From: Bacillus sp. es.036
GTDB lineage: Bacteria; Bacillota; Bacilli; Bacillales; Guptibacillaceae
Direction: 5' to 3'
Length of the DNA: 64,000 bases
Assembly (NCBI RefSeq): GCF_002563635.1
Contig: NZ_PDIZ01000001.1
Location: 1,612,001-1,676,000, forward strand
Shown here: positions 1 through 64,000 of the stretch, piece after piece
Numbering within the stretch: position 1 is the stretch's first letter
Layout of the letters: each line of letters starts with the position of its first letter
Program-made: the position numbers and the translations under genes
Notes under the pieces: generated by a model
Told to the model about the DNA's origin: nothing
The model's input: only the letters and a program-made list of their open reading frames with translations
The model's database searches: none

Positions 1-22
1 TGCTAGAAATGGAGGAACAATC

Positions 23-1204
23 ATGTCAAAACAAATAGTCATTTTGGGCGCAGGTTATGGTGGGCTTCTTTCTGCTTTATCCGTACGTCAATACTTAAAC
101 GAATCAGAAGCAACTGTTACATTAATCAACAAAACACCAACACACCAAATCATTACTGAATTGCACCGGTTAGCTGCTGGTAATATCTCTACTGAGGCTG
201 CGGCACTTCCACTCGACAAGTTATTAAAAGGAAATGACATTAACCTTAAAGTTGCAACGGTTGATTCTTTCTCTGTTGATAACAAGGAAGTGAAGCTTTC
301 AGATGGCTCTACACTTTCTTACGATGCACTAGTCGTTGCACTTGGTAGTAAAACTGCTTACTTCGGCATTCCAGGACTTGAAGAAAACAGCATGGTTTTG
401 AAGTCTGCTGAAGATGCAAACCGTATCCACGCTCATGTGGAAGAACGCATTAAGAGCTTTGCAGCGTCAGGTGACGAAGCGGACGCTACGATCCTTATTG
501 GCGGTGGCGGTCTTACAGGAACTGAGCTCGTAGGCGAACTAGCTGATGAAACACCTAAGCTTGCTCGTAAGTACGGCGTAGATCCAGCTAAAATCAAATT
601 GAAGCTTGTTGAAGCGATGCCTAAGATTCTTCCAATGCTTCCGGACGAATTGATTAATCGTGCAATGACTAGTCTTGAAAAGCGCGGCGTTGAATTCCTA
701 ACAAACCTTCCTGTTACAAATGTTGAAGGTAACGTCGTTGAACTAAAAGACGGTCAAAAGATTGTAACAAACACATTCGTTTGGACAGGTGGCGTTCAAG
801 GTAACCCGCTCGTTGGCGAATGCGGTATTGAAGTAAATCGTGGCCGTGCAACGGTGAACAATTACCTGCAATCCACTTCACACGAGAATGTGTTCGTAGC
901 TGGAGACAGTGCTGTTTACTTCAAACCAGGAGATGAGCGTCCTCAACCACCTACAGCTCAAATCGCATGGCAGATGGGTGACCTAATCGGGTATAACTTA
1001 TATGCTTACCTTTATGACAAAGACTACAAAGAATTTGAACCCGTTAACTCAGGTACATTAGCAAGTCTTGGTCGTAAGGATGCAGTTGCTCAAATCGGCG
1101 GTAACTCAACCTCTCTCAAAGGACTTCCTGCATCTGTGATGAAAGAAGCAAGTAACGTTCGTTACCTTTCACACATTAAAGGTTTGTTTGCATTAGCATA
1201 CTAA
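23..1204 (+). CDS. ndh: Type II NADH dehydrogenase (Ndh)
   Basis: This 393-residue flavoprotein passes electrons from NADH to menaquinone at the inner face of the membrane without pumping protons. The FAD-binding Rossmann motif GAGYGG is at residues 9-14, and a second glycine-rich motif (IGGGGLTGTEL, about residues 156-166) binds NADH. VFVAGDSA near residue 290 is the second FAD motif, and the C-terminus SHIKGLFALAY is the membrane-contact end typical of the family. From memory the protein is nearly colinear with B. subtilis YjlD/Ndh. A GGAGG at 11-15 fixes the ATG. A shared terminator follows at 1234-1265. Confidence 0.95.
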   Translation: MSKQIVILGAGYGGLLSALSVRQYLNESEATVTLINKTPTHQIITELHRLAAGNISTEAAALPLDKLLKGNDINLKVATVDSFSVDNKEVKLSDGSTLSYDALVVALGSKTAYFGIPGLEENSMVLKSAEDANRIHAHVEERIKSFAASGDEADATILIGGGGLTGTELVGELADETPKLARKYGVDPAKIKLKLVEAMPKILPMLPDELINRAMTSLEKRGVEFLTNLPVTNVEGNVVELKDGQKIVTNTFVWTGGVQGNPLVGECGIEVNRGRATVNNYLQSTSHENVFVAGDSAVYFKPGDERPQPPTAQIAWQMGDLIGYNLYAYLYDKDYKEFEPVNSGTLASLGRKDAVAQIGGNSTSLKGLPASVMKEASNVRYLSHIKGLFALAY

Positions 1205-1233
1205 ATGACGAATCACTTTCTATAAAGATAAAA

Positions 1234-1265
1234 AAAGTGCTGGGAATTGTCCCAGCACTTTTTTT
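1234..1265. terminator. Bidirectional intrinsic terminator between ndh and scrB
   Basis: A perfect 12-bp stem (AAAGTGCTGGGA / TCCCAGCACTTT) with a short loop has A-runs on the left and T-runs on the right, so it can end both ndh (plus) and the convergent sucrose operon (minus). It abuts the scrB stop codon. Confidence 0.92.
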
Positions 1266-2728
1266 CATATAATAAAATCTGGTTTTGTACCTTTTACAAT
1301 TTGATTTAAAGGATATAAGTCACCTGTAACTCCGTGGCAACATACGACATTCATGCCTTCTAAAAACATTCGACTCGTAAACACAGTTTCGCCATGATCA
1401 CAAAAGATTTCAATGCTTGAGGAATCTATAAAAAGACGAATTTGATGCTTCTCTTTTTGTTTTCTTAAGGCATATCTTTTTGTACCAAATTCTTCAGCAT
1501 AAACTTGGGTCATATTTGATCGATCAAGACAATACTCTTCTCCATTTGAAGAGAAAACCACGGTTTCATTACCTTCATTTCTAAAAATAACTTCAAATTC
1601 TTGGTCGACTTCAATGACCATTTCAAATGAACGGGAAGTTAATTGGTGATTCGTTTGCAGATCCTGCCCCTTTTCCCTCAGCTCTCTTAGCTCTTGAAGA
1701 GGCTGTTGTAATAAACGATTCCCCTCAACCTTAACTTCTCTCGGCAACGTTAACATGTGAGCCCACATATTTTGGTCTGTCGGATAGATGCTCTTTGAAT
1801 TGCCTAACCAGCCAATTAGAATCCTTCTTCCATATGCATCCTCATAAGTTTGTGGAGCATAGAAATCAAACCCTTTGTCTAGTTCGAAATATTCGTGGGC
1901 ATTCAGTTTACCCGTAGCAACATCTAATACATCACTAATACAATACACCACCGAAAATACATTGTTATACTGATACTTATTTGTACTCAGCTCACCCTGA
2001 GGAGAAAAGATAAGAATACCTCGATTATTTTGTTCAAAATAGTTGGGGCACTCCCACATATACCCTGCATCCTTAAAATTCGTCTGGAGTATGCCACGAT
2101 ACGTCATTTCATTTGGTTGGTCTCCTGAATAAAGAGCAATTGCGCCTTTATTCTTAGTTGTTTCACCACCCACAAGCATGTAGTATTTCTTGTCTCGTTT
2201 AAAAACAATCGGATCTCTAAAATTATTGCTGAATTCGGGAGGCGTCCCTTCGATCATCACGTTTTCCTTCGATATCGTTTGATCTTCATTTAGGAATCCA
2301 TACACCTGACTAGGTATGGCTACACTCTCTTCAGTTAGATGATTTCCTGTATAGAACAGGTGCATCTTATCCCCTTCAACAAAAGCGGATCCTGAGTGAC
2401 ACCCGTGAGAATCATATAACTGATCTGGATAAAGAGCGATACCGTGATCTTTAAAATGAATAAAATCTTTCGTTGAAACATGATACCAATGCTTCAATCC
2501 ATGAACAGGCCCTAATGGGAACCATTGATAGAAGATATGGTGTTCTCCTCTAAAAAAAGCTAATCCATTTGGATCATTCATTAACCCATGGTGAGGTGCT
2601 AAATGATAACTCGGATAAAACGGATCCTCTTTTGCAATTTTTTCAATCGTACTTAGATAGTCATTCGAAACATCTGACAAAGTAACGAAACGATTCTGGC
2701 GGTTAGAAAAATCAATGTAATCAATCAT
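1265..2728 (-). CDS. scrB: Sucrose-6-phosphate hydrolase (GH32)
   Basis: This 487-residue cytoplasmic invertase splits sucrose-6-phosphate, delivered by the PTS, into glucose-6-phosphate and fructose. The three GH32 signatures are present: NDPNG at 51-55 (nucleophile Asp52), RDP at 171-173 (transition-state Asp) and EC at 226-227 (acid/base Glu226), followed by a C-terminal beta-sandwich. No signal peptide is seen, as expected. It lies 39 bp downstream of the EIIBC gene in one operon. The ATG is preceded by AGAAGGGAAG. The gene could equally be called sacA. Confidence 0.93.
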   Translation of the reverse strand: MIDYIDFSNRQNRFVTLSDVSNDYLSTIEKIAKEDPFYPSYHLAPHHGLMNDPNGLAFFRGEHHIFYQWFPLGPVHGLKHWYHVSTKDFIHFKDHGIALYPDQLYDSHGCHSGSAFVEGDKMHLFYTGNHLTEESVAIPSQVYGFLNEDQTISKENVMIEGTPPEFSNNFRDPIVFKRDKKYYMLVGGETTKNKGAIALYSGDQPNEMTYRGILQTNFKDAGYMWECPNYFEQNNRGILIFSPQGELSTNKYQYNNVFSVVYCISDVLDVATGKLNAHEYFELDKGFDFYAPQTYEDAYGRRILIGWLGNSKSIYPTDQNMWAHMLTLPREVKVEGNRLLQQPLQELRELREKGQDLQTNHQLTSRSFEMVIEVDQEFEVIFRNEGNETVVFSSNGEEYCLDRSNMTQVYAEEFGTKRYALRKQKEKHQIRLFIDSSSIEIFCDHGETVFTSRMFLEGMNVVCCHGVTGDLYPLNQIVKGTKPDFII

Positions 2729-2767
2729 GTAAAGCTTCCCTTCTGTTAAACCTTAAGAAAATGAACA

Positions 2768-4177
2768 TTAGCCATGTTTAATATTTAAATTTAATGCAGG
2801 TTGTTCAGCAGACGGTTTGTCACGATAAGCAATGAACGTAACGAGAAACGAAGTGGCCAATGCAACTAGAATCACAAGAATGTATTGAAAGAAACCATCG
2901 CCTATATATAACAATAACCCCGGTAACATCGTCGAACCAGTCCCCGCAGCAGCAATGCCCAAGATCGAAGCAAACCCACCGCCGACAGCGCCACCTAAAC
3001 AACCGTAAATAAATGGCTTTACTTTAGGTAAGTTAATCGCGAACATCACAGGCTCAGTTATACCAAAGAAAGCAGGTATAACGGAACCTAACATATTAGA
3101 TCGCTTAATCTTATCTCTTTGCTGAATAACGACCGCAAGAGCTGCTCCAGCTTGACCGGCGATTGCTGCCGTACCAATTGGATTGATTAAATCATATCCC
3201 GTTTCTGCAACCATCTTTACGGTTATTGGAACAATCGTATGGTGCATACCTGTTATCGCTAATAGCTGAATGGTACCTCCATAAACAAATCCACCGATCC
3301 CAAATGGTAGTTCAAAGAAATACATGATGCCAGAAGTAAGTAAATTTTCTATCCCCAAAATCACCGGGCCTACGATAACAAGTCCAAGAATTAACGAAAA
3401 CAGTAATGTGACAAATGGTGTCAATATAAGATCGAGCATCTCAGGAATGTATTTTCTCGCGATTTTTTCCGTTTTGGCAGCTAACCAACCCATAAAGACA
3501 GCAGGTAGAATCGAACTTTGCATACCTGTTATTGGAATATCAAACCCTAATATTGTAAAAAGTAGCGGATCTACTTCCCCGAAAGATACAGCCCATTTAT
3601 CCGGTAACTGTGGCGCTACTAGCATTAAGCCGAGGGCTATTCCAATGACGGGTGATCCTCCAAATTTCTTCATAGCAGACCAGGTAATTAACACCGGAAT
3701 GAATGTAAACGCTGTATCTGTTAGTACTTGAGACAGCACTAAAATAGTTGAGGAGAGTTCCATACCGAAACCGTTTACAAGTAATCCTCTAAGTCCCATC
3801 AATAGACCTGTTGCTATGAGAACGGGAATAACAGGGATAAAAATATCTGCAAATGTTTTTGTTAGTTGTTGGATTTTAGAATTGTTTGAATTTCTTGGTT
3901 CATTAGAGCTGTCTTGACTGTCAGTAACTCCCCCTTTTTCAAGTTCAGCATAAACTTTATTTACAAAACCAGTACCAAGAATGATTTGATGTTGCCCACT
4001 TTGATAAAAATATCCGCTTACGCCTTCAATTGAATCCAATGTTTCTTTCTTAAGCAATGTATCATCATTCAGCTCGACCCTTAATCTTGTTGCACAGTGT
4101 GAGATGCGATAAATATTCTCTTTTCCACCTAATGCTTGTAATACAGAATGAGCGACTGTTTTAGGATTCTTCGCCAT
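2768..4177 (-). CDS. scrA: PTS sucrose-specific EIIBC permease
   Basis: This 469-residue membrane protein imports and phosphorylates sucrose. The N-terminal IIB domain carries the phospho-cysteine Cys28 in ISHCATRLR. From about residue 105 it becomes the IIC domain with about ten membrane helices, including the GIEPVMF-like segment GITEPVMFAI. There is no IIA domain, so it must borrow an EIIA-Glc in trans, as B. subtilis SacP does. A strong GGAGGGG site precedes the ATG. It is first in the scrAB operon, downstream of the promoter, cre box and two operators. Confidence 0.93.
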   Translation of the reverse strand: MAKNPKTVAHSVLQALGGKENIYRISHCATRLRVELNDDTLLKKETLDSIEGVSGYFYQSGQHQIILGTGFVNKVYAELEKGGVTDSQDSSNEPRNSNNSKIQQLTKTFADIFIPVIPVLIATGLLMGLRGLLVNGFGMELSSTILVLSQVLTDTAFTFIPVLITWSAMKKFGGSPVIGIALGLMLVAPQLPDKWAVSFGEVDPLLFTILGFDIPITGMQSSILPAVFMGWLAAKTEKIARKYIPEMLDLILTPFVTLLFSLILGLVIVGPVILGIENLLTSGIMYFFELPFGIGGFVYGGTIQLLAITGMHHTIVPITVKMVAETGYDLINPIGTAAIAGQAGAALAVVIQQRDKIKRSNMLGSVIPAFFGITEPVMFAINLPKVKPFIYGCLGGAVGGGFASILGIAAAGTGSTMLPGLLLYIGDGFFQYILVILVALATSFLVTFIAYRDKPSAEQPALNLNIKHG

Positions 4178-4220
4178 GATCCTACCCCTCCAATAGCATA
4201 TTCGTTATCCACACAAAAGC

Positions 4221-4232
4221 GGAAACGTTTCC
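4221..4232. promoter_or_regulatory. Proximal operator for the LacI-type sucrose regulator
   Basis: A perfect palindrome GGAAACGTTTCC lies 44 bp upstream of the scrA start. It is repeated at 4275-4288, and the pair probably binds the adjacent regulator. Confidence 0.8.
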
Positions 4233-4274
4233 ACTTTGTCCTAAAAAGAAAATTTCTGATTAACTCCTCTTAAA

Positions 4275-4288
4275 TGGAAACGTTTCCA
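4275..4288. promoter_or_regulatory. Distal operator for the LacI-type sucrose regulator
   Basis: A 14-bp perfect palindrome TGGAAACGTTTCCA, the second copy of the LacI-family half-site pair. It lies downstream of the predicted transcription start, consistent with a roadblock or looping arrangement. Confidence 0.82.
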
Positions 4289-4338
4289 GTTAAGATTAAA
4301 AATGAAAGCGACTCTAGAAATCGCTTTTGAATAGTTAA

Positions 4339-4367
4339 ATGATATCGTTTACACATAAGGGAGTCAA
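4339..4367 (-). promoter_or_regulatory. SigA-type promoter of scrAB
   Basis: On the minus strand TTGACT (4362-4367) and TATCAT (4339-4344) are separated by exactly 17 bp. This is a near-consensus vegetative promoter between the regulator stop and scrA. Confidence 0.8.
4340..4353 (-). promoter_or_regulatory. CcpA cre box overlapping the scrAB -10
   Basis: Minus-strand TGTAAACGATATCA matches the catabolite-responsive element consensus TGWAANCGNTNWCA at every position and overlaps the -10 box. CcpA-HPr(Ser-P) would therefore block sucrose uptake when preferred sugar is present. Confidence 0.8.
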
Positions 4368-4375
4368 GTGTTTTT

Positions 4376-5347
4376 TTAATTTGTACTATTTCCATCAAAA
4401 AAGGTAACTGGAAGAACATTTTTCTTTTCAACCGGCTGTTCCTTAATTAGATTAATAAGTACTTCTACTGCTTTTTCAGCCATCTCAGCAACAGGTTGGA
4501 TGATTGTTGAAAAAGTTAATTCATCTTCCTTACTGGAAGTAACGCCATCAAAACCAATCACTTGAACATCCTCAGGAACTCTTCTTCCTACATTTTTTAG
4601 GGATCGCAACAATACTTTCGCCCACTTATCATTCATGGCAAAAAATCCATCCACATCAGGGTTTTGTTTTAAAAACCGTTGGATGACCGCTTCAATGTCT
4701 TTGACAGGCTCTCTTAATTCGTAAATACAGTGATCAACATTTTTGCTTAAACTCTCAGTTTCAAATCCAAGCCGTCGTTTCATCGATTCATTTTCAATGT
4801 TTGATACACTACCTAAATAAGCAATACGCTTACAACCGCGTGTCGTCAGTTCTTTAGCTGCAAGCTCTCCGCCGTTCTTATTATCACTCGTGACAAACAC
4901 GACATCTTTTGTAAAGTGTCGATCGATGCTTACAATCGGTAGGTGACTTGAAATATATTGATCAAGTTCAGCACTATAGGTAATCGCAATTAACCCATCT
5001 ATTTTATTTTTTTCAAGCATCGAAATATAGCTTATTTCTTTCGCACGTTCATTTTGAGTATTACAAAGGATCATTTTATAGCCAAGATCAGACAATTTCT
5101 TTTCAACATGATAGGCAAATTTCGAAAAGAATGGATGCCAAATTGTAGGCACAATCAAAGCGATCGATTGACTTTGCTGCATTTTGAAATTCCTTGCCAC
5201 TTCATTTTGCTTATAATTCAGTGCTTCAATCGCTCGTTCTACTTTTCGTCGGGTTGTTTCTTTAACAGGGCCATTGTTGTTAAGTACTCGTGAAACAGTA
5301 CCTAGTCCTACCCCAGCTTCTCTTGCTACATCTTTCATATTTACCAA
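4376..5347 (-). CDS. LacI-family sucrose operon regulator
   Basis: This 323-residue repressor has an N-terminal LacI helix-turn-helix (MKDVAREAGVGLGTVSRVLN, about residues 4-23), a hinge, and a periplasmic-binding-protein-like effector domain. It sits immediately upstream of scrAB and very probably represses it through the two palindromes. The best start is a TTG at 5345-5347 with AGGTGA nine bases upstream; an ATG three codons later has no ribosome site at workable distance. ScrR is the likely functional name, but the inducer cannot be read from sequence. Confidence 0.88.
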   Translation of the reverse strand: MVNMKDVAREAGVGLGTVSRVLNNNGPVKETTRRKVERAIEALNYKQNEVARNFKMQQSQSIALIVPTIWHPFFSKFAYHVEKKLSDLGYKMILCNTQNERAKEISYISMLEKNKIDGLIAITYSAELDQYISSHLPIVSIDRHFTKDVVFVTSDNKNGGELAAKELTTRGCKRIAYLGSVSNIENESMKRRLGFETESLSKNVDHCIYELREPVKDIEAVIQRFLKQNPDVDGFFAMNDKWAKVLLRSLKNVGRRVPEDVQVIGFDGVTSSKEDELTFSTIIQPVAEMAEKAVEVLINLIKEQPVEKKNVLPVTFFDGNSTN

Positions 5348-5456
5348 AGTTCTGATTCACCTGCTTTGTTAATGAATTCATACAAAAATTATTGTAACAT
5401 AGAAAAATTTTTCAAGTTGACCGACAACCTCATTAAGATAGTATGATAAGGTTATC

Positions 5457-6506
5457 CTATTCCACATTTACCTTTATCATCCGATCATCTTCTTTAACGG
5501 GATCCCCTCGCCCATCTTTATTATTCGTGATCGCATATAAGTTTTCCTCATCTAAAAATAATGAACGAACTCGTCCAATTCCTTCTTTTACAACTGTTGT
5601 TCCCTGTCCTTTAAGCTGAAACGACCGAATTGCCTCACCTCGTAAGCAAGCGACATACAATTGATCATTCCAAAAAACCATTCCTGACGGAGCCCAAGTG
5701 TCGTTACCAGAATGATAAAGTGGCTGTGTCATCCCATCAGCAACTTCATCACCTTCAATCACAGGCCAGCCGTAATTATTTCCTGGATCAATTTGGTTGA
5801 TTTCATCATGTGCAGACTGCCCATGCTCAGAGCTAAAAAGCTGTCCTTCATCATTCCAGGCAAGTCCCTGCGGATTTCGATGGCCATACGAGTAAACATA
5901 GGAGCCTTTAAATGGGTTGTCTTCAGGAACGTTCCCCTCTACATCCATACGAAGAATTTTACCCGCCAAACTTTCTTTATTTTGAGCTAGATCTGGTTCA
6001 CCGGCATCGCCAGTTGTAATATAAAGCATGCCGTCCGGTCCTAATTTAAGTCTCCCACCATTGTGGAATTGCGACCCTGGTATTTCCCCAAGAAGCTCAG
6101 CGGTTTCCGTCCACACCCCTTCTTCTAATCGAACTTTAACTACCCTATTCAATGTTTTCCCATCCTCTAAATAAGTGTGATAGAGAAAAGCTATTTGCGA
6201 TTCTTGAAAATCTTCTGATAGAGCCAGACCTAAAAGACCCCCTTCTCCTTCGCTATGGATCTCTTTTGAAAGTTGCAGAGACTGCCGTTCCAAACGATTT
6301 GTAACGTTTGCCATCATGCCAGAACGTTCCGTTAGATAAAATGTTTCTTCAGATCGTGTGATTTCCCACGGAACATCCAAATTTTCTATAAATGGTTCCT
6401 CATCATAATTTTCCTCTGCCACATGCTCATCAGAACGATCGTTAGGTTCATGACTAGAGCATGCTACCAAAAGGAGAAATACTCCGATCACTCCTATTAT
6501 TCTCAC
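5457..6506 (-). CDS. Lipoprotein PQQ-dependent aldose sugar dehydrogenase (GSDH family)
   Basis: A six-bladed beta-propeller of the soluble glucose/sorbosone dehydrogenase family, which uses PQQ to oxidise aldoses outside the cell. Family motifs present are GEGGLLGLA, FHNGGRLKLGPDG, GDAGEPD and SYGHRNPQGL. I chose the GTG at 6504-6506 (GAGG eight bases upstream) because it gives a classic lipoprotein signal, LLLVAC with the lipidated Cys16; the longer ATG reading adds seven residues without a ribosome site. It lies 32 bp downstream of the VOC gene, probably in one transcript. Whether the strain makes PQQ is unknown. Confidence 0.85.
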   Translation of the reverse strand: MRIIGVIGVFLLLVACSSHEPNDRSDEHVAEENYDEEPFIENLDVPWEITRSEETFYLTERSGMMANVTNRLERQSLQLSKEIHSEGEGGLLGLALSEDFQESQIAFLYHTYLEDGKTLNRVVKVRLEEGVWTETAELLGEIPGSQFHNGGRLKLGPDGMLYITTGDAGEPDLAQNKESLAGKILRMDVEGNVPEDNPFKGSYVYSYGHRNPQGLAWNDEGQLFSSEHGQSAHDEINQIDPGNNYGWPVIEGDEVADGMTQPLYHSGNDTWAPSGMVFWNDQLYVACLRGEAIRSFQLKGQGTTVVKEGIGRVRSLFLDEENLYAITNNKDGRGDPVKEDDRMIKVNVE

Positions 6507-6538
6507 GATGTATGCCTCTTTTCTCATTATTTATAAAA

Positions 6539-6886
6539 TCACTCACAAATCATTAATACATTTCCGTCAGGATCCTTAAAATTAAACCAATGACCGTTTT
6601 CAATTTCCGTCACAAGTTCAATCCCCTTTTCCTTCATAAAGGAAAAGGCAGCTTCAATGTCTTTCGTATCAAAATGAAACGCAGGTGTTTGGAATATGCT
6701 TTCGGATGAATATATTTTACTATCAAGCACAAGTCCAGTCCCATTCATAGGAACAATATAAAGGTGTCCAGCTATAATATCCCCATCTGCCTGGAGGCCA
6801 AGCAAATCACAGTACCATTTTTTTGCATCCTCGGTGTTTTTTACTGGGATAAAGACCGCACCAACTCGATTTAAGATTGGGGTCAA
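6539..6886 (-). CDS. VOC (glyoxalase/dioxygenase-fold) protein
   Basis: A 115-residue single-domain protein of the vicinal oxygen chelate superfamily, with two beta-alpha-beta-beta-beta modules and the typical ending FKDPDGNVLMICE. Members include glyoxalase I, fosfomycin-resistance enzymes and many of unknown substrate; nothing here identifies the substrate. A TTG start has AAGG eight bases upstream. It precedes the sugar dehydrogenase in the same direction. Confidence 0.8.
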   Translation of the reverse strand: MTPILNRVGAVFIPVKNTEDAKKWYCDLLGLQADGDIIAGHLYIVPMNGTGLVLDSKIYSSESIFQTPAFHFDTKDIEAAFSFMKEKGIELVTEIENGHWFNFKDPDGNVLMICE

Positions 6887-7108
6887 TTGGCTAACCTTCC
6901 TTTCAACATAAATTTCTCATCAACTATATCTCTTCTCGATTCCGTGTGTTGATCCTGCTAATGAATAATAAATCAAAAAAAGAAGTACTTATTTTGAAAA
7001 TACTTTTGCTTCCTATGTTAAAATAATTCAACAAAATTACCCATCTACATTTATGCTTTCTAGTCAGTAGCTGAGGTAGGGTAGATAAAGAAATAGTTCT
7101 CAAACAAA

Positions 7109-7138
7109 AGGAGCCTATCTACGTTCAGATAGGCTCCT
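7109..7138 (-). terminator. Terminator of cwlJ, similar to the array hairpins
   Basis: A perfect 12-bp stem AGGAGCCTATCT / AGATAGGCTCCT followed on the minus strand by TTTTG. The stem is nearly the same sequence as the common hairpin of the cassette sites downstream, but the GCTCCGA..GGAA core is missing. Confidence 0.88.
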
Positions 7139-7167
7139 CTTCATGCTAAAGGAAAAAATCCTTAATC

Positions 7168-7605
7168 TTAGTTATAAACACTAGCACACGTGCCAGCTTC
7201 TGGTTCATAATAACAATGATTTTTAAATTGACCTGCAAAAGGTTGCCCGTACCAGGTAGGAGGACAAGGAGCATAAGGATTGAAATACCAAAGAGCATAT
7301 TTCCCTGGATGTTCTCTCCAATAATCCAAGTTCTTTTTTGCTAACCGTTTTTCAACAGACCTTGCTCTGTTATAAAAGACATTCCCTTTTTGAACAGCCT
7401 CAAAGGAATAATTCCCTCCCTGCACTTGATAAATCACTTGGGGAATTGTTCTCAGACCTACAAAGTCTAAACATTCTGCTTGTGCACGGTTCACAATGAC
7501 ATTTCCTACATACAACATTCCTTGCTGACCTTCACCTTCAGCTTCCGCTCTCATCATTCTAGCCATTAAATTAACGTCTGAACTTGTGTATTTAACTCTT
7601 GGCAT
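7168..7605 (-). CDS. cwlJ: Spore cortex-lytic cell wall hydrolase CwlJ
   Basis: A 145-residue SleB/CwlJ-type (Hydrolase_2) enzyme that breaks spore cortex peptidoglycan during germination. It has RAEAEGEG with the putative catalytic Glu near residues 20-24, VGNVIVNR, and the C-terminal ALWYFNP and NHCYYEP blocks. The length matches B. subtilis CwlJ (about 142), which also lacks a signal peptide because it is deposited in the coat. The ATG at 7603-7605 has GGGG eight bases upstream; the track-style GTG three codons earlier overlaps that site. It marks the organism as a spore former. Confidence 0.9.
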   Translation of the reverse strand: MPRVKYTSSDVNLMARMMRAEAEGEGQQGMLYVGNVIVNRAQAECLDFVGLRTIPQVIYQVQGGNYSFEAVQKGNVFYNRARSVEKRLAKKNLDYWREHPGKYALWYFNPYAPCPPTWYGQPFAGQFKNHCYYEPEAGTCASVYN

Positions 7606-7827
7606 ATTTTTCACCCCAAGTACATTGTATGAAGGAAACTTACTTTTATGTCATTCTTTTTATAACACCATAAATCATCGAGACAGTTCTACTAATTTTT
7701 TATATTAGTATAGAATTAGTATCAGAACGAATCGCTAAACGTTCATAAACCTACCCCACCAGGCTAGGACTGTGGAACAGATTGATCTTTCTGTTTATTC
7801 CCGTTATTCTGTAGCACTTTTAATCCA

Positions 7828-9074
7828 CTACCGATGTGATGCTAGAATGTAATTTCGATCCACGAACACACCCCACACATCTGATTGCTCTGGGTTATAT
7901 TGAGCAATTTCTGTCGGTTTAGAAGGATTCGTAATGTCTACCGCTATAACTCCTCCGGCATAGTGAGAAAGATAAAGGATATTTCCATGGACTTTTGGAT
8001 CGTGAACTGTTTTCGCAAAGGTGACATTGTCTTCTTCTGGAATATCATAGGTTAAATCTGTTTTAAATTCACTCAAAAGTTTTGGATTACTCTTATCTTT
8101 TATATCAAAAATACGTGTATAACCATATGCATTTTCATACCCGTCCTTAACTGGGTCATAGACTTCTCTTGTTTCAATTAAAATCGCCCCACCTTTTGCA
8201 CGGGTCGAGGAGTGAGCGGAGCCCTGCTGATCAGATGCAAAATCAGTTCTTCCAAGGTACTCAGGTTCCTCTGGATTCGATATGTCAAATATGACTGTGC
8301 CAAGATCCCACATCGAGACATATGCGTACTTGCCAGTTTCATCTACCATTGTACTGTGGTTAAAGAGTGGTCTGGTTTTACCATCCGGTGAGTTCCAGTG
8401 ATAGCCATTGACCTCAGGAAGTGTTCTCGGCTCAAACTGCCAGAGTGTCTCTGGGTTCGTTGGATCTGTCACATCAACAATTTGAAAGTCTTTTTCCTCT
8501 CCATCACTGTAATAATCAGCATAAGGGTTTGCAGCTACGACTATTGCGCGATTACCTTGGGTTGTTAAGTATAACTCATGTGTTCCTCTTGTTTTTTTAG
8601 TCAATTCCCAAAAGCCAAGTTTTTTAGGGTTTTCCGGCTTCGTTACGTCATATAAAAGAAATCCACCTTTGGAATCGGGATTGTTTTTGTTTAGCTGTTG
8701 AACGGAAACGACAGCAAGATCACCTTTAAACTCAGGAGTGCTAATGGATTTCACAATTACTTTTTCCTGCCATGTTTCTGGAATATCGTTATTTGCAAAT
8801 ACCGCTACCTCTTCTGGATTTGCAGGTTCTTTCAAATCAAACACCCGAACTCCGCCATTACCATTGTTCTGCACATGCGTGCCTACATAGGCATATCCTT
8901 TGTGAGCGTAAACTCAGCAAAGGAATTTTGCTTATCGTCTTCACGAACAATATCCATCTCTGGTGCTGCCACTTCTTTTAAGAAATTAAGGTTTTTACTT
9001 CCTTCAAGAACCGGAGCTCCAAAACTATTATAAATCGCCCTATTATTCTTATGACGGGGCTGATAATGAAGGTG
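7828..9074 (-). pseudogene. LVIVD-repeat beta-propeller protein, frameshifted and without a start
   Basis: The intact part (7828-8874) encodes 348 residues of LVIVD-repeat propeller (GVRVFDLKEPANPEEV, VDVTDPTNPETL, IFDISNPEEPEYLG, VDITNPSKP), a family of secreted propellers of unclear role. Upstream the reading frame shifts by one base near 8905-8915: one frame gives FLKEVAAPEMDIVRED then SFAEF, and the other resumes with AHKGYAYVGTHVQNN. The upstream frame meets a stop at 9075-9077 with no start and no signal peptide. The gene is therefore a decayed remnant, unless the shift is a sequencing error. The region 9078-9337 shows nothing recognisable. Confidence 0.8.
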
Positions 9075-9337
9075 TTATTCAATTTGTCCCTATCATTGTT
9101 TTTTGTTGTTATTTATTAAGCAAAGCTTATCGTTATTAAACCGATAGTTTTCTACACCTTAATATAAACTCCAACCCTTTAAATGTGTTGCTCTAAAATC
9201 TGAACGATAAAAAACCCTTTCCTATTAAAGAAAGCTGAAATATTGTTTGAGGATTTAACGATTCATATATACTCTAAACCATACAAGTCCAGCCACTCTT
9301 TTCAATAATGTTTAATAATGTAGTAGTTAAGACATTA

Positions 9338-10117
9338 TTACTTGAGAAAGTTCGAAAGTATGGGCAGTAGTTTTTTTCCGTTAACCATATGGTCTTGCTT
9401 TGCAAGTTGTACAAACTTTGCGTTTGGAATTGCCTTTGTTAGTTTTCGACCAACATTATTTATTGAGGTCGGGCTTTTTTCGCCAACGATTATTTGTGTA
9501 GGTATAGAAATTTGAGTAGCTCGTTCAAGGGGTGGCATATCCTGAGTTAGAGTAATATCATAAGCAAGGGTTGGAGCTAGAGCTTTCGTAGTTTTCCAAC
9601 CAGGAAATAACGGTAAAAATAAAACAAATACTTTTGGCATCCCAATCCCCTTTAAAAAGGTAAGCATTGCTTTTGAATTATTTTCGTTATCGAGAAGTTT
9701 GTATATTTTTTGGCTTAATTTTTTGTATTCGCTTCTTTCCTTCTCATCACTTACATATGGCGTATCATACATAGTTACTTTTTGCACTTTGTTGCCAAGT
9801 CGAAGTGCTGCTTCAAGTGCGATCACAGCACCAGAAGAATGGCCATACAAATGCGCCCTGCCTCCTGCCGCGTCAATCATAGCTTCGATATCTTCGATTT
9901 CACGTTCTATAGAATAAGGGAGTGTGTCACCACTATCGCCGCGTCCACGGCGGTCGTAATTGTAAACTGTGAATTCAGAGGCAAATATTTTGGCATCTCG
10001 CACTATGGGCTTAAATGAGCGATGACAGCTTGCTCCTGTTATGTAAATGAGCGCTGGACCATTACCGTAGACATCATATGCCAAAGTTGTGCCGTCTTTT
10101 GAATGGGTTATTTTCAT
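9338..10117 (-). CDS. Alpha/beta hydrolase
   Basis: A 259-residue alpha/beta-fold hydrolase with the nucleophile elbow GHSSG (Ser in the GXSXG motif near residue 95), a putative acid in VGEKSPTS and the catalytic His in KQDHMVNG. The substrate is unknown; relatives include esterases and haloperoxidase-like enzymes. The ATG at 10115-10117 is preferred over an upstream GTG because AAGG lies eight bases before it. It is the last ordinary gene before the cassette array, and I see no array site between its stop and the LVIVD remnant. Confidence 0.8.
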   Translation of the reverse strand: MKITHSKDGTTLAYDVYGNGPALIYITGASCHRSFKPIVRDAKIFASEFTVYNYDRRGRGDSGDTLPYSIEREIEDIEAMIDAAGGRAHLYGHSSGAVIALEAALRLGNKVQKVTMYDTPYVSDEKERSEYKKLSQKIYKLLDNENNSKAMLTFLKGIGMPKVFVLFLPLFPGWKTTKALAPTLAYDITLTQDMPPLERATQISIPTQIIVGEKSPTSINNVGRKLTKAIPNAKFVQLAKQDHMVNGKKLLPILSNFLK

Positions 10118-10477
10118 ATACCTCACCTTCCCCTCAAAAAATGGATGAATTTATCTATCTATATCTTTCAACGCTTCAATCACTATACTGCTTACACATA
10201 CATTGAAATACATAAACATTATTTTCTGCATCACCCCTGCTCTTTTGAAATAAGAGGTTTACTTGTTGGAGATAAGCTCCCAGATTGCTTATAAGGAATT
10301 TATATTAGATCAGTTTCTAGAGTCCATCGTAAACGTCTAACCCACTCCTGTCTAACTTCCTAAGGTGCTCAACTGAAGAGTGAATATTATACTCACAAAA
10401 GTCCTAATTCGCTCCAATATTTTGATACAATGTAATTAACAATAACTCGAAGTATTTGCAGAAAGGATTAATTCACT
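10118..10477. other. Intergenic left edge of the cassette array
   Basis: A 360-bp stretch with no convincing gene. It holds the first, degenerate array site (10276-10293) and the leader of the plus-strand gene at 10478. A short plus-strand frame at 10103-10294 has no ribosome site and overlaps the hydrolase start. Confidence 0.5.
10276..10293 (+). repeat. Cassette site 1 (degenerate)
   Basis: GATAAGCTCC then CAGATTGCTTAT. It resembles the right half of the common hairpin plus core, and is the leftmost copy found. Confidence 0.45.
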
Positions 10478-10873
10478 TTGGTATTTGTTTTAAGGATGAT
10501 AGCAGCTTTTCTTTCATCAACTATTGCAGGAGTGTATATCGTAGGTGACCTCTTATCTGGTATATTTATTTTTTTACCCATCTTTATCCTTGTTGCAGTT
10601 CCTGTTTCGCTCTTTGTTGATAGATTTAGTGAAGAAAGAAAAAGCAAGCAAAGAATGTATATTATGAAGCTCTTTTATTACTTTATATCAGGTATTTTAG
10701 CAGGTTGTTTAATGATTGTTATGTTTGGTATAGGCGGCGATTTTACAACCATAGATATGCCTTCAGTAATATTAATCACTCTATGCTGCTCAATATTATA
10801 TTATCATTTTCTTCTATTGCTTAAAAAATGGCTAAAATGGTATAAAAACGTCCCATTGCCTGTCTCAAAATAA
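10478..10873 (+). CDS. Small polytopic membrane protein, unknown
   Basis: A 131-residue protein with about four membrane helices and a basic C-terminus; I do not recognise the family. The TTG start has AAAGGA ten bases upstream. It is one of only five plus-strand genes in the array and carries its own terminator just after the stop. Confidence 0.6.
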   Translation: MVFVLRMIAAFLSSTIAGVYIVGDLLSGIFIFLPIFILVAVPVSLFVDRFSEERKSKQRMYIMKLFYYFISGILAGCLMIVMFGIGGDFTTIDMPSVILITLCCSILYYHFLLLLKKWLKWYKNVPLPVSK

Positions 10874-10908
10874 GGTAGAGAACATCCTAGATGGATATTC
10901 TCTACCTT
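10872..10908 (+). terminator. Intrinsic terminator
   Basis: An 11-bp stem AAGGTAGAGAA / TTCTCTACCTT overlapping the stop codon of the plus-strand membrane protein gene. Confidence 0.8.
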
Positions 10909-10964
10909 ATCTCTATCCTGGGAAACGCATAAGAACAATAAGGGTTTATAGGTCTTGCAGAATC

Positions 10965-10981
10965 ACTCCGAGATTATGGAA
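10965..10981 (+). repeat. Cassette site 2
   Basis: Core ACTCCGAGATTATGGAA, 15 bp from the stop of the lipoprotein gene at 10997. Confidence 0.75.
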
Positions 10982-10996
10982 TATCTCAAAACTGAT

Positions 10997-11443
10997 TTAT
11001 TTTTCAAATTCGATGTTTGGTAGAAGCGTAAGATTAACTTGTTTGTTTAAAATATTTGTTACATCTTTTACCGACCCTTTTTCCAATTGGTATGTTAGGC
11101 TATCTTCTGGTAAAAGACTTTGAATAAATCCTTCTCCATCTTCAGTAATCCATAAATGAAATCCTTTATTATTGCTTCCTGCAATAATAAGATCGTAGGT
11201 CAATACTGAAGGGGTTTTAATAACCTTTTGATCATCAAGTTCTTTTGCATTGTTGGTGGCACCAACGAATACATCTACTTCTTCTTTCTCTTTAAACGCT
11301 ACTTCTTCTGATTGTGTTTCATTTCCTATCCAAAAGCTTGCTTCTACTTTTTCAACATTTTCTAATTCATTTGTTGAACAGGCGCTTAGAGATATTGAAA
11401 GTATAAGTATAAGTATAATCATAATCAATAAATTTCTTTTCAT
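10997..11443 (-). CDS. Predicted lipoprotein, unknown function
   Basis: 148 residues with a lipoprotein signal (hydrophobic stretch then SLSAC, lipidated Cys22) and an acidic extracellular domain. No family recognised. AGGAGG precedes the ATG. It fills the cassette between sites 2 and 3. Confidence 0.7.
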   Translation of the reverse strand: MKRNLLIMIILILILSISLSACSTNELENVEKVEASFWIGNETQSEEVAFKEKEEVDVFVGATNNAKELDDQKVIKTPSVLTYDLIIAGSNNKGFHLWITEDGEGFIQSLLPEDSLTYQLEKGSVKDVTNILNKQVNLTLLPNIEFEK

Positions 11444-11512
11444 TATTTGTCCTCCTGGTTATTCTACAATCCTTCCTAAAGCCTACATAGACTTACAATT
11501 TATTACGCAAAC

Positions 11513-11529
11513 GCTCCGATTTAACAGAA
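11513..11529 (+). repeat. Cassette site 3
   Basis: Core GCTCCGATTTAACAGAA, preceded by the CCTAAAGCCTACAT-type left arm (from about 11475). Confidence 0.75.
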
Positions 11530-11558
11530 CAATGGACTCAATTCCATATTCTTGAGTT

Positions 11559-11574
11559 GCCCGATAATCTGGAA
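11559..11574 (+). repeat. Cassette site 4 (degenerate)
   Basis: Core GCCCGATAATCTGGAA followed by GACTTGATACCGAGATAG, the usual right flank. Site 51 has the same TTGAGTTGCCC lead-in. Confidence 0.55.
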
Positions 11575-11710
11575 GACTTGATACCGAGATAGATCTTGAA
11601 GTAGATTTTAAACTAAAGCACCAGTTAGACTAAAGGATTAACAACGGTGACGGTGAACTCTATAATAATTAATGGGATTTTTTAGTTTAAAAAACTAAAG
11701 GAGGATTCTA

Positions 11711-12160
11711 ATGAATAATATTTTCGAGATCAAGCATACAGATGAAATATTAAATCGTATCGAAAACTTAAATGTAAATTCACAAGCAAAATGGGGTGAA
11801 ATGGATGTTTCTCAAATGTTAGCTCATTGCACATCTTTCCAAGATATCGCAATGGGAGATTCTTTCCCTAAAAGAGGTTTGTTAGGATTATTAGTAGGTA
11901 GATTTGCAAAACCCATCTTTTATAATGACAAACCTTTAGACCAAAATATGCCGACTACTCCAACCATTTTAATTACATCTAAAAGAGATTTTGAAGTTGA
12001 AAGAGAAAAACTAAAACAAAAAATAATAACATTTCAAAAGAATGGACCAGAGTCTTGTACAGATCATCCACATCCTTTTTTCGGAAAACTTACTTCCGAA
12101 CAATGGGGAAAAGGCATCTACAAGCATCTTGACCACCATTTAAAACAATTTGGAGTTTAG
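11711..12160 (+). CDS. DUF1569 (DinB-like) protein
   Basis: A 149-residue protein of the DUF1569 family, related to the DinB/YfiT four-helix metal-binding fold. Clues are MLAHC near residue 36 and the C-terminal block FFGKLTSEQWGKGIYKHLDHHLKQFG, where the two His residues are the expected metal ligands. The function of the family is unknown; DinB-like proteins include thiol-dependent transferases. AAAGGAGG at 11697-11704 fixes the ATG. It is a plus-strand cassette gene. Confidence 0.8.
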   Translation: MNNIFEIKHTDEILNRIENLNVNSQAKWGEMDVSQMLAHCTSFQDIAMGDSFPKRGLLGLLVGRFAKPIFYNDKPLDQNMPTTPTILITSKRDFEVEREKLKQKIITFQKNGPESCTDHPHPFFGKLTSEQWGKGIYKHLDHHLKQFGV

Positions 12161-12268
12161 TGGCAGGAGTTTAAATATACCGTACCATCTTAAACTAACC
12201 TGCTTTGTCAATAGCCCTGATATTCCTTGTGCTTATATAAAAAAGAGCTAGGACTCTATTGAAGAATC

Positions 12269-12285
12269 GCTCCGAGATTGCTTAA
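12269..12285 (+). repeat. Cassette site 5
   Basis: Core GCTCCGAGATTGCTTAA. Confidence 0.8.
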
Positions 12286-12308
12286 TAACTTTTTATTTTC
12301 TTTTAGAA

Positions 12309-12503
12309 TTACTTTGTCGTCTCTTTTTTCTCTTTCCAATGACTTACAATAAGACTTGAAGAGAAAATTAACAATAGCAACATAAAAATTGAGGAGATTA
12401 GTGATATAATTCCTGTTTGATTACTAATGTCATTATAGAGTTCAAACAAAAAACAAGGAATTAACAGTATGCTTATTACAAATATAAGAACTTCAACTTT
12501 CAC
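12309..12503 (-). CDS. Two-helix membrane protein, unknown
   Basis: 64 residues with two membrane helices and a charged tail (KEKKETTK). The GTG at 12501-12503 is preferred, with GGGGGG eight bases upstream; an earlier GTG would add six residues. No family recognised. Confidence 0.55.
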   Translation of the reverse strand: MKVEVLIFVISILLIPCFLFELYNDISNQTGIISLISSIFMLLLLIFSSSLIVSHWKEKKETTK

Positions 12504-12598
12504 CTTTCGTACCCCCCACATTACAAATTTTCCCTTTTGATTATATCCATTCTACGGATGGGCATGTAAATTGTTTCACTAAATTTCCAAAATTTACA

Positions 12599-12691
12599 AT
12601 ACAAATTGTTTCAAAAAATCCGCATAACTCAATCTTTAATTCCAGCTAAAAGGAGCCTATCTTATTAAAGATAAGCTCCGAGATAATTGAA
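12599..12691 (+). repeat. Cassette site 6 (long form)
   Basis: Left arm AATTGTTTCAAA, then AACTCAATCTTT, the GGAGCCTATCT..AGATAAGCTCC hairpin, and core GCTCCGAGATAATTGAA at 12675-12691. Confidence 0.85.
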
Positions 12692-12719
12692 TATGAGATA
12701 AAACTTATTTCTGTCGAAT

Positions 12720-12950
12720 TCACCACTCAATATCTTCATAAATATCAGAGATAAATCTTCCATCAACTTTACCCTCTTCGAACAATTGTGTCGCTGTACT
12801 AAACTCTTGAGTAACTGAGCCTTTTACTTTTGTTAAGTAAAATCTCTCTTCATCTTGGCTAATCCAATATTCATTATTTCCATATTTGAAATTGTACTCT
12901 TCTCCAATTTGAATTCCATTTTGAAACTCTTTGAACTGATCTTTAGTCAT
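12720..12950 (-). CDS. Small soluble hypothetical protein
   Basis: 76 acidic residues, predicted beta-rich, rich in Phe, Tyr and Glu, no signal or membrane segment. GGAGTGATGAA precedes the ATG. Not recognised. Confidence 0.6.
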   Translation of the reverse strand: MTKDQFKEFQNGIQIGEEYNFKYGNNEYWISQDEERFYLTKVKGSVTQEFSTATQLFEEGKVDGRFISDIYEDIEW

Positions 12951-13046
12951 TTCATCACTCCATTCAAGGGTTTCAACTAGAGCTTGTAAAAATCTAAACG
13001 AAAATATTGAGAAATAGAGTTGATATTCATGTTTTATCCAACATTA

Positions 13047-13063
13047 GCTCAGATTTACTTGAA
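13047..13063 (+). repeat. Cassette site 7 (degenerate)
   Basis: GCTCAGATTTACTTGAA followed by GACTCGTATTCGAAG, the usual right flank. Confidence 0.5.
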
Positions 13064-13115
13064 GACTCGTATTCGAAGCAATCAGATATATTTTGCTGGA
13101 AATTCTTACTCAGGT

Positions 13116-13352
13116 TTACGCTAGATTACTTAAAAAAGTAGAAATCCCAACGAAAATACTAAATCCAGCAACAAGGAATGATGTGAAAGCGACTGGTTTT
13201 CGTTTTTGAAATTCAGTAACCCCCATAACAAGAAACATTCCACCCATTGATAGCATTAAATAAGGCAATATAATTTCAGCTGTTCCAGTTATCAAACCAT
13301 AAATAGATAGAGAAACTACAATAGTTGCCAAAATTATTCTAATTATTTTCAC
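13116..13352 (-). CDS. DUF3953-like membrane protein
   Basis: 78 residues with two to three helices and the internal motif VMGVTEFQKRK. It is a clear paralogue of the protein at 25427-25657, which has VMGIEEFQKERK. The family is known only as DUF3953 in Bacillales and its role is unknown. The GTG at 13350-13352 is preferred, with GGGGGAA upstream. Confidence 0.65.
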   Translation of the reverse strand: MKIIRIILATIVVSLSIYGLITGTAEIILPYLMLSMGGMFLVMGVTEFQKRKPVAFTSFLVAGFSIFVGISTFLSNLA

Positions 13353-13441
13353 CAGCACTTCCCCCGCAATAATGAAATTAGGTACTTTACTAAAGTCCCC
13401 TGTAATTCAGTAAAAATGAGCGCAAACCTCTCTAGATTAAC

Positions 13442-13458
13442 GCTACGATTTAATTGAA
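13442..13458 (+). repeat. Cassette site 8
   Basis: Core GCTACGATTTAATTGAA, one mismatch in the GCTCCGA block. Confidence 0.65.
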
Positions 13459-13526
13459 TAATCTCTAGTTTTAATCTCTCAATTCTATTTAGTAAGAAAA
13501 TAAAATTTCGCTTCTTTAACATATGT

Positions 13527-13685
13527 TTATTTTTTATAATCTGGATTAATATATTTCTTTAATATACTTGGATTTACGAACCGTATTGAAACTACTTCCC
13601 CACAATCCAAACAGACAGTTAGTTCTTTTTCAAACTCTGGTACTTTTACAAGTGAATCTCCACCACAGCTTTTGCATTGTTGCAT
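13527..13685 (-). CDS. Mini zinc-ribbon protein (52 aa)
   Basis: Too short for a normal gene caller. It encodes 52 residues beginning MQQCKSCGGD with a second pair CLDCG near residue 25, so four Cys form one zinc ribbon; the tail is basic. The function is unknown; such peptides bind nucleic acid or protein. GGGGAGATATAAG precedes the ATG. It is the only gene in its cassette (sites 8-9). Confidence 0.65.
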   Translation of the reverse strand: MQQCKSCGGDSLVKVPEFEKELTVCLDCGEVVSIRFVNPSILKKYINPDYKK

Positions 13686-13823
13686 CTTATATCTCCCCAC
13701 CCTTGAAGGTATTTGTTTTTCATTATTTAATAAATTCCATTTAAATGGGCATTAAACCCTTTCGAAGTATACTGTCCTAGTATTAAATTAAACAAAAAGG
13801 AACGTAATCCTTTTCAAATCAAC

Positions 13824-13840
13824 GCTCCGATATTATTGAA
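13824..13840 (+). repeat. Cassette site 9
   Basis: Core GCTCCGATATTATTGAA. Confidence 0.8.
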
Positions 13841-13857
13841 GATGTGCTGCTACATAA

Positions 13858-14157
13858 TTAGTTAATTAACCCTTGCGCCAACCATTGATCAAAATACTTT
13901 TGATAGCCCATTTCAGTGGCTGTGGCTGTCATTGTATATTCCTTATCCTTAATCTTAAAGGTATGCAACCCTGACAGAGCTTCATAAGTTGGGTTTGTTT
14001 TAACATCACCGAAAAGTGTTTCGAAAGTAATCACATCAACTGAATTTGTCGTTCCGTCTTCCGAGGTTTCAAGAAGAATAAAATCAACTTTTCCATACTC
14101 ACTATTGTCCTTAAATATCAAACCAGCTTTCTTTAATGACATATATAATTGATCCAT
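13858..14157 (-). CDS. Soluble hypothetical protein
   Basis: 99 residues, mixed alpha/beta, with no signal peptide or recognised domain. GGGGAGCC precedes the ATG. Single gene of its cassette. Confidence 0.6.
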   Translation of the reverse strand: MDQLYMSLKKAGLIFKDNSEYGKVDFILLETSEDGTTNSVDVITFETLFGDVKTNPTYEALSGLHTFKIKDKEYTMTATATEMGYQKYFDQWLAQGLIN

Positions 14158-14249
14158 ACTTTGGCTCCCCTCCCTTGTTAGTGCATTTATGAGTTACTCT
14201 TGATTTTCCTTTTTTACCTTGATTACTCTTGAACACTCACCGAGTCTTC

Positions 14250-14345
14250 AATACCAATTATTTCAAATCAGTATGAATAACTCAATCTTTCATTTCACAT
14301 CAAAAGGAGCCTATCTAATTACAGATAAGCTCCGAGATACTGGAA
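14250..14345 (+). repeat. Cassette site 10 (long form)
   Basis: AATACCAATTATTTCAAAT arm, hairpin GGAGCCTATCT..AGATAAGCTCC, core GCTCCGAGATACTGGAA at 14329-14345. Left boundary of the duplicated 312-bp cassette. Confidence 0.88.
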
Positions 14346-14376
14346 GATGGTAAAAAACGATCCTTCTGTCTTAAGG

Positions 14377-14568
14377 TTAAGACTTTTCTTCTTTTGATAA
14401 CAGTCCAACAATGAACATGACAATAGCATATATAATAATCGTAGTTATTAATAAAGTTAATGGATTAAAATGATCATGCAAAAATGGGGACAAAACTATT
14501 ACTATCACCAATAGTATTGCACCAGCTATTTTTTGGTTTTTCTTCTTTTTTGCAACTTCCATTTTCAA
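14377..14568 (-). CDS. Two-helix membrane protein, copy 1
   Basis: 63 residues: a basic N-terminus (MEVAKKKKNQK) and two helices split by a short HDHFNP loop. The TTG start has GGGAGG six bases upstream. A nearly identical protein is encoded at 48900-49091 in an equal-length cassette. Function unknown. Confidence 0.7.
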   Translation of the reverse strand: MKMEVAKKKKNQKIAGAILLVIVIVLSPFLHDHFNPLTLLITTIIIYAIVMFIVGLLSKEEKS

Positions 14569-14640
14569 TGATAACCTCCCTTTATTCCTGGGTTGCTCTT
14601 AAATAATGAAATAGCTGCAAAGACACCTTACTCAACATTC

Positions 14641-14657
14641 GCTCCGAGATTATGGAA
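14641..14657 (+). repeat. Cassette site 11
   Basis: Core GCTCCGAGATTATGGAA. Left boundary of the duplicated 382-bp cassette. Confidence 0.85.
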
Positions 14658-14701
14658 GACTTGATTTCTACATATTTTCAAATAAAAGTATATTATATAT
14701 A

Positions 14702-14776
14702 CTACTTTAAAAGAAGCCATATCACTACTAAGATGATAGCTATTATCCCCCAAAACAAAACTTGTTTATTTCTCAA
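14702..14776 (-). CDS. 24-residue membrane peptide, copy 1
   Basis: A tiny frame (MRNKQVLFWGIIAIILVVIW then LLLK) forming one hydrophobic helix with a basic N-terminus. The TTG start lies behind AAGGAAGGTGAAAGA. It is followed upstream on the same strand by the 57-residue gene at 14808 and repeated in the twin cassette at 27826. Small size limits certainty, but conservation of both frames in the two copies supports it. Confidence 0.5.
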   Translation of the reverse strand: MRNKQVLFWGIIAIILVVIWLLLK

Positions 14777-14807
14777 TCTTTCACCTTCCTTCAAAGTAAG
14801 TGATCAT

Positions 14808-14981
14808 CTAAGTTGATCGTTGTTTTCTTTTTTTATTTCGTCCAATTAAAATAGCAATGAATAGGCAGCCTAGCCCTACTATATTCATAATGATATTACC
14901 TAAGTTGCCTAAGTCATTAATTTTCAACCCGACTAAAAAACCACCAATCAAAATAAGTGGAATAACTATAAAAAATCTCAA
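14808..14981 (-). CDS. 57-residue two-helix membrane protein, copy 1
   Basis: Starts MRFFIVIPLILIGGFLVG, then a short hydrophilic loop (KINDLGN), a second helix and a strongly basic tail (GRNKKRKQRST). TTG start with GGGGG upstream. Twin at 27932-28105. Not recognised; the architecture resembles small stress or toxin-like membrane peptides, but nothing proves that. Confidence 0.6.
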   Translation of the reverse strand: MRFFIVIPLILIGGFLVGLKINDLGNLGNIIMNIVGLGCLFIAILIGRNKKRKQRST

Positions 14982-15022
14982 AATTATTCCCCCGAACCTA
15001 TTATTATGTTTACTACAGAATT

Positions 15023-15039
15023 GCTCCGAGATTGTTGAA
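15023..15039 (+). repeat. Cassette site 12
   Basis: Core GCTCCGAGATTGTTGAA. Right boundary of the 382-bp cassette; identity with the twin stops inside this core. Confidence 0.85.
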
Positions 15040-15041
15040 TA

Positions 15042-15374
15042 TCAACTGATTATTTTTCCTTTTTTACTAAGTAAAAAAAAGATGATTGGATTAATAATAC
15101 TAAAAATTAAAATGATCAAGAACATATAAGTAGTCATTTCATCGCCACCTAAACCTAGTTCATCAACAATTATTGCATCATAGTATAGTAATTGACTAGA
15201 TGCAATCACTGAAACGATTGATAGTCCAATAACTGATAAACTCTCAGCTTTTATCTTTAGTTGAGGTACAGTGATGATTAACAACAGAAAGAAATTAGCT
15301 ACAATAAATGTTACAAAAATGGGTCTCAATAAAGTGAATACACCTGCAATTTCAAACGAATTGTATGTATACAT
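15042..15374 (-). CDS. Polytopic membrane protein, unknown
   Basis: 110 residues with three or four membrane helices and a basic end (SKKGKIIS). GGAGGATTTCT precedes the ATG. The stop codon is only 2 bp from the site 12 core. No family recognised. Confidence 0.6.
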   Translation of the reverse strand: MYTYNSFEIAGVFTLLRPIFVTFIVANFFLLLIITVPQLKIKAESLSVIGLSIVSVIASSQLLYYDAIIVDELGLGGDEMTTYMFLIILIFSIINPIIFFLLSKKGKIIS

Positions 15375-15412
15375 AGAAATCCTCCATCATTTTCATTCGT
15401 AGTCCCGCACTC

Positions 15413-15508
15413 TAATTCCAATTATTTCAAACCGATGAGCATAACTCAATCTTTTATTTCAACTAAAAGGAGCCTATCTTATTACAGATAAGCTCCGAGA
15501 TTGCTTAA
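15413..15508 (+). repeat. Cassette site 13 (long form)
   Basis: AATTCCAATTATTTCAAA arm, AACTCAATCTTT, hairpin, core GCTCCGAGATTGCTTAA at 15492-15508. Confidence 0.85.
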
Positions 15509-15575
15509 GACTCGTAGTATCTATTGTATGCACTAATAGTAACTCCACTGAAATTGAAAAAAGCTGCTCTCAATT

Positions 15576-15755
15576 CTATTTTTCTTTCTTTCGGAAATAT
15601 TTCCATTTGTATGCGGTACTTAATGCCAATAAAGCGATAATTAGAAAGGACTTAAAATAAGGGTTTGATACTGTGAAATATACGAAAAAAGTAGATATTA
15701 CTATAAATAAGTAAACAAGTAATAAAGATAAAGGTAAAGGCTTATCTGACTTCAA
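15576..15755 (-). CDS. 59-residue two-helix membrane protein
   Basis: Begins MKSDKPLPLSLLLVYLFIVI, has a second helix (SFLIIALLALSTAY) and a basic aromatic tail (KWKYFRKKEK). The TTG start has GAGGTGA at good distance. Single gene between sites 13 and 14. Not recognised. Confidence 0.6.
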   Translation of the reverse strand: MKSDKPLPLSLLLVYLFIVISTFFVYFTVSNPYFKSFLIIALLALSTAYKWKYFRKKEK

Positions 15756-15854
15756 AGTATCACCTCTTTAAATTAATTATTTATAGTCTCTTTCTAATAC
15801 AGTAACAAAGGAGTAAGATGACTTAATTCTCCTACCAACATTCCAGAATCATCT

Positions 15855-15911
15855 CCTAAACCTACATTGAGAGCTTACTTTTTATTAAGTAAACGCTCCG
15901 ATTTAATGGAA
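15855..15911 (+). repeat. Cassette site 14 (short form)
   Basis: CCTAAACCTACATTG arm, hairpin GAGCTTACTT..AAGTAAACGCTC, core GCTCCGATTTAATGGAA at 15895-15911. Confidence 0.85.
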
Positions 15912-15925
15912 GAACGAAACATTCA

Positions 15926-16174
15926 TTATATTAAGGATACGTATAATTCTTCTAGAACTGCTAGGGACATAATAATAGCGGTACCTATATAAAAATAGCC
16001 ACTTTTAACTTCACTATTCTTTACTTTTTCAATTCCTGTCAGCAGAAAAAACACTATTAAAAATGAAAAAATTATAGATATGGGTAATTCAATGGCTTTA
16101 ATAAAAAAATGTGTAATACCCACCCCAATTCCAATAATAGCGAGTATATAATTTACTATTTTTAAAAGCTCCAC
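15926..16174 (-). CDS. Small membrane protein, unknown
   Basis: 82 residues with three hydrophobic segments. The GTG start is preceded by GGAGGGATAAAT. Not recognised. Confidence 0.6.
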   Translation of the reverse strand: MELLKIVNYILAIIGIGVGITHFFIKAIELPISIIFSFLIVFFLLTGIEKVKNSEVKSGYFYIGTAIIMSLAVLEELYVSLI

Positions 16175-16295
16175 ATTTATCCCTCCTAACTTTCTTGAAG
16201 AGCAAATAGGTTATTAGACGGGAATTCAGGCTTATTCCATTAATGCTGCCCGTAATTAACTTAAAAGAAAAGAGCATAGTCCTTTCTAGATTAAA

Positions 16296-16312
16296 GCTCC
16301 GATATTCTAGAA
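16296..16312 (+). repeat. Cassette site 15
   Basis: Core GCTCCGATATTCTAGAA; left stem AGAGCATAG pairs with the AAAGCTC side. Confidence 0.8.
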
Positions 16313-16362
16313 GACTTAGTTTCAAGATAAATTAGTACTTTAGCATTCTAAAGATACTTAAA

Positions 16363-16998
16363 TCATCTTAAAGGATACACTAAATCTATATTATTAACTT
16401 TCTTTAATGATTGGTAATACCAGTAATTATGATCAGCACCATGAATACAAAGAATTCTCTTATCAGGATACATCTCAATTGTATTCTTCACCCTAGAAAG
16501 CATAATATAATGTCTAGAATTCCACACAATGTCTTGAACATCAGGGTTAATAGTTTGTAACCAATTATACATATCTTTGGTTATAGTGTCGTAATCATAT
16601 GAGTTTAGAGGGATGTTACCAATCTCCCAAGTTGAAAGTTGCTTATCTTGCCACTGTCTTAATTCTAGCTCTAACCTTTGCCTAGTTTCATAATTGTATT
16701 TATCAAACGGTTCTTCTTCAAATACATCCTCTTCGAACCAATTTATCGGGACAAATTCAATGCCCCTCTCTTCGCATAATGGATATATTAAATCAGGATA
16801 TTCATTTTGTGTTTCTCCTAAAATTCCAAAAGGTTCCCCTTCATCTAGATAGAGTTCCCAACTACTCGGATGTACTTCACCACAAATCACATCAGGTTTA
16901 AATTCTGTAATTAACTCCTTTACCAGTGATAAGGGATAATTATACTTTTTTTGCATTTCTTCATCATGTGTCATTCCTAAGATACCTACTACAGTCAA
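16363..16998 (-). CDS. Soluble protein with TraB/ChaN-like features
   Basis: 211 residues, acidic and Trp-rich. The start VVGILGMTHDEEM, the core DVICGEVHPSSWELY and the ending ILCIHGADHNYWYYQSL recall the His/Glu pattern of the ChaN/TraB/EreA superfamily (GxxH, GE, GxxH), some of which are metal hydrolases or heme-binding proteins. This is a resemblance only. The TTG at 16996-16998 is preferred, with GGGAG eight bases upstream. Confidence 0.55.
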   Translation of the reverse strand: MTVVGILGMTHDEEMQKKYNYPLSLVKELITEFKPDVICGEVHPSSWELYLDEGEPFGILGETQNEYPDLIYPLCEERGIEFVPINWFEEDVFEEEPFDKYNYETRQRLELELRQWQDKQLSTWEIGNIPLNSYDYDTITKDMYNWLQTINPDVQDIVWNSRHYIMLSRVKNTIEMYPDKRILCIHGADHNYWYYQSLKKVNNIDLVYPLR

Positions 16999-17069
16999 AA
17001 CAAACACTCCCAAATTTATTGCATGTCACAAACGCTGATATGCATTTCAATTTTCTGTACAATCCATTA

Positions 17070-17164
17070 ATACCAATTATTTCAAACCACTGAAGATAAC
17101 TCAATCGTTTTCTCTAATAAAAAGAAGCCTATCTTTATTGCAGATAAGCTCCGAGATAATAGAA
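17070..17164 (+). repeat. Cassette site 16 (long form)
   Basis: ATTAATACCAATTATTTCAA arm, hairpin, core GCTCCGAGATAATAGAA at 17148-17164. Confidence 0.85.
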
Positions 17165-17189
17165 CAATCGCTTCTCTATGAATTAATAA

Positions 17190-17384
17190 CTAATTTCGAC
17201 TCGCTTTTCTTAAAGTTATAATTATTGTTAATTGATACACTGTAAATGAAATCCCAAGCAAGGCTATAAATATTAGTGATAACAGTGAACTATTGATACT
17301 ATTACTTTTAAGCAATAAAAAAGATACTCCTATCCAAAAAACTATTAACCTTATTATTCTATTTGTTACGTGTGATTTGAACAT
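17190..17384 (-). CDS. Two-helix membrane protein, unknown
   Basis: 64 residues, two helices, basic ends (MFKSHVTNRIIR and LRKASRN). AGGAAG precedes the ATG. Not recognised. Confidence 0.6.
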   Translation of the reverse strand: MFKSHVTNRIIRLIVFWIGVSFLLLKSNSINSSLLSLIFIALLGISFTVYQLTIIITLRKASRN

Positions 17385-17412
17385 TTTACACTTCCTTTAA
17401 TTAACACTCCAA

Positions 17413-17470
17413 CCCTAAACCTACATGGAGCGCTTACTTATTGTTAAGCAAACACTCCGATATTAACGAA
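17413..17470 (+). repeat. Cassette site 17 (short form)
   Basis: CCTAAACCTACATGG arm, hairpin GCGCTTACTT..TTAAGCAAAC, core ACTCCGATATTAACGAA at 17454-17470. Confidence 0.8.
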
Positions 17471-17485
17471 GATTTGACTTTAAGA

Positions 17486-17662
17486 TTAATCCGTATTACC
17501 TCGTTTACTTACCCATGTCACTTCAATTAACCATTTGAAAAATGTTGCACAAATAGAGAAAACTATTATATCTAAAATGGATTCGTTAAAAGATGAAAAC
17601 AACACTTTCCATAATGAAATACCAACGATCATGAATAAGAAGAACCTAAAATAATATAAAAT
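17486..17662 (-). CDS. Two-helix membrane protein, FFLFMIVG family member 1
   Basis: 58 residues with two helices. It belongs to a family of three in this array (also 22264-22425 and the broken 31319-31495), sharing YYFRFFLFMIVGISxWKVLF and ATFFKWLIE. In the other two the aligned start is GTG and ATG; here that codon is ATT at 17660-17662 with GAGGTGAG at the right distance, so translation may start at ATT. A GTG three codons earlier overlaps the ribosome site. Function unknown. Confidence 0.6.
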   Translation of the reverse strand: MLYYFRFFLFMIVGISLWKVLFSSFNESILDIIVFSICATFFKWLIEVTWVSKRGNTD

Positions 17663-17702
17663 CTTACTCACCTCGAATTATTACGTTGTGATTTTTATTA
17701 TT

Positions 17703-17719
17703 GCTCCGATTTAACGGAA
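17703..17719 (+). repeat. Cassette site 18
   Basis: Core GCTCCGATTTAACGGAA. Confidence 0.85.
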
Positions 17720-17776
17720 GATTGAATTACTACCTACTAGCCTTCGTAACAAAGTCTATATTAAAGTCACATTTAT

Positions 17777-18097
17777 TCAAGTGCCAAATATCAGAGTGCC
17801 AAGGAAGAGATAAAAAAATGGGAACATTATTAAGACGCCGTTTCCTACTATTGCAGCTATTGAAAAAACACTCTTTTTATAACCCAAAGCCTTCGCCGCG
17901 AAAAGGAGCCCTATTGTGCAAAATAGTAATGGAAAGAATATTGGCAATCCTTGCAGCTTGTTGAGCGTAATAAAATCCAAGAAAAAATTAGCGATGAATA
18001 AAACGGGAATCAAGAATAATAAATAAGAAATTATTAATAGTAATCTATACAATTTAAAGCCTCCATCCAATATTCTTAAAAAAACTTTTGATTTCAT
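17777..18097 (-). CDS. Membrane protein, unknown
   Basis: 106 residues with three helices. AGAGGGATGG precedes the ATG. It shares its cassette with the small frame at 18181. Not recognised. Confidence 0.6.
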   Translation of the reverse strand: MKSKVFLRILDGGFKLYRLLLIISYLLFLIPVLFIANFFLDFITLNKLQGLPIFFPLLFCTIGLLFAAKALGYKKSVFSIAAIVGNGVLIMFPFFYLFLGTLIFGT

Positions 18098-18180
18098 CAG
18101 ATGACCATCCCTCTTCCAGATATGCTCCTTTTTAAAGACAATCAGTCTCCTATTCTATTCATCTTAGTTCTTACTCCAAC

Positions 18181-18291
18181 TTATAATCTCTTCATTGCTT
18201 TTACTAACTGTATTAACCCCCACGTTGCTATTGCAAGAGATATACCAATAATCACCACTGCTATTAGGATTCCAAAAAGTGTTTCTATCAC
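18181..18291 (-). CDS. 36-residue single-helix peptide
   Basis: Begins MIETLFGILIAVVIIGIS, one long hydrophobic segment with a basic end (KAMKRL). GTG start behind GGGGG. First gene of a two-gene cassette (sites 18-19). Low certainty because of size. Confidence 0.45.
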   Translation of the reverse strand: MIETLFGILIAVVIIGISLAIATWGLIQLVKAMKRL

Positions 18292-18393
18292 TATTCCCCC
18301 TAAATATGTAAATCTGGATTATTAAAAATCAAAACAGTTTCCTCTAAATTCACTCTCTATACTTACGTAGCAATGCTATTTAAGTTTCATATA

Positions 18394-18434
18394 AGCGCTT
18401 ACCAATATTAAGCATACGCTCCGAGTTTGCGGAA
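18394..18434 (+). repeat. Cassette site 19 (short form)
   Basis: Hairpin AGCGCTTA..TAAGCATACGCT, core GCTCCGAGTTTGCGGAA at 18418-18434. Confidence 0.85.
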
Positions 18435-18457
18435 GACTCGAAAACGAGATATATTCA

Positions 18458-18643
18458 CTATTTTTCTCCATCCCCTTGCTTACTTATCTTAGGAATAATA
18501 AAGTACCAAGAAATAAAACCGCCTATCATTAGTCCTATTACGACTGTCCATTTTATTTCTCCGTATTTGAAATATCCAAAGAGAATAGCAACGACTGCAA
18601 AAACGAGTGCAGAGATAATACCCTCTTTAATTCGTTTATTCAT
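18458..18643 (-). CDS. Two-helix membrane protein, unknown
   Basis: 61 residues, two helices separated by YFKYGEIKW, basic tail. AAGGAGATC precedes the ATG. Not recognised. Confidence 0.6.
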   Translation of the reverse strand: MNKRIKEGIISALVFAVVAILFGYFKYGEIKWTVVIGLMIGGFISWYFIIPKISKQGDGEK

Positions 18644-18703
18644 TAGAAGATCTCCTTCTTATATATAAATCCCTAAAATTATGTATCATAATATTGAACC
18701 AGC

Positions 18704-18720
18704 GCTCCGAGATTGTAGAA
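18704..18720 (+). repeat. Cassette site 20
   Basis: Core GCTCCGAGATTGTAGAA. Confidence 0.8.
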
Positions 18721-18728
18721 TAATGTAT

Positions 18729-18926
18729 TCACTCCACTTTCTTATCTACATATACTCCTACGAGAAAACGAAGCAATAGATATAACAAAATAGTGACCCC
18801 ACCCACTATGAATACGTTATAATCATCAAATAATACCGTTGCCAAAATTATTGCGATAACTAAATAAATAACTGCAAACCCTTGCTGATATCTCCTCTTT
18901 TTAGATAACTCATTTAAATCCCTCAA
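18729..18926 (-). CDS. Two-helix membrane protein, unknown
   Basis: 65 residues; basic N-terminal segment (LSKKRRYQQ), two helices and a charged tail (YVDKKVE). The TTG at 18924-18926 has GGAG eight bases upstream. Not recognised. Confidence 0.55.
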   Translation of the reverse strand: MRDLNELSKKRRYQQGFAVIYLVIAIILATVLFDDYNVFIVGGVTILLYLLLRFLVGVYVDKKVE

Positions 18927-18993
18927 TTCATTCACTCCAGTCCTAAATCTGAAAGTCAATCTACATAAAGAGCAGACTTTTTATTCTGTAAAT

Positions 18994-19010
18994 GCTCCGA
19001 GATTGTTTAA
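18994..19010 (+). repeat. Cassette site 21
   Basis: Core GCTCCGAGATTGTTTAA with stem GAGCAGA..TGTAAATGCTC. Confidence 0.8.
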
Positions 19011-19152
19011 TAACTGTTATTTCAAAGACATTTCTTCCTCAAGTGATTGTCGTTCCATTTCTGGCACCTCAGTAGTCAGCTATTGTGGAGCCTTATGAAA
19101 ATATTCATTTCATCTGATATAATTAAATTACAAAATAAAGGTGGTGGTTTAT

Positions 19153-19356
19153 GTGTTAGAACGTGAAAGTGAATCACAAGGAAGAAAGTTTGCTTGGGTG
19201 GGTAAATGGGCAAAAATGACTGGTGATCGTGCAAAAATTGATGCCAAGGTAAATAACACCTATATCGTTTATGATACAGAAAATGGCCTTGTGAAAGAGT
19301 ATCCTGATGGAACCGTTGTAAAGTTTGACCAAAAACCAGATGGTGATATTGAATGA
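19153..19356 (+). CDS. Small partner (putative antitoxin) of the zeta-like kinase
   Basis: 67 residues, mixed charge, beta-rich, with no recognised DNA-binding motif. It overlaps the downstream kinase by four bases (ATGA), so the two are translationally coupled. By analogy with epsilon-zeta pairs I infer an antitoxin, although the sequence (ending VKFDQKPDGDIE) is not the helical epsilon fold. The GTG at 19153 has AAAGGTGG eight bases upstream. Plus strand, against the array direction. Confidence 0.55.
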   Translation: MLERESESQGRKFAWVGKWAKMTGDRAKIDAKVNNTYIVYDTENGLVKEYPDGTVVKFDQKPDGDIE

Positions 19357-19952
19357 CAAAGCCAAAGCTCCCTCCTATGATGTATGTTTTTGCTGGTAAC
19401 AATGGGAGTGGAAAAAGCACGCTACGTAACCTTCTAATTGATAAGTTAGGCATAGACATTAATATTGATCCTGATTCCATTGCGCGTAGATTGGATCCAC
19501 AATCACCTGAGACGAAACAATTAGCAGCAGGTAAAGCAGCCGTAAGACTGATTTACGAGTGCATTGAAGAAGAAAAGAGTTTTTCAATTGAAACGACGCT
19601 CGCTGGAAAAAATGCGATTCACCAAATGACCAAAGCCAAGGAAAAAGGATTTGAAATTACAATGTTTTATGTTGGATTAAGCCACGTCACGCAAAACATT
19701 GAGCGAGTCGCATTACGAGTGAGGAATGGTGGCCATCATATCCCAACAAAGGACATCCTGAAAAGAGATATCACTTCCAAAGAAAACCTACTTCAACACT
19801 TGTCACTCATTAACAACCTCGTCGTTATCGATAACAGCAAATCAGATGGAGAATTGATTTTAGAAATATCTAATAACCAATTAACCTTCGAAACTGATGA
19901 GATACCTGAATGGGCAGACCCTATAAAACAGAAATTTAATACTCTAAGGTGA
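19353..19952 (+). CDS. Zeta-toxin-like P-loop kinase
   Basis: 199 residues. A Walker A motif GNNGSGKST is at about residues 13-21, followed by NIDPDSIAR (the Asp-containing substrate block of zeta toxins), the FSIETTLAG block, and an Arg-rich lid (RVALRVRNGGHHIP). Zeta toxins phosphorylate UDP-N-acetylglucosamine and block wall synthesis; shorter relatives are annotated as zeta-toxin-family or UDP-GlcNAc kinases. It lies with a small upstream partner in one cassette (sites 21-22) and has its own terminator. Confidence 0.78.
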   Translation: MTKPKLPPMMYVFAGNNGSGKSTLRNLLIDKLGIDINIDPDSIARRLDPQSPETKQLAAGKAAVRLIYECIEEEKSFSIETTLAGKNAIHQMTKAKEKGFEITMFYVGLSHVTQNIERVALRVRNGGHHIPTKDILKRDITSKENLLQHLSLINNLVVIDNSKSDGELILEISNNQLTFETDEIPEWADPIKQKFNTLR

Positions 19953-19985
19953 AAGCTTCTTCTATTGGTTCATAGAAGAAGCTTT
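19952..19985 (+). terminator. Intrinsic terminator after the zeta-like gene
   Basis: A 14-bp perfect stem AAAGCTTCTTCTAT / ATAGAAGAAGCTTT followed by TTTAAT. Confidence 0.88.
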
Positions 19986-20022
19986 TTAATGTAACTAAGG
20001 AATGAACACAAACTAAACAATC

Positions 20023-20039
20023 GCTCCGATTTTATGGAA
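20023..20039 (+). repeat. Cassette site 22
   Basis: Core GCTCCGATTTTATGGAA. Confidence 0.85.
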
Positions 20040-20107
20040 TAAATCAAGATCTTTCTCATGACAAAAGAACTTTCATAACAGATGGCTTACTCTAAATTAA
20101 TTAGGTC

Positions 20108-20572
20108 TTAAAGAGTTTTCTCCATTGATATTCTCGTATTTGAATATCCCATTTTCTTGTACAATCTATAAGCTCCATCATTCTTCCCAAACACACTTAA
20201 CCCTATTGAATTCACACCAAGTACTCTAAGCTTGTCTTGTAGCATCTCAATAGTCTTAGTTCCAAATCCTTTTCCTCTATGATGTTCATCAATTAAAATG
20301 TGATACAAGTAGGCAGAATTAATTTCTGGAATGACACTGTACCAAAGAAGCCCCACTTTTTCATTTGAGTTAGCTTTCATAATATTATAGAGACATTGTC
20401 CCTCAGTGGCTAAGCCATCCTTAAACATGTCGTTGATCATCATTTCTGATTCCTCTAAAGCCTGCTCAATTGTTAAATTGAAGTTTTTTGTAATTTCATT
20501 AGCATGATCAGGAATCATAAAATCCAAATACTCCTTGAATTCCACTTCATTAACCTTACTTAACTTAATCAT
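20108..20572 (-). CDS. GNAT-family N-acetyltransferase
   Basis: 154 residues of the GNAT fold: acetyl-CoA motif A HHRGKGFGTKTIEML (R/Q-x-x-G-x-G/A) and the C-terminal VFGKNDGAYRLYKKMGY block. It transfers an acetyl group to an unknown amine. I prefer the ATG at 20570-20572 (GGAGAG six bases upstream) to an upstream start that adds 22 residues. GNAT enzymes are classic cargo of integron cassettes. Confidence 0.85.
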   Translation of the reverse strand: MIKLSKVNEVEFKEYLDFMIPDHANEITKNFNLTIEQALEESEMMINDMFKDGLATEGQCLYNIMKANSNEKVGLLWYSVIPEINSAYLYHILIDEHHRGKGFGTKTIEMLQDKLRVLGVNSIGLSVFGKNDGAYRLYKKMGYSNTRISMEKTL

Positions 20573-20768
20573 GTTATCTCTCCATTCTATAGGGCTGCAT
20601 TCTTTGTTTACATAGTAGTTGAGTAGAAAACAGATCAATTTTTAAATGATTAAGTTTTAAGTTAATCATGAATAAACAATCTGTTCACCCATGACCATGG
20701 CACACACCGAAAGCCTCGAATCATCTTCATTCCTCCTTTATGGACTTTGTAATTATTGATCTATTAAA

Positions 20769-20785
20769 GCTCCGAGATACTTGAA
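20769..20785 (+). repeat. Cassette site 23
   Basis: Core GCTCCGAGATACTTGAA. Confidence 0.85.
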
Positions 20786-20802
20786 TAACCACCTAAAATC
20801 TA

Positions 20803-21486
20803 TTAGCTAGTGGAATTAATTGTTACTGCATGGTTCTCATTTACTACTATTTGATCATTCGTATTTACCTCTAGATCAATTGGATAAATAGCAGAAACCT
20901 TATCAGAAAATATCCATCTTCTACCTGGTTGAACTAACAAAATAAAGACGCCAATTGCACGATTCCCCATAAAATTAAGTGATTCGTCGCTTATTTGTTT
21001 GTTATCACGCTCGTTAATCCCAAGGTACATTAATTGTCTTCCAGTTTTTATTGCATCATCCACAGTAAGGCTAATTTCACTAATACTTAGAATGCTACTT
21101 TGTGAAAATGGTTCATCACTAGCTTTGGTTATAGAATGTCTGGAGATAAACTCAACTACATTTTCAGAAGGGTCATAAAAGTATAGTGAATGGCCAGGAA
21201 GGTTTGGGAAATCCGCCTCATCTTTTCCTTCTTCTTCATTAAGTTTAACTTTACCTTCTAGCCACGCTTTAGCCTCTTTAAATTTATTTGAAGGGATATT
21301 GAAAGCAAAGTGGTAATAAGGATCGCCTTTTACATTTCTTGATGTGAATTTCAATTGACTTGAACCAATTGATACCTGAAAACTTTCTTGGCATTCTTTT
21401 GTTAATGGCATACCTAAAGTTTCTGTATAAAAAATTTTCATTTTATCAAGATGTTTTGTTTTTAAAGTAAGCCGCCTTATCCTCAC
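20803..21486 (-). CDS. VOC-fold protein, coupled to its upstream partner
   Basis: 227 residues. The first half is a VOC module (LDKMKIFYTETLGMPL, YFYDPSENVVEFISRH), and the second half is less clear but has a second VOC-like strand pattern (ISLTVDDAIKTGRQL). The GTG at 21484-21486 overlaps the stop of the upstream VOC gene by four bases (GTGA). The coupling suggests the pair work together on one substrate, possibly as a heteromer; the substrate is unknown. Confidence 0.72.
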   Translation of the reverse strand: MRIRRLTLKTKHLDKMKIFYTETLGMPLTKECQESFQVSIGSSQLKFTSRNVKGDPYYHFAFNIPSNKFKEAKAWLEGKVKLNEEEGKDEADFPNLPGHSLYFYDPSENVVEFISRHSITKASDEPFSQSSILSISEISLTVDDAIKTGRQLMYLGINERDNKQISDESLNFMGNRAIGVFILLVQPGRRWIFSDKVSAIYPIDLEVNTNDQIVVNENHAVTINSTS

Positions 21487-21962
21487 AAGGTATTCTCTTC
21501 TCCTCTTAGGCGTACTATTTCCATCCACTTTGTCATTTCAAATTTCCCACTTTCTTGTTTGAGTTCGTCCGGAACAGAAACAAAACTCATGAACTCCAAA
21601 CTGTTTCCATCTGGATCTTTAAAATAGACAGAAGCATTCCCCTGATTAGGCCTTACAAATGGCTGCACTGATGCCCTGTTTCCGAAAGGTACAGCTTCTA
21701 TTCCTTTACTATGCAACCAATTCACAGAGTTCTTCATCTCTTCAAATGGAATTCTAAAAGCCACATGTCTTAGTGATGGGTGGTATGCGGTTAAATATTC
21801 TTCTCCTTCCCAGAGCCCTAGCCAACTTTTATGCCTCTCAATCCAGATAAAAGCAATTCCATCTCCTTCCCAAGCAAGCTCTAACCCCAAGCTTTGATAA
21901 AATTGAATAGAACATCTTAGATCTTTAACTGGTAAATGAGCTTCGTAAAGTCCTTCAATCAT
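21483..21962 (-). CDS. VOC-fold (glyoxalase-like) protein
   Basis: 159 residues: LPVKDLRCSIQFYQSLGLEL opens the first beta-alpha-beta unit, HVAFRIPFEEM holds a His that could bind metal, and FKDPDGNSLEFMS holds the matching Glu. It resembles bleomycin/fosfomycin-resistance and dioxygenase folds. The substrate cannot be told. The gene is first of a two-gene coupled pair in the cassette between sites 23 and 24. Confidence 0.78.
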   Translation of the reverse strand: MIEGLYEAHLPVKDLRCSIQFYQSLGLELAWEGDGIAFIWIERHKSWLGLWEGEEYLTAYHPSLRHVAFRIPFEEMKNSVNWLHSKGIEAVPFGNRASVQPFVRPNQGNASVYFKDPDGNSLEFMSFVSVPDELKQESGKFEMTKWMEIVRLRGEENTL

Positions 21963-22116
21963 ATTTATCCACTTCCTCTTTTCATATTTTCTATGAATTA
22001 AGTGTATATAGGAATTTAATATGACGCCTCGGCTGCGAGCATTAAATAAGCTACAACTTTAGAAGGAGACTTATACATGAGCCAGATAATCTTACTAGAG
22101 TTTAAAATTCCAGCAT

Positions 22117-22161
22117 TTAAAAGAGCCTATCTTATTAAAGATAAGCTCCGATTAAATGGAA
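22117..22161 (+). repeat. Cassette site 24
   Basis: Hairpin GAGCCTATCTT..AAGATAAGCTC, core GCTCCGATTAAATGGAA at 22145-22161. The 300 bp around it (21963-22263) hold no convincing gene. Confidence 0.82.
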
Positions 22162-22263
22162 GACTAGACTTCAAGATATCTTCGATACTTAAAATAAGTT
22201 TTCTTTCAAACCTCGAACCATTTTCATAAGCTCCACTATATGATGATTAGAAAGATCTTGATT

Positions 22264-22425
22264 TTAAGATTTTTCAAAAGCCCACTCATATAACCATTTA
22301 AAAAATGTTGCAAAAAAAGAGATGCCAATTATACTTACAACTGTCTGCTTATGTGATAAGAACAACACATTCCATATTGATAGGCCAACAATCATGAATA
22401 AGAAGAACTTAAAATAACTTAACAC
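22264..22425 (-). CDS. Two-helix membrane protein, FFLFMIVG family member 2
   Basis: 53 residues, starting MLSYFKFFLFMIVGLSIWNV and containing ATFFKWLYEW. Paralogue of 17486-17662 and of the broken 31319-31495. The GTG start has AGAGG eight bases upstream. Function unknown. Confidence 0.6.
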   Translation of the reverse strand: MLSYFKFFLFMIVGLSIWNVLFLSHKQTVVSIIGISFFATFFKWLYEWAFEKS

Positions 22426-22580
22426 TTTCACCACCTCTATTTTTCACACTAAGATTTGATACACAGACTTCAATATTTTCATTTCGTTTCCAATACATTT
22501 ACGAAAGAAGGTCCTACTTTGTTTCAACCTGTCTATTATCTGATAACTGATCCTTCTATATAAATACTCTAAACAAAAAA

Positions 22581-22624
22581 AGAGAGCCAATTCTTTGTTA
22601 AAGAATCGCTCCGAGATTATGGAA
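22581..22624 (+). repeat. Cassette site 25
   Basis: Hairpin AGAGCCAATTCTTT..AAAGAATCGCTC, core GCTCCGAGATTATGGAA at 22608-22624. Confidence 0.85.
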
Positions 22625-22636
22625 CATTAATATTTG

Positions 22637-22834
22637 TTATGATTGTTTCCAACCACTGGTTTGTATCCTTAGAACAGAAGCCATTACCCCTATGAGGCAA
22701 AAGATAATTCCTACTGGCAAGATGATGAATAGTAAAAGGTCCGGAACTATTCCAAGGTACGGTAGAATTGTACATACCGGAACTGCAACGGTCAGGGTTA
22801 ATAAGATGATCAAATCAAGTTTTTTGGTATTCAA
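22637..22834 (-). CDS. Two-helix membrane protein, unknown
   Basis: 65 residues with two helices. TTG start nine bases after AGGAGG. Not recognised. Confidence 0.6.
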   Translation of the reverse strand: MNTKKLDLIILLTLTVAVPVCTILPYLGIVPDLLLFIILPVGIIFCLIGVMASVLRIQTSGWKQS

Positions 22835-22894
22835 ATAATAATCCTCCTAGAGCATAAAGTAGTTCGATTAGCATCTAATTTTAATCAAAATGCT

Positions 22895-22986
22895 TAATAC
22901 CAATTATTTCAAATCAGAGCTAATAAATCCATCTTTTTCACTAAAAAGAGCCTATCTTATTACAGATAAGCTCCGAGATAATGGAA
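22895..22986 (+). repeat. Cassette site 26 (long form)
   Basis: TAATACCAATTATTTCAAAT arm, hairpin, core GCTCCGAGATAATGGAA at 22970-22986. Confidence 0.88.
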
Positions 22987-23045
22987 CAAGCTGTTTCATC
23001 CTATTAATTTGATTACTCTTTAAAAAAGATCCATATTAGTCTAAG

Positions 23046-24320
23046 CTATCTTGTAATACTTTGTTTAAACACTATGTTTTTTCTCCTGTACACACTGAGC
23101 ACGTTGCCAAAGACTATGGAGTTCATTATTGTTGGCGTTAATCCATAACTGATAAAAGGTAACGAAATCCCTATTATCGGAAGAAGACCAAGGGTCATAG
23201 CAATCGAGTAGAGAAACTGAACCGAGAATAAGCTTAGACCTCCTACAACAAGCATCTTTCCAAATGAATCATTTATTTTAAAGGTGACGTAGATCATTCG
23301 AGTCATCAACATAGCTAGAACTAAAAATAGAATGATTCCTAACATCCAGCCGAAGTGATAGGTAAGGCTTAGAAAAACAAAATCAGTGTGGCCTGTTGGT
23401 ATAAAAACTTGTTCCCCACGTTGACCGAACCAACCGGCAGCCTTTAATAATTCCTTCGCCTGTAAGTACATATAACCACTAGAATCTGCATATTCGGTTG
23501 GATTTAAATAACCCAAGATTCTATCTTTCTGATAATCATCTAGATTTCCCCACAATAAATATCCTGCTGAGAACATGACAGCTAGACTACTTACCGCTAA
23601 CAACAATATTCTTTTTTTTCTTACGTCACTAAACCAAAGCAGAACAACTGTCATGGCGCTAAAGACGAAGATTGAATTAGGGTCGAGGACAATTAAAAAA
23701 AAGAAGATTGGCACAGAACATAAAAGAAGAAACTTCCAATAGGATACCTTGCTACTTATGAATAAAGCTGAAAATCCTACGTAAAAAAGTAAAAGCGTTT
23801 GTGTACTGTCAATCCCGAATGGACCTACTCGTAATACTGGAATGCCATTCGTATATGTTGTTGGAAACAGGACTAAAAGAGCTAAAACAAATAGACCCAT
23901 GAGATAAAAAAACCATCTCCACTTATATAATTTTCGATAATCAAAAAACATAAGCCCAGTTATTATCATTACACTAATAACAGAAAAAATGATTTTCCTT
24001 TCAAAATAGTAATTTAAGTCTAAATTCCAAAACATCAAAGGCAAAAAACTCAATCCAATCGTAACGACTAGCAAACTAATAAGCCACCAGTCTGTTTTTG
24101 GACGATGAAGTTTATTTAGACGTTGGCCAAGCTGAACTGGGCTCCCCATTTGCTTAATAGCTACTCTTTCAGCTTCTTCTTCCTCTACCCCTGTTTGAAC
24201 TAGTCTTTTTTTCTCACTATTTATATGATGATTAAGTTCATGGGAAATCATTTCTTTCGCTTCTATAGCTTTTATTTGTTCTTGTACTTGGTCTAAGAAA
24301 TCATACTTTTTGTCACTCAT
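23046..24320 (-). CDS. FtsW/RodA/SpoVE-family protein with a HAAS-type N-terminal domain
   Basis: 424 residues. The first ~80 are a soluble helical segment (EAERVAIKQMGSPVQLGQRLNKLHRP) of the HAAS / permease-prefix type that often interacts with partner proteins. The rest has about ten helices of the SEDS family, including the GINGxPFISYGLTP-like ending GISLPFISYGLTPTI. SEDS proteins polymerise peptidoglycan glycan strands. It is third in an operon with a PadR-like protein (4-bp overlap) and an ECF sigma factor, so a regulated, stress-induced wall enzyme is likely. Most genomes carry SEDS genes in core loci; this one is cassette-borne. Confidence 0.82.
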   Translation of the reverse strand: MSDKKYDFLDQVQEQIKAIEAKEMISHELNHHINSEKKRLVQTGVEEEEAERVAIKQMGSPVQLGQRLNKLHRPKTDWWLISLLVVTIGLSFLPLMFWNLDLNYYFERKIIFSVISVMIITGLMFFDYRKLYKWRWFFYLMGLFVLALLVLFPTTYTNGIPVLRVGPFGIDSTQTLLLFYVGFSALFISSKVSYWKFLLLCSVPIFFFLIVLDPNSIFVFSAMTVVLLWFSDVRKKRILLLAVSSLAVMFSAGYLLWGNLDDYQKDRILGYLNPTEYADSSGYMYLQAKELLKAAGWFGQRGEQVFIPTGHTDFVFLSLTYHFGWMLGIILFLVLAMLMTRMIYVTFKINDSFGKMLVVGGLSLFSVQFLYSIAMTLGLLPIIGISLPFISYGLTPTIMNSIVFGNVLSVYRRKNIVFKQSITR

Positions 24321-24733
24321 AATTCATAGTTTCCAGTCAAATTACTAAGCTTAAGAACGCCTCTCACTCTTTTGTTTTCCATTTTCTTTAATACTTTTCT
24401 ACCCTTACTCGTTAGTTTATACATTTTTGAGTAATCGCTACGCCACCTTACGATTAAGTAGTTTTTTTGTTCAAGAGCATGTAGAACTGTATATAATAGT
24501 CCTTCCTCATCTTCAAACTTCAAAATTCCTCTGCTACGCAATTGTTTCGCCACGTCATGACCCGTTTTCTCTTCCAGAAGCAGCTGTAATACTGCGAGAA
24601 GGATCATTTCATCATCTTCCACTTCTTTCTCTATCTTTTTGTGTATTTGATTCCTATCATCCTCTGTGAATTCCAATTGACTAAAGCATGTTGTTTTCAT
24701 CGATTTCTTCAAGTTCTTTAGCCTTTCCTCCAT
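24317..24733 (-). CDS. PadR-like winged-helix regulator
   Basis: 138 residues. The core LRSRGILKFEDEEGLLYTVLHALEQKNYLIVRWR..MYKLTSKGRKVLKK is the PadR winged helix, but with an extra N-terminal helix. Its stop overlaps the FtsW-like start by four bases and its start overlaps the sigma stop by one base. It probably tunes the operon. Confidence 0.75.
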   Translation of the reverse strand: MEERLKNLKKSMKTTCFSQLEFTEDDRNQIHKKIEKEVEDDEMILLAVLQLLLEEKTGHDVAKQLRSRGILKFEDEEGLLYTVLHALEQKNYLIVRWRSDYSKMYKLTSKGRKVLKKMENKRVRGVLKLSNLTGNYEL

Positions 24734-25272
24734 CAGATCATTCCTCCTAATTGTTCCTTAAGCAATTGCTTAGCTCGTTTCAATCTCGTTTTAACCGTGT
24801 TACTATTTTGATCTGTCACGCTACTTATTTCTTTAATCGACATCTCTTCAAAATAAAAGAGATAAATGACCTCTCTATAATGAATTGGGAGATCCATGAC
24901 AGCTATGACCAGCTCTTCGTCTTCTTCCTGTCGAATAACTGAATCTTCCACACCAGATTCTTGTGCTGGAGTAAGAGCAACTTCAACTTCAGAAGGAATC
25001 ACTTTTCTTTTGTACCAGCTCTTAAGATAGTCTTTGCAATGATTTATGGCAATTCTCCAAACCCAGGTCTTCATTTTCGAATGTTGTTTGTAGGTATGTA
25101 AATTCTTATAGCATTTCACAAAGACCTCTTGAGTCAAATCTTCGGCTATTGCCTTGTCTTTTACATAGGAATACATCAGATAGAGAATTTCTTCTCCAAA
25201 GTTTCTCATCATCTCGTCTATTAAATTATTTTTATCAGCCGTATCAACTATATTTTCAATGTACTCTTCCAC
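24733..25272 (-). CDS. ECF sigma factor
   Basis: 179 residues: sigma region 2 (YVKDKAIAEDLTQEVFVKCYKNLHTY..WVWRIAINHCKDYL) and region 4 (LPIHYREVIYLFYFEEMSIKEIS..NTVKTRLKRAKQLL). GTG start behind GGGAGGGTGAAAA. It heads the sigma / PadR / SEDS operon and likely transcribes it together with other stress genes. The related sigma factor at 47551 shares the motif EDxxQEVFxKCYKNLH. Confidence 0.88.
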   Translation of the reverse strand: MEEYIENIVDTADKNNLIDEMMRNFGEEILYLMYSYVKDKAIAEDLTQEVFVKCYKNLHTYKQHSKMKTWVWRIAINHCKDYLKSWYKRKVIPSEVEVALTPAQESGVEDSVIRQEEDEELVIAVMDLPIHYREVIYLFYFEEMSIKEISSVTDQNSNTVKTRLKRAKQLLKEQLGGMI

Positions 25273-25370
25273 TTTTCACCCTCCCTTACATTAGACGATG
25301 TACCGACTTGAAAGTTTTTGAAAAATAGTTATTTACTAAAAAATCTATTCGTGAGTTAAATTAACACTAA

Positions 25371-25405
25371 AAAAGGCAATCTCCATAATGAAAATTGCCT
25401 TTTTC
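25371..25405. terminator. Intrinsic terminator
   Basis: AAAAAGGCAAT..ATTGCCTTTTT stem with flanking A and T runs, lying between the sigma operon start and site 27. It could end the DUF3953 gene transcript from the right or shield the sigma operon promoter. Confidence 0.75.
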
Positions 25406-25418
25406 ATATCCAATTAAA

Positions 25419-25435
25419 GCTCCGATTTAGCTTAA
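25419..25435 (+). repeat. Cassette site 27
   Basis: Core GCTCCGATTTAGCTTAA; the stop codon of the next gene overlaps it. Confidence 0.75.
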
Positions 25436-25657
25436 TAAAAAACCCTTAATTGATACAAATAATGAGAAGATAAAAACACCAACAAGTAAAATACCAATTG
25501 ATTTTCGTTCTTTTTGAAATTCTTCTATTCCCATAACTAACATTGTAAGTCCTAATAGAAATATCATTATATGACTAAACTCAAAATTACTTGTAATCAC
25601 CCCATAAACAGCAAGTGTAAAAGTTGATATTGATAGAACGTATCGTAAAATTTTCAA
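25427..25657 (-). CDS. DUF3953-like membrane protein
   Basis: 76 residues, two to three helices, with LVMGIEEFQKERKS. Paralogue of 13116-13352. The TTG at 25655-25657 (GGGAG eight bases upstream) aligns with the start of the paralogue; a longer reading would add 18 residues. The stop lies inside the site core. Confidence 0.65.
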   Translation of the reverse strand: MKILRYVLSISTFTLAVYGVITSNFEFSHIMIFLLGLTMLVMGIEEFQKERKSIGILLVGVFIFSLFVSIKGFLLS

Positions 25658-25703
25658 CCAAATTCTCCCTTTCATCTTCCTCAAAAATACTGTAATCATC
25701 TGT

Positions 25704-25799
25704 AGTTCCAATTATTTCAAATCATTGAGAACAACTCAATCTTTTATTTCAAATTAAAAGAAGCCTATCTTATTACAGATAAGCTCCGAGATAACGGAA
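25704..25799 (+). repeat. Cassette site 28 (long form)
   Basis: GTTCCAATTATTTCAAAT arm, hairpin, core GCTCCGAGATAACGGAA at 25783-25799. Confidence 0.88.
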
Positions 25800-25851
25800 C
25801 TATAACGAAATGATTTTAACTAATATAAAACTGCTAAGTTGATTTTTCAGC

Positions 25852-26484
25852 TCAGTTATTTATTGAATTCATTAACTGAAAGAAGTATTCAGGTTTATGA
25901 GTCTTATTTAGGTTATACCATGAATGTAATGTATCTGGTGCAAATACATCTAATTTTTTCAGTACTTCCATCGCAAATTCCAGAGGAGCTATTCCTGATG
26001 CAGTAATTAAATTCGCATCAGTTACGGCAGATCCCAACTCATAAAACTTTTCTCCTTTATAGTTAGGACATACCATTTTAGTATATTCTAAGTTATTACT
26101 TGTATGCTTTCTAGTATCTAAGTATCCCATATTCGCGAGGCCCTCAGTTGCACCACAAATTGAAGCAACAATAGTGCCAAGCTTTAAAGCTTGGCCAATA
26201 CTTTCCAAGATAGGTTGATGAATTTCTTCACTCCAAGTAGTCCCTCCTGGTAAAATTAAAAGATCTTTACTCTCAAGAGTACATTCATTAAGGGAAATAT
26301 CTGGTATTATGTTCAGTCCTCCCATAGTAGTAATCATTTCTTTATTAGCTCCTACTGTAATGACTTTTAAAGGTGCTAAATCTTTTTTGAAATATCTTCC
26401 TGAGTTTAGTTCAGCAATTAAATATCCATATTCCCAGTCTGACATTGTATTAAATACATATAAAACAACCTTTTTTGTTTGCAT
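25852..26484 (-). CDS. DJ-1/PfpI-family protein
   Basis: 210 residues of the class I glutamine amidotransferase-like fold. The nucleophile elbow ASICGATEGLA holds the reactive Cys, and an upstream Glu appears in the first strand region. Members include chaperone-like glyoxalases, peptidases and sensors. The ATG at 26482-26484 has GGAGTG seven bases upstream. It lies 75 bp downstream of a WYL regulator that probably controls it; no array site separates the two, so they form one cassette. Confidence 0.8.
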   Translation of the reverse strand: MQTKKVVLYVFNTMSDWEYGYLIAELNSGRYFKKDLAPLKVITVGANKEMITTMGGLNIIPDISLNECTLESKDLLILPGGTTWSEEIHQPILESIGQALKLGTIVASICGATEGLANMGYLDTRKHTSNNLEYTKMVCPNYKGEKFYELGSAVTDANLITASGIAPLEFAMEVLKKLDVFAPDTLHSWYNLNKTHKPEYFFQLMNSINN

Positions 26485-26529
26485 CCAATAACACTCCAAT
26501 CACATTTGATATAGTCAGTATAATAAAAC

Positions 26530-26556
26530 TTCCCTGACAGTTAGCGTCAGGGAAGT
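26530..26556. terminator. Hairpin between the WYL regulator and the DJ-1 gene
   Basis: ACTTCCCTGAC..GTCAGGGAAGT perfect stem. Flanking T-richness is modest, so it may be an attenuator or mRNA-processing hairpin rather than a strong terminator. Confidence 0.6.
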
Positions 26557-26558
26557 GA

Positions 26559-27521
26559 TTATACTTCATGAAATTTCATTAATTCCGACAGAACTTCAAT
26601 AAGTCTTTTCTTAAGACTTATTGGCTCAATAACTTTAATAGATTTGTTGTACGGTAAAAGTAAATAAGGTACATATGTATGGATCACATCTTTTTCAAGA
26701 AGAAAAACGGCTCGATTTGAAGACCGTTCTTTTAAATAATGTCCTAAAAACCAATGCTGACAAATATCATCCAATACACTCTTATCCCCACTAATGACGA
26801 AAGATATTCCCTCTTCCTTATCTTCTACAGTTGGAAGAAGACTTTTTATAAAAAAGTCTTGTGCTGAAAAATTTTCTGGCCGGTTAAACTTATTTTCGGT
26901 TAGCATTAGACTTTCTATTCGATCTACTCTAAAACTACGGATATCATTCCTAAGATGACAAAAGCCAATCACATACCACTTATTATTCCAATAGATAATT
27001 CTGTATGGATCGACCAATCTATCATTTAATTGCTTTTCACTACTTTTATGGTAAAGAATTTTTACTGAGTACCCGTCAGCTACGGCCTGCTCCAACTCTT
27101 TCAAAAGAGGTTCAATAGAGAGTGAGCTTAATCGACTTATTACTTCAAGACTAGTTAAATGTTGGTTTATCTTTGTTTCCTGCTCTTGATTTGAGTATTT
27201 ACTTAGTTTTGAAATGGCCCTATTCAGTGCTTCACCTCCATAATATCCGGCTTCTTCTGCAAAAACAGCAGCGTGATACAATGAAGTTTGTTCCTCAAAA
27301 TCAAAGAAAAGAGGAGCCTCAATAAAATTATTCAGTAAAGTGTATCCACCGTTATGTCCTGGTTCTGAAATGATAGGTACGCCACTTGTTGAAATGGTAT
27401 CAATATAACGATACACAGTTCTTATATTCATCTCTAACTTTTCTGAAATTTGTTTTGCAGTAATTTTTTCACCTGAACGAAGCATCCATAGAATTGCTAA
27501 CATATTGTCAATTTTAGGCAT
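26559..27521 (-). CDS. HTH-WYL transcriptional regulator (YafY/DeoR-like)
   Basis: 320 residues: N-terminal winged helix (KITAKQISEKLEMNIRTVYRYID, about residues 18-40), a linker, and a WYL ligand-binding domain (YRIIYWNNKWYVIGFCHLRNDIRSFRVDRI, about 185-215) with a C-terminal WCX region. WYL regulators sense small molecules or nucleic acids and often control a neighbour, here the DJ-1 protein. AGAGGTGG precedes the ATG. Confidence 0.85.
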   Translation of the reverse strand: MPKIDNMLAILWMLRSGEKITAKQISEKLEMNIRTVYRYIDTISTSGVPIISEPGHNGGYTLLNNFIEAPLFFDFEEQTSLYHAAVFAEEAGYYGGEALNRAISKLSKYSNQEQETKINQHLTSLEVISRLSSLSIEPLLKELEQAVADGYSVKILYHKSSEKQLNDRLVDPYRIIYWNNKWYVIGFCHLRNDIRSFRVDRIESLMLTENKFNRPENFSAQDFFIKSLLPTVEDKEEGISFVISGDKSVLDDICQHWFLGHYLKERSSNRAVFLLEKDVIHTYVPYLLLPYNKSIKVIEPISLKKRLIEVLSELMKFHEV

Positions 27522-27685
27522 ATAATTCCACCTCTATATGAAATGTATTTCCGATTTTTGGTGTTCCGATAGCTTTCTATATTATGTGGCCCTTACAGGA
27601 GCAGTATCTAAATTAGTTAGGGGTACCGTTAGAAATATGCGGACTTATAACGCTAAGCCTATTTTCCTATCGCCCACACATCTGC

Positions 27686-27781
27686 AATACCAATTATTTC
27701 AAATTAGTACAAATAACTCAATCTATTCTTTCACACTAAAAGGAGCCTATCTTGTTACAGATAAGCTCCGAGATTATGGAA
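27686..27781 (+). repeat. Cassette site 29 (long form)
   Basis: AATACCAATTATTTCAAAT arm, hairpin, core GCTCCGAGATTATGGAA at 27765-27781. Left boundary of the second copy of the 382-bp cassette. The rest of 27522-27825 has no gene. Confidence 0.9.
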
Positions 27782-27825
27782 GACTTGATTTCTACATATT
27801 TTCAAATAAAAGTATATTATATATA

Positions 27826-27900
27826 CTACTTTAAAAGAAGCCATATCACTACTAAGATGATAGCTATTATCCCCCAAAACAAAACTTGTTTATTTCTCAA
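27826..27900 (-). CDS. 24-residue membrane peptide, copy 2
   Basis: Same 24-residue frame, TTG start and ribosome site as 14702-14776, in the twin cassette. Confidence 0.5.
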   Translation of the reverse strand: MRNKQVLFWGIIAIILVVIWLLLK

Positions 27901-27931
27901 TCTTTCACCTTCCTTCAAAGTAAGTGATCAT

Positions 27932-28105
27932 CTAAGTTGATCGTTGTTTTCTTTTTTTATTTCGTCCAATTAAAATAGCAATGAATAGGCAGCCTAGCCC
28001 TACTATATTCATAATGATATTACCTAAGTTGCCTAAGTCATTAATTTTCAACCCGACTAAAAAACCACCAATCAAAATAAGTGGAATAACTATAAAAAAT
28101 CTCAA
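27932..28105 (-). CDS. 57-residue two-helix membrane protein, copy 2
   Basis: Same 57-residue frame as 14808-14981, with no change seen in the coding part. The non-coding leader differs by a base (CCTATAATTATG here, CCTATTATTATG in copy 1). The near-identity of two copies 13 kb apart indicates recent duplication of the whole cassette. Confidence 0.6.
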   Translation of the reverse strand: MRFFIVIPLILIGGFLVGLKINDLGNLGNIIMNIVGLGCLFIAILIGRNKKRKQRST

Positions 28106-28146
28106 AATTATTCCCCCGAACCTATAATTATGTTTACTACAGAATT

Positions 28147-28163
28147 GCTCCGATTTAATGGAA
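28147..28163 (+). repeat. Cassette site 30
   Basis: Core GCTCCGATTTAATGGAA. Right boundary of the second 382-bp copy; it differs from site 12 right after GCTCCGA. Confidence 0.88.
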
Positions 28164-28168
28164 TATCG

Positions 28169-28315
28169 TCATATTCCAGCTACTGAATTAATATACCGAT
28201 GGTAACGCTTCCCATTGAGAGAGCATTTTCTATAAGAGTAATCTTCCACAATCTTCGTTCTAACTTGTTCGGGCGTTAAGTACAGTTTTCGGTTTTCATA
28301 ATTTCTACTGGCAAT
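28169..28315 (-). CDS. Possible 48-residue basic protein with an ATT start
   Basis: A frame encoding ASRNYENRKLYLTPEQVRTK and onward to INSVAGI, basic and soluble. The only start in frame near a ribosome site (GGGGG, six bases) is ATT at 28313-28315. It may be a true ATT start or a decayed gene. Its cassette neighbour is 28406-28759. Confidence 0.35.
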   Translation of the reverse strand: MASRNYENRKLYLTPEQVRTKIVEDYSYRKCSLNGKRYHRYINSVAGI

Positions 28316-28405
28316 TTAATTCCCCCTATAATTTTTTCTGATATGTTAACGACTGTTCAATATATAAAGGGGAATTTTATAAAACAAAGTAAACCATTTT
28401 TAAAA

Positions 28406-28759
28406 TTAGTTAGTTTTTTTCCTGAATTTCATCATTATTAAAAATGCTAATATGAGGTAAGCGACCAAACCTACCAACATAGGAAGTAATGCTTGTTCTT
28501 CACGGAGGAAATCAAAGTTTCTCAGTACCCCTGCAGCTAGAATAGCAAAAGCGATGACAATTAATCCCAAGATTAATTTGTATTGTTTTCTTGAGGGGGA
28601 ATCACTTAATGGATAGTTCATTAATATAACTACCAAAGAACCTACAAAGTAATAGTTTAAAGAAATCATTTCCGCACTTAGCGATTCTGCATTCATCAAG
28701 ATAGCCATTTCTGTAGCTGATGCAGCTATTATTAAAAGAAACCATTTAAAATATTTCAT
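28406..28759 (-). CDS. Polytopic membrane protein, unknown
   Basis: 117 residues with four helices and a basic tail (MKFRKKTN). AGAGG precedes the ATG. Not recognised. Confidence 0.6.
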   Translation of the reverse strand: MKYFKWFLLIIAASATEMAILMNAESLSAEMISLNYYFVGSLVVILMNYPLSDSPSRKQYKLILGLIVIAFAILAAGVLRNFDFLREEQALLPMLVGLVAYLILAFLIMMKFRKKTN

Positions 28760-28883
28760 AACGCCTCTCTTTCCAATATTAATATCTTTGGAACCTTATT
28801 TAAGATTTCTTTCTTCATATTAAACCACTCAATTCATTAAAATATCTCGGTATTAAAGACTTCACCTATGCTGCGCATACCTC

Positions 28884-28980
28884 TAATACCAATTATTTCA
28901 AATCTACCTACATAACTCAATCTTTTATTTCAAATTAAAAGGAGCCTATCCTATTACAGATAAGCTCCGATTTAAAGGAA
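28884..28980 (+). repeat. Cassette site 31 (long form)
   Basis: AATACCAATTATTTCAAAT arm, hairpin GGAGCCTATCC..AGATAAGCTCC, core GCTCCGATTTAAAGGAA at 28964-28980. Confidence 0.88.
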
Positions 28981-28995
28981 TAATCCTTCTAAGAG

Positions 28996-29091
28996 TTATC
29001 TCCTTTTTCGCATTATAAGAAGTATGGCAACTACTATTAGAATGATTGGAACTAGAGAAATTAATGCTATACTCATTCCGCCCATCCCCAT
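28996..29091 (-). CDS. 31-residue single-helix peptide, copy 1
   Basis: MGMGGMSIALISLVPIILIV then VAILLIMRKRR: one helix with a basic tail. ATG behind AGGAGGG. Nearly identical to 40750-40845. An insertion-sequence fragment begins about 18 bp upstream of the start, so the promoter of this copy may be lost. Confidence 0.6.
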   Translation of the reverse strand: MGMGGMSIALISLVPIILIVVAILLIMRKRR

Positions 29092-29109
29092 ATTATCCCT
29101 CCTATCAAT

Positions 29110-29655
29110 AGCGAATGAATCGGCTACGCTCAATTCAAACCTACGAAAAGCTCGTGCAATGAGTCTGAGCAGACGAACGAATTGAACCGAGAATTTCATC
29201 AGGATCAAGAGTTGAAAGTCGTTGTCAGTGATTTGACGTATGTCCGTGTGAATCAAAAATGGCACTACATCTGTGTTTTTGTCGATCTCTTTAACCGCGA
29301 AATAATTGGTTACAGTGCTGGCCCGCGAAAGGATGCGAAGCTTGTCTACCGGGCTTTTTCTTCTATTAAAGGAAACCTGAATGATATTGAGTTATTTCAT
29401 ACAGACCGTGGCAATGAGTTTAAAAATAAATTGATGGATGAGGCGTTAGAAACCTTCCAAATCAAACGCTCCTTAATCTTCAAAGGATCACCTTATGATA
29501 ATGCCGTCACTGAAGCGACGTTTAAGGTTATTAAAACGGAATTTGTGAATCATGCCCATTTAAAAAAACAGGCACAACTGGATATTGAACTTTTTGATTA
29601 TGTACACTGGTACAACCACATCAGAATCCATGGCACTTTGGGCGCTATTTAAAAA
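29110..29655 (+). mobile_element. IS3/IS150-type transposase remnant
   Basis: The frame at 29182-29652 (156 residues) is the retroviral-integrase core of an IS3-family OrfB: DLTYVRVNQKWHYICVFVDL (first Asp), LFHTDRGNEF (second Asp), and TEATFKVIKTE (Glu), then YNHIRIHGTLG. The N-terminal part and the C-terminal end (normally ..LGYLSPVEY..) are missing, and no terminal inverted repeats are visible. Comparison with the twin cassette at 40718 shows the left junction at about 29109/29110, inside the cassette leader. Confidence 0.82.
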
Positions 29656-29689
29656 TTCTTACCCACTGTTTTTTATTATATAGAAAAAA

Positions 29690-29720
29690 AAAAGATCGTA
29701 TCAAATTCGATACGACCTTG
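29690..29720. terminator. Hairpin between the IS remnant and the secreted-protein operon
   Basis: GGTCGTATC / GATACGATC-type stem (GATCGTATCaaattcGATACGACC) preceded by an A-run, giving T-rich minus-strand sequence. Likely the terminator of the minus-strand operon. Confidence 0.75.
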
Positions 29721-29725
29721 AAAAG

Positions 29726-29896
29726 CTACATGAGATTGAGGATGACAATATTCATTATCACTATTCCCAATACAAAAGTTATAAGAAATTGCTTTAATGG
29801 GAACTTCTTATTTTGTTGCTTTCTTTTTCTAGAAGAAAGAATAAGCATTAACACAAGAATGATGCTGAAAATAGAATAGAGAATTGTCATATTCAC
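29726..29896 (-). CDS. 56-residue two-helix membrane protein of the secreted-protein operon
   Basis: MNMTILYSIFSIILVLMLIL, a basic loop (SSRKRKQQNKK) and a second helix. GTG start behind GGCGGTGAG. Last gene of a five-frame operon. Possible immunity or helper protein; this is inference from position only. Confidence 0.5.
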   Translation of the reverse strand: MNMTILYSIFSIILVLMLILSSRKRKQQNKKFPLKQFLITFVLGIVIMNIVILNLM

Positions 29897-29914
29897 AATC
29901 TCACCGCCTTTTTA

Positions 29915-30628
29915 TTATTGAGGTTCAATATCGAAGAACCCAGCATACGTGATTTCTACAATGATGCCGTAACCGTGGTTGTTAGCAGCAGCACGAGATG
30001 ACATTAATGCAGGGTAAGCCCCTATAACACCAATAGCAGCTCCTGCTCCAGGGAACCAATAAGCTGTAGCAGCAGCTACTCCAGCTGTTCCAGCAGCAAT
30101 TCCTGCTAGGTCTGCAGAAAATGTATCTGCTGCACACCTATCCATATAGCGAGAATAACCCCACCAGTGATATTTAACAGCAGAAGTCGTTCCGTAACAA
30201 CCAAGGTATGCAGTAGTTACAGAAGGTGTAACAACACTATCATCTGGTGTATTAGGTTCGATTACAGGAAGATCAGGATTAGCCTGTTCAACTTCAACTG
30301 AGGAATCAGAATTTACTGTAACAATCTCAAGATTGTTTTGAGCTTTTAGTTTACCATTCTTGATCTCTTTGTTGATGCCAGAAAGGTATTCTTTTTGCAT
30401 TTTAACTAAGTCTTTTTCAAAGCCATCTTTTTTCGCTTGGATTGCATCAAACTTAAACTTGCCATTCTTAACCGTTACATAAGGCTTTAGTTCCTTAATG
30501 TCATCATATGTATACTCTGTCACCTGTTGCTGATCTTTACCATTCGAGCTTGCTGCATGTGCAGAGCTTCCAGCGAATGATGGCATGATCATTAATACTG
30601 CCATTAATGCTACAATAATTTTTTTCAA
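29915..30628 (-). CDS. Secreted protein, bacteriocin-like C-terminus
   Basis: 237 residues. The TTG at 30626-30628 (AGGGGAGAG upstream) gives a clean Sec signal peptide (MKKIIVALMAVLMIMPSFAG, cleavage after AHA). A charged helical pro-like region follows (about 35-130). The C-terminal ~100 residues are different: two Cys, the WWGYSRYMDRC block, then a glycine/alanine-rich hydrophobic stretch (GIAAGTAGVAAATAYWFPGAGAAIG). I recall unnamed Bacillales secreted proteins with a similar WWG plus hydrophobic tail. Function unknown; membrane insertion or a toxin role is possible. Confidence 0.6.
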   Translation of the reverse strand: MKKIIVALMAVLMIMPSFAGSSAHAASSNGKDQQQVTEYTYDDIKELKPYVTVKNGKFKFDAIQAKKDGFEKDLVKMQKEYLSGINKEIKNGKLKAQNNLEIVTVNSDSSVEVEQANPDLPVIEPNTPDDSVVTPSVTTAYLGCYGTTSAVKYHWWGYSRYMDRCAADTFSADLAGIAAGTAGVAAATAYWFPGAGAAIGVIGAYPALMSSRAAANNHGYGIIVEITYAGFFDIEPQ

Positions 30629-30722
30629 ATGTGTCTCTCCCCTTGGTGTATTTTGAACTTCCCAAATACTAAAGGAGATGTTTTGTAAAAAATAGCCTAG
30701 TAATATTTTTCTATTTATGATA

Positions 30723-30762
30723 TTCCGCCTGTTTTTTAACACCATTAAAAAACAGACGGAAC
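30723..30762. terminator. Long hairpin inside the secreted-protein operon
   Basis: TTCCGCCTGTTTTTTAA / TTAAAAAACAGACGGAA, 17-bp stem with one mismatch. It lies between the 25-residue frame and the secreted protein and could attenuate read-through. Confidence 0.7.
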
Positions 30763-30813
30763 ATTCCTGTTTTTCAAAATAAAAAGCCACTCTTTCGAAT
30801 GAAGTAGCTTTCG

Positions 30814-30891
30814 CTAAGATATGCCAGGAACCATTAAGCAGATAAAGAACAGAAAGCATGATAATGCTACAAACAGAAGATCTGCTTTCAT
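30814..30891 (-). CDS. 25-residue hydrophobic peptide
   Basis: MKADLLFVALSCFLFFICLM then VPGIS. Its ATG overlaps the stop of the preceding 49-residue frame (ATGA), which argues for real translation. One membrane helix. Unknown. Confidence 0.45.
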   Translation of the reverse strand: MKADLLFVALSCFLFFICLMVPGIS

Positions 30892-31037
30892 TCTGTCTCG
30901 CTTTCTATTTGCTTTCTATTTGTGAAAAACGGTTTGGGCTTTGTAAGGTAGGTGATCAACAGAAGCACTATGGATGCCATCATCATCGAAAAGACAATTG
31001 TTATGAAATAACAAATTGAATTCAAAATAAAATCCAT
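30888..31037 (-). CDS. 49-residue single-helix membrane protein
   Basis: MDFILNSICYFITIVFSMMM then ASIVLLLITY, tail basic then acidic (NRKQIESETE). Its ATG overlaps the stop of the 44-residue frame by one base (TAATG) and its stop overlaps the next start by four bases. The tight chain of overlaps suggests a coupled operon. Confidence 0.5.
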   Translation of the reverse strand: MDFILNSICYFITIVFSMMMASIVLLLITYLTKPKPFFTNRKQIESETE

Positions 31038-31171
31038 TAGATAATATCCGCCAACGTGTACGTATTTTCTACTGTCTTGTAGTTAGTTGCTGTATCTGTG
31101 GACAACAAAGCAGATGGGTGATTATACTCACCTATCACAATGTCGATTTCGAACAATAGGTTTTCAAAAAT
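31037..31171 (-). CDS. 44-residue acidic peptide, possible ATT start
   Basis: Frame FENLLFEIDIVIGEYNHPSA and onward to YTLADII, soluble and acidic. GGAGGTGA lies just before an in-frame ATT (31169-31171); no ATG, GTG or TTG in frame is near it. Coupling with the next gene (TAATG) supports the frame. Lead gene of the secreted-protein operon. Confidence 0.35.
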   Translation of the reverse strand: MFENLLFEIDIVIGEYNHPSALLSTDTATNYKTVENTYTLADII

Positions 31172-31212
31172 GTCACCTCCGCAAAGTCAACAGTAGTCAT
31201 CCTGCTTTACAT

Positions 31213-31303
31213 TCACAACCAATTATTTCAAAACCACTTCATTTACTGAACCAAATAAGATAAGGAACCTATCTTATTACAGATAAGCTCCGAGATTGAC
31301 GAA
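31213..31303 (+). repeat. Cassette site 32 (long form)
   Basis: CAACCAATTATTTCAAAA arm, hairpin GGAACCTATCT..AGATAAGCTCC, core GCTCCGAGATTGACGAA at 31287-31303. Confidence 0.86.
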
Positions 31304-31318
31304 GATCTGTCTTCAATA

Positions 31319-31495
31319 TTAATCGGTATTTTCTGGATTTCTTTCGCATGTCACTTCAATTAATCATTTGAAAAATGTTGCACAAATAGAGAAAACTATT
31401 GTATCTACAATTGATTCGTTAAAAGATGAAAACAACACTTTCCATATTGAAATACCAACAATCATGAATAAGAAGAACCTAAAATAATATAACAT
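31319..31495 (-). pseudogene. Two-helix membrane protein, FFLFMIVG family member 3, nonsense mutation
   Basis: Aligns over its whole 58 codons with 17486-17662 (starts MLYYFRFFLFMIVGISIWKV), but the conserved Trp of ATFFKW is a TGA stop at 31364-31366. The ATG is preceded by GAGGTGAG. The protein would lose its last 15 residues, so I call it inactivated. Confidence 0.72.
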
Positions 31496-31599
31496 CTCAC
31501 TCACCTCAAATTTTTATGTCGTAGTTGTGGAATACTCGAGTTCAGAACGAGACTCAATTCATCTTTCAGTACAAACTTAATAACATATTAAATCGTCCC

Positions 31600-31821
31600 C
31601 TAATGAATAGTAGAGGTACCCTTCTTCTTTCTATATATATAAAGAAAAATAATGAAGAAAATAATTAACGTATGAACGCCAGATTTTAAGTAATAGAACC
31701 AATTTCTAGTTTCCTCTATAGATCCACCAATTGTATTTAAGAACAAATCAAACAGAAAGCTTAATACCAAAAAAATTAAAGTAGAAGTGAAAGAAATTAT
31801 TAATATCTTACGTATTTTCAA
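31600..31821 (-). CDS. Two-helix membrane protein, unknown
   Basis: 73 residues with two helices, basic ends. The TTG at 31819-31821 follows GGAGGGGGTGAAAGGT; a longer reading adds 17 residues without a ribosome site. The stretch 31822-32129 upstream holds only site 33. Not recognised. Confidence 0.55.
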   Translation of the reverse strand: MKIRKILIISFTSTLIFLVLSFLFDLFLNTIGGSIEETRNWFYYLKSGVHTLIIFFIIFLYIYRKKKGTSTIH

Positions 31822-31960
31822 ACCTTTCACCCCCTCCTTATAGTTATTGATCATTCTTATTGTAAGATTCAATACCTTGTCAGATTAGTATTTTTTCTAA
31901 AATAATTACGCTTGCTTCCATCCCCAAAATATTCAGAAGTGGGAATGCAATCAAAACTTC

Positions 31961-32055
31961 AATACCAATTATTTCAAATTAATCCACATAACTCAATCTA
32001 TTATTTCATATAAAAGAAGCTTATCTTATTACAGATAAGCCCCCTTTAGTGTAAG
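31961..32055 (+). repeat. Cassette site 33 (long form, decayed core)
   Basis: AATACCAATTATTTCAAAT arm and hairpin are intact, but the core reads GCCCCCTTTAGTGTAAG at 32039-32055. Confidence 0.75.
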
Positions 32056-32129
32056 ACTTGAATTCGAGGTAAATTAAAACACACTTTAAATAACACGCCT
32101 ATTATTTAACTACACATCATAGATATCAC

Positions 32130-32207
32130 TTAAAAAAATAATCCTTTTATCCCTTCAAAAATTGCAATTCCTACTACTACTCCTAATAAAAACTTTACGA
32201 AGTTCAT
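32130..32207 (-). CDS. 25-residue hydrophobic peptide
   Basis: MNFVKFLLGVVVGIAIFEGI then KGLFF. ATG behind AGAAGG. It fills the cassette between sites 33 and 34. Low certainty from length alone. Confidence 0.4.
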   Translation of the reverse strand: MNFVKFLLGVVVGIAIFEGIKGLFF

Positions 32208-32298
32208 ATTTTTCCTTCTCAAAACGATTCCCCCTTTATCTTAGCTTCTATTTTATTAAACATTATTAGTGGGAAAGTTAGCGTTATATTGAGCAATA

Positions 32299-32315
32299 GT
32301 CCCCGTTTATTTAAG
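32299..32315 (+). repeat. Cassette site 34 (degenerate)
   Basis: GTCCCCGTTTATTTAAG followed by ACTTGAATTCGAGAT, the common right flank. Confidence 0.55.
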
Positions 32316-32387
32316 ACTTGAATTCGAGATATAAAAGAAGAACACTAACTACTAATGCATCATTCTATTTATAATAATACACTCCAT

Positions 32388-32477
32388 TTATTTCTTCTTT
32401 TCTTCATCATCTTTTATAAGCTCGATGTAAGAAAATACCCCTATTAATATTATTGGAACCCATATCACCCAGTTCAA
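32388..32477 (-). CDS. 29-residue membrane peptide
   Basis: MNWVIWVPIILIGVFSYIEL then IKDDEEKKK: one helix and a charged tail. TTG start behind GGCGGTGG. Low certainty. Confidence 0.4.
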   Translation of the reverse strand: MNWVIWVPIILIGVFSYIELIKDDEEKKK

Positions 32478-32604
32478 ATGACCACCGCCTCTATTAATAA
32501 ATAACAAAACACACTACCACTTTCATAAATAGGTTTCAACACCCTTGTATAAAATACGAACAGCCCTTTTTAAAGTTCCAAAAATCATCCACTTTTTAAA
32601 TATC

Positions 32605-32704
32605 ATCTCGAAACTGAGTCTTCAACTAACCTGGCCAAAAAAATAAAAAGGCAATTCTTCTGTTAAAGAATTGCCCCCTTATCCGGAAGATTTGAATTCG
32701 AGAT
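32605..32704 (+). repeat. Cassette site 35 (fullest palindromic form)
   Basis: Outer arms ATCTCGAAACTGAGTCTTC (32605-32623) and GGAAGATTTGAATTCGAGAT (32685-32704) are inverted repeats, enclosing the inner hairpin GGCAATTCTT..AAGAATTGCC and the core GCCCCCTTATCCGGAA (32673-32688). It shows that sites can fold as two nested stems. Confidence 0.75.
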
Positions 32705-32750
32705 ATATTGGCGTAAGTCTTATACTAACGAACCCGTTAGTTCAATATTA

Positions 32751-33797
32751 TTATTCGTATTTGAGCCTAACACTATAAAACCTCATAGCTTTTGGAACAC
32801 CTTCTATTTCAAAAACACCATTCATGATTAAATGTCTTACTCTATACTCAAAAAACACGTCACCAATATATTGATTTAAATAACCAATAGCTTCACCAAT
32901 AAGACGTGCAGATTTCATAAAATCATTATTCTCTTGCTCTTTATGTAATTTTTCAGCTTTATTGATTATATAGTCATCATAGTATGCTTCTTCTACACTC
33001 TTTATTTCTTTATTTTCCCATACCCTTAGGACTTCTTGTGTAGAAGACAACTCTTGCCATTCTTTCTCCAATTTTTCACGTTGTTCTTGACTTAATGGAG
33101 GCATCTTACTACCTTTTTCATAAATTAACCTTAATTTTTCAGGTATAATTTCACCAGTGTGTAACGGATAACAATCCGTATCTGGAACATCAAATTGATT
33201 TTTATATTGCTTAGTGGTATCCATTAAGACAATATCGTAATTTTTACCTTTTAATAAATACAGAACATACCTTAAAGCAGACTGTTCATGAGAGTTTTCC
33301 CCAATCCAAATTATAACTGTTGTATTTTTAGGAATAGCTTGAATCATCGTGGTAGTATTATTAAAATTATGTTGGTATTCATCTATATAATCATCATCTA
33401 AGATTAGATGATTTTTTATCCATTCATACCTTTGATTAAGCCCCACCTTATCTTTCAATTGATAAACTGGACCAATAGAAAACAAATCCGAAAATGAGAT
33501 AACCTTTTCTTCTTCTTGCAATCCCATTTCTTTTAGTGCACTTTTTAAACTACCAGATGCTGAATCACCAAAGAGAATATGGACAGCCTTATAGTTTTTA
33601 TTATTGTTTAAATCAGTTTGGTTTCTTTTATAATTCAGAAAATCATTATATGTTTTTTTCAAGTCAGCCACAAATTGCCCCTCAGTATATTGTCCTGTTT
33701 TTTCAAGCATATTGATTCGGAAAAGAATTTGAAATAAAAGTGATTTTACTTCATCTTCAGGAGAATTTTTAAGGATTCTTTTTAATTCATCAATCAA
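32751..33797 (-). CDS. DUF1835/DUF3658 protein
   Basis: 348 residues. A helical N-terminus is followed by the DUF1835 core (AVHILFGDSASGSLKSAL, FSDLFSIGPV, VIIWIGENSHEQSALRYVLYLL) and a C-terminal DUF3658-type domain (LIGEAIGYLNQYIGDVFFEYRVRHLIMNG). The pair is widespread in Firmicutes and of unknown function. The TTG at 33795-33797 follows GGGGGG. One of the larger cassette cargoes. Confidence 0.8.
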   Translation of the reverse strand: MIDELKRILKNSPEDEVKSLLFQILFRINMLEKTGQYTEGQFVADLKKTYNDFLNYKRNQTDLNNNKNYKAVHILFGDSASGSLKSALKEMGLQEEEKVISFSDLFSIGPVYQLKDKVGLNQRYEWIKNHLILDDDYIDEYQHNFNNTTTMIQAIPKNTTVIIWIGENSHEQSALRYVLYLLKGKNYDIVLMDTTKQYKNQFDVPDTDCYPLHTGEIIPEKLRLIYEKGSKMPPLSQEQREKLEKEWQELSSTQEVLRVWENKEIKSVEEAYYDDYIINKAEKLHKEQENNDFMKSARLIGEAIGYLNQYIGDVFFEYRVRHLIMNGVFEIEGVPKAMRFYSVRLKYE

Positions 33798-33879
33798 TTC
33801 ATTGCCCCCCTTTTGAAATAATACTACCACTAAAATCCATTATAGATTATTAAACCAAACTGCTTCGTTGGCACAATAA

Positions 33880-33919
33880 GCGATAGCCAATGTGCAGCTA
33901 TCGCTCCGATTTAATGGAA
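33880..33919 (+). repeat. Cassette site 36
   Basis: Perfect 8-bp hairpin GCGATAGC..GCTATCGC, core GCTCCGATTTAATGGAA at 33903-33919. The same hairpin recurs at site 57. Confidence 0.88.
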
Positions 33920-33937
33920 CATCTAAAATGATGATTA

Positions 33938-34492
33938 CTATATGTAATTAAAATAATAGAGTGAAAATAAGTTCCATAGAAAGTGAACGAGTATACCGGG
34001 AACAATAGACTTAGTTACTCTATAAACAATCCCAAAAACGATTCCCATTATGACCCCGAATAACGGATACTCTGAGTGCATCATTCCGAATATTATCGAC
34101 GAAACCAATAGTGCGAAGATGAAATAGGAATGTCTATTCATCCAAATAGATAATGGTACTCTGAACATTAACTCTTCAAACACTGGAGCAATTATAAGCA
34201 TACCAACAAGAAGTGATCCTAATTCGAAGCTATCTAAAAAAAGTGTTTGTGAATAATTACTAGTAAGTAAATTAAAGGTTGATGATAAACTGCGCTTGAA
34301 GATGATTAGATTCGCAAAAAATATAGTCAGAAATGCTGTTATAATCAAAAGGTAAGTTTGGATTTTCTTTAAAACACCAAAATCAAATGATTTTTTATAA
34401 AGCTGCCTTGACTTTGGGGAAACCCAGATTAAACCTAAAAGAGCACCATAAATAATAAGTGCCCAGTGTAATGAAAAAGTTGGTGTTTCCAC
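33938..34492 (-). CDS. CPBP-family (CAAX protease-like) membrane protease
   Basis: 184 residues with about five helices and the ABI/CPBP motifs: EELMFR (motif 1, Glu-Glu-x3-Arg), GMMHSEY (His of motif 2) and HFLWN (motif 3). Bacterial members act in bacteriocin immunity, pheromone processing and stress. GTG start behind GGAGG. Single gene of its cassette. Confidence 0.82.
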   Translation of the reverse strand: METPTFSLHWALIIYGALLGLIWVSPKSRQLYKKSFDFGVLKKIQTYLLIITAFLTIFFANLIIFKRSLSSTFNLLTSNYSQTLFLDSFELGSLLVGMLIIAPVFEELMFRVPLSIWMNRHSYFIFALLVSSIIFGMMHSEYPLFGVIMGIVFGIVYRVTKSIVPGILVHFLWNLFSLYYFNYI

Positions 34493-34563
34493 GCTTCCTC
34501 CTTATTGTCTTTTACTTCATAATAAGAATGCTATCCAAACCTACATTGCAAGCTTATTTACTT

Positions 34564-34580
34564 ACTCCGATTATAATAAG
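34564..34580 (+). repeat. Cassette site 37 (degenerate)
   Basis: CCAAACCTACATTGC arm then ACTCCGATTATAATAAG. Confidence 0.6.
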
Positions 34581-34597
34581 TTATTAACCACAAAAAT

Positions 34598-34783
34598 CTA
34601 ATAAATCAATCCGTAGTAGATAACTCCAGCTACGACGAATAAGGATATAACGCCAATTAAACTCTTTTTAAATGCTTTAGAATAAGACCCAAAGCCTTTA
34701 CCTTTATCATCCACGGTTGCTATTTCCATCGCTAACCAAATAACTGTAACAGCACCTAACCCAATGCCAAGTACCCACTTCAA
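34598..34783 (-). CDS. Two-helix membrane protein, unknown
   Basis: 61 residues, two helices with a loop TVDDKGKGFGSYSKAFKKS between. The TTG at 34781-34783 has GGAGGT eight bases upstream. Not recognised. Confidence 0.55.
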   Translation of the reverse strand: MKWVLGIGLGAVTVIWLAMEIATVDDKGKGFGSYSKAFKKSLIGVISLFVVAGVIYYGLIY

Positions 34784-34915
34784 TTTCGCCACCTCCATAA
34801 TTTACCTTTTTTCTATATTATCATAAAATGGATTAAGTATACTTTTATAAATCTTCGACAACTTTTATGTAATCAATATCATTTCATTATCTTGGTTTAA
34901 GTCTTTCACAAAAAA

Positions 34916-34955
34916 AGAGCCTATCTTATTACAGATAAGCTCCGAGATTATTGAA
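34916..34955 (+). repeat. Cassette site 38
   Basis: Hairpin GAGCCTATCT..AGATAAGCTC, core GCTCCGAGATTATTGAA at 34939-34955. Confidence 0.87.
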
Positions 34956-34997
34956 CTTACATTCTAGTTACGCTTGTGACGTTGACATAAAAATACT

Positions 34998-35552
34998 TTA
35001 GCTGTTTGAAAAGAACCAATCTTTTTCATATTTAAGATTTAGCTGATCTCCAACTCCAAATGCAAACTCTATAAATGCTGATCCTTTCGCTGTAATAAGA
35101 TAATCATCCACAACAACTGGTGAGTTTACATAGTTATCATTGTTAAATGTACCTAAGAAATTCCTTTGTTCAGTAGTTAATCCTGTAGTATAACGCTTCT
35201 CCTCTAGCACACCACTTGCTGATAATAAATAAGGAGCACTAGAAATTGCAGCAATTATTCGATTTCGATCATCAATTTTATGTAAAAAGGAAGACAACTT
35301 ATGATCGTCAACAAGATGCTCAAAATCATCAACTCCAGGAAGCACAACACTATCTAAAAGATTAATATCAAACTCATTTATTGTAGATTCTGGTATACAA
35401 GGTAAGCCAGCTTCTCCTTTTATAGGATGACTATTTAAACCTAGAAATATAGTTTGTTTTCCACCTTGTTTCAATACCGATAATAGTACAGAAAGCTCAT
35501 ATTCACTGAATCTAGGGTAAATCAGTATGCCTGTATAAAGGGATTCTGTCAT
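34998..35552 (-). CDS. DJ-1/PfpI-family protein
   Basis: 184 residues with the DJ-1 fold order (TGILIYPRFSEYELSVLLSV, DSVVLPGVDDFEHL, IAAISSAPYLLS, ITAKGSAFIEFAFGV). The usual nucleophile Cys of the elbow is replaced: the motif reads AAISSAPY, with Ser where Cys is expected, so catalysis by Cys is unlikely. AGGAGGAAG precedes the ATG. Confidence 0.75.
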   Translation of the reverse strand: MTESLYTGILIYPRFSEYELSVLLSVLKQGGKQTIFLGLNSHPIKGEAGLPCIPESTINEFDINLLDSVVLPGVDDFEHLVDDHKLSSFLHKIDDRNRIIAAISSAPYLLSASGVLEEKRYTTGLTTEQRNFLGTFNNDNYVNSPVVVDDYLITAKGSAFIEFAFGVGDQLNLKYEKDWFFSNS

Positions 35553-35576
35553 TTTTGCACTTCCTCCTCAACCATC

Positions 35577-35593
35577 GCTCCGAGATAATGGAA
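35577..35593 (+). repeat. Cassette site 39
   Basis: Core GCTCCGAGATAATGGAA. Confidence 0.85.
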
Positions 35594-35612
35594 GATACTT
35601 TCTACATCTATT

Positions 35613-35762
35613 TTAATCACGCTGCCTTTTACCTATGTTATAACCAGTAATAATCCCTACTATTGTAAGAAATAAAATATCCTCTTCAAAGTCATTGAAA
35701 AATACCCCATATAATGCCCAAACTATTATAAAAGTAAATATTGCAATAAATAATCCTTTCAT
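35613..35762 (-). CDS. 49-residue two-helix membrane protein
   Basis: Begins MKGLFIAIFTFIIVWALYGV, loop FFNDFEED, second helix, basic end (GKRQRD). The ATG at 35760-35762 is preferred over one two codons earlier because AGGTGGG is six bases away. Not recognised. Confidence 0.55.
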   Translation of the reverse strand: MKGLFIAIFTFIIVWALYGVFFNDFEEDILFLTIVGIITGYNIGKRQRD

Positions 35763-35805
35763 CTTCATCCCACCTTTTTAGACCTTCAATTCAATATCTA
35801 AAACT

Positions 35806-35899
35806 TTATTCCAATTGTTTCAAAGGAGTGTAAATAACTCAACCAATTATTTTACAAAAAAAGCCTATCCTATTACAGATAAGCTCCGATTTAATTGAG
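35806..35899 (+). repeat. Cassette site 40 (long form)
   Basis: ATTCCAATTGTTTCAAA arm, hairpin AAGCCTATCC..AGATAAGCT, core GCTCCGATTTAATTGAG at 35883-35899. Confidence 0.82.
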
Positions 35900-36034
35900 T
35901 AAATAAAAACTAGCTACCAAATCGTATTATAAAACAAATATTATCCAATATGGAAACTAAAACCAAATAATTATTTGAAATATCTATAAATTAATGAAAC
36001 AATATTATAAAACATCACGAAAGGAATGTGGATA

Positions 36035-36073
36035 TTGATCGATATACCTTACCTTAACCCTTCAGATCATTAA
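36035..36073 (+). CDS. Candidate leader peptide of the MFS exporter
   Basis: A 12-codon frame (MIDIPYLNPSDH, TTG start) with AAGGA nine bases upstream. It ends about 20 bp before an inverted repeat that hides the exporter ribosome site, the layout of erm/cat-type translational attenuators. An ATG nine bases earlier gives a 15-residue version. Confidence 0.45.
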   Translation: MIDIPYLNPSDH

Positions 36074-36094
36074 ACTCTTGCCTTTATCAGGGGA

Positions 36095-36142
36095 CCTCCA
36101 ATGTAATACATCAATCATTCGCACAACACTTTACATTGGAGG
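36095..36142 (+). promoter_or_regulatory. Ribosome-site-sequestering hairpin upstream of the MFS gene
   Basis: A perfect 12-bp inverted repeat CCTCCAATGTAA (36095-36106) and TTACATTGGAGG (36131-36142); the right arm contains the GGAGG that serves the ATG at 36152. Closed, it would block translation; a ribosome stalled on the leader could release it. Confidence 0.75.
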
Positions 36143-36151
36143 ACGAATCTC

Positions 36152-37372
36152 ATGAATAAACAACTCGTTATTCTACTAATTGGTAGAATTACTACTAATT
36201 TTGCAGACAGTTTTTATATGATTGCTACAATCTGGTATGTTAAAACAGTTACTGATTCAGTATTTTTAATAGGATTAACTAGCGCAATTGCCATGCTCCC
36301 CATTACTTTGCAATTTCTCTATGGCCCTATTATTGATCGCTTCTCAAAAAGAAAAATCCTGTTCTTGGCTGAATTGGGACAAGGCTTATTCATTTGTTTT
36401 ATTTCCATTCTCTATTTCACAAATGCTTTATGGCTTCCCCTTTTGTTATTATTAATGTTTTTAGCACTAGCATTTTCAGAGGCTACTTATCCTACTGAAA
36501 GTGCTCTAATAGAAGGACTTTCTGTTAGAAAAAACTTAACGAAGGTAAACTCTGTTTTTGCATTTTCCTATCAAACACTTGATATTATTTCTGATGCGAT
36601 ATCAGGAATCTTGATTGCATTTTTAGGTATAGGCTTCATTTACGCTTCTAATAGTGTACTACTCATTGGAACTGGCCTTCTTTTTTTCTTTTATTTGAAA
36701 GTTCCTAAATCGAAAAAAGAAGAACAACCATCTACCCTAACTTTTTTAGCACAATATAAAGCAGATTTCATAGATGGATTTCAAGTGGTTAGAAAACAAA
36801 AAACACTTCTTAAGATTCTTTTTGGCGTAATTGGAATCAATGTAATGGCGACGATGGGAATTGCTATGCTGCCAGTTATTTCTTCCAATTCAGCTAACTA
36901 TGGATTCTGGTTAACAGCAATGTCAGTGGGTACATTAATAGGCACTCTAGTTGCTAATCGTTTAAATCATATGCCACTAAATACTATAATGCCTATAACA
37001 TCATTCATATCGGGTGTTTGCTGGATTGTTTCTATTTATACATTAGATTTATATCTAGTTCCCTATTTATTGTTTGGTGCGGCCTGGATAGGAGTAGGAA
37101 TTTTAAGTATTTATATTCAAACACTCATTCAGGTTAACTTACCTAAAGAATATTTAGGAATAGGGTTTGCCTTCTTATCTTCTTTACTAGGCTCGTTAAG
37201 TCCTCTTGGCTATTTTCTTGGGGGTGTATTTGGGGAAATAACTTCTGCTTTATTGATTCTTTTGCTTTCAGGTGTTGGTTATATCGCATTTTCAGTTTAT
37301 TTTGTACTGCATCCAACATTGAACAAATTAACGAATGAATTGAATGTCAGTTTTTCTGAAGATCTTCAATAA
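36152..37372 (+). CDS. MFS drug exporter (DHA3, macrolide-efflux type)
   Basis: 406 residues with 12 helices, typical for the DHA3/MefA branch of the major facilitator superfamily. The helix 2-3 loop GPIIDRFSKRK is the MFS motif A variant. The length matches Mef-type macrolide exporters (about 405). It probably expels an antibiotic by proton antiport. A plus-strand gene with its own terminator and an attenuator-like leader, which fits drug-induced expression. The drug cannot be named from sequence. Confidence 0.8.
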   Translation: MNKQLVILLIGRITTNFADSFYMIATIWYVKTVTDSVFLIGLTSAIAMLPITLQFLYGPIIDRFSKRKILFLAELGQGLFICFISILYFTNALWLPLLLLLMFLALAFSEATYPTESALIEGLSVRKNLTKVNSVFAFSYQTLDIISDAISGILIAFLGIGFIYASNSVLLIGTGLLFFFYLKVPKSKKEEQPSTLTFLAQYKADFIDGFQVVRKQKTLLKILFGVIGINVMATMGIAMLPVISSNSANYGFWLTAMSVGTLIGTLVANRLNHMPLNTIMPITSFISGVCWIVSIYTLDLYLVPYLLFGAAWIGVGILSIYIQTLIQVNLPKEYLGIGFAFLSSLLGSLSPLGYFLGGVFGEITSALLILLLSGVGYIAFSVYFVLHPTLNKLTNELNVSFSEDLQ

Positions 37373-37378
37373 CTAAAT

Positions 37379-37414
37379 AACACCTAGCCATATAGTTAAT
37401 ATTGGCTAGGTGTT
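37379..37414 (+). terminator. Intrinsic terminator after the MFS gene
   Basis: Perfect 12-bp stem AACACCTAGCCA / TGGCTAGGTGTT followed by TCTTTT. Confidence 0.9.
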
Positions 37415-37427
37415 TCTTTTGATAATC

Positions 37428-37444
37428 GCTCCGATTTAACAGAA
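37428..37444 (+). repeat. Cassette site 41
   Basis: Core GCTCCGATTTAACAGAA with GACTCGATATCGAGATG flank. The same left end recurs at site 50. Confidence 0.86.
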
Positions 37445-37524
37445 GACTCGATATCGAGATGTTTCTTAATTGAAAGCTCCATTTAGCATACGATCACCTT
37501 TACTAAATAAGCCCATAAAAACAA

Positions 37525-37968
37525 TTAATATTCTATGATATTGAGCCATTGCGCATCAGGACCGATCGTTATATGAGGAATCTTATTTAATTCAAAAAAC
37601 CTGAAAAAATCATCTATATTCTTTTTAGTGATTTCACTTAATTTATCTGTTAAATCAATCTCCGATAAAAGCAAATGATCGAGTGTATCAGAGCGTTTAT
37701 ACAATTCGTATATATAACGTTTAGAATTACTTTTTATATACCCTACATAACCGTATGATCTTGGAAAACAGAGTGTTAGTGGGAATGTAATCTTGTTTAC
37801 GATTACCAAATCATCGGAAAGCTCATCTAAAAGGTCATCTTCCCATTCAGGGATAATAATAAAAATAATCACTTCTCGTTTATAGATATTATCAAGGATA
37901 GAAATAAAACTTCGTTCATTAATATCCTCATCGATCGATAGTTCTCTTATCTTCGGAACGCTTTCCAA
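37525..37968 (-). CDS. Soluble acidic protein, unknown
   Basis: 147 residues, acidic, no signal or membrane segment, ending HITIGPDAQWLNIIEY. Not recognised. The TTG at 37966-37968 has AGGGAG eight bases upstream; nearby ATG and GTG codons are too close to it. Its 3-prime third is duplicated at 45008-45156. Confidence 0.6.
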   Translation of the reverse strand: MESVPKIRELSIDEDINERSFISILDNIYKREVIIFIIIPEWEDDLLDELSDDLVIVNKITFPLTLCFPRSYGYVGYIKSNSKRYIYELYKRSDTLDHLLLSEIDLTDKLSEITKKNIDDFFRFFELNKIPHITIGPDAQWLNIIEY

Positions 37969-38029
37969 TAACATCACTCCCTTTCTAACAGCAGCAATAA
38001 CAAAGTGCGCTCACTTTTATGAAACAAAC

Positions 38030-38046
38030 GCTCCGAGATAATTGAA
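38030..38046 (+). repeat. Cassette site 42
   Basis: Core GCTCCGAGATAATTGAA with stem GTGCGCTCACTTTTATGAAACAAACGC around it. Confidence 0.84.
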
Positions 38047-38051
38047 TTAAC

Positions 38052-38510
38052 TTATCCCGAGTAGTCTAATAACTCTTGCAATATTTTCTGCAGAGAAGAT
38101 TTTAAATCATTATTCTTGAGATCATATAATGTTCCTGTACCCTTTTTATAGTCCCCAAAGTAATACCAAAGTTCAAATGTCTCGGCATAGAACTCTTCAT
38201 TAAGTTTTGGACCATCATAATCGATGACTATTTGAGAACGGTATTCTTTCTCCAAACATCGTTCATAAGTTAGTTTCTCTAATTCATCGCCATCAATGTC
38301 CCTGGCCACCCATAATATAAGGTTCTTCTTTCCTCTTTCTTCAAAACATTTCACATAATCTCTTTGCAAATCCGTACAAAATTTAATTGCCAACTGCTCT
38401 AATTCAATGATGTTCTTTTTTAATTCTTCACTTATATCACTTTGAGGGACTTCAACATAACTATTTTCGATATTAGATTCTTTTTCTGAATTTCTAATTC
38501 TTCGAAACAA
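38052..38510 (-). CDS. Soluble hypothetical protein
   Basis: 152 residues, helical N-terminus, acidic, with WVARDIDGDELEKL and YAETFELWYYFGDY. Reminiscent of small immunity-type proteins, but no family could be assigned. The TTG at 38508-38510 follows AGGGTGAG; a GTG three codons earlier overlaps it. Confidence 0.58.
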   Translation of the reverse strand: MFRRIRNSEKESNIENSYVEVPQSDISEELKKNIIELEQLAIKFCTDLQRDYVKCFEERGKKNLILWVARDIDGDELEKLTYERCLEKEYRSQIVIDYDGPKLNEEFYAETFELWYYFGDYKKGTGTLYDLKNNDLKSSLQKILQELLDYSG

Positions 38511-38571
38511 GTTTCTCACCCTATTTCAAACAAAATATACAACTGTTATTCAATTAAACTGCTTAGACATT

Positions 38572-38666
38572 GAATACCAATTATTTCAAATCATTCAGAA
38601 CAACTCAATCTCTTATTTCATATTAAAAAGTCTATCCTACTACAGAAACGCTCCGATTTAATTGAA
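38572..38666 (+). repeat. Cassette site 43 (long form)
   Basis: AATACCAATTATTTCAAAT arm, AACTCAATCTCTTATTTCA, shortened hairpin, core GCTCCGATTTAATTGAA at 38650-38666. Confidence 0.86.
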
Positions 38667-39209
38667 TTAAAACTTCTTAATTAATTCTATATCAGCGTAA
38701 TGATCAGCTCTATATTCATTATCTCCATAAAATCCATTAATTGTATCTAATCCAAGTCCAGTCCAAAATCGAATAGCTGGCCAATTTTTTATTGCTACAC
38801 TTGCTCGGACCTCTGCAAATTTAGACTCTTTTAAAATACTTAACAATTCACTAATGACTTCTTTCCCTAGTCCTTGTTTGTGATATTCCTTGTCAATGTA
38901 TAGATAGTTAATATAAAAAGTTTCATTCTTCGGATATCCTTGATAGGTGGTAAGTATTCCAACAATAGGATCCATTTCCTTCACTCTAATTACCTGGATT
39001 TTATACTTGTCTTTAGTTCCATTAGGAGGTAAGTCGCCATCAGTGAAACAGCGATAAGCATATTCATAATCTAGGCTACCGCCGTCCCATTGGTGTATGT
39101 AACTCCCTTGTTCATATAACTCTTGAACACTTTGTATTTCATCTTCATCAAGGTCTTGGATTGTGAGACTTTTAGTTTCCCACATCGCTGGAATTGTTTT
39201 TATCACCAC
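38667..39209 (-). CDS. GNAT-family N-acetyltransferase
   Basis: 180 residues. Motif A KEYHKQGLGKEVISELL and motif B RASVAIKNWPAIRFWTGLGLDTINGFYGD are clear; the length suits a single GNAT domain. Substrate unknown. GTG start with GGAG nine bases upstream. The stop codon directly abuts the site 43 core. Confidence 0.85.
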   Translation of the reverse strand: MVIKTIPAMWETKSLTIQDLDEDEIQSVQELYEQGSYIHQWDGGSLDYEYAYRCFTDGDLPPNGTKDKYKIQVIRVKEMDPIVGILTTYQGYPKNETFYINYLYIDKEYHKQGLGKEVISELLSILKESKFAEVRASVAIKNWPAIRFWTGLGLDTINGFYGDNEYRADHYADIELIKKF

Positions 39210-39263
39210 TACTTACTCCACTCCCATATTCAATACTTCTATTACTCAGTTATTTAACGATCC

Positions 39264-39322
39264 TGTCTAAACCAACAAAAAGCGCTTACTTTTTATTAAG
39301 CAAACGCTCCGAGATTACTGAA
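39264..39322 (+). repeat. Cassette site 44 (short form)
   Basis: TGTCTAAACCAAC arm, hairpin AGCGCTTACTT..TTAAGCAAACGCT, core GCTCCGAGATTACTGAA at 39306-39322. Confidence 0.85.
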
Positions 39323-39329
39323 TACCAAA

Positions 39330-40163
39330 TTAACCTTGTTCAAGTGGAAAAATGTATACTAAGTAATTCATATAATTGTCTAATCCAATAGTTTTAGCAA
39401 TGAGATTAGAAGGCTTATTTGCCTCCTCACAATCCCAATATGGAACCATACCTTGCTCAACAGAATCCTTTACAACACATAGGGCTACATTCTGACCTAA
39501 TTTATTCCCCCGATGTTCCTCTACTGTTTCAATATCTATACCGTGAACATTTTCTGCTACAAATCCTGAAAAACATAAACTCACAATCTTATTTTCGTAA
39601 ACAATACAGTACCCAATACCTTTTTGAAAAAATTGTTCAGGTGAAGACCAGAATTCTAAGATTTTCGAGTGTAAAAATCCTATGTTATCAATATAATTTC
39701 CATCATTCTCATATAGAGATTCATCGATTTTTAATGCTTCATAACCTTGTTTAATGGAGGGTACAATATCATCATTAAAATGACCTCTTAACTTATAAAC
39801 ATTTTGATGTGATACCTGTATATGACGTTCTTCAAAGATCCTCTCTATCGTCTTCTCCCATCTTGAATTGTTACCAATCGCTATAAAACTATTTAGTCCA
39901 AGCTTCTTTGCTTCAGGATAAATTATCTTATCAATAAAACCTTTTATATGGTTATTAAATAACTCATTCTTCTCATCCCCAATAAAGAAAAACCCATCAT
40001 TATTACCTAACCAGATAAGTCCTGTACTAGGAGAGTTGATATGATCTACAAAAATCCGACCAGGGTTATTCCCTTCTATTACAGCTTTAACTTCTAAATG
40101 ACCCATATCATTTATTAACTTTTCGCATTTATAGAATTCAGTTTTATCAAGTTCACAAATCAT
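39330..40163 (-). CDS. GNAT-type acetyltransferase (GNAT_acetyltran / YkkB-like)
   Basis: 277 residues. A divergent N-terminal half is followed by the C-terminal GNAT domain: GIGYCIVYENKIVSLCFSGF and DIETVEEHRGNKLGQNVALCVV (acetyl-CoA loop). The layout matches the PF12746-type family in Bacillales. The ATG at 40161-40163 follows AGGAGG; an earlier start adds 14 residues. Confidence 0.78.
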   Translation of the reverse strand: MICELDKTEFYKCEKLINDMGHLEVKAVIEGNNPGRIFVDHINSPSTGLIWLGNNDGFFFIGDEKNELFNNHIKGFIDKIIYPEAKKLGLNSFIAIGNNSRWEKTIERIFEERHIQVSHQNVYKLRGHFNDDIVPSIKQGYEALKIDESLYENDGNYIDNIGFLHSKILEFWSSPEQFFQKGIGYCIVYENKIVSLCFSGFVAENVHGIDIETVEEHRGNKLGQNVALCVVKDSVEQGMVPYWDCEEANKPSNLIAKTIGLDNYMNYLVYIFPLEQG

Positions 40164-40268
40164 TTTCAATCCTCCTACCGGCACACCAAAATCACTAAAA
40201 ATCACTCGTACCTATTACCAAATTTATTCACGGAGATCACAATTTGTGACCATCCACTTGCTGCTATC

Positions 40269-40285
40269 GCTCCGAGATTGTTGAA
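40269..40285 (+). repeat. Cassette site 45
   Basis: Core GCTCCGAGATTGTTGAA. Left boundary of the first copy of the 449-bp cassette. Confidence 0.87.
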
Positions 40286-40316
40286 CACTTTAAGTAAAAC
40301 ATTTACGAGCGCAATT

Positions 40317-40601
40317 TTAGTTAAGTAAACTTCCAAAAAGTAAAATCCCACTCAGAAAAACCGCCAAACTGAGGGATATTATCATTGTGAATAGGCTTCT
40401 CGTCATACCTTTCCAGTCTCTAATACCAGACAAACCAAATACTCCAGCAAGAAATGTAAATAACGAAATAAATAAAACTATTGTTAAAGGGTGAATTCCG
40501 ATTATGGAATTACTGAACCAACCTGAGAATGAAACTATTAAAAATAATAACACGCAAATAAATGAACAGATAAATGAACAAATGTTGATCTTCTCCTGCA
40601 T
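40317..40601 (-). CDS. Three-helix membrane protein, copy 1
   Basis: 94 residues with three helices (SFICSFICVLLFLIVSFSGW, PLTIVLFISLFTFLAGVFGL, SLAVFLSGILLFGSLLN). The ATG at 40599-40601 has GGAGG eight bases upstream. Copy 2 at 44088-44372 differs by a few residues. Unknown. Confidence 0.65.
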   Translation of the reverse strand: MQEKINICSFICSFICVLLFLIVSFSGWFSNSIIGIHPLTIVLFISLFTFLAGVFGLSGIRDWKGMTRSLFTMIISLSLAVFLSGILLFGSLLN

Positions 40602-40717
40602 CCCTCTCTCCTCCAAAAATAACATCTTAAATTCCTTCTACCGCATTCTGTGAAAACGGTCAAATTCATTTTGCTCCGTTACATATGTTATAGAGGCTTG
40701 CACTCAATTGAGCAATT

Positions 40718-40734
40718 GCTCCGATTTAAAGGGA
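40718..40734 (+). repeat. Cassette site 46
   Basis: Core GCTCCGATTTAAAGGGA, preceded by GCACTCAATTGAGCAATT. Right end of the first 449-bp copy and left end of the 31-residue-peptide cassette. Confidence 0.85.
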
Positions 40735-40749
40735 TAATCCTTCTAAGAG

Positions 40750-40845
40750 TTATCTCCTTTTTCGTATTATAAGAAGTATGGCAACTACTATTAGAATGAT
40801 TGGAACTAGAGAAATTAATGCTATGCTCATTCCGCCCATCCCCAT
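40750..40845 (-). CDS. 31-residue single-helix peptide, copy 2
   Basis: Same frame as 28996-29091 with one change near the end (LLIIRKRR). ATG behind AGGAGGG. This copy is uninterrupted and shows what the IS fragment split in the other. Confidence 0.6.
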   Translation of the reverse strand: MGMGGMSIALISLVPIILIVVAILLIIRKRR

Positions 40846-40889
40846 ATTATCCCTCCTATCAATACCGCACGCCCTGCACAATCTGTATA

Positions 40890-40932
40890 GAGCGCTTACC
40901 TTATCTTCAGCAAAAGCTCCGAGATTGTGGAA
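40890..40932 (+). repeat. Cassette site 47
   Basis: Stem GAGCGCTTACC..CAAAAGCTC, core GCTCCGAGATTGTGGAA at 40916-40932. Confidence 0.85.
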
Positions 40933-41027
40933 GACTTGCTTAGAGATAAATATTTTTTCTGCGTTCCCCTCATAAATCTTTTAACTTCTCCACATCTTTC
41001 ACATTGTTGGAGAACCTCGATCCCAAT
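40896..41027 (-). pseudogene. Possible zinc-ribbon remnant
   Basis: A startless frame reading IGIEVLQQCERCGEVKRF.. that runs through site 47 before stopping. One CxxC pair suggests a truncated zinc ribbon. The rest of 40846-41191 shows nothing else. Confidence 0.3.
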
Positions 41028-41191
41028 TCATATAATCATCTACCTATCCCAATCTAATATCTATTTAGTTTCCAGCTTGATACCCACTTGTCTTATCGCT
41101 ACAGAATGTTGAACTTGTTGTATATTTATATTCTCAAATACGGAATTCAGGAATACTAGATCACTTAGTTGTTCTCCCCCAAATTGAATTG

Positions 41192-41758
41192 TTACCGTAC
41201 ACTCAACTGCTTTTTTTTCACGATATACATATGATAGTGCGCATTGAATTCTGGATAGTCTGTATAGCGATCAGCAAGTACTTCCCACTCGTTCTCCGTC
41301 TCATCCAGCACACGTTTCAAGTATGCCTCCCTCTTTTGCCCTTGCATCATAAAAATGGCCAACACCCCACCGTTTTTCAGCTCCGCAGCAATACGCTGGA
41401 CCAGGTTCGTTTCGCCCTCGACATTCCTTTTATAAAAATGTAGCATCGAATCCAACAGGACAATATCGTGCTCCGCGCCTACTGGGTACGTGTAAACATC
41501 TCCTACTTTCCCGGTCACGTTCAGCTGCTCGTCACGGGCGACTTGATTCATTTGATCAAGCCCGACAGTGGACATATCGACGCCTGTCACCGTATACCTT
41601 AACCTTCCTAAGCTTAATGAATCTCTGCCTTGTCCGCATCCTAGATCTAGGACATGCCCTTTCGGTTCATATGCCTCAAAGAATGCCACGAGTCCAGGGT
41701 AGGGATTTCCGAAATAATGCTGTTCTTGATAATGCGTATCATAGACTGGTTTCGTCAT
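41192..41758 (-). CDS. SAM-dependent methyltransferase (TehB-like)
   Basis: 188 residues of the class I methyltransferase fold: HVLDLGCGQGRDSLSLGRL is the SAM loop and VTGVDMSTVGLDQ the acidic strand; KNGGVLAIFMM is motif III. TehB-type enzymes methylate tellurite or related thiophilic compounds; the substrate here is unproven. Its ATG overlaps the stop of the oxidoreductase by four bases. Last gene of a four-gene operon with higher GC than the rest of the array. Confidence 0.8.
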   Translation of the reverse strand: MTKPVYDTHYQEQHYFGNPYPGLVAFFEAYEPKGHVLDLGCGQGRDSLSLGRLRYTVTGVDMSTVGLDQMNQVARDEQLNVTGKVGDVYTYPVGAEHDIVLLDSMLHFYKRNVEGETNLVQRIAAELKNGGVLAIFMMQGQKREAYLKRVLDETENEWEVLADRYTDYPEFNAHYHMYIVKKKQLSVR

Positions 41759-42672
41759 GATACTCCACCGCGTTCCCAATCTTCCATCGCCATTTCATGG
41801 TTGATTTCAGCGGCGACTTCATACCCTTCACTCGCAGCCTTCAGCAATCCAGAGAACACATTCTTCGTGTCACCAATGACATATAATCCCTTTACAGCCG
41901 TTTTCGCTCCTTCTTCAGTTTCGACTCCTCCCATGTCTGTATAGTCGATGCCAAAATGGTCGAGAGAAAATGCCTGGGATTCGCCCGTATCCATAATAAA
42001 TCCGCCAGATCGATGGTACGCCTCCCCAGACGCCATCACGACCTTCTTTAGCTGACCCTCGGTTGAAATAAGTTCATCAATTGCCTCTTCCACAAGCTCC
42101 ACACCATGCCCTCGTAAATCTTTCCGATCTTCTTCCGAAAGCGCTGTAGCACCGTTTGTAAAAACGATTAGATCCTGACTCCAGTTATAAATCAATTTTA
42201 CGTAATGAATAAGCCAAGGTTCGTTTCCAAAAATCGCCAACGGCTCATCTTTCCGCTCCCAGCCGTCACAATAAGGACATGGAAAAACTGTGGAGCCGTA
42301 TACGTCCTGTAGTCTTTTGATCGCAGGCAGTTCCTCTTTCATCCCCGCTGCCACCACGACGCGCCGGCTTGCATAGCTTTCCCCGTTATCTGTCTGAACG
42401 GTAAAAACGCCCTCTTCCTTTTCAAGTGACGTAACCTTCGTTTCAACATAGCTTACCGTCGGATAAGCCTTGATTTCACCCAAACCGATCGACTTGAACG
42501 ATTCAGGCTTCACACCGTCTCGTGTCAGATATCGGTGCGATGCATGCGTCACACGGTTCCGAGCGGCATTGGCATCCAGTACAAGCACCTTCCGCTTTGA
42601 TCGTCCAAACACAAGCGCTGAACTTAAGCCAGCAGCCCCTCCCCCTATTACAATCACTTCATATTGTTCCAA
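41755..42672 (-). CDS. Thioredoxin-reductase-like flavoprotein
   Basis: 305 residues: FAD motif GGGAAG at 10-15, redox-active CPYC at 132-135, and the FAD-closing GLYVIGDTKNVFSG. This is the layout of low-molecular-weight TrxR-like enzymes, including dithiol oxidases next to methyltransferases. The second Rossmann (NADPH) motif is atypical (LAIFGNEPWLIHY instead of GGGxxA), so the electron partner may not be NADPH. It lies between two methyltransferases, suggesting thiol or metalloid chemistry. Confidence 0.82.
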   Translation of the reverse strand: MEQYEVIVIGGGAAGLSSALVFGRSKRKVLVLDANAARNRVTHASHRYLTRDGVKPESFKSIGLGEIKAYPTVSYVETKVTSLEKEEGVFTVQTDNGESYASRRVVVAAGMKEELPAIKRLQDVYGSTVFPCPYCDGWERKDEPLAIFGNEPWLIHYVKLIYNWSQDLIVFTNGATALSEEDRKDLRGHGVELVEEAIDELISTEGQLKKVVMASGEAYHRSGGFIMDTGESQAFSLDHFGIDYTDMGGVETEEGAKTAVKGLYVIGDTKNVFSGLLKAASEGYEVAAEINHEMAMEDWERGGVS

Positions 42673-42673
42673 C

Positions 42674-43270
42674 TTATCCTCTCCCCTTTCTAGCTTTCAC
42701 ACTTGCCGTTTTCGCTTCATACGTACCTTCCGCAACCCCTATTGGTAGTTCTCTCACCTGGTCTCCTAGATTTAGGACGACGAGCGAAGGAGGAGTCTTC
42801 ATTTCCTCCGCCACTTTCTCAGATGATGGAAATTCCTCCAAGAGCCCTCCTGGCGGAAGCTCGTCCTCAGTTTTGACCAACCCAAGATACACGAGCAGAC
42901 CGCCTTCCGCGAGCTGCTTTTCTAATCTGGAGAAAAGCGTCTCCCGCTCCTCTTTCGAAAAATGGACAAACGAGAGAAGAACTAAATCAAACTTTCCTTC
43001 GCCCGTGTATTTGAGTGCATCGGCTACTTCCGCTTCGATCGAATATCCTTTTTCCCGAGAATGTTCCTCGATGAACTGAACAGCCGCCGGAGCAAAATCG
43101 ACACTCGTCACGTTCCATCCCTGCTGCGCCAACCAAAAACTATTACCGCCTTCCCCGGCACCGAGATCAAGCGCACGGCCTGCCGGAACAGCCTCCAGCC
43201 ATTCAACAACCCGCTCATCTGGTCTGGTCCAACGCGTTTTGTTCTGTAGATATTCCTCGTCAAAACTCAT
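42674..43270 (-). CDS. SAM-dependent methyltransferase
   Basis: 198 residues: ALDLGAGEGGNSFWLAQQGWNVTSVDFAPAAV is the SAM loop with the acidic strand, EGGLLVYLGLV is motif III. TehB/UbiE-like. Its start overlaps the TetR stop by four bases, and one base separates its stop from the flavoprotein start. Substrate unknown. Confidence 0.82.
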   Translation of the reverse strand: MSFDEEYLQNKTRWTRPDERVVEWLEAVPAGRALDLGAGEGGNSFWLAQQGWNVTSVDFAPAAVQFIEEHSREKGYSIEAEVADALKYTGEGKFDLVLLSFVHFSKEERETLFSRLEKQLAEGGLLVYLGLVKTEDELPPGGLLEEFPSSEKVAEEMKTPPSLVVLNLGDQVRELPIGVAEGTYEAKTASVKARKGRG

Positions 43271-43806
43271 GACAACAATCCTTTCTTAAATGTTCTCCAT
43301 ACAAGCTCCGGGATCTCTCTAGGAGCCACCGTCCCGTTGTGCAATGTCTCCCAAGCCGTCAATAGCACCCCGTCATACATATGGAACACCCAGGCATCTG
43401 GAATAGAAGAATCGATATGCCCTGCGTCCCTTAAACGCCCGATCAATGCATACAGCCCTTGGTTAACCTTCGAAAACTTGCACGTTTCCGGATCATGCTC
43501 TTCATGATGCCCATGCTCACGGAATAAAAGATGGAATCCATGCTTTCCCGCATTCGTCTTAATAATCGATTCCATCTGCTCCAGCGGATCCTCAAATCTG
43601 TCCATCGACTCATTGAAAATGACTAACGTCCTTTCAATCAGCACCTCATGTATGGAAGAAAACAACCGCTCGCGGTTCTTGAAATAACGGTGAATCGTCA
43701 TTCGACTCACGCTCGCCTGTTCCGCGATTGTCTCCATCGATGCACTTTCGTCTCTTGAAAGAACATCAATTGCGACGTTCACGATGTTGGTTTGTGTTTT
43801 GTTCAT
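43267..43806 (-). CDS. TetR-family repressor
   Basis: 179 residues: the TetR helix-turn-helix (SMETIAEQASVSRMTIHRYFKNRERLFSSI) lies at about residues 23-52, followed by a helical ligand domain containing a His-rich stretch (HGHHEEHDPETC), which could bind metal. The ATG at 43804-43806 follows AGGGGTG; the longer upstream reading would cross the operator. It heads and probably represses the four-gene operon. Confidence 0.86.
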   Translation of the reverse strand: MNKTQTNIVNVAIDVLSRDESASMETIAEQASVSRMTIHRYFKNRERLFSSIHEVLIERTLVIFNESMDRFEDPLEQMESIIKTNAGKHGFHLLFREHGHHEEHDPETCKFSKVNQGLYALIGRLRDAGHIDSSIPDAWVFHMYDGVLLTAWETLHNGTVAPREIPELVWRTFKKGLLS

Positions 43807-43822
43807 TTCTTCACCCCTTAAC

Positions 43823-43838
43823 GTTACAACTATGTAAC
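43823..43838. promoter_or_regulatory. Probable TetR operator
   Basis: Inverted repeat GTTACAACTATGTAAC, 17 bp upstream of the repressor start, with a further GTAACATATTGTAC-type half-site adjoining. Typical of an autoregulated TetR gene. Confidence 0.65.
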
Positions 43839-43870
43839 ATATTGTACAAAGAAGTAATATTATAGTCAAT

Positions 43871-43907
43871 AAAAAAGCAGGCACTCGTTCAGAATGCCTG
43901 CTTTTTT
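43871..43907. terminator. Bidirectional terminator upstream of the TetR operon
   Basis: AAAAAAGCAGGCA..TGCCTGCTTTTTT stem with A and T runs. It insulates the operon from the array. Confidence 0.85.
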
Positions 43908-44039
43908 GAGAATGGTTTCTATTTGAAATCCTTTCTCTACACCACATATATGTACCCCACCCCTTACTCGGCAAAATTTGCAAATCAGAGATTTTTCGTC
44001 CTGATCCAACTTCTAAGGTTTATTTTTATTTAAACTATC

Positions 44040-44056
44040 GCTCCGAGATTGTTGAA
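44040..44056 (+). repeat. Cassette site 48
   Basis: Core GCTCCGAGATTGTTGAA, preceded by CTATC as at site 45. Left boundary of the second 449-bp copy. Confidence 0.87.
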
Positions 44057-44087
44057 CACTTTAAGTAAAACATTTACGAGCGCAATT

Positions 44088-44372
44088 TTAGTTAAGTAAA
44101 CTTCCAAAAAGTAAAATCCCACTCAGAAGAACCGCCAAAATAAGGGATATTATCATTGTGAATAGACTTCTCGTCATACCTTTCCAGTCTCTAATACCAG
44201 ACAAACCAAATACTCCAGCAAGAAATGTAAATAACGAAATAAATAAAACTATTGTTAAAGGGTGAATTCCGATTATGGAATTACTGAACCAACCTGAGAA
44301 TGAAACTATTAAAAATAATAACACGCAAATAAATGAACAGATAAATGAACAAATGTTGATCTTCTCCTGCAT
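44088..44372 (-). CDS. Three-helix membrane protein, copy 2
   Basis: 94 residues, differing from 40317-40601 at a few positions near the third helix (ILAVLLSG for LAVFLSG). Same ATG and ribosome site. Together with the flanking sites it is a full cassette duplication. Confidence 0.65.
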   Translation of the reverse strand: MQEKINICSFICSFICVLLFLIVSFSGWFSNSIIGIHPLTIVLFISLFTFLAGVFGLSGIRDWKGMTRSLFTMIISLILAVLLSGILLFGSLLN

Positions 44373-44488
44373 CCCTCTCTCCTCCAAAAATAACATCTTA
44401 AATTCCATCTACTGCATTCTGTGAAAAAGGTCAAATTCATTTTGCTCCGTTACATATGTTATAGAGGCTTGCACTCAATTGAGCAATA

Positions 44489-44505
44489 GCTCCGAGATAG
44501 TTGAA
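44489..44505 (+). repeat. Cassette site 49
   Basis: Core GCTCCGAGATAGTTGAA. Right boundary of the second 449-bp copy. Confidence 0.86.
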
Positions 44506-44619
44506 TAGGAACTCTTCATTTAATACCCTGATTTTTAGACTGGATAATCATTTCCATAATCACATCTTATTAAATTAGCTTCTACACAGAATCAGTATGT
44601 TTAAATGACTCTCTTATCC

Positions 44620-44820
44620 TCAATTCAAACTTCCTCCCCTAACAATAAGGCGCAAAATAAAAAGAATGACTCCTGCAACTAACCCATATATGAAAAAGGT
44701 TATCAGACCCTCTAAGGTCACTTTTTGGTTTGTCCATAATGGATCAATGATTAACTTAGCCAATGCCATACCAAAAGCTGGCGCAAGAATAAATGCTATC
44801 CCCATTAGCACTTTTTTCAT
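44620..44820 (-). CDS. Two-helix membrane protein, unknown
   Basis: 66 residues with two helices (a signal-like first one). GGGAGGG precedes the ATG. Not recognised. Confidence 0.6.
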   Translation of the reverse strand: MKKVLMGIAFILAPAFGMALAKLIIDPLWTNQKVTLEGLITFFIYGLVAGVILFILRLIVRGGSLN

Positions 44821-44910
44821 AGTTATCCCTCCCTATGAATCCCCCTATCTGGAAGCGTATGATAAATCGGCTACATCGCTGTGTTAAAGCCTATTATTTA
44901 TTGAATATTC

Positions 44911-44927
44911 GCTCCGATTTAACAGAA
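44911..44927 (+). repeat. Cassette site 50
   Basis: Core GCTCCGATTTAACAGAA; same right flank as site 41. Confidence 0.86.
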
Positions 44928-45007
44928 GACTCGATATCGAGATGTTTCTTAATTGATGGCTTTATTTAGCAGACGATCACCTTTACTAAATAAGCCCATA
45001 AAAACAA

Positions 45008-45156
45008 TTAATATTCAATGATATTGAGCCATTGCGCATCAGGACCGATCGTTATATGAGGAATCTTATTTAATTCAAAAACCCTGAAAAAATCATCTAT
45101 ATTCTCTTTAGTAATTTCACTTAATTTATCTGTTAAATCAATCTCCGATAAAAGCA
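45008..45156 (-). pseudogene. Truncated copy of the 37525 gene
   Basis: From site 50 to position 45156 the sequence nearly repeats 37428-37673, so it holds only the last ~49 codons of the unknown acidic protein. Homology ends abruptly at AAAAGCA, and a degenerate site follows 10 bp later. A start is absent. Confidence 0.78.
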
Positions 45157-45166
45157 TTCTTGAGTT

Positions 45167-45184
45167 GCCCTCTGAAGACTGGAA
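45167..45184 (+). repeat. Cassette site 51 (degenerate)
   Basis: TTGAGTTGCCC then TCTGAAGACTGGAA; shares the TTCTTGAGTTGCCC lead-in with site 4. Confidence 0.5.
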
Positions 45185-45241
45185 ATCAAGATTAATTTAC
45201 AAAATCATCAATGTTTACTTCAATGAACCCAAAATAAAAGC

Positions 45242-45901
45242 TTATTGCCCTATGTAATAATATATGTCCAAAGCTACAACGACACTAATAAGTTTTATAA
45301 ATACTTTTGAATCCAGTTGAGTGTTGTCTATAAAGAAAGCATCATTGTCAGTGAGATTTTTTCTTATAGTAGAATGCACTAATGAACGCTTCTTTATAGT
45401 GAAAATTTCCTTTCCAGTCTGTTTGCTTTCGATAGAGAAATCCATTAAGTTTGATTTTACCCATACTGCATATTGGTCATTACTTTCTGAACTAATTACT
45501 GAAATGACTGGAGTGTTCTTCTTAGTTGAAAAATTCAATGTCGCCAAATGTTCATTTGATTTAGTGTACACTTTAAGGTCACTAAAGAATCCTGCCTTCT
45601 TACGAATATTTGCAATAAGTTGTCCGTCTTGGTCTAGCAAGTTCAATTCTAGTGCTTCTACAATAACTCCTTTTAAATTTATAAAAAACAAACTTAAAAC
45701 TTTCAATAAACTATTACTAAAACTTATTGATTCTTTATCCGTTTCTTCTACTTTTCCAATTTCTTTTTCTTTAAGTACTATCGAATATGTTAAGTTACCT
45801 TTATGCTTAAAACTTTCAACCTTTTGTAAATAAAATTCACCAGCAGCATATGGAACTCTATCTTTTTGTTCATTGTAATTTAACTTTGTAGAATTTCTCA
45901 C
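45242..45901 (-). CDS. Possible LURP-one/tubby-like (scramblase-fold) protein
   Basis: 219 residues. A repeated beta pattern (LNLLDQDGQLIANIRKKAGFFSDLKVYTKSNEHLATLNF and FSIESKQTGKEIFTIKKRS) resembles the LURP-one-related / scramblase twelve-stranded barrel. The match is by eye and uncertain. The C-terminus has one hydrophobic helix (VFIKLISVVVALDIYYYI). GTG start behind AAGGAAGAG. Confidence 0.45.
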   Translation of the reverse strand: MRNSTKLNYNEQKDRVPYAAGEFYLQKVESFKHKGNLTYSIVLKEKEIGKVEETDKESISFSNSLLKVLSLFFINLKGVIVEALELNLLDQDGQLIANIRKKAGFFSDLKVYTKSNEHLATLNFSTKKNTPVISVISSESNDQYAVWVKSNLMDFSIESKQTGKEIFTIKKRSLVHSTIRKNLTDNDAFFIDNTQLDSKVFIKLISVVVALDIYYYIGQ

Positions 45902-45981
45902 TTAATCTCTTCCTTTAATATTACCGTTAGTTTATTGGTGTTTGTATGGGTATTAATTGTTTCAAGAAATCTTTCCGTTAT

Positions 45982-46149
45982 TTATTCCAACTGACTAAAG
46001 CATCTTGAACAATATATAATTTGTTCAGGACCCCAGGCTTTCAAAAGAGCCCATCCATTTGTCTTTTTCGGTGTAACAATAATTGCCATCTTCTCATCTT
46101 TTTCAACTTCTCTTCCGCAATTTTCACAAGTAAACTTATCGCCAATAAT
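45982..46149 (-). CDS. Zinc-ribbon protein (55 aa), possible ATT start
   Basis: Frame IGDKFTCENCGREVEKDEK.. then IIYCSRCFSQLE: two Cys pairs (CENC, CSRC) make a complete zinc ribbon. No ATG, GTG or TTG lies in frame at useful distance; ATT at 46147-46149 (or the next one) follows AGAGG. Either an unusual start or a gene with a damaged start. Confidence 0.45.
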   Translation of the reverse strand: MIGDKFTCENCGREVEKDEKMAIIVTPKKTNGWALLKAWGPEQIIYCSRCFSQLE

Positions 46150-46249
46150 AAGTATCCATCCTCTCGATAAATTTCTTATTTAATAACTTATTAGCTTCAC
46201 CTTTTAGAGACGTTTGAATAAAAAATCCGTTTCACAATTCAAATTAGCT

Positions 46250-46380
46250 CGAAACTGAGTCTTCAACTAACCTGACCTATTGCCTAATTCCAATTATTTC
46301 AAAACTCAACCACTTACTCAACCTTAATTTGAAAGAAAAGACGTAATTCCTTAGTGCGGAATTACGCCCGATAAATGAAG
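46250..46380 (+). repeat. Cassette site 52 (long form, degenerate core)
   Basis: Contains the outer arm CGAAACTGAGTCTTCAACTA also found at site 35, the AATTCCAATTATTTCAAAA arm from 46286, a hairpin GTAATTCC..GGAATTAC and core GCCCGATAAATGAAG at 46366-46380. The region 46180-46487 holds no gene. Confidence 0.7.
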
Positions 46381-46421
46381 ATCGTTCTTCAACGTTTGCG
46401 CTGTTATGATATTACAGAATT

Positions 46422-46438
46422 GCTCCGAGATTGTTGAA
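46422..46438 (+). repeat. Cassette site 53
   Basis: Core GCTCCGAGATTGTTGAA. Confidence 0.86.
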
Positions 46439-46487
46439 GATCGGTCATGAATATTAAGCTACATCTAACTTGCAGATATCCTATTAT

Positions 46488-47561
46488 TTAATTTATTTTT
46501 TTACCGTCCTTGCTTTTAACAACAATCTGATATTCATCTCCATTTACAACTTTCTTTATCTCTTTTGAGTTAATAAATGTGTTCATCTCATCTTCAATCT
46601 CTTTTGCTAGCATTGAAGCATTAGGATTAGACTTATCAATTGAAGTGTCAACTGATAATGTATAAGGTTCTGAGTAGAATGTAAAACCAACTAATTCAAC
46701 TTTAAGCTCTTTTTGACCAATTAATCCTTCTGTAAGAGTATCGATAACAGGACTCCATCTCACTTGTGCTTCTTCTCTTATAATATCAAATGTATACACT
46801 TTTATTTTAAATTCACCTGGTTCTTTTTCTTCTGCAACTTTCCTTACAATATCCTTCATCTCTTCAACTCTTGTTTCTGAGACAGGTATTTCAAGTGGTA
46901 TAAACCTCTCTTTGTCATTAATTCGAACATCAGCTGATTGAACCTGATAGTTTTGCTCTTTTAGTTCACTCATGATCTTTTCGCTAAGAGCAAGACTTCT
47001 CTTCTCATAATCATCGTACTTCTTTTGCATTTCTTCTGTAATGCCATCGTCGTATGACTCTTTTTCTTCTTTAGGACCGGTTACTTCAACAGTGTATGCT
47101 CCAAGACCATGCGCTTCTAAAAAGCTATTACTTCTTTCAATAATATCTTTTTCGTATTTTTGATAATAATCTTTAGTGCCTTCTATTCCTACGTAAATGG
47201 TTTTTTCCCTAAAATCAATATTTGTTCCCTGACTAACTTTAAAGTTGTCTTCTCTTAGTTCATGGATTAGGAGATCTCCGATAGAATCGACACCGATAGA
47301 ATCTTCCTTATCCATCAATTCATTTAGAAACGGTATATTAGAGATAACAGAAGCCATTGATGGTGAAACGAATGATAAACTGACAATTAAACCAAATAAC
47401 AAGACTGCAGCACAGGATGCATAAATAAGCTTATAATTGATAAAAGTGGGATTATCGCGTTCCTTAATCCTTTCTTTCACTCTTTCTCTAATTCTGTTTT
47501 CTCTATCTAAAGAAAATTGCTCGTCAAATTCTTTTTTTCCTTTTTGAACTTCACGTTTCAT
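46488..47561 (-). CDS. DUF4030 membrane-anchored partner of the ECF sigma factor
   Basis: 357 residues: basic soluble N-terminus (about 45 residues), one helix (LIYASCAAVLLFGLIVSLSF), then an extracellular part with repeated units about residues 100-350. DUF4030 proteins accompany ECF sigma factors in Bacilli and are presumed anti-sigma or co-regulators. The ATG at 47559-47561 follows AAGGAGG. The sigma gene overlaps its start by 11 bases. Confidence 0.78.
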   Translation of the reverse strand: MKREVQKGKKEFDEQFSLDRENRIRERVKERIKERDNPTFINYKLIYASCAAVLLFGLIVSLSFVSPSMASVISNIPFLNELMDKEDSIGVDSIGDLLIHELREDNFKVSQGTNIDFREKTIYVGIEGTKDYYQKYEKDIIERSNSFLEAHGLGAYTVEVTGPKEEKESYDDGITEEMQKKYDDYEKRSLALSEKIMSELKEQNYQVQSADVRINDKERFIPLEIPVSETRVEEMKDIVRKVAEEKEPGEFKIKVYTFDIIREEAQVRWSPVIDTLTEGLIGQKELKVELVGFTFYSEPYTLSVDTSIDKSNPNASMLAKEIEDEMNTFINSKEIKKVVNGDEYQIVVKSKDGKKIN

Positions 47562-48120
47562 AGTTGCCTCCTTCCAAACCACTAATTTTTTCTTTTAAAA
47601 GAAGTCTCCCCCGAGATAATCTCGTTTTAACTGTATTCCTATTCATTTTTAAAGCCAGCGCTATTTCTTCTGTATTGAAATCTTGAAAATAAAAAAGGAT
47701 AATAACTTCTCGATATTTTGGCTGAAGAGACAGAACGATGTCCATCACACTTTGTCTATTCTCTTTCTCAAGAAACTCATCTTCTGAACTTTTCCTTTTA
47801 ACTAGCACCTCCAAAAGATGAGAGTGAGAATGAAATAAATTATATTTTCGTTTTCTCAAAAAATCTTTTGAAGTATTTACTGTGATACGGGAAATCCAAG
47901 TTTTTATTGATGATTCTTTTCTAAATTTATGTAGGTTTTTGTAACACTTATAAAAAACTTCTTGGGCTATATCCTCGGCTAAAGAATGATCTTTCACATA
48001 TGAAAAAGCTAAAATAAACACTTGCTTTGAGTGTTCTTTGATCAACAAATCAATCTCCGTTTCACTAGCTGTTTCATCGTCAAATCCTTCCCTATCAAAT
48101 AATGAATCTCTATTTTTCAC
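47551..48120 (-). CDS. ECF sigma factor
   Basis: 189 residues with region 2 (YVKDHSLAEDIAQEVFYKCYKNLHKF..WISRITVNTSKDFL) and region 4 (LQPKYREVIILFYFQDFNTEEIALALKMNRNTVKTRLSRGRLLL). GTG start behind AAAGGAGG. Likely controlled by the DUF4030 protein downstream. Second ECF system of the array. Confidence 0.88.
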   Translation of the reverse strand: MKNRDSLFDREGFDDETASETEIDLLIKEHSKQVFILAFSYVKDHSLAEDIAQEVFYKCYKNLHKFRKESSIKTWISRITVNTSKDFLRKRKYNLFHSHSHLLEVLVKRKSSEDEFLEKENRQSVMDIVLSLQPKYREVIILFYFQDFNTEEIALALKMNRNTVKTRLSRGRLLLKEKISGLEGGNYET

Positions 48121-48253
48121 TTTTCAACCTCCTTTCAACTTTCATCCTTCACCTTATAGACTATACATTTATCAAAGCAGTTTCATTTTCTATAAATATT
48201 TTTAATAAAGTAATATGACTTTAATTCAAGAACTACTTTTCAAACCTCACGCA

Positions 48254-48286
48254 AAAAAGCTCGGAGTTCAATAACTCTGAGCTTAG
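48254..48286. terminator. Hairpin upstream of the sigma operon
   Basis: AAGCTCGGAGTT..AACTCTGAGCTT stem, preceded by an A-run. Insulates the operon from the neighbouring cassette. Confidence 0.7.
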
Positions 48287-48352
48287 CTAAAAATTGCTTG
48301 AGCTTATTTAATTTAGTTGCCTACCTAAAAGGCTTATTTTTATTTCACAATC

Positions 48353-48369
48353 GCTCCGATTTTACGGAA
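48353..48369 (+). repeat. Cassette site 54
   Basis: Core GCTCCGATTTTACGGAA. Confidence 0.86.
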
Positions 48370-48388
48370 CTAGAATAAAAATGATATA

Positions 48389-48718
48389 TTAGTTTTCGTT
48401 ATTCAATCCTTTAAGTCGTTGATACATAAACACGAAAGTCAATATAGTAAGTAATGAAAATAAAGATATTCCTATGACCACGAAAGTGTCATTATATAAA
48501 AGTGCACACAGAGTTGTCCAAATTATTACACCTATTACAAAAGAAGTTCTTGGATAAAAAACTTTGATTGCAACTAAATTAAATATAGTCAAAAAAAGAA
48601 CTAATGTGAAACCATTGTAATACCAAAACTCGATATCCTTTATATCATAAATAAAAAAAGAGAAAAAAAACGGAAATGCCAATATAACTAACAATTTACT
48701 TCTATTATCTTTGGTCAT
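48389..48718 (-). CDS. Four-helix membrane protein, unknown
   Basis: 109 residues with four helices. The ATG at 48716-48718 has AAGGG six bases upstream; the longer reading adds seven residues. Not recognised. Confidence 0.6.
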   Translation of the reverse strand: MTKDNRSKLLVILAFPFFFSFFIYDIKDIEFWYYNGFTLVLFLTIFNLVAIKVFYPRTSFVIGVIIWTTLCALLYNDTFVVIGISLFSLLTILTFVFMYQRLKGLNNEN

Positions 48719-48851
48719 ATTAATCCCTTCTGATTCCATATAGGTAAAAGTTTGGTTTTAGTTCCAAGACTCTCAATTATGTCGAATTCAATCCTTTCAT
48801 TACACTGCCCAGTTACTAGCAAAAAATAGAGCATAATCGTTTTAGAGTAAA

Positions 48852-48868
48852 GCTCCGAGATACTGGAA
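48852..48868 (+). repeat. Cassette site 55
   Basis: Core GCTCCGAGATACTGGAA, identical to site 10 while the sequence left of it differs. Left boundary of the second 312-bp copy. Confidence 0.88.
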
Positions 48869-48899
48869 GATGGTAAATAACGATCCTTCTGCCTTAAGG

Positions 48900-49091
48900 T
48901 TAAGACTGTTCTTCTTTTGATAACAGTCCAACAATGAACATGACAATAGCATATATAATAATCGTAGTTATTAATAAAGTTAACGGATTAAAATGATCAT
49001 GCAGAAATGGGGACAAAACTATTACTATCACCAATAGTATGACACCAGCTATTTTTTGGTTTTCCTTCTTTTTTGCAACTTCCATTTTCAA
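48900..49091 (-). CDS. Two-helix membrane protein, copy 2
   Basis: 63 residues, differing from 14377-14568 at four positions. TTG start with GGGAGG. Part of the duplicated 312-bp cassette. Confidence 0.7.
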   Translation of the reverse strand: MKMEVAKKKENQKIAGVILLVIVIVLSPFLHDHFNPLTLLITTIIIYAIVMFIVGLLSKEEQS

Positions 49092-49163
49092 TGATAACCT
49101 CCCTTTATTCCTGGGTTGCTCTTTAATAATGAAATTGCTGCAAAGACATCTTACTAAACTTTC

Positions 49164-49180
49164 GCTCCGATAATACGGAA
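49164..49180 (+). repeat. Cassette site 56
   Basis: Core GCTCCGATAATACGGAA, in which TCCG..CGGA is a perfect inverted repeat. Right boundary of the second 312-bp copy. Confidence 0.88.
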
Positions 49181-49300
49181 GACTTGATTTCGAGATATTG
49201 AAACGGATCTTTACCTAATGCACCAGTTTGTTTTCACTATAACTAGCACTAAGTTAATCCCCCAGAAATCAGTTTTTACTGTTTTAAAGTTGGAGATGTA

Positions 49301-50554
49301 TTAGAATTCGAAATCCCCATCCTTCATTAGCAGGACTTCAGCTCCACCTTCTTTAATTCCCTCCACATTTATGTCTTCGGTACCAAAGGTCACATTGACT
49401 AACAAAAGTGAAGTATTCAGACCCGCTGCCTTCAACTCTTTCTCAGATTGGTCATTGCCATTTTGAATGTTGGAAGGAGATGCATTTCCAATTCCAATAT
49501 GACAGGAAGTATTCTCATCAAATAAGGTATTGTAAAAAAGCGTATCTGCCTGAGCAAGAGGAGATTTATTAGACACCAGGGCAATTTCACCTAGATAATG
49601 TGATCCTTCGTCTGTTTCGATGAGGTTTTGTAACACTTCCTGTCCCTTTGCAGCAAAATAGTCGGTAACCCGTCCATCATTAAAAATTAGATAAAATTCA
49701 TCGATGACACTTCCCCCATAGATAAGAGGTTTGGTACCTACCAATTTGCCATTCACCTTATTTTTATGAGGAGCAGTAAATATTTCTTCCGTAGGAATAT
49801 TCGGAAAGAAAGGGATTTCATCTTTATCTATGACACCCCCACCGATATAGAGATGATCTTTAGGTAGACCAACTACTAAATCAGTTCCAAGGCTATTTGT
49901 AAAATGCAGGGATTCAAATTGGCACTCGTTTAGGATCTTTTTTCGAGACTCGAAGGATCTATTGTGACTCTCCCAATCTTTTATAGGGCTTTTCCCATCT
50001 GCCCGTGACCCTTTTAAGATTAGTTTCCATAAGGATTGTAAAGCTTCTTCTTTACTTAGGTTGGGGAATACTTTCATTGCCCATTCAACACTCGGGACAG
50101 TTAGAAGACACCAGCGCACCTCGTGTGACATAATTTTCGCATTATGATCCCTCAATTTGGTACGAGAAGCTTTTTGGAAACGATTTATCTTTTCTGTAGA
50201 AACTTCCTTAAAGACCTCTAAGTTTTCAGAAATAATATGGATGTAAGCAGCACCTGCATCCTCCCATTCCTTAAAACGAGCAGCCTGCCAATCAGGAAAG
50301 TGATCGATGACAGTATCTGCTGCGTGTAAGAAAAACTCTTTGGTAGACTGTTCATCTGTCCAGTCTATAAATACATTGGACGCTCCTGCCTCGTAGGCCA
50401 CCGTTTGGATTAAACGTGCAAACGTAGCATGTTGTATATCACTATGAATAATCAATAATTGATTTTTCTGCAGGTTTACACCAGCTCGCACAGCAAGTTC
50501 TGCATACTTTTTTAACTGTGCTTCACTTATAAATTCATATATTCCTTTAATCAT
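49301..50554 (-). CDS. Peptidase M29-family protein lacking two metal ligands
   Basis: 417 residues, full length for the thermophilic aminopeptidase (AmpS/AmpT) family. Conserved blocks are PNIPTEEIFTAP (ligand Glu near 256), LGEIALVS (Glu323) and ENTSCHIGIG (His352). The canonical THVDFMIGS, which gives a His and an Asp ligand, reads LLVNVTFGT at about 384-392, so Leu385 and Asn387 replace them. The enzyme is probably inactive as a peptidase or uses different chemistry. GGGGAG precedes the ATG. Single gene of its 1.5-kb cassette. Confidence 0.82.
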   Translation of the reverse strand: MIKGIYEFISEAQLKKYAELAVRAGVNLQKNQLLIIHSDIQHATFARLIQTVAYEAGASNVFIDWTDEQSTKEFFLHAADTVIDHFPDWQAARFKEWEDAGAAYIHIISENLEVFKEVSTEKINRFQKASRTKLRDHNAKIMSHEVRWCLLTVPSVEWAMKVFPNLSKEEALQSLWKLILKGSRADGKSPIKDWESHNRSFESRKKILNECQFESLHFTNSLGTDLVVGLPKDHLYIGGGVIDKDEIPFFPNIPTEEIFTAPHKNKVNGKLVGTKPLIYGGSVIDEFYLIFNDGRVTDYFAAKGQEVLQNLIETDEGSHYLGEIALVSNKSPLAQADTLFYNTLFDENTSCHIGIGNASPSNIQNGNDQSEKELKAAGLNTSLLLVNVTFGTEDINVEGIKEGGAEVLLMKDGDFEF

Positions 50555-50639
50555 TTACTATCTCCCCTGTGATGTTCTTGGATAACTACACAATAGGACC
50601 CTGCCACTACTTTAGCTAACCTGATTCGTTAGCATAACA

Positions 50640-50680
50640 AGCGATAGCCAAAGTGCAGCTATCGCTCCGAGTTTGTTTAA
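50640..50680 (+). repeat. Cassette site 57
   Basis: Hairpin GCGATAGC..GCTATCGC (as at site 36), core GCTCCGAGTTTGTTTAA at 50664-50680. Confidence 0.85.
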
Positions 50681-50880
50681 TAATTTTTATCCAAAAGTAG
50701 TAGTAAATAGCTGCTTCCTAAAAGAAGAAATGCAATTTGAGTTAAAGCGTAAACTGTTAACTCAACTGGATTCAGCTTCCTTTCCCGTTTGATTTTCTTA
50801 AAATGAAAATAATAATAAATTGCACATATGAGCAACACAACTCCTGATACTTGAAATATAATCTCTAATATACCAATCAC
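50677..50880 (-). CDS. Two-helix membrane protein, unknown
   Basis: 67 residues with two helices split by HFKKIKRERKLNP. The GTG at 50878-50880 has AGAGG eight bases upstream. Its stop overlaps the end of the site 57 core. Not recognised. Confidence 0.58.
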   Translation of the reverse strand: MIGILEIIFQVSGVVLLICAIYYYFHFKKIKRERKLNPVELTVYALTQIAFLLLGSSYLLLLLDKNY

Positions 50881-50949
50881 AAATATCACCTCTAGCCCGA
50901 TTGTTGTTTGAACAGAAACTACCTTCTTAAAAATCCTGCTCTACTCGTC

Positions 50950-51044
50950 AATACCAATTATTTCAAAATACTTCTAATAAATCCATATTTCATTTCACAA
51001 TAAGGAGCCTATCTTATTAAAGATAAGCTCCGATGATAACGGAA
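50950..51044 (+). repeat. Cassette site 58 (long form)
   Basis: AATACCAATTATTTCAAAA arm, hairpin, core GCTCCGATGATAACGGAA (one extra base) at 51027-51044. Confidence 0.85.
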
Positions 51045-51149
51045 TAAACTGTACACTACAAGAATCCTAAGATGTTCTCTTTTATTGGAACATAGAACGT
51101 AATTAATAAGGTTTTCTGTTGATAGTATATTCCTAATCAATCGAACGAA

Positions 51150-51866
51150 TTAAACGAAGGCTTTAAAGCGAATCTGATTGTAATAATGTACTATTCTCCA
51201 AAGAATAAATAAAACACCAGAAATCGCGAAGAAAATATAATAAAAAGGTTCATATTTCAAAAAGTCATAATTTGCATATTCCCACTCAACATACCAAGTA
51301 TTGTCTCCAGCGACACCTTGTCTCATCAAACCAGACTCTCCAATACCTTCACGCCCCTGAAGAAATAACTTTTTACTGGTATTATCTCCTTCTTCTTGAG
51401 TATTTTTAACAACAGCAAAATAACTAATATTATTAAAGATTTCTGAGTTCCGTTCCACCATATCTTTTAGCGCTCTTTTATCATCAGCATTTAATTCACC
51501 TTTGTTTTCATAGGTTTTTACTACGTGAGACATCAAATCAGAAGTTTCTCTGTATGTATTATCTTTCATAGTTAAACTAATTGAAACGACTAATCCAATC
51601 AACAAAATGGCAATAGCAGAACGCATTAACCATTTTGCAAATTTATTTTGATACTGAAAAATGGTTAGTAAACCTTTTGTAATTTGCTTTTCATCTCCAA
51701 ACCTCTCTAGCGCAATTGAAATCGCTTCTTGCTCAGATTTTCCTTCTAACTTTAATTCCTCAACAGCCTCCACTATATGTGAGCGCATTTCTTGTTTTAA
51801 ATCTTTAGCTTCTTGGCCACTTACATTGGCATAGATCGAATTTACAAATTCATCAATTTGCTTCAT
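51150..51866 (-). CDS. HAAS-domain membrane protein paired with PadR
   Basis: 238 residues. The N-terminal ~70 form a HAAS / DUF1700-like helical domain (LKLEGKSEQEAISIALERFGDEKQITKGL). One helix (SAIAILLIGLVVSISLTM), an extracellular part of about 100 residues and a final helix (YYIFFAISGVLFILW) follow. HAAS proteins are typically co-encoded with PadR regulators, as here (14-base overlap). Role unknown, perhaps envelope-stress signalling. Confidence 0.75.
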   Translation of the reverse strand: MKQIDEFVNSIYANVSGQEAKDLKQEMRSHIVEAVEELKLEGKSEQEAISIALERFGDEKQITKGLLTIFQYQNKFAKWLMRSAIAILLIGLVVSISLTMKDNTYRETSDLMSHVVKTYENKGELNADDKRALKDMVERNSEIFNNISYFAVVKNTQEEGDNTSKKLFLQGREGIGESGLMRQGVAGDNTWYVEWEYANYDFLKYEPFYYIFFAISGVLFILWRIVHYYNQIRFKAFV

Positions 51867-52203
51867 TTTCTTCTCCTCCTTCTAAAAATGAATCAATAAT
51901 GCTTTTTACAAATTGCCATTCTTTACGTTTTTCTTGGTAACCTGCTTTACCCAGAGATGTAAGTTTATAATATTTTCTTCTTCCACCTGGACCTTGTTCA
52001 TCACCCCAATACGAAGAAATCCATTTATTTTTTTCTAATCTTTTCAAAGACAGATAGAGTGTCCCCTCTTTTAATTCAAACTGCTCTTCGCTTTTTAATC
52101 TAACTTGTTTCGCTAACTCATAGCCATACATATCTCTTATACATAGTAACGATAGGATTAGGGTATCTATATGCCCTTTCAAAACTTCTTTGTTAATTTC
52201 CAT
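51853..52203 (-). CDS. PadR-family regulator
   Basis: 116 residues: the PadR winged helix (GHIDTLILSLLCIRDMYGYELAKQVR..EGTLYLSLKRLEKNKWISSYWGDEQGPGGRRKYYKLTSLGKAGYQ) is complete with the characteristic GGRRKYY wing. AGGAGGTGAAC precedes the ATG. It overlaps and likely controls the HAAS-domain gene. Confidence 0.9.
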   Translation of the reverse strand: MEINKEVLKGHIDTLILSLLCIRDMYGYELAKQVRLKSEEQFELKEGTLYLSLKRLEKNKWISSYWGDEQGPGGRRKYYKLTSLGKAGYQEKRKEWQFVKSIIDSFLEGGEENEAN

Positions 52204-52278
52204 CTGTTCACCTCCTATACTAATTTAAAATACATTACCTAATAATGCAAGGTATACTAATAATAAATGATTAAAAAA

Positions 52279-52319
52279 GAGGTAATTCCTAAATGTGGAA
52301 TTACCTCTGATTAATGAAG
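52279..52319 (+). repeat. Cassette site 59 (degenerate)
   Basis: Hairpin AGAGGTAATTCC..GGAATTACCTCT followed by CTGATTAATGAAG; parallels site 52, which has the same stem family. Confidence 0.55.
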
Positions 52320-52359
52320 ACGATTTTCAATTTTTAAGCTGCTTTATTATTCTAGAATT

Positions 52360-52376
52360 GCTCCGAGATAACGGAA
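52360..52376 (+). repeat. Cassette site 60
   Basis: Core GCTCCGAGATAACGGAA. Confidence 0.87.
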
Positions 52377-52383
52377 TAAGGAG

Positions 52384-53130
52384 TTACTGCGCCTTGAATT
52401 GTTTGTAAATTAAAGTTACTGCTTCAATAATCTTGTTATCAGCATCTAGATTACTATTCCTATTTGGTAAATTAGTAGCTCCTAAAACAAATACATAGGG
52501 ATAATTATTGAAATCACCTATTATTCCTAAATCCACTACAACATTTTCTAAACCACCAGTCATATGATTTAGATGATGTGTAGGTATACCCTCTATCTCT
52601 CCTTTTTGTCTAATTAATCCGTTGATGATTGGAGTCCATAATAAAGGATTCTTCTTGTAGTTTTGAAAAATGTTAAGCATCAAATCACATAGTTGGTCTA
52701 GTTGAGCTTGGTTTTCAGCATTCCGTGGATCCTCAGTAACCGTTATCGATGGATAATAGGTTTTTAATTGGTTGTTTACCTCTTTCCAACCTCCACAAAA
52801 TTCCACAATACTCTTAGCAACATAACTATCGTGGCAAGCAATCATAACCTCAACAGCTTCCCTTAAGGGAAGAGATTCTCGTAATTGGAAATGCGGGTAC
52901 AGTTCTCTACTATCTTCATTTGGATTAAAGAAAATGTCTTTAACAATGTCATCCCAATTGATTAATTCCTCTTCTACCCATTTGGTTACACAAAAACCTA
53001 TTGCAACTTTTGCTGCCGATGCAAGGGGAACGATTAAGTCATTGTTAAATGCAAGTTTATGTATGTCATCTTTGGTAGAATATATTTTTATTCCTACTTC
53101 TCCAATTTCTATTTCTTTTAGCTTCTTCAA
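52384..53130 (-). CDS. Beta-lactamase-like serine hydrolase
   Basis: 248 residues of the serine beta-lactamase/PBP fold: SAAK (Ser-x-x-Lys) at about residues 38-41, a SDN-like position at CHDSYVAK and TGG near 192 in place of KTG. No signal peptide is visible, so it would be cytoplasmic, unlike secreted penicillinases. Cargo could be antibiotic-related or an esterase. TTG start with a weak ribosome site (AGAG). Confidence 0.7.
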   Translation of the reverse strand: MKKLKEIEIGEVGIKIYSTKDDIHKLAFNNDLIVPLASAAKVAIGFCVTKWVEEELINWDDIVKDIFFNPNEDSRELYPHFQLRESLPLREAVEVMIACHDSYVAKSIVEFCGGWKEVNNQLKTYYPSITVTEDPRNAENQAQLDQLCDLMLNIFQNYKKNPLLWTPIINGLIRQKGEIEGIPTHHLNHMTGGLENVVVDLGIIGDFNNYPYVFVLGATNLPNRNSNLDADNKIIEAVTLIYKQFKAQ

Positions 53131-53200
53131 AACGTTCTCTATTTCAACTCACCCACCTTGGCTCTTTACATTCAACTCTTTAAATACTTCCAATCAGTTC

Positions 53201-53293
53201 AATACCAATTATTTCAAATTAGTACATATAACTCAATCTTTACTTTCAAAAAAGAAGCTTATCCTATTACAGATAAGCTCCGAGATACAGGAA
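53201..53293 (+). repeat. Cassette site 61 (long form)
   Basis: AATACCAATTATTTCAAAT arm, hairpin GAAGCTTATCC..AGATAAGCTC, core GCTCCGAGATACAGGAA at 53277-53293. Confidence 0.88.
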
Positions 53294-53341
53294 GATCATT
53301 TTTTCTTCTATAAGCTAGCATAGCTTAAGAAAGTGACTTCT

Positions 53342-53623
53342 TTATTTCCTTCGAAAGTATAGAGCAATGACTAACTGAACTATACCTAAAAAGCCGAAGT
53401 AACTACCTATTGAAAACCCAGTGATATAAAAAGTTATGAATGAAATAACAACTGATGCCAAATTAAGCCTGAACATCAAATCCTTCTTAAATCCTTTAGC
53501 TAAACAAATTAAAAATGCGACGGAAGCTAAAAAGCTTATTCCAAAAATCAAAAACCAAATGGGCAAAACTCTTTCCCAAAAGGCAAATGGGATTATATCC
53601 CCAGACAATAAATATTTAGTCAT
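53342..53623 (-). CDS. Three-helix membrane protein, unknown
   Basis: 93 residues with three helices and a basic end (YFRRK). The ATG at 53621-53623 has GGGG eight bases upstream. Not recognised. Confidence 0.6.
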   Translation of the reverse strand: MTKYLLSGDIIPFAFWERVLPIWFLIFGISFLASVAFLICLAKGFKKDLMFRLNLASVVISFITFYITGFSIGSYFGFLGIVQLVIALYFRRK

Positions 53624-53760
53624 AATAGTCACCCCTTGTTTATTAATTTAGTAACCTCATTTTTACAAGTGGACCTAATTTGACCTAATATTTTTCAAGA
53701 AAAATACAAAAGTTCATAAGGAAATAAAAACTAAAAATATTGTATTGATCTTCAACTTTC

Positions 53761-53777
53761 GCTCCGAGATAATTGAA
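53761..53777 (+). repeat. Cassette site 62
   Basis: Core GCTCCGAGATAATTGAA. Confidence 0.86.
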
Positions 53778-53784
53778 AAAGCAA

Positions 53785-54336
53785 TTATTCAATTGAATAG
53801 AGTATCTCTTCTCTTTTTACACGACTTCCATTTTTATATACCTCAAAATGTGTTGGCTTCTCAGATAATAGGGTTTGTAATACTTTGTGCTGCTCTGCTT
53901 GATTATTATTGTTTACTTGATCTTCTTGGACATATATTTTTAACACTTCTCCATCTAGTTGTAAATTAACCGTTTGGGTTGTCCCCTTTTTAACCTTTGA
54001 ATAGATGGTAAATGCGTGACCAGAATGAGCATCCAAACCGTGTACATATACATCTGGCTCGATATCTTCTACAGTATACTTTTCAAATTTCATAGCTCTT
54101 CCAGTGTAGAAATCAATCATAGTAGGGTCAAATTCTCTTTCAATGACTTTAGCATTGCCCAATGCCCCACCGACTGTGGCTTGTTTTGTAATATCTTCAA
54201 TCACTTGTTTATTAGTTGTTGATAAAGCCTGTGTTGAATTTTTAATATGTACCATCGAAAAAATCAAAACCAATGAGCACACTACAATACACACAGCGAG
54301 AATAGTGATTTTTTTGAAAATTATCTCCCCCCGCAA
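53785..54336 (-). CDS. Membrane-anchored extracellular protein, unknown
   Basis: About 180 residues: one N-terminal helix (ILAVCIVVCSLVLIFSMV) then a soluble outside domain with a repeated beta pattern (VKKGTTQTVNLQLDGEVLKIYVQED). The TTG at 54336 has no ribosome site; GGGGGGAG lies inside codons 2-4, so the true start may be the in-frame ATT just downstream (54322-54324). Not recognised. Confidence 0.55.
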   Translation of the reverse strand: MRGEIIFKKITILAVCIVVCSLVLIFSMVHIKNSTQALSTTNKQVIEDITKQATVGGALGNAKVIEREFDPTMIDFYTGRAMKFEKYTVEDIEPDVYVHGLDAHSGHAFTIYSKVKKGTTQTVNLQLDGEVLKIYVQEDQVNNNNQAEQHKVLQTLLSEKPTHFEVYKNGSRVKREEILYSIE

Positions 54337-54435
54337 TATTAAATTTTAAAATTTCCGGAGAACTATATTATCGTATAGTAACAAACTTATTAATTCCAAA
54401 CTATTTTATTCCTTTATCCTATTCTCTCTACTCTT

Positions 54436-54530
54436 TAATACCAATTATTTCAAAACAATTCTAATAAATCCATCGTTTATTTCAAAAAAAGGAGCCTATC
54501 TTATTAAAGATAAGCTCCGATATTATGGAA
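54436..54530 (+). repeat. Cassette site 63 (long form)
   Basis: TAATACCAATTATTTCAAAA arm, hairpin, core GCTCCGATATTATGGAA at 54514-54530. Confidence 0.88.
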
Positions 54531-54546
54531 GATTGCTCTTAGAATG

Positions 54547-55806
54547 CTAATATTCCTTTTTTTTACTTTGCCACCATTCAACGACCCTTGTTTCGCCAAC
54601 CATATATAGTAATAGCCTTAACAAGGCATAACACGTTAAAAATCCACTGATAATACTAATAAAGAGCATTGTAGCAAATCCTTTTACCATTCCTACACCA
54701 AATAAGAATAGTCCAGCTGCAGCTATTAATGTTGTTAGTTGAGAATCTCCTATTGTTTTAAATGACTTATTGGACGCTTCCATCACACTTTGTTCGAAAG
54801 ATTTCTCAGGCTCAATTTGTTCTTTTAGACGTTCAAATTTTATAATGGTTGCATCGACTGCAATGCCTAATCCAAGTATAAAGGCAGCTAACCCAGTTAA
54901 TGTGAGAACGCCTTCTAGAAAGACAAATATCGCGATTGTTAGATAGAGATAACTAATCAGACAGAGGACCGTTAGTAGCCCTAGCCATCTATAACGCCAC
55001 ATCATATAAGAAGAAATGAGAACCATTCCAATAATTCCAGAGATGATGGTTTTAGTAAGTGCCACCTTTCCTAATTGACCACTCACAGACCGAGAATATA
55101 CTTCCTCTAAAGGAGCTGGTAAATCACCTGTGCTAATCGTTTTTGCGACTAACTCTGCTTCTACCTTTGTAAACTCCCCCGCCAAAGCTATACTTTTGTC
55201 TGACCAATTCCCACTGACTTTGCCATCGAAAAAGATTTTAGAATTTTCTTTTGCTGCCTCTACCTTATAAGAGTCTCCTTGTTCAAAATCGAGCCAGAAT
55301 GCTAAGTTGTCGTTTTCGTACTTTTGAGTAATCTTCTCGATATCAACAGAATCAGACAAATCCATAGTCACAATAGGATATTCTTCTCTAGATGATGGTT
55401 CAATATCAATAGAGTCAAAATCAGTTGATGAAAGTACTAGACTGTCCTCCGTGTCTCGCACCGTGATATTGCCCCCTATTGAGATAAAGGTTCTCATTTC
55501 CTCTTGATCTTTAACACCAGGTATTTGAACTCGAATGCGACTCTCATCTTCAATTGTAACCGTAGGTTCGCTGATACCTAATAAATTAATTCGATCATGA
55601 ATTAATGAAGCCGTTTGTTTTAAGAGATCCTCATTGAGAATTTCTTGTTCCTCATAAGGATCTTGTACTTCATAAAGGATTTCAAATCCACCTTGCAAAT
55701 CCAGTCCTAACTTCACTTCATTTATGAGACTCTTAAACGTAGCGAAAAACAAAGTCAAGATTAACAATATCGTTAAGGTTGTTGAAATAATCCAACTCTT
55801 TTTCAA
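54547..55806 (-). CDS. secD: Stand-alone SecD
   Basis: 419 residues. A first helix and DLQGG at 36-40 (SecD signature), a large extracellular domain (about 45-260) and a block of helices with LGLGIAVDATIIKFERLKEQ (SecD RND motif, normally VDANVLIFERIREE). Bacilli usually encode SecD and SecF as one fused SecDF; here a separate SecD without SecF is cassette cargo. It may assist export of a particular protein or be a paralogue. AAGGGTG precedes the TTG start. Confidence 0.85.
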   Translation of the reverse strand: MKKSWIISTTLTILLILTLFFATFKSLINEVKLGLDLQGGFEILYEVQDPYEEQEILNEDLLKQTASLIHDRINLLGISEPTVTIEDESRIRVQIPGVKDQEEMRTFISIGGNITVRDTEDSLVLSSTDFDSIDIEPSSREEYPIVTMDLSDSVDIEKITQKYENDNLAFWLDFEQGDSYKVEAAKENSKIFFDGKVSGNWSDKSIALAGEFTKVEAELVAKTISTGDLPAPLEEVYSRSVSGQLGKVALTKTIISGIIGMVLISSYMMWRYRWLGLLTVLCLISYLYLTIAIFVFLEGVLTLTGLAAFILGLGIAVDATIIKFERLKEQIEPEKSFEQSVMEASNKSFKTIGDSQLTTLIAAAGLFLFGVGMVKGFATMLFISIISGFLTCYALLRLLLYMVGETRVVEWWQSKKKEY

Positions 55807-55936
55807 ATATAAACACCCTTATAGTAGGAAAGTTCTTTTTTCACTGGTTATGTATTATCAATATTTTTGCTACTCCATTATACCGTACTTAAAGTAATGG
55901 ATTGTTAAATAACAATCCTCTGGATCTTCAATTCTC

Positions 55937-55953
55937 GCTCCGAGATAGCAGAA
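55937..55953 (+). repeat. Cassette site 64
   Basis: Core GCTCCGAGATAGCAGAA, last well-conserved copy. Confidence 0.85.
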
Positions 55954-56006
55954 GATTGACTAACTTAAATTAGTAGGCACAAACGATGGTTAGATAAAAT
56001 AAATGC

Positions 56007-56195
56007 TTAATCATTATCGACTTCGTCTTTGTTATCTTTTATCAATTTCACTATTCCTTTGATATTACGTATTACTTTATAATTCCCTAAAAGAGTAGCT
56101 ACAAAAAATAAACTAGTTGAAATCGAATCAATAAATATTTCAAATTGACTTATAACGAAACAATAAACAAATATCCACACTTTTAAAAATCTCAC
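56007..56195 (-). CDS. Small membrane protein, unknown
   Basis: 62 residues, two hydrophobic segments and a charged tail (IKDNKDEVDND). GTG start behind AAAGGA. Last full cassette of the array. Confidence 0.55.
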   Translation of the reverse strand: MRFLKVWIFVYCFVISQFEIFIDSISTSLFFVATLLGNYKVIRNIKGIVKLIKDNKDEVDND

Positions 56196-56457
56196 AACAT
56201 CCTTTCAATAAATTGTTCAACACTCGCAGAACTGAGATTGTTGAACAAATGAAGATGTAAGAAGTATACCTTTCATAAAATTCTTGGATGGCTTTGAATA
56301 ATTCTGGAGAGGATTCAGCCCCTTTATAAAAACCAACTCCTTTATTTTCCTCGATCTCAATGACCATTAGCTGTCCATCTACTAAGAAAGTAAAAGTTAA
56401 ACCATTCAATTCAGTGGTTTGTTCTGAAGTAAGAAGATTTTTTAGAAAAACAATCAA
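56140..56457 (-). pseudogene. Gene fragment cut by the array right end
   Basis: The first ~70 residues (MIVFLKNLLTSEQTTELNGL, TFTFLVDGQLMVIEIEENKG, ELFKAIQEFYERYTSYIF) look like a real soluble protein, perhaps a small YolD-like or hypothetical protein. From about 56255 the frame runs into the end site and then through the neighbouring gene out of frame, so the natural C-terminus appears to be missing. No clear ribosome site. Confidence 0.45.
56209..56259 (+). repeat. Cassette site 65 (array right end, degenerate)
   Basis: TTGTTCAAC and GTTGAACAA are perfect inverted repeats bracketing GCAGAACTGAGATTG (56226-56240). The core lacks CTCC but keeps GAGATTGTTGAA. Confidence 0.55.
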
Positions 56458-56493
56458 AGACGTAATTGATTTAACTGAAGTTTTACTTTCGTT

Positions 56494-56748
56494 TCACCTT
56501 ATGTTGTAAACAATAATTACAATAACAAAACTCAAAGACCACAATGGGAACGAAATAAATATAAAGCGACTTAAGTAGCTGCTTAATCCATCGCTAACGA
56601 AAGGGCAAAAACAGTTACTTAAAATGATATCTAACACAATCGTACAATAAAGCTTATATATTTTGAATTCTGGCTTTCGCCTTATGTTGTTTGTGAATAC
56701 AGTTGTGAAAACTAGTAGACACATGATTCCTGTTGAATGAAAAAGCAT
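56494..56748 (-). CDS. Small membrane protein, unknown
   Basis: 84 residues with two to three helices. The ATG is nine bases after GGGGGTG. Not recognised. Confidence 0.5.
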   Translation of the reverse strand: MLFHSTGIMCLLVFTTVFTNNIRRKPEFKIYKLYCTIVLDIILSNCFCPFVSDGLSSYLSRFIFISFPLWSLSFVIVIIVYNIR

Positions 56749-56772
56749 TCAAAAGAACACCCCCTAGTCATA

Positions 56773-56824
56773 ATCAGTGCCTGCTCCCTCAGCATTTTAA
56801 CGCAGCGGGAGTCAGGTACTGATC
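56773..56824. terminator. Large imperfect hairpin
   Basis: TCAGTGCCTGCTCCC and GGGAGTCAGGTACTGA pair around GCATTTTAACGC. Possibly a terminator; no clear T-run. The rest of 56749-57006 shows nothing. Confidence 0.45.
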
Positions 56825-57006
56825 TTCTAAACACTTAGAGAGTGCCCATCCATCCTTTTTTTTCTAGCCTTTTCATTTTATAACCTACATAAGGCCTCCC
56901 AGTGCATAGGAGCGCCATTAACGTTACGAAGCTAGCCGAATCAAAAACTTCCCCTAAAGAGAATAAGTCTTCAAAGATATAGTAGCATCGAAGTCTCTTA
57001 GAATAA

Positions 57007-60000
57007 TTACGTTGACTTCATTATTTTAACTTGATCAATTTGTAACGTTGTACCGCCCGGTGAATCTACGTAAAAACCAACATCAATCGTACCATTTGTA
57101 ACCAATACATCGTCTACTTTGATTAATTGCCACTCACTATCAGGTGATAAATTAATAAATTGATCACTTCCACCATAATTAGTAACTTCTAGCCGGGCTG
57201 TGTTAGGAGTGTTGTTTTTCAAACGAACCCAAGCTTCAATTGTATATTCTCCATTATTATCAGGAACATTTACAAGTTGATGTATGCTTTGTTTATAAGC
57301 AGAACCTTGATATAAAAAAGCCCTTTGATCCCCATGGAAAGCTGTTTCAGGAGGGTTCGTTCCTATTCCTTCATCAACTCCATACGCAAGTGCTTGTCCG
57401 CTTGGGTGCCATTCTGTCCAGTTGTCATCCAGACTGATGTTCCGCTCAAAACTACCATTATCCAGAAGGTTTTTCTCCGGTATAGCATATGAATCAGATG
57501 ACCATTTCACATCTAATTTATCCAAATTCACATTACCACTGTCACTTGATGTGTATTCATAAGTAACGGTGTTCAACCCTTTTGATAGTGATACTGTATC
57601 ACTTGACGTTTTCCATATGTTCCAGTTCCCACCTGAGTGATCCAAGGATAGTTGACGTTGGTATTGACCGTTTGTATTCAATGATAATGTTTGTACACTT
57701 TGAGTACCATTTGCATAATCCAGATTTAAATCGTAGTTGCCTGCTTGTGGTGCAAACACGTCAAAGGTAACGGATGACCCTTCAGTTTTTAATCCATCGA
57801 CAAAAAATTCTCCCGAATAGAACCAGTGATTTTGATTCAGACTGGCTCCCCCTAGTAGAGTAGATGCCTCTGCTTCATACGTTGAAATATTGTATTGAAA
57901 AGGAACCATTATGTGGTCGATATTCACTCTTCCGCTATCTCCCGCACCGTCATGATTAATGAAAGAAACAATACTTTGACCAGAGTCAAGAGGGACCGTT
58001 ACTTCTAATGTCGACCAGTCATCCCAACCAGAAGTAGCAGGGAAGTCTACTTGCTGTTCATAGTCTCCGTTTACAAACAAACTCAGCGTCTGTCCTGATC
58101 CACTTCCATTCGCATAACGAACATTCACAGTATATTCACCCGGTGCTTTTGCTGTTGGATAGAAAGTGACTTTTGCTCCTGTTTGATCCAAACCATCTAC
58201 AAAACCACTACCAGTAAAAGCAGGATTATTATCGTTAATAGTTGCCTGAGTAGAAACAGTGTCCCCGGATAAGGAAGCTTTCTCTGCTTCTATTATATAT
58301 GCGGTTTCATTAACACTAGCATCCCCTGTAAGGTTCAAAGCCTTTGCAGTCGTAGATAAAGCAGAGACTTTCACATAGGTGACTACACCATATTCATCTT
58401 TACCTACCGTAAAGCCTTCTCCACTAGATTGTAATAAACTTTCTTTATCATTGAAGGAAGACAAGCTGTTCCCGTTTACAGTTACAGAAGTAGCCGCTTT
58501 CCCATGTACTTCTAGAATATAGTCTTCAAGTCCAGAAGTGTAAGAGCCTTCTTTTCCTTTAATTGTAACTTCGACTCCATTTTGGCCAATAGCTGTAATT
58601 TTTTGTTTCAAGAACTCACCGTCTTCATAATCATAGCTCTCACCATCATCATCATAATAAGTGAAAGATGTTTCAGTCGAAGAAGGAAATACATCTACAT
58701 TCACTTGATCAATACCTTCCTGTCCTACAAAATCCATTGCCTTCTGAGAAGGAATGATCGCTCCATCTTTAACAAACAGAGGAATGTCAGTCCATTCGTT
58801 TGAATCTAGAGAATAGTTAATTGTCTTATCTCCCTCGTAAGAGATCCCTGTAAAGTAATCGATCCACTGACCTGGAGGGAGATAAATATCTTTAGACGTC
58901 AAATTCTCTTCTACTACTGGGGAAACATAGAGATAATCACCAAACATCCACCCATCGGTATAGTTTTCTACACGCTCTAATTCAGGGTACTCTTGCATAA
59001 GAGGCTTCACTAAGCCTGTACCATTTTCAAAAGCTCTTCTCTCATAAGCATACATATAGGGGATCAGTGAATACCTAAGCTTCATGACTTGTTTTGATAC
59101 TTCCTCAGCAGTATTTCCGAAAAACCACGGTTGACGTTGATGATTATTGTTACCATGTACACGGAATACGGGTGAAAACGCCCCAAACTGCATCCATCTT
59201 GTGTACAATTCCGGAGATGGGTTCGTTATTTTGCCATCTTCCTGATTGAATCCACCAATATCCATTCCCCATTTAGGTTGACCATTATTAATAGAGGATA
59301 GCATTACGGATTTCTGTTCTTGCATCCCCGCTGCCCAATTGATTTTTTCTCCTTTATAAAATTGAGCCCCTATATCTCCTGACCATAGAGTCGTCGCAAA
59401 CCTTTGAGTTCCAGGATAATATGTCCTGCCTGTTTGCCAGACTCTCTCTGAATCATTTGTGTAAGCTCTTTGTCCTTCATATATCGCCTGAGAAAAATGT
59501 GGGGTTGTGAAGTTGCCAAACCAGTATTCTGTACCGTTAGAAGAAACTTTATCAGTTTCATCATTCCACCATCCTACGATCCCTTTGTCAAAAGCACCCT
59601 TATAATTATCCCAAAGCCAACTTCTAGCTGCCGATTTATAAGGGTCAATGCTTCTTACTTGGACTGGAATAAAGTAATCTTGATATTCCTGGTGACCTGG
59701 GTACCAGTAACCACCGTTCTCTGCATCTTGATATTGAGTGGTCCTTTGTCCGGTTTCATTTTCTGTAACAATCCTTGGCTTTGTAATCCCAATCATATGG
59801 ATACCTTTGTTATCCATTTTGGTTTTGAAATCTGTTGTACTGCTATCTGGGAAATTGTCTGTATTCCACCTGAAAGAACCGTAGTTGTCCTCACCGTAAT
59901 CTTTCCAATCATAATCTAATCCATAGCTATCAATCGGTATATCTTTGGCACGATAAGTATCAACCATAGAGGTCATTTCTGATTGATCGGTATCCCATTC

Positions 60001-60858
60001 AAAATTCGAAAAACCTAATGACCATTTCGGCATAATGGGAGACTTTCCCGTTAAATCAGTGAACGACTTCATAATGTCGTCAGTATCACCAAGCATAATG
60101 AAGTATTCAACATCTCTTTTAGAATACCTTCTCCCTTCTTCAGGGGTACCTCCGTAATAAAATTCCAGTTTTCCGGTTGCTTCTTCTGTATAGGGATATC
60201 CGCCGTCACTATCTACTAAAAGGCCATAACCATCTGTTGACCAAAAAAACGGACCTCCTGAGTCACCTTGCTGGCCAGCATGAGCTCCGTGCTCATTGTT
60301 ATTGCGAAGCAAATCTCCTCCACCCTCAAAGGCATTGTAACTTCGGATTCCATATATATTATCTGCTGCATTATGCTTAAACCGGACCCCATCGTAAAAG
60401 ACTCCTCCTTCAGCGGGCTCCCAAAGTAAAGTAGTCCCATCAGATTCTTTTATCGTAACACGTGCAGGAGACTTAGAAATTTCAACTGTCATCTGATCAG
60501 TCGTAATGGTAATGGGGTTCGTTGTTGTATTTATCATCGCATTGTTGAATGTAAAGGATCGATCTGGGTCAAGAATAGGTGTATCTGGACTCACCGCCTC
60601 TCCATTAGGTCGATAATTGACTCGAAGTAAATTGTCTTTCAAAGGTTCCAAGATGAGGATGTCATCATTTGGATTTTGACCATTATCAATGGTTATCTCA
60701 AGCACTCCATTATTCACTGAGCTGTCTAATACATTTCCAAGTTCACTCGCATCTGCCTCGACTTTAATTGAAGGAGTAACGAACAACAGCAATACAACCA
60801 TCGTTATGAAACCTACGAGAACATGATAACTCGTTGAAAACTTCTTTTGTGATTTCAC
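57007..60858 (-). CDS. ctsZ: Secreted GH31 enzyme, likely 6-alpha-glucosyltransferase CtsZ
   Basis: 1283 residues with a Sec signal (VGFITMVVLLLFVTPSIKV then EADAS). The order is an N-terminal mutarotase-like sandwich, the GH31 barrel (nucleophile Asp in GWWNDETDK; acid/base Asp in WSGDIGAQF), a proximal beta domain, two CBM35-like modules (IIEAEKASLSG.. and TYEAEASTLLG..) and a C-terminal CBM4/9-like module (NLLDNGSFERNISLDDNW). From memory, CtsZ of B. globisporus is 1284 residues and makes alpha-1,6 links at the ends of maltodextrins. The GTG at 60856-60858 follows AGAGAGG. It lies 82 bp downstream of the second GH31 gene, as ctsZ follows ctsY. Confidence 0.8.
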   Translation of the reverse strand: MKSQKKFSTSYHVLVGFITMVVLLLFVTPSIKVEADASELGNVLDSSVNNGVLEITIDNGQNPNDDILILEPLKDNLLRVNYRPNGEAVSPDTPILDPDRSFTFNNAMINTTTNPITITTDQMTVEISKSPARVTIKESDGTTLLWEPAEGGVFYDGVRFKHNAADNIYGIRSYNAFEGGGDLLRNNNEHGAHAGQQGDSGGPFFWSTDGYGLLVDSDGGYPYTEEATGKLEFYYGGTPEEGRRYSKRDVEYFIMLGDTDDIMKSFTDLTGKSPIMPKWSLGFSNFEWDTDQSEMTSMVDTYRAKDIPIDSYGLDYDWKDYGEDNYGSFRWNTDNFPDSSTTDFKTKMDNKGIHMIGITKPRIVTENETGQRTTQYQDAENGGYWYPGHQEYQDYFIPVQVRSIDPYKSAARSWLWDNYKGAFDKGIVGWWNDETDKVSSNGTEYWFGNFTTPHFSQAIYEGQRAYTNDSERVWQTGRTYYPGTQRFATTLWSGDIGAQFYKGEKINWAAGMQEQKSVMLSSINNGQPKWGMDIGGFNQEDGKITNPSPELYTRWMQFGAFSPVFRVHGNNNHQRQPWFFGNTAEEVSKQVMKLRYSLIPYMYAYERRAFENGTGLVKPLMQEYPELERVENYTDGWMFGDYLYVSPVVEENLTSKDIYLPPGQWIDYFTGISYEGDKTINYSLDSNEWTDIPLFVKDGAIIPSQKAMDFVGQEGIDQVNVDVFPSSTETSFTYYDDDGESYDYEDGEFLKQKITAIGQNGVEVTIKGKEGSYTSGLEDYILEVHGKAATSVTVNGNSLSSFNDKESLLQSSGEGFTVGKDEYGVVTYVKVSALSTTAKALNLTGDASVNETAYIIEAEKASLSGDTVSTQATINDNNPAFTGSGFVDGLDQTGAKVTFYPTAKAPGEYTVNVRYANGSGSGQTLSLFVNGDYEQQVDFPATSGWDDWSTLEVTVPLDSGQSIVSFINHDGAGDSGRVNIDHIMVPFQYNISTYEAEASTLLGGASLNQNHWFYSGEFFVDGLKTEGSSVTFDVFAPQAGNYDLNLDYANGTQSVQTLSLNTNGQYQRQLSLDHSGGNWNIWKTSSDTVSLSKGLNTVTYEYTSSDSGNVNLDKLDVKWSSDSYAIPEKNLLDNGSFERNISLDDNWTEWHPSGQALAYGVDEGIGTNPPETAFHGDQRAFLYQGSAYKQSIHQLVNVPDNNGEYTIEAWVRLKNNTPNTARLEVTNYGGSDQFINLSPDSEWQLIKVDDVLVTNGTIDVGFYVDSPGGTTLQIDQVKIMKST

Positions 60859-60940
60859 TTTAACCTCTCTCCTCTCATAAGAGAAAAACAGGGCAAACGT
60901 TAGCTTATTCATAACATTTGCCCCAGATCCTAGTAATAGA

Positions 60941-63900
60941 CTAGTAGATACTTAAAGAATCAAGGTTTATTCCACTATAACTCGCAGAGCCATAGCGTAC
61001 CTCAATTGTATTAAAGCCTGCATTCAAATTGACGTCTATCGCTTCATTGTTCCAAGTATCCCAATCATTCGTTTTTCCTAAGAATAAATCGCTTACTTTT
61101 GTACCGTTCACGAATATCTCCCTCGAAGCATCTTCGTTCCCAGCAGCATATTTGAGATCAAGGGTATACATTTCACTCGTCGAGGCCTCGACTTCAAATT
61201 TGACAGAATCACCAGACTGAGCGAATTCATCTACAAAGCCTGTTCCTGAGTAGCCGCTATGGTTTGTGTTGGTTGAAACTCCATTCAATTCAGCATATTC
61301 CGCTTCATATCCTGGCTTTTTCACACCGCTCAACACGACTTCTTGATTTCCAGCATTTTGATTCAATCTTACGTATAATAGTCTTTGCTCAGCGTCATAG
61401 TACCAACCAGAGTTGCTGGAAGTGAACTGGGATAAGCTCGAATATTCGGTCATTGATACGCTATTATTTGTAACGGTTTGAGGTTTTGATGTGAACACTT
61501 GAAGGGCCGTTTGTGTATTCGTTGTCGGAACATCGATCGTTATAGTCCCCTGATCATACTTTTCATCGGATACAACTTCCTTCACACTGCCCCCGATATC
61601 GTCAAACCAATCATAAGAGGTAATATCTTTAGGATAGATTCTAAATGTTAGCTGGTTATAATCGTCTAGATCGCTATCAATGGATCCTCCTAATACGTAT
61701 GAATCATTAAAGTTCATCGGTAAAATACTTCCACTTTTCACAAATACCGGTAGATCATCCACACCAGCATAGTAGTTGATGGTTTGGTTTCCAGGTCGTT
61801 GTGCGCCGTAGAAGAAATCAATCCATTCTCCTTCAGGTAGGTACAAGTCCCGTGACTGGGCTCCTTGCTCTACAATAGGAGAAACGAGAAGGTTATCTCC
61901 AAACAAATATTGTGTTGAGATATCGTGTGTATTAGAATCTTCAGGATATTCGATACCCAAGGACTTCATGAGGGGAACACCCTGATCACTGGATTTCTTA
62001 GCTTCACTATAAATGTAAGGAAGAAGGTTCATCCTCATGTTCGTGTACTCACGGAACGTATCAATGACCGTGGAATCGCCTGTGCGATCAGCTACATTCC
62101 AAGGAGAACGTTCTTCGCTTACTGATGGGTTAGCTTTTTCAGAGTGGAATTGCATAATCGGAGAAAATGCCGACATCGTTGTAGATCGCTTATATAGTTC
62201 TGCAGTTGGAAAGCTTCCAGTAAAACCAGCTAAATCCCAACTCCAAAACGGAATCCCAGATGCGTTAGCAGAGAGTCCTGCTCTTATGGCTTCACGGTAT
62301 GCAGAGAATGTGGATGTCTGATCGCCCGCCCAAAAAATTCCATGTTCTTGAGCCCCTGTAGTTCCTGCTCGACTAAATGTAAGAGCATCTGATTGTTTAG
62401 ACTTAGCAAATTCACTATAAGCTTCTACATATTCATTTGGGTACTGATTTCTCATTTCATCCCCAGTTTTACCATTTTCAAATGAAACGTCTCTTCCCCA
62501 TACCATCTCGCCGCCATCCGTTTTGAACCCATCTATTCCGATGTCATCAAACAAATAGCTACGCTTGGACATCCACCAATCTGTTGCTTGCTGATTCGTG
62601 AAATCCAAAAGGAGACTGTTTCCAAACCATTTATTCTCTGGAACGCGATAAGGACTTCCATCCCCATTTTCTACAGCGTATCCTTGATTGATCATATAGG
62701 ATTCATCGTTGTCTTTCTGTTCATAGTCATAATCCGTATATTTCAAAACAGGGATTTGCCACATCAATACTCGAATGTCGTTCGCATGGGCGTTATCGAC
62801 CATTCCTTTAGGGTCTGACCACTTTCCACCAAAAGTATAGTCTTCGTAACCTAGTGACTGACCTCCTGATACAGGGGTGTATTGAGCATCGTTAAAAGCA
62901 TAGAAGGTATGCTCGTCACTCCATTGTTCTAAAACCATTGCTGTCGCTGGAATGTCATAATTAGACGCTTGAGCAACCGCATTATCCACTTCTGATTGGC
63001 GGTCCCACTCATTAGCTGACATCCATAGACCAAAGGCCCACTTCGGTAACATCTCAGGTTTTGCTGTAACGTCCGTGTAGTTGGCTATCACATCCGGAAG
63101 ATCAGTTCCGTGAATGAAGTAATAATCCAACATGGATCCGCTACTTCCACCTGTATCCGTTGTGAAACTGTACATGTCTTGTTTCTCGGTTGCTAATTTG
63201 AATTTGGAATAGTGAGTAGAATTAACAAGCACCCCATAACCATTCGTGTTCAAGAAGAATGGGACGGCTAAGTAAGTACGCTCACCTTGATTACGGTATT
63301 GGTTGTAAACATAAGTATCTACTTCTGTTCCACGCTTACCTATTTGGTTATAACGTTCTCCAAAACCAAAGAACTCCTCGTTTGTTGGTGTATAAAAATG
63401 GTTCTCAACTTTATCAATCGTACTGCTACCATCTGTTAACCAACCTGCTGTGCGGTTTTGAGCAGGATTATATTCCTCGGTAATTAACGTTTGCCCATCC
63501 TCTTCGTATACACTCATTTTATAAGGGTCTTTTTGAATTTTGACTTGCAGTTCTGAAGTACTAACGACGATTTCATTTGAACTTTCATTAACTGTATAGT
63601 TACTTAATCCACCTTCATAGGTCCCTGTACTATTCGGACTCATTTGAACACGAAAAACATCATCAGCGGCGAAAGACAAACTCATTTCTGGTGTGAAGTT
63701 CCCGTTTGTAGATGAACCCGAGAACTCTACACGGTCCGTATTGTCCGTAAAGCTATTAATAGAGGTAAGGTTCTCCCAATCTGTAACTGTAAAATCGAAT
63801 GAACCTATCGTTTTTTCATTTGCCCCATCTTTGTTTGCATGAACGGTATATTCAACATCATCTCCTTGATTGAGAGAGCCTAGATTAACTTCCCAATAGG

Positions 63901-64000
63901 TGTTGTTTCCATCATTGTATTTAAACTCACCGTTGATAACTGGTTGTTGTACACCATTCTTCGTCCAAGTAATCCAAGTCGATTGTCCAGGTTCAACAGG
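60941..64000 (-). CDS. ctsY: Secreted GH31 enzyme, likely 3-alpha-isomaltosyltransferase CtsY (partial)
   Basis: The frame stays open to the window end, giving 1019 residues without the N-terminus; full-length CtsY is about 1093. An N-terminal CBM-like domain (PVEPGQSTWITWTKNGVQQP..) precedes the GH31 catalytic domain: nucleophile Asp in IDGFKTDGGEMVWG, acid/base Asp in FWAGDQTSTF. A C-terminal CBM35-like module follows (EAEYAELNGVSTNTN..). CtsY moves isomaltosyl groups to form the cyclic tetrasaccharide cycloalternan from CtsZ products. An internal Met at 63683-63685 is not the start. Confidence 0.8.
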   Translation of the reverse strand, partial: PVEPGQSTWITWTKNGVQQPVINGEFKYNDGNNTYWEVNLGSLNQGDDVEYTVHANKDGANEKTIGSFDFTVTDWENLTSINSFTDNTDRVEFSGSSTNGNFTPEMSLSFAADDVFRVQMSPNSTGTYEGGLSNYTVNESSNEIVVSTSELQVKIQKDPYKMSVYEEDGQTLITEEYNPAQNRTAGWLTDGSSTIDKVENHFYTPTNEEFFGFGERYNQIGKRGTEVDTYVYNQYRNQGERTYLAVPFFLNTNGYGVLVNSTHYSKFKLATEKQDMYSFTTDTGGSSGSMLDYYFIHGTDLPDVIANYTDVTAKPEMLPKWAFGLWMSANEWDRQSEVDNAVAQASNYDIPATAMVLEQWSDEHTFYAFNDAQYTPVSGGQSLGYEDYTFGGKWSDPKGMVDNAHANDIRVLMWQIPVLKYTDYDYEQKDNDESYMINQGYAVENGDGSPYRVPENKWFGNSLLLDFTNQQATDWWMSKRSYLFDDIGIDGFKTDGGEMVWGRDVSFENGKTGDEMRNQYPNEYVEAYSEFAKSKQSDALTFSRAGTTGAQEHGIFWAGDQTSTFSAYREAIRAGLSANASGIPFWSWDLAGFTGSFPTAELYKRSTTMSAFSPIMQFHSEKANPSVSEERSPWNVADRTGDSTVIDTFREYTNMRMNLLPYIYSEAKKSSDQGVPLMKSLGIEYPEDSNTHDISTQYLFGDNLLVSPIVEQGAQSRDLYLPEGEWIDFFYGAQRPGNQTINYYAGVDDLPVFVKSGSILPMNFNDSYVLGGSIDSDLDDYNQLTFRIYPKDITSYDWFDDIGGSVKEVVSDEKYDQGTITIDVPTTNTQTALQVFTSKPQTVTNNSVSMTEYSSLSQFTSSNSGWYYDAEQRLLYVRLNQNAGNQEVVLSGVKKPGYEAEYAELNGVSTNTNHSGYSGTGFVDEFAQSGDSVKFEVEASTSEMYTLDLKYAAGNEDASREIFVNGTKVSDLFLGKTNDWDTWNNEAIDVNLNAGFNTIEVRYGSASYSGINLDSLSIY

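Follow-up and report, generated by a model that had tools for sequence, protein, structure and literature searches.

A gene-cassette array at short dif-like sites in Bacillus sp. es.036 and its candidate recombinase

Integrons are the best-known platform on which long rows of gene cassettes are collected. In the 64-kb window analysed here (the whole stretch of 64,000 nucleotides from Bacillus sp. es.036), a long row of small genes is punctuated by a short repeated site, which raises the question of whether these genes are exchanged as cassettes and, if so, by which recombinase. A preliminary description had regarded the row as a cassette array bounded by an attC-like site; the array is confirmed as real, nearly where it had been placed, and the sites do bound cassettes, but they are dif-like dyads rather than attC-like.

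The array, its sites, and its cargo

Read along the genes, the 34-bp site has the sequence TTCMANWATC-TCGGAGC-KWWTSTKKAATAA and forms an imperfect dyad about a central 7-bp core (12 left, 7 core, and 15 right); its size and dyad are dif-like (11-7-11 or 11-6-11), and in other genera most observed sites have a core of 6 bp. With a site matrix built from 99 sites of the same genome, the window's 55 among them, 55 sites scoring at least 18 bits were found between 10,950 and 55,955, all on the minus strand and 198–3,124 bp apart (median, 526 bp), together with one further degenerate site of 16.3 bits at 10,261–10,294, and 20 of 20 mononucleotide shuffles of the window gave no strong site. All 51 occurrences of the exact core TCGGAGC lie on one strand, with 0 on the other. 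Of the window cassettes, 53 have an open reading frame (ORF) of at least 45 residues, and in 48 of these the longest ORF lies on the minus strand. These values agree with the preliminary description, which had counted about 55 good sites in one orientation, spaced 200 bp to 3 kb apart, and about 90% of the genes on one strand. Its consensus, GCTCCGANNTTNNNGGAA, proved slightly wrong, having 0 exact matches, but 63 matches at up to 3 mismatches stand against 12.85 ± 3.13 in shuffles. The sites also follow genes, as it had stated, but more loosely than at 10–40 bp from the stop, the distance from stop to core centre having a median of 57.5 bp and 10th–90th percentiles of 24–619 bp (genus cassettes, longest ORF in sense).

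Across the whole genome, GCTCCGANNTNNNNGAA gave 66 forward and 4 reverse matches, and the reversed-pattern control gave 0. Genome-wide, the sites group into three clusters plus a few single places; the window array is one of three in the genome, and further arrays occur in related species. A site plan with a conserved flanking hairpin was dropped for one of arm, core, and arm, and Rfam gave no match in the window.

The cargo is heterogeneous, as the preliminary description had held (Table 1). In a Pfam scan of 34 array ORFs (mostly >100 residues), 14 had no match, and among the rest are GNAT acetyltransferases together with one zeta-toxin-like ORF and a glyoxalase/TxDE protein; toxin–antitoxin pairs were not confirmed. 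The 406-residue ORF at 36,152, once considered as a candidate recombinase, encodes an MFS transporter instead, and the window's own array contains no recombinase gene.

Table 1 Features of the cassette array in the window
Feature	Coordinates	Strand	Basis
Cassette array, 55 strong + 1 degenerate site, 54 script-cut site-to-site cassettes	10261..55955	-	Site scan
Lowest-coordinate site with exact TCGGAGC core (12 left, 7 core, 15 right)	11498..11531	-	34.6 bits
63-aa ORF, cassette cluster 2 (313 bp; further members at 48,900 and in array 3)	14377..14568	-	
Site; 30-bp printed left flank identical to that of the 27,750 site, right flank differs	14626..14659	-	Flank comparison
57-aa ORF, cassette cluster 10 (383 bp), copy 1	14808..14981	-	
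Zeta-toxin-like cassette gene, opposite to array strand	19353..19952	+	PF06414
GNAT acetyltransferase cassette gene	20108..20638	-	PF00583
TxDE/glyoxalase-like cassette gene	20803..21528	-	PF18711
Top-scoring site of the window	22955..22988	-	45.5 bits
Cassette: ECF sigma-like gene, middle ORF, FtsW/RodA-like gene	23046..25272	-	
Site, left flank in common with the 14,626 site	27750..27783	-	Flank comparison
57-aa ORF, cassette cluster 10 (383 bp), copy 2	27932..28105	-	
MFS transporter cassette gene, opposite to array strand	36152..37372	+	PF07690
GNAT acetyltransferase cassette gene	38667..39209	-	Pfam scan
GNAT acetyltransferase cassette gene	39330..40205	-	PF12746
Site at 3' end of 450-bp cassette, cluster 22, one copy	40254..40287	-	Site scan, clustering
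102-aa ORF, cassette cluster 22, copy 1	40317..40625	-	Cassette clustering
Site at 3' end of cluster-22 cassette, copy 2; left flank as at 40,254, right differs	44025..44058	-	
106-aa ORF, cassette cluster 22, copy 2, no Pfam match	44088..44408	-	
63-aa ORF, cassette cluster 2, second copy	48900..49091	-	
Highest-coordinate site, 5'-most of the array in gene direction	55922..55955	-	Site scan

Cassettes reassort at the 7-bp core

The 390 cassettes of the genus fall into 290 clusters, and when homologous cassettes were compared among other species of the genus, rather than strains of one species, their neighbours were the same in 12 cases and different in 281. Within the genus arrays, 913 of 1,537 ends of homology fall within 20 bp of a core, as compared with 4.5% of random points. 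The preliminary description had considered a cassette system unlikely if relatives kept the same gene order or if sites lay scattered without cargo exchange; instead, the sites are clustered, and the reassorted neighbours and the homology breaks at the core therefore indicate site-specific cassette shuffling.

Flank comparison narrowed the point of exchange. Among 373 exact-core sites in the genus arrays, 118 pairs share the left flank only, 180 the right only, and 4 both, the pairs not being mutually independent. In left-shared pairs, identity is at the random level from the first base past the core, and in right-shared pairs as far as the last base before it; the core itself is constant in this comparison because the sites were selected by exact core. 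The sequences themselves thus locate the exchange to the 7-bp core, taken as a block, and likewise establish the sites, the reassortment of their cassettes, and a single orientation per array: in 26 of 26 regions with sites, every site of at least 18 bits lies on one strand. A single inverted half-site pair was seen at G006:C5:548,980-549,028. The core is again the point of exchange for sites with GGGNGC cores in other genera, the left flank being shared in 9 cases, the right in 17, and both in 1. The breakpoint test outside the genus, into which ordinary synteny is mixed, is weak (7.4% of ends within 20 bp of a core vs 3.6%).

A candidate recombinase and its association with the sites

The earlier proposal, that cassettes are moved here at specific sites by a recombinase of the system's own, is supported in that a tyrosine recombinase co-occurs with the sites, but none lies in the window array. 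The candidate, which we call Int, is a protein of 280 residues encoded 1.9 kb from array 3 and 1.1 Mb from the window array. Its catalytic domain matches PF00589 (E = 1.3e-38), and R, K, HxxR, H, and Y, which we take to be the catalytic residues of tyrosine recombinases, are conserved in nine aligned rows and also align with XerD. Int is not XerC or XerD (205/335.15 and 197.5/329.6 bits) and forms a branch apart from host XerC/XerD, with support of 93/98 in a tree without any IntI sequence. Its best matches among solved structures are XerA-like 4a8e and XerD 1a0p; its AlphaFold model is poor (mean pLDDT, 65.5) and too weak for a structure search. Another tyrosine recombinase, of 412 residues near array 2 (2,643,535), was set aside as distant and long-branched. 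Int is discussed below as the likely cassette recombinase.

Int lies within about 3 kb of sites in five genomes (G003, G005, G010, G011, and G012); in P. hwajinpoensis Y2, two contigs carrying nine sites each end within the first 20 residues of Int, and in G009 an Int remnant lies in a region carrying sites. Sites without a close Int occur in G006, G007, and G008, G001 has a 57% Int and no recognised sites, and G014 has Int near a contig end with no sites nearby. Many genera of Bacilli have relatives of Int, as do nine plasmids, and phage records gave relatives of 33–38% only. At the level of sequence, most members of this branch lie amid sites with similar arms, such sites being near 43 of 50 Int loci, mostly with other cores, and the remaining 7 having no site by regex. 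Over 35 loci in other genera, one regex placed 207 sites on the same strand as Int, as compared with 2 on the opposite one. An Int-proximal site, a possible counterpart of the attI of integrons, is present at 18 of 32 loci, as compared with 184 of 2,285 background windows (8.1%), and a half-site at −79 to −93 at 20 of 32 loci.

The main core follows the Int clade. A clade of seven Int rows (100/93) takes in all six that occur with TCGGAGC sites; G013 belongs to the same genus but lies outside this clade, and its cores are mainly GGGAGC. Cores are mixed in many Int loci outside the genus. Since the core changes with the recombinase clade, site specificity would be directly testable. As a co-occurrence test over 398 Bacilli, TTCNNNAATCGGGCGC was too loose, with 88 genomes matched; at least 4 matches occur in 7 of the 398, and Int at 1e-60 is present in 4 of these and absent from G201, G234, and G261. 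Among the 398, G201, which lacks Int at 1e-60, gave 10 matches to a site pattern with GGGCGC.

Proposed mechanism and alternative explanations

Very probably, the array is made by conservative site-specific recombination at short double-stranded dyads via the dedicated Int. Every cassette would have the right half-site at its 5' end and the left half-site at its 3' end; Int would bind the two arms of ~11 bp, cut where they border the 7-bp core TCGGAGC, and swap strands there. Two adjacent directly repeated sites would free a cassette as a circle with one site, and any site in an array would then serve for reinsertion of the circle or of an incoming array; some cassettes may carry their own terminator and promoter. 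In this scheme, we infer Int to be the enzyme, the cassettes to move as circles, and the core to be the overlap region. With less confidence, we lean towards a second, independently evolved integron-like system, in which a Xer-derived recombinase of Bacilli would have turned into a cassette integrase on double-stranded dif-like sites and spread between genera and plasmids, each of its clades having its own main core, a barcode on which the exchange of cassettes between given arrays may depend, and gene-less terminator–promoter cassettes switching neighbours on.

A short site that is not the integron's, together with what is most likely its own recombinase, would be a second way for bacteria to gather and shuffle genes, and such a platform, present in many genera of Bacilli and on plasmids, would mean that cassette evolution arose more than once and without a folded single strand. 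It would also account for large variable regions in these genomes and supply small unknown genes by the hundred, and its short sites would make it a compact tool for recombination. No description of the system was found in the open PMC literature, a scope outside which most subscription papers and all preprints lie.

A distinctly less probable reading, which overlaps the one above in that Int may be the enzyme, is that exchange occurs between molecules (two replicons or imported DNA) and later resolution swaps blocks. Consistent with it, Int has relatives on plasmids, no clean single-cassette insertion pair (A-X-B vs A-B) was found among cassette neighbours, and the Xer sites of A. baumannii plasmids, according to PMC11705084, cointegrate rather than excise. 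However, neighbours differ cassette by cassette, so that many more double exchanges would be needed than circles, and movement as circles is the reading we prefer.

An improbable reading is that Int is a passenger and the host's XerC/XerD do the moving, on the model proposed for Acinetobacter pdif modules. Acinetobacter pdif sites are 11-6-11, and the present sites are likewise dif-like; three genomes of the family have sites without a close Int, and the genome encodes XerD above its cut-off and an XerC-like protein. The host dif, however, which from the familiar dif pattern we take to be ACTTCCTATAA-TATATA-TTATGTAAACT, has one exact copy and no other at up to 3 mismatches, and its arms and centre are unlike those of the cassette sites. 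Both systems have gene modules between dif-like sites and a simple tyrosine recombinase, but the pdif/xrs modules are few, lie on plasmids, and use host XerCD, whereas here the recombinase forms a branch of its own, the sites differ from the host dif, and a chromosomal array holds dozens of cassettes oriented alike. The simple tyrosine recombinase is also shared with Xer/dif dimer resolution (XerC, XerD, and XerA), but Int has its own branch, coexists with XerC and XerD, and goes with many sites, not one. Moreover, Xer occurs in almost all bacterial classes according to PMC8138268, yet the arrays and the main core track the Int branch, and A. baumannii modules of this type are, in the account of PMC11705084, not excised by XerCD.

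That the array is a true integron, with IntI acting on folded attC, is very hard to sustain. The present system has in common with integrons, chromosomal superintegrons, and CALINs that many small genes, often unknown and mostly pointing the same way, stand head to tail in long arrays with a site after each, that arrays occur with and without a recombinase, and that cassettes are exchanged at the site. The tandem, one-orientation array of exchanging gene cassettes, an integron feature, is present here; the system works like an integron but fails the integron features tested. Thus, Int is not IntI by the HMM cut-off (94.8 bits, in two pieces, vs 265 for the integron integrase model TIGR02249), and in an alignment without any IntI its insertion relative to host XerD is only 2 residues, without the catalytic-domain insertion that marks IntI according to PMC8138268 and PMC9024848. 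The site, in turn, is a dyad with a 6–7-bp core and exchange at its centre, and 402 unique arm pairs show no arm covariation (Watson–Crick pairs, 5.418 vs 5.400 of 11; z 0.31), the left and right arms sorting independently of each other, unlike those of a folded attC. The recombinase can lie at the 3' end of the array, inside it, or opposite to it, again different from integrons. Integrons had been called essentially unreported in Bacilli; Firmicutes nearly lack them but are not wholly without them, one complete case, in Limnochorda pilosa, and a few CALINs being given by IntegronFinder 2.0 (PMC9024848).

Least credible of all is homologous recombination or IS activity between intergenic repeats, with the sites forming a family of repeats, for instance terminator elements: a terminator-like hairpin is present in 93 of 416 right halves by a crude regex, but homology ends at the 7-bp core to the base, each region has a single orientation, and 109 sites from other genera, picked without regard to the right arm, conserve it.

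Site Structure and Exchange at the Core

Read in gene direction, the site (consensus of 106 sites in this genome) consists of a left arm TTCMANWATC, a core TCGGAGC, and a right arm KWWTSTKKAATAA, the constancy of the core reflecting its use as the selection criterion. The arms of the consensus are mutually complementary and form an imperfect dyad, with 2.94 of the 6 inner arm positions paired in the correct register, compared with 1.38–1.82 in six shifted registers. Thus, the arm-core-arm arrangement of the site (11-7-11) resembles that of a tyrosine recombinase core site. The motif given in the preliminary description was real, with 63 window matches at 3 mismatches versus 12.85 ± 3.13 in shuffles, although its literal pattern never occurred exactly; the estimate of about 55 good copies in one orientation was borne out by 55 window sites of at least 18 bits (weight-matrix score) between 10,950 and 55,955, all on a single strand. 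Indeed, GCTCCGA, the core as read on the plus strand of the window, occurs there 51 times and its complement not at all, and 20 shuffled windows scored with the same matrix gave no site of 18 bits. The matrix was trained on 99 sites of this genome, window sites among them, so that the window scores are partly a product of that training, whereas the strand bias and the shuffle result are not. In the whole genome, GCTCCGANNTNNNNGAA occurs 66 times forward and 4 times in reverse (control, 0), in three clusters at 1.62–1.67, 2.61–2.63, and 2.77–2.79 Mb and at a few single places.

Thirty-three further stretches were taken from family genomes, and breakpoints were compared over 27 regions of eleven genus genomes including that of the window, with G001 (two stretches) and G014 (one) left out. 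Sites were present in 26 regions (417 sites of at least 18 bits, 373 with the exact core), in each of which all lay on a single strand; the G013 region had no sites with a TCGGAGC core. A looser site pattern gave one inverted pair, in another family genome (see the table). Homology between arrays ended at 1,537 points, with pairs counted from both sides; 913 of these (59%) fell within 20 bp of a core, as against 4.5% of random points. When the arrays were cut from site to site, 390 cassettes resulted (median, 644 bp); these fell into 290 clusters, of which 63 had two or more members. Clusters 2 and 10, like cluster 22, each occur twice in the window. The preliminary description had proposed a cassette system, whose order should vary among relatives; indeed, the neighbor of homologous cassettes was the same 12 times and different 281 times, and 6 adjacent pairs recur. 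Among the 390 genus cassettes, no insertion case of the type A|X|B versus A|B was found.

Comparison of the 373 exact-core sites gave 118 pairs with a common left flank alone, 180 with a common right flank alone, and 4 with both in common; the pairs are not independent of one another. In left-shared pairs, identity was 0.82–0.99 at positions −12 to −1 and fell to the random level from the first base past the core, and right-shared pairs gave the mirror image. Since identity drops at the core edges, the exchange point lies within the 7 bp. Collectively, these sequence comparisons show cassette shuffling at a short core.

Features of the window and the genome
Feature	Position	Strand	Remarks
Cassette cluster 22, two copies	window, ORFs at 40,317 and 44,088
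Second sigma-like cassette	window 23,046-25,272
Cassette with ECF sigma-like gene and DUF4179/DUF4030 protein	window 46488-48120	−
Cassette gene, PF13354 Beta-lactamase2	window 52384-53130	−	57.8 bits
Two adjacent glycoside hydrolase family 31 genes with carbohydrate-binding modules	window 57007-63685	−	just outside the array
Int, 280 aa	3' end of array 3	cassette strand	1.9 kb from first site
Distant 412-aa tyrosine recombinase	G000:C1:2643535-2644107 (genome of the window)		~8 kb past last array 2 site
Host dif	G000:C1:1520582-1520609
Inverted site pair, looser pattern	G006:C5:548,980-549,028

The Recombinase Int and Its Distribution

Ten Phage_integrase genes were found in the genome and none inside the window; one of the ten, the tyrosine recombinase Int, lies beside array 3 and is a candidate for the recombinase expected to co-occur with the sites. 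Int is short and aligns with XerD along its full length. It stays below the NCBIfam cut-offs for XerC, XerD, and the integron integrase, and just under that for XerA (219.1 of 220); among solved structures, it matches a XerA-like protein and XerD best. A tree of 76 rows, IntI not being among them, sets the 50 Int rows apart from XerC- and XerD-like proteins of the family by a branch with support 93/98, recovered in 92% of 200 bootstrap trees and subject to a long-branch warning. The six Int rows with TCGGAGC sites belong to a single seven-row clade (100/93), whose remaining row (L079) had none nearby. By its position, its clade, and the correspondence with the core, Int is very likely the cassette enzyme.

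By a stricter pattern, sites were present in 12 of the 15 family genomes. Int orthologues occur at 80–99% identity in G003, G005, and G010–G014 and at 57% in G001, and G009 retains a remnant (91% identical over 33 residues). G013 has Int beside cores that are mainly GGGAGC, without TCGGAGC sites; G006, G007, and G008 have sites, with no close Int found, and G002 has neither. Two contigs of P. hwajinpoensis Y2 terminate within the first 20 Int residues, and 9 sites were counted in 10 kb of each.

A protein search of named genomes gave 44 Int loci, most at 75–86%, in Pseudalkalibacillus, Alkalihalobacillus, Sutcliffiella, Fictibacillus, Pontibacillus, Ectobacillus, Rossellomorea, Ureibacillus, Neobacillus, Cytobacillus, and others (genera as in the record titles). 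Over the class, 35 of 398 genomes and 24 of 146 genera had a match at ≤1e-60, some interrupted, and 26 of those 35 genomes one at ≤2e-99. Nine plasmids carry Int relatives at 55–64%, several in pieces. The Int relatives at L191 and L192 lie on large plasmids, pSP10-266k of Sporosarcina psychrophila and pSHB26 of Peribacillus simplex; on pSHB26, another tyrosine recombinase lies 1.3 kb upstream.

Of the 50 Ints that had an open frame, 43 had one or more regex sites in their neighborhood, and seven (L079, L102, L147, L154, L155, L162, and L164) had none. Outside the genus, the left arm is unchanged and is followed by GGGCGC, GGGTGC, GGGGGC, GGGAGC, GGGCAG, or GGGCCA, often mixed within a locus; the right arm is again conserved in 109 sites chosen without it. 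Over 35 loci, 207 sites run as Int and 2 opposite. Exchange at the core is visible here as well, from fewer pairs: 9 left-shared, 17 right-shared, and 1 both at GGGNGC cores, and 15, 0, and 3, respectively, at GGGCRG/GGGCCA cores. Eight Ints show 60–66% identity. At four of them (L150, L152, L153, L156), the sites face the other way from int, so that int and array diverge as they do in classical integrons; L157 has same-strand sites, L158 has sites of mixed orientation, and the other two had no sites seen. At ~50% identity, three loci show one or two sites of the GGGACAC type. At L091, L097, L106, L109, and L112, two cores lie 43 bp apart, GGGNGC and then a GGGCAG- or GGGCA-type, which may together make up a compound site enclosing a terminator-like hairpin.

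A site 108–185 bp before int was found at 18 of 32 named loci, compared with 184 of 2,285 background windows, and 20 of the same 32 have a further right half-site at −79 to −93. In G012, this half-site belongs to a complete site as its right arm. The Int-proximal site is a candidate primary site. Three loci (L082, L084, L089) have another site directly after int, so that int itself may travel as a cassette.

Comparison with Integrons and pdif Modules

The Bacilli arrays have their form in common with integrons. According to published work, the sole complete Firmicutes integron in IntegronFinder 2.0 is that of Limnochorda pilosa, besides a few CALINs (PMC9024848); Firmicutes are among the integron-bearing phyla and attC is folded (PMC8618304); and integron integrases are a subgroup of tyrosine recombinases with an insertion (PMC8138268). 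The Bacilli system differs on IntI (by the HMM cut-off) and on the insertion, since alignment to the host XerD gave 2 residues at most in the catalytic domain. It differs also in arm pairing. If the site paired within one folded strand as attC does, changes in one arm should track the other, whereas 402 unique arm pairs gave 5.418 of 11 pairs within a site and 5.400 with right arms re-dealt (z = 0.31), and the two ends of one cassette were likewise unmatched (z = −0.12). Although no proof, this absence of covariation favors double-stranded sites whose arms are bound individually over a folded site.

The dif-like site is shared with pdif modules, but the host dif of this genome is a single, different site, and in Acinetobacter, XerCD was reported not to excise such modules (PMC11705084). 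Because neither known platform fits on both enzyme and site, we count the system as categorically new; were all cassette arrays regarded as one kind, it would be a variant. No description of it was found in the literature searched, open PMC papers.

Leaders and Cargo

GAAATAATTGG or a one-base variant lies within 140 bp past 93 of 416 sites, whereas 1 site has it on the opposite flank. Its surrounding consensus, TTGAGTT-N16-AATAATTGGTATTA, contains TTGAGT and AATAAT 17 bp apart and resembles a sigma-A promoter. A terminator-like hairpin accompanies 93 of the 416 sites (by a crude regex), and 53 have both. In other genera, the promoter-like motif runs straight into the next site at 11 places. 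These leaders may be read as terminator-promoter units travelling with or as cassettes, promoter activity being judged from the motif only. The loci concerned in these two observations, the leader at many cassette starts and the motif running into a site, are L009–L012 and L122–L141.

Of the 390 genus cassettes, 14 lack an ORF of at least 45 aa; the longest such ORF runs in the sense direction in 336 and antisense in 40. Of 34 array ORFs scanned, 14 had no Pfam match; the matches include GNAT acetyltransferases, DJ-1/PfpI, a beta-lactamase-family protein, TxDE/glyoxalase, a WYL regulator, CAAX protease, ECF sigma factors, FtsW/RodA, M29 peptidase, MFS, and SecDF-like proteins. The ECF sigma-like and DUF4179/DUF4030 genes are perhaps a sigma/anti-sigma pair. 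The host dif lies ~100 kb from the start of the window array, which is thus near the terminus.
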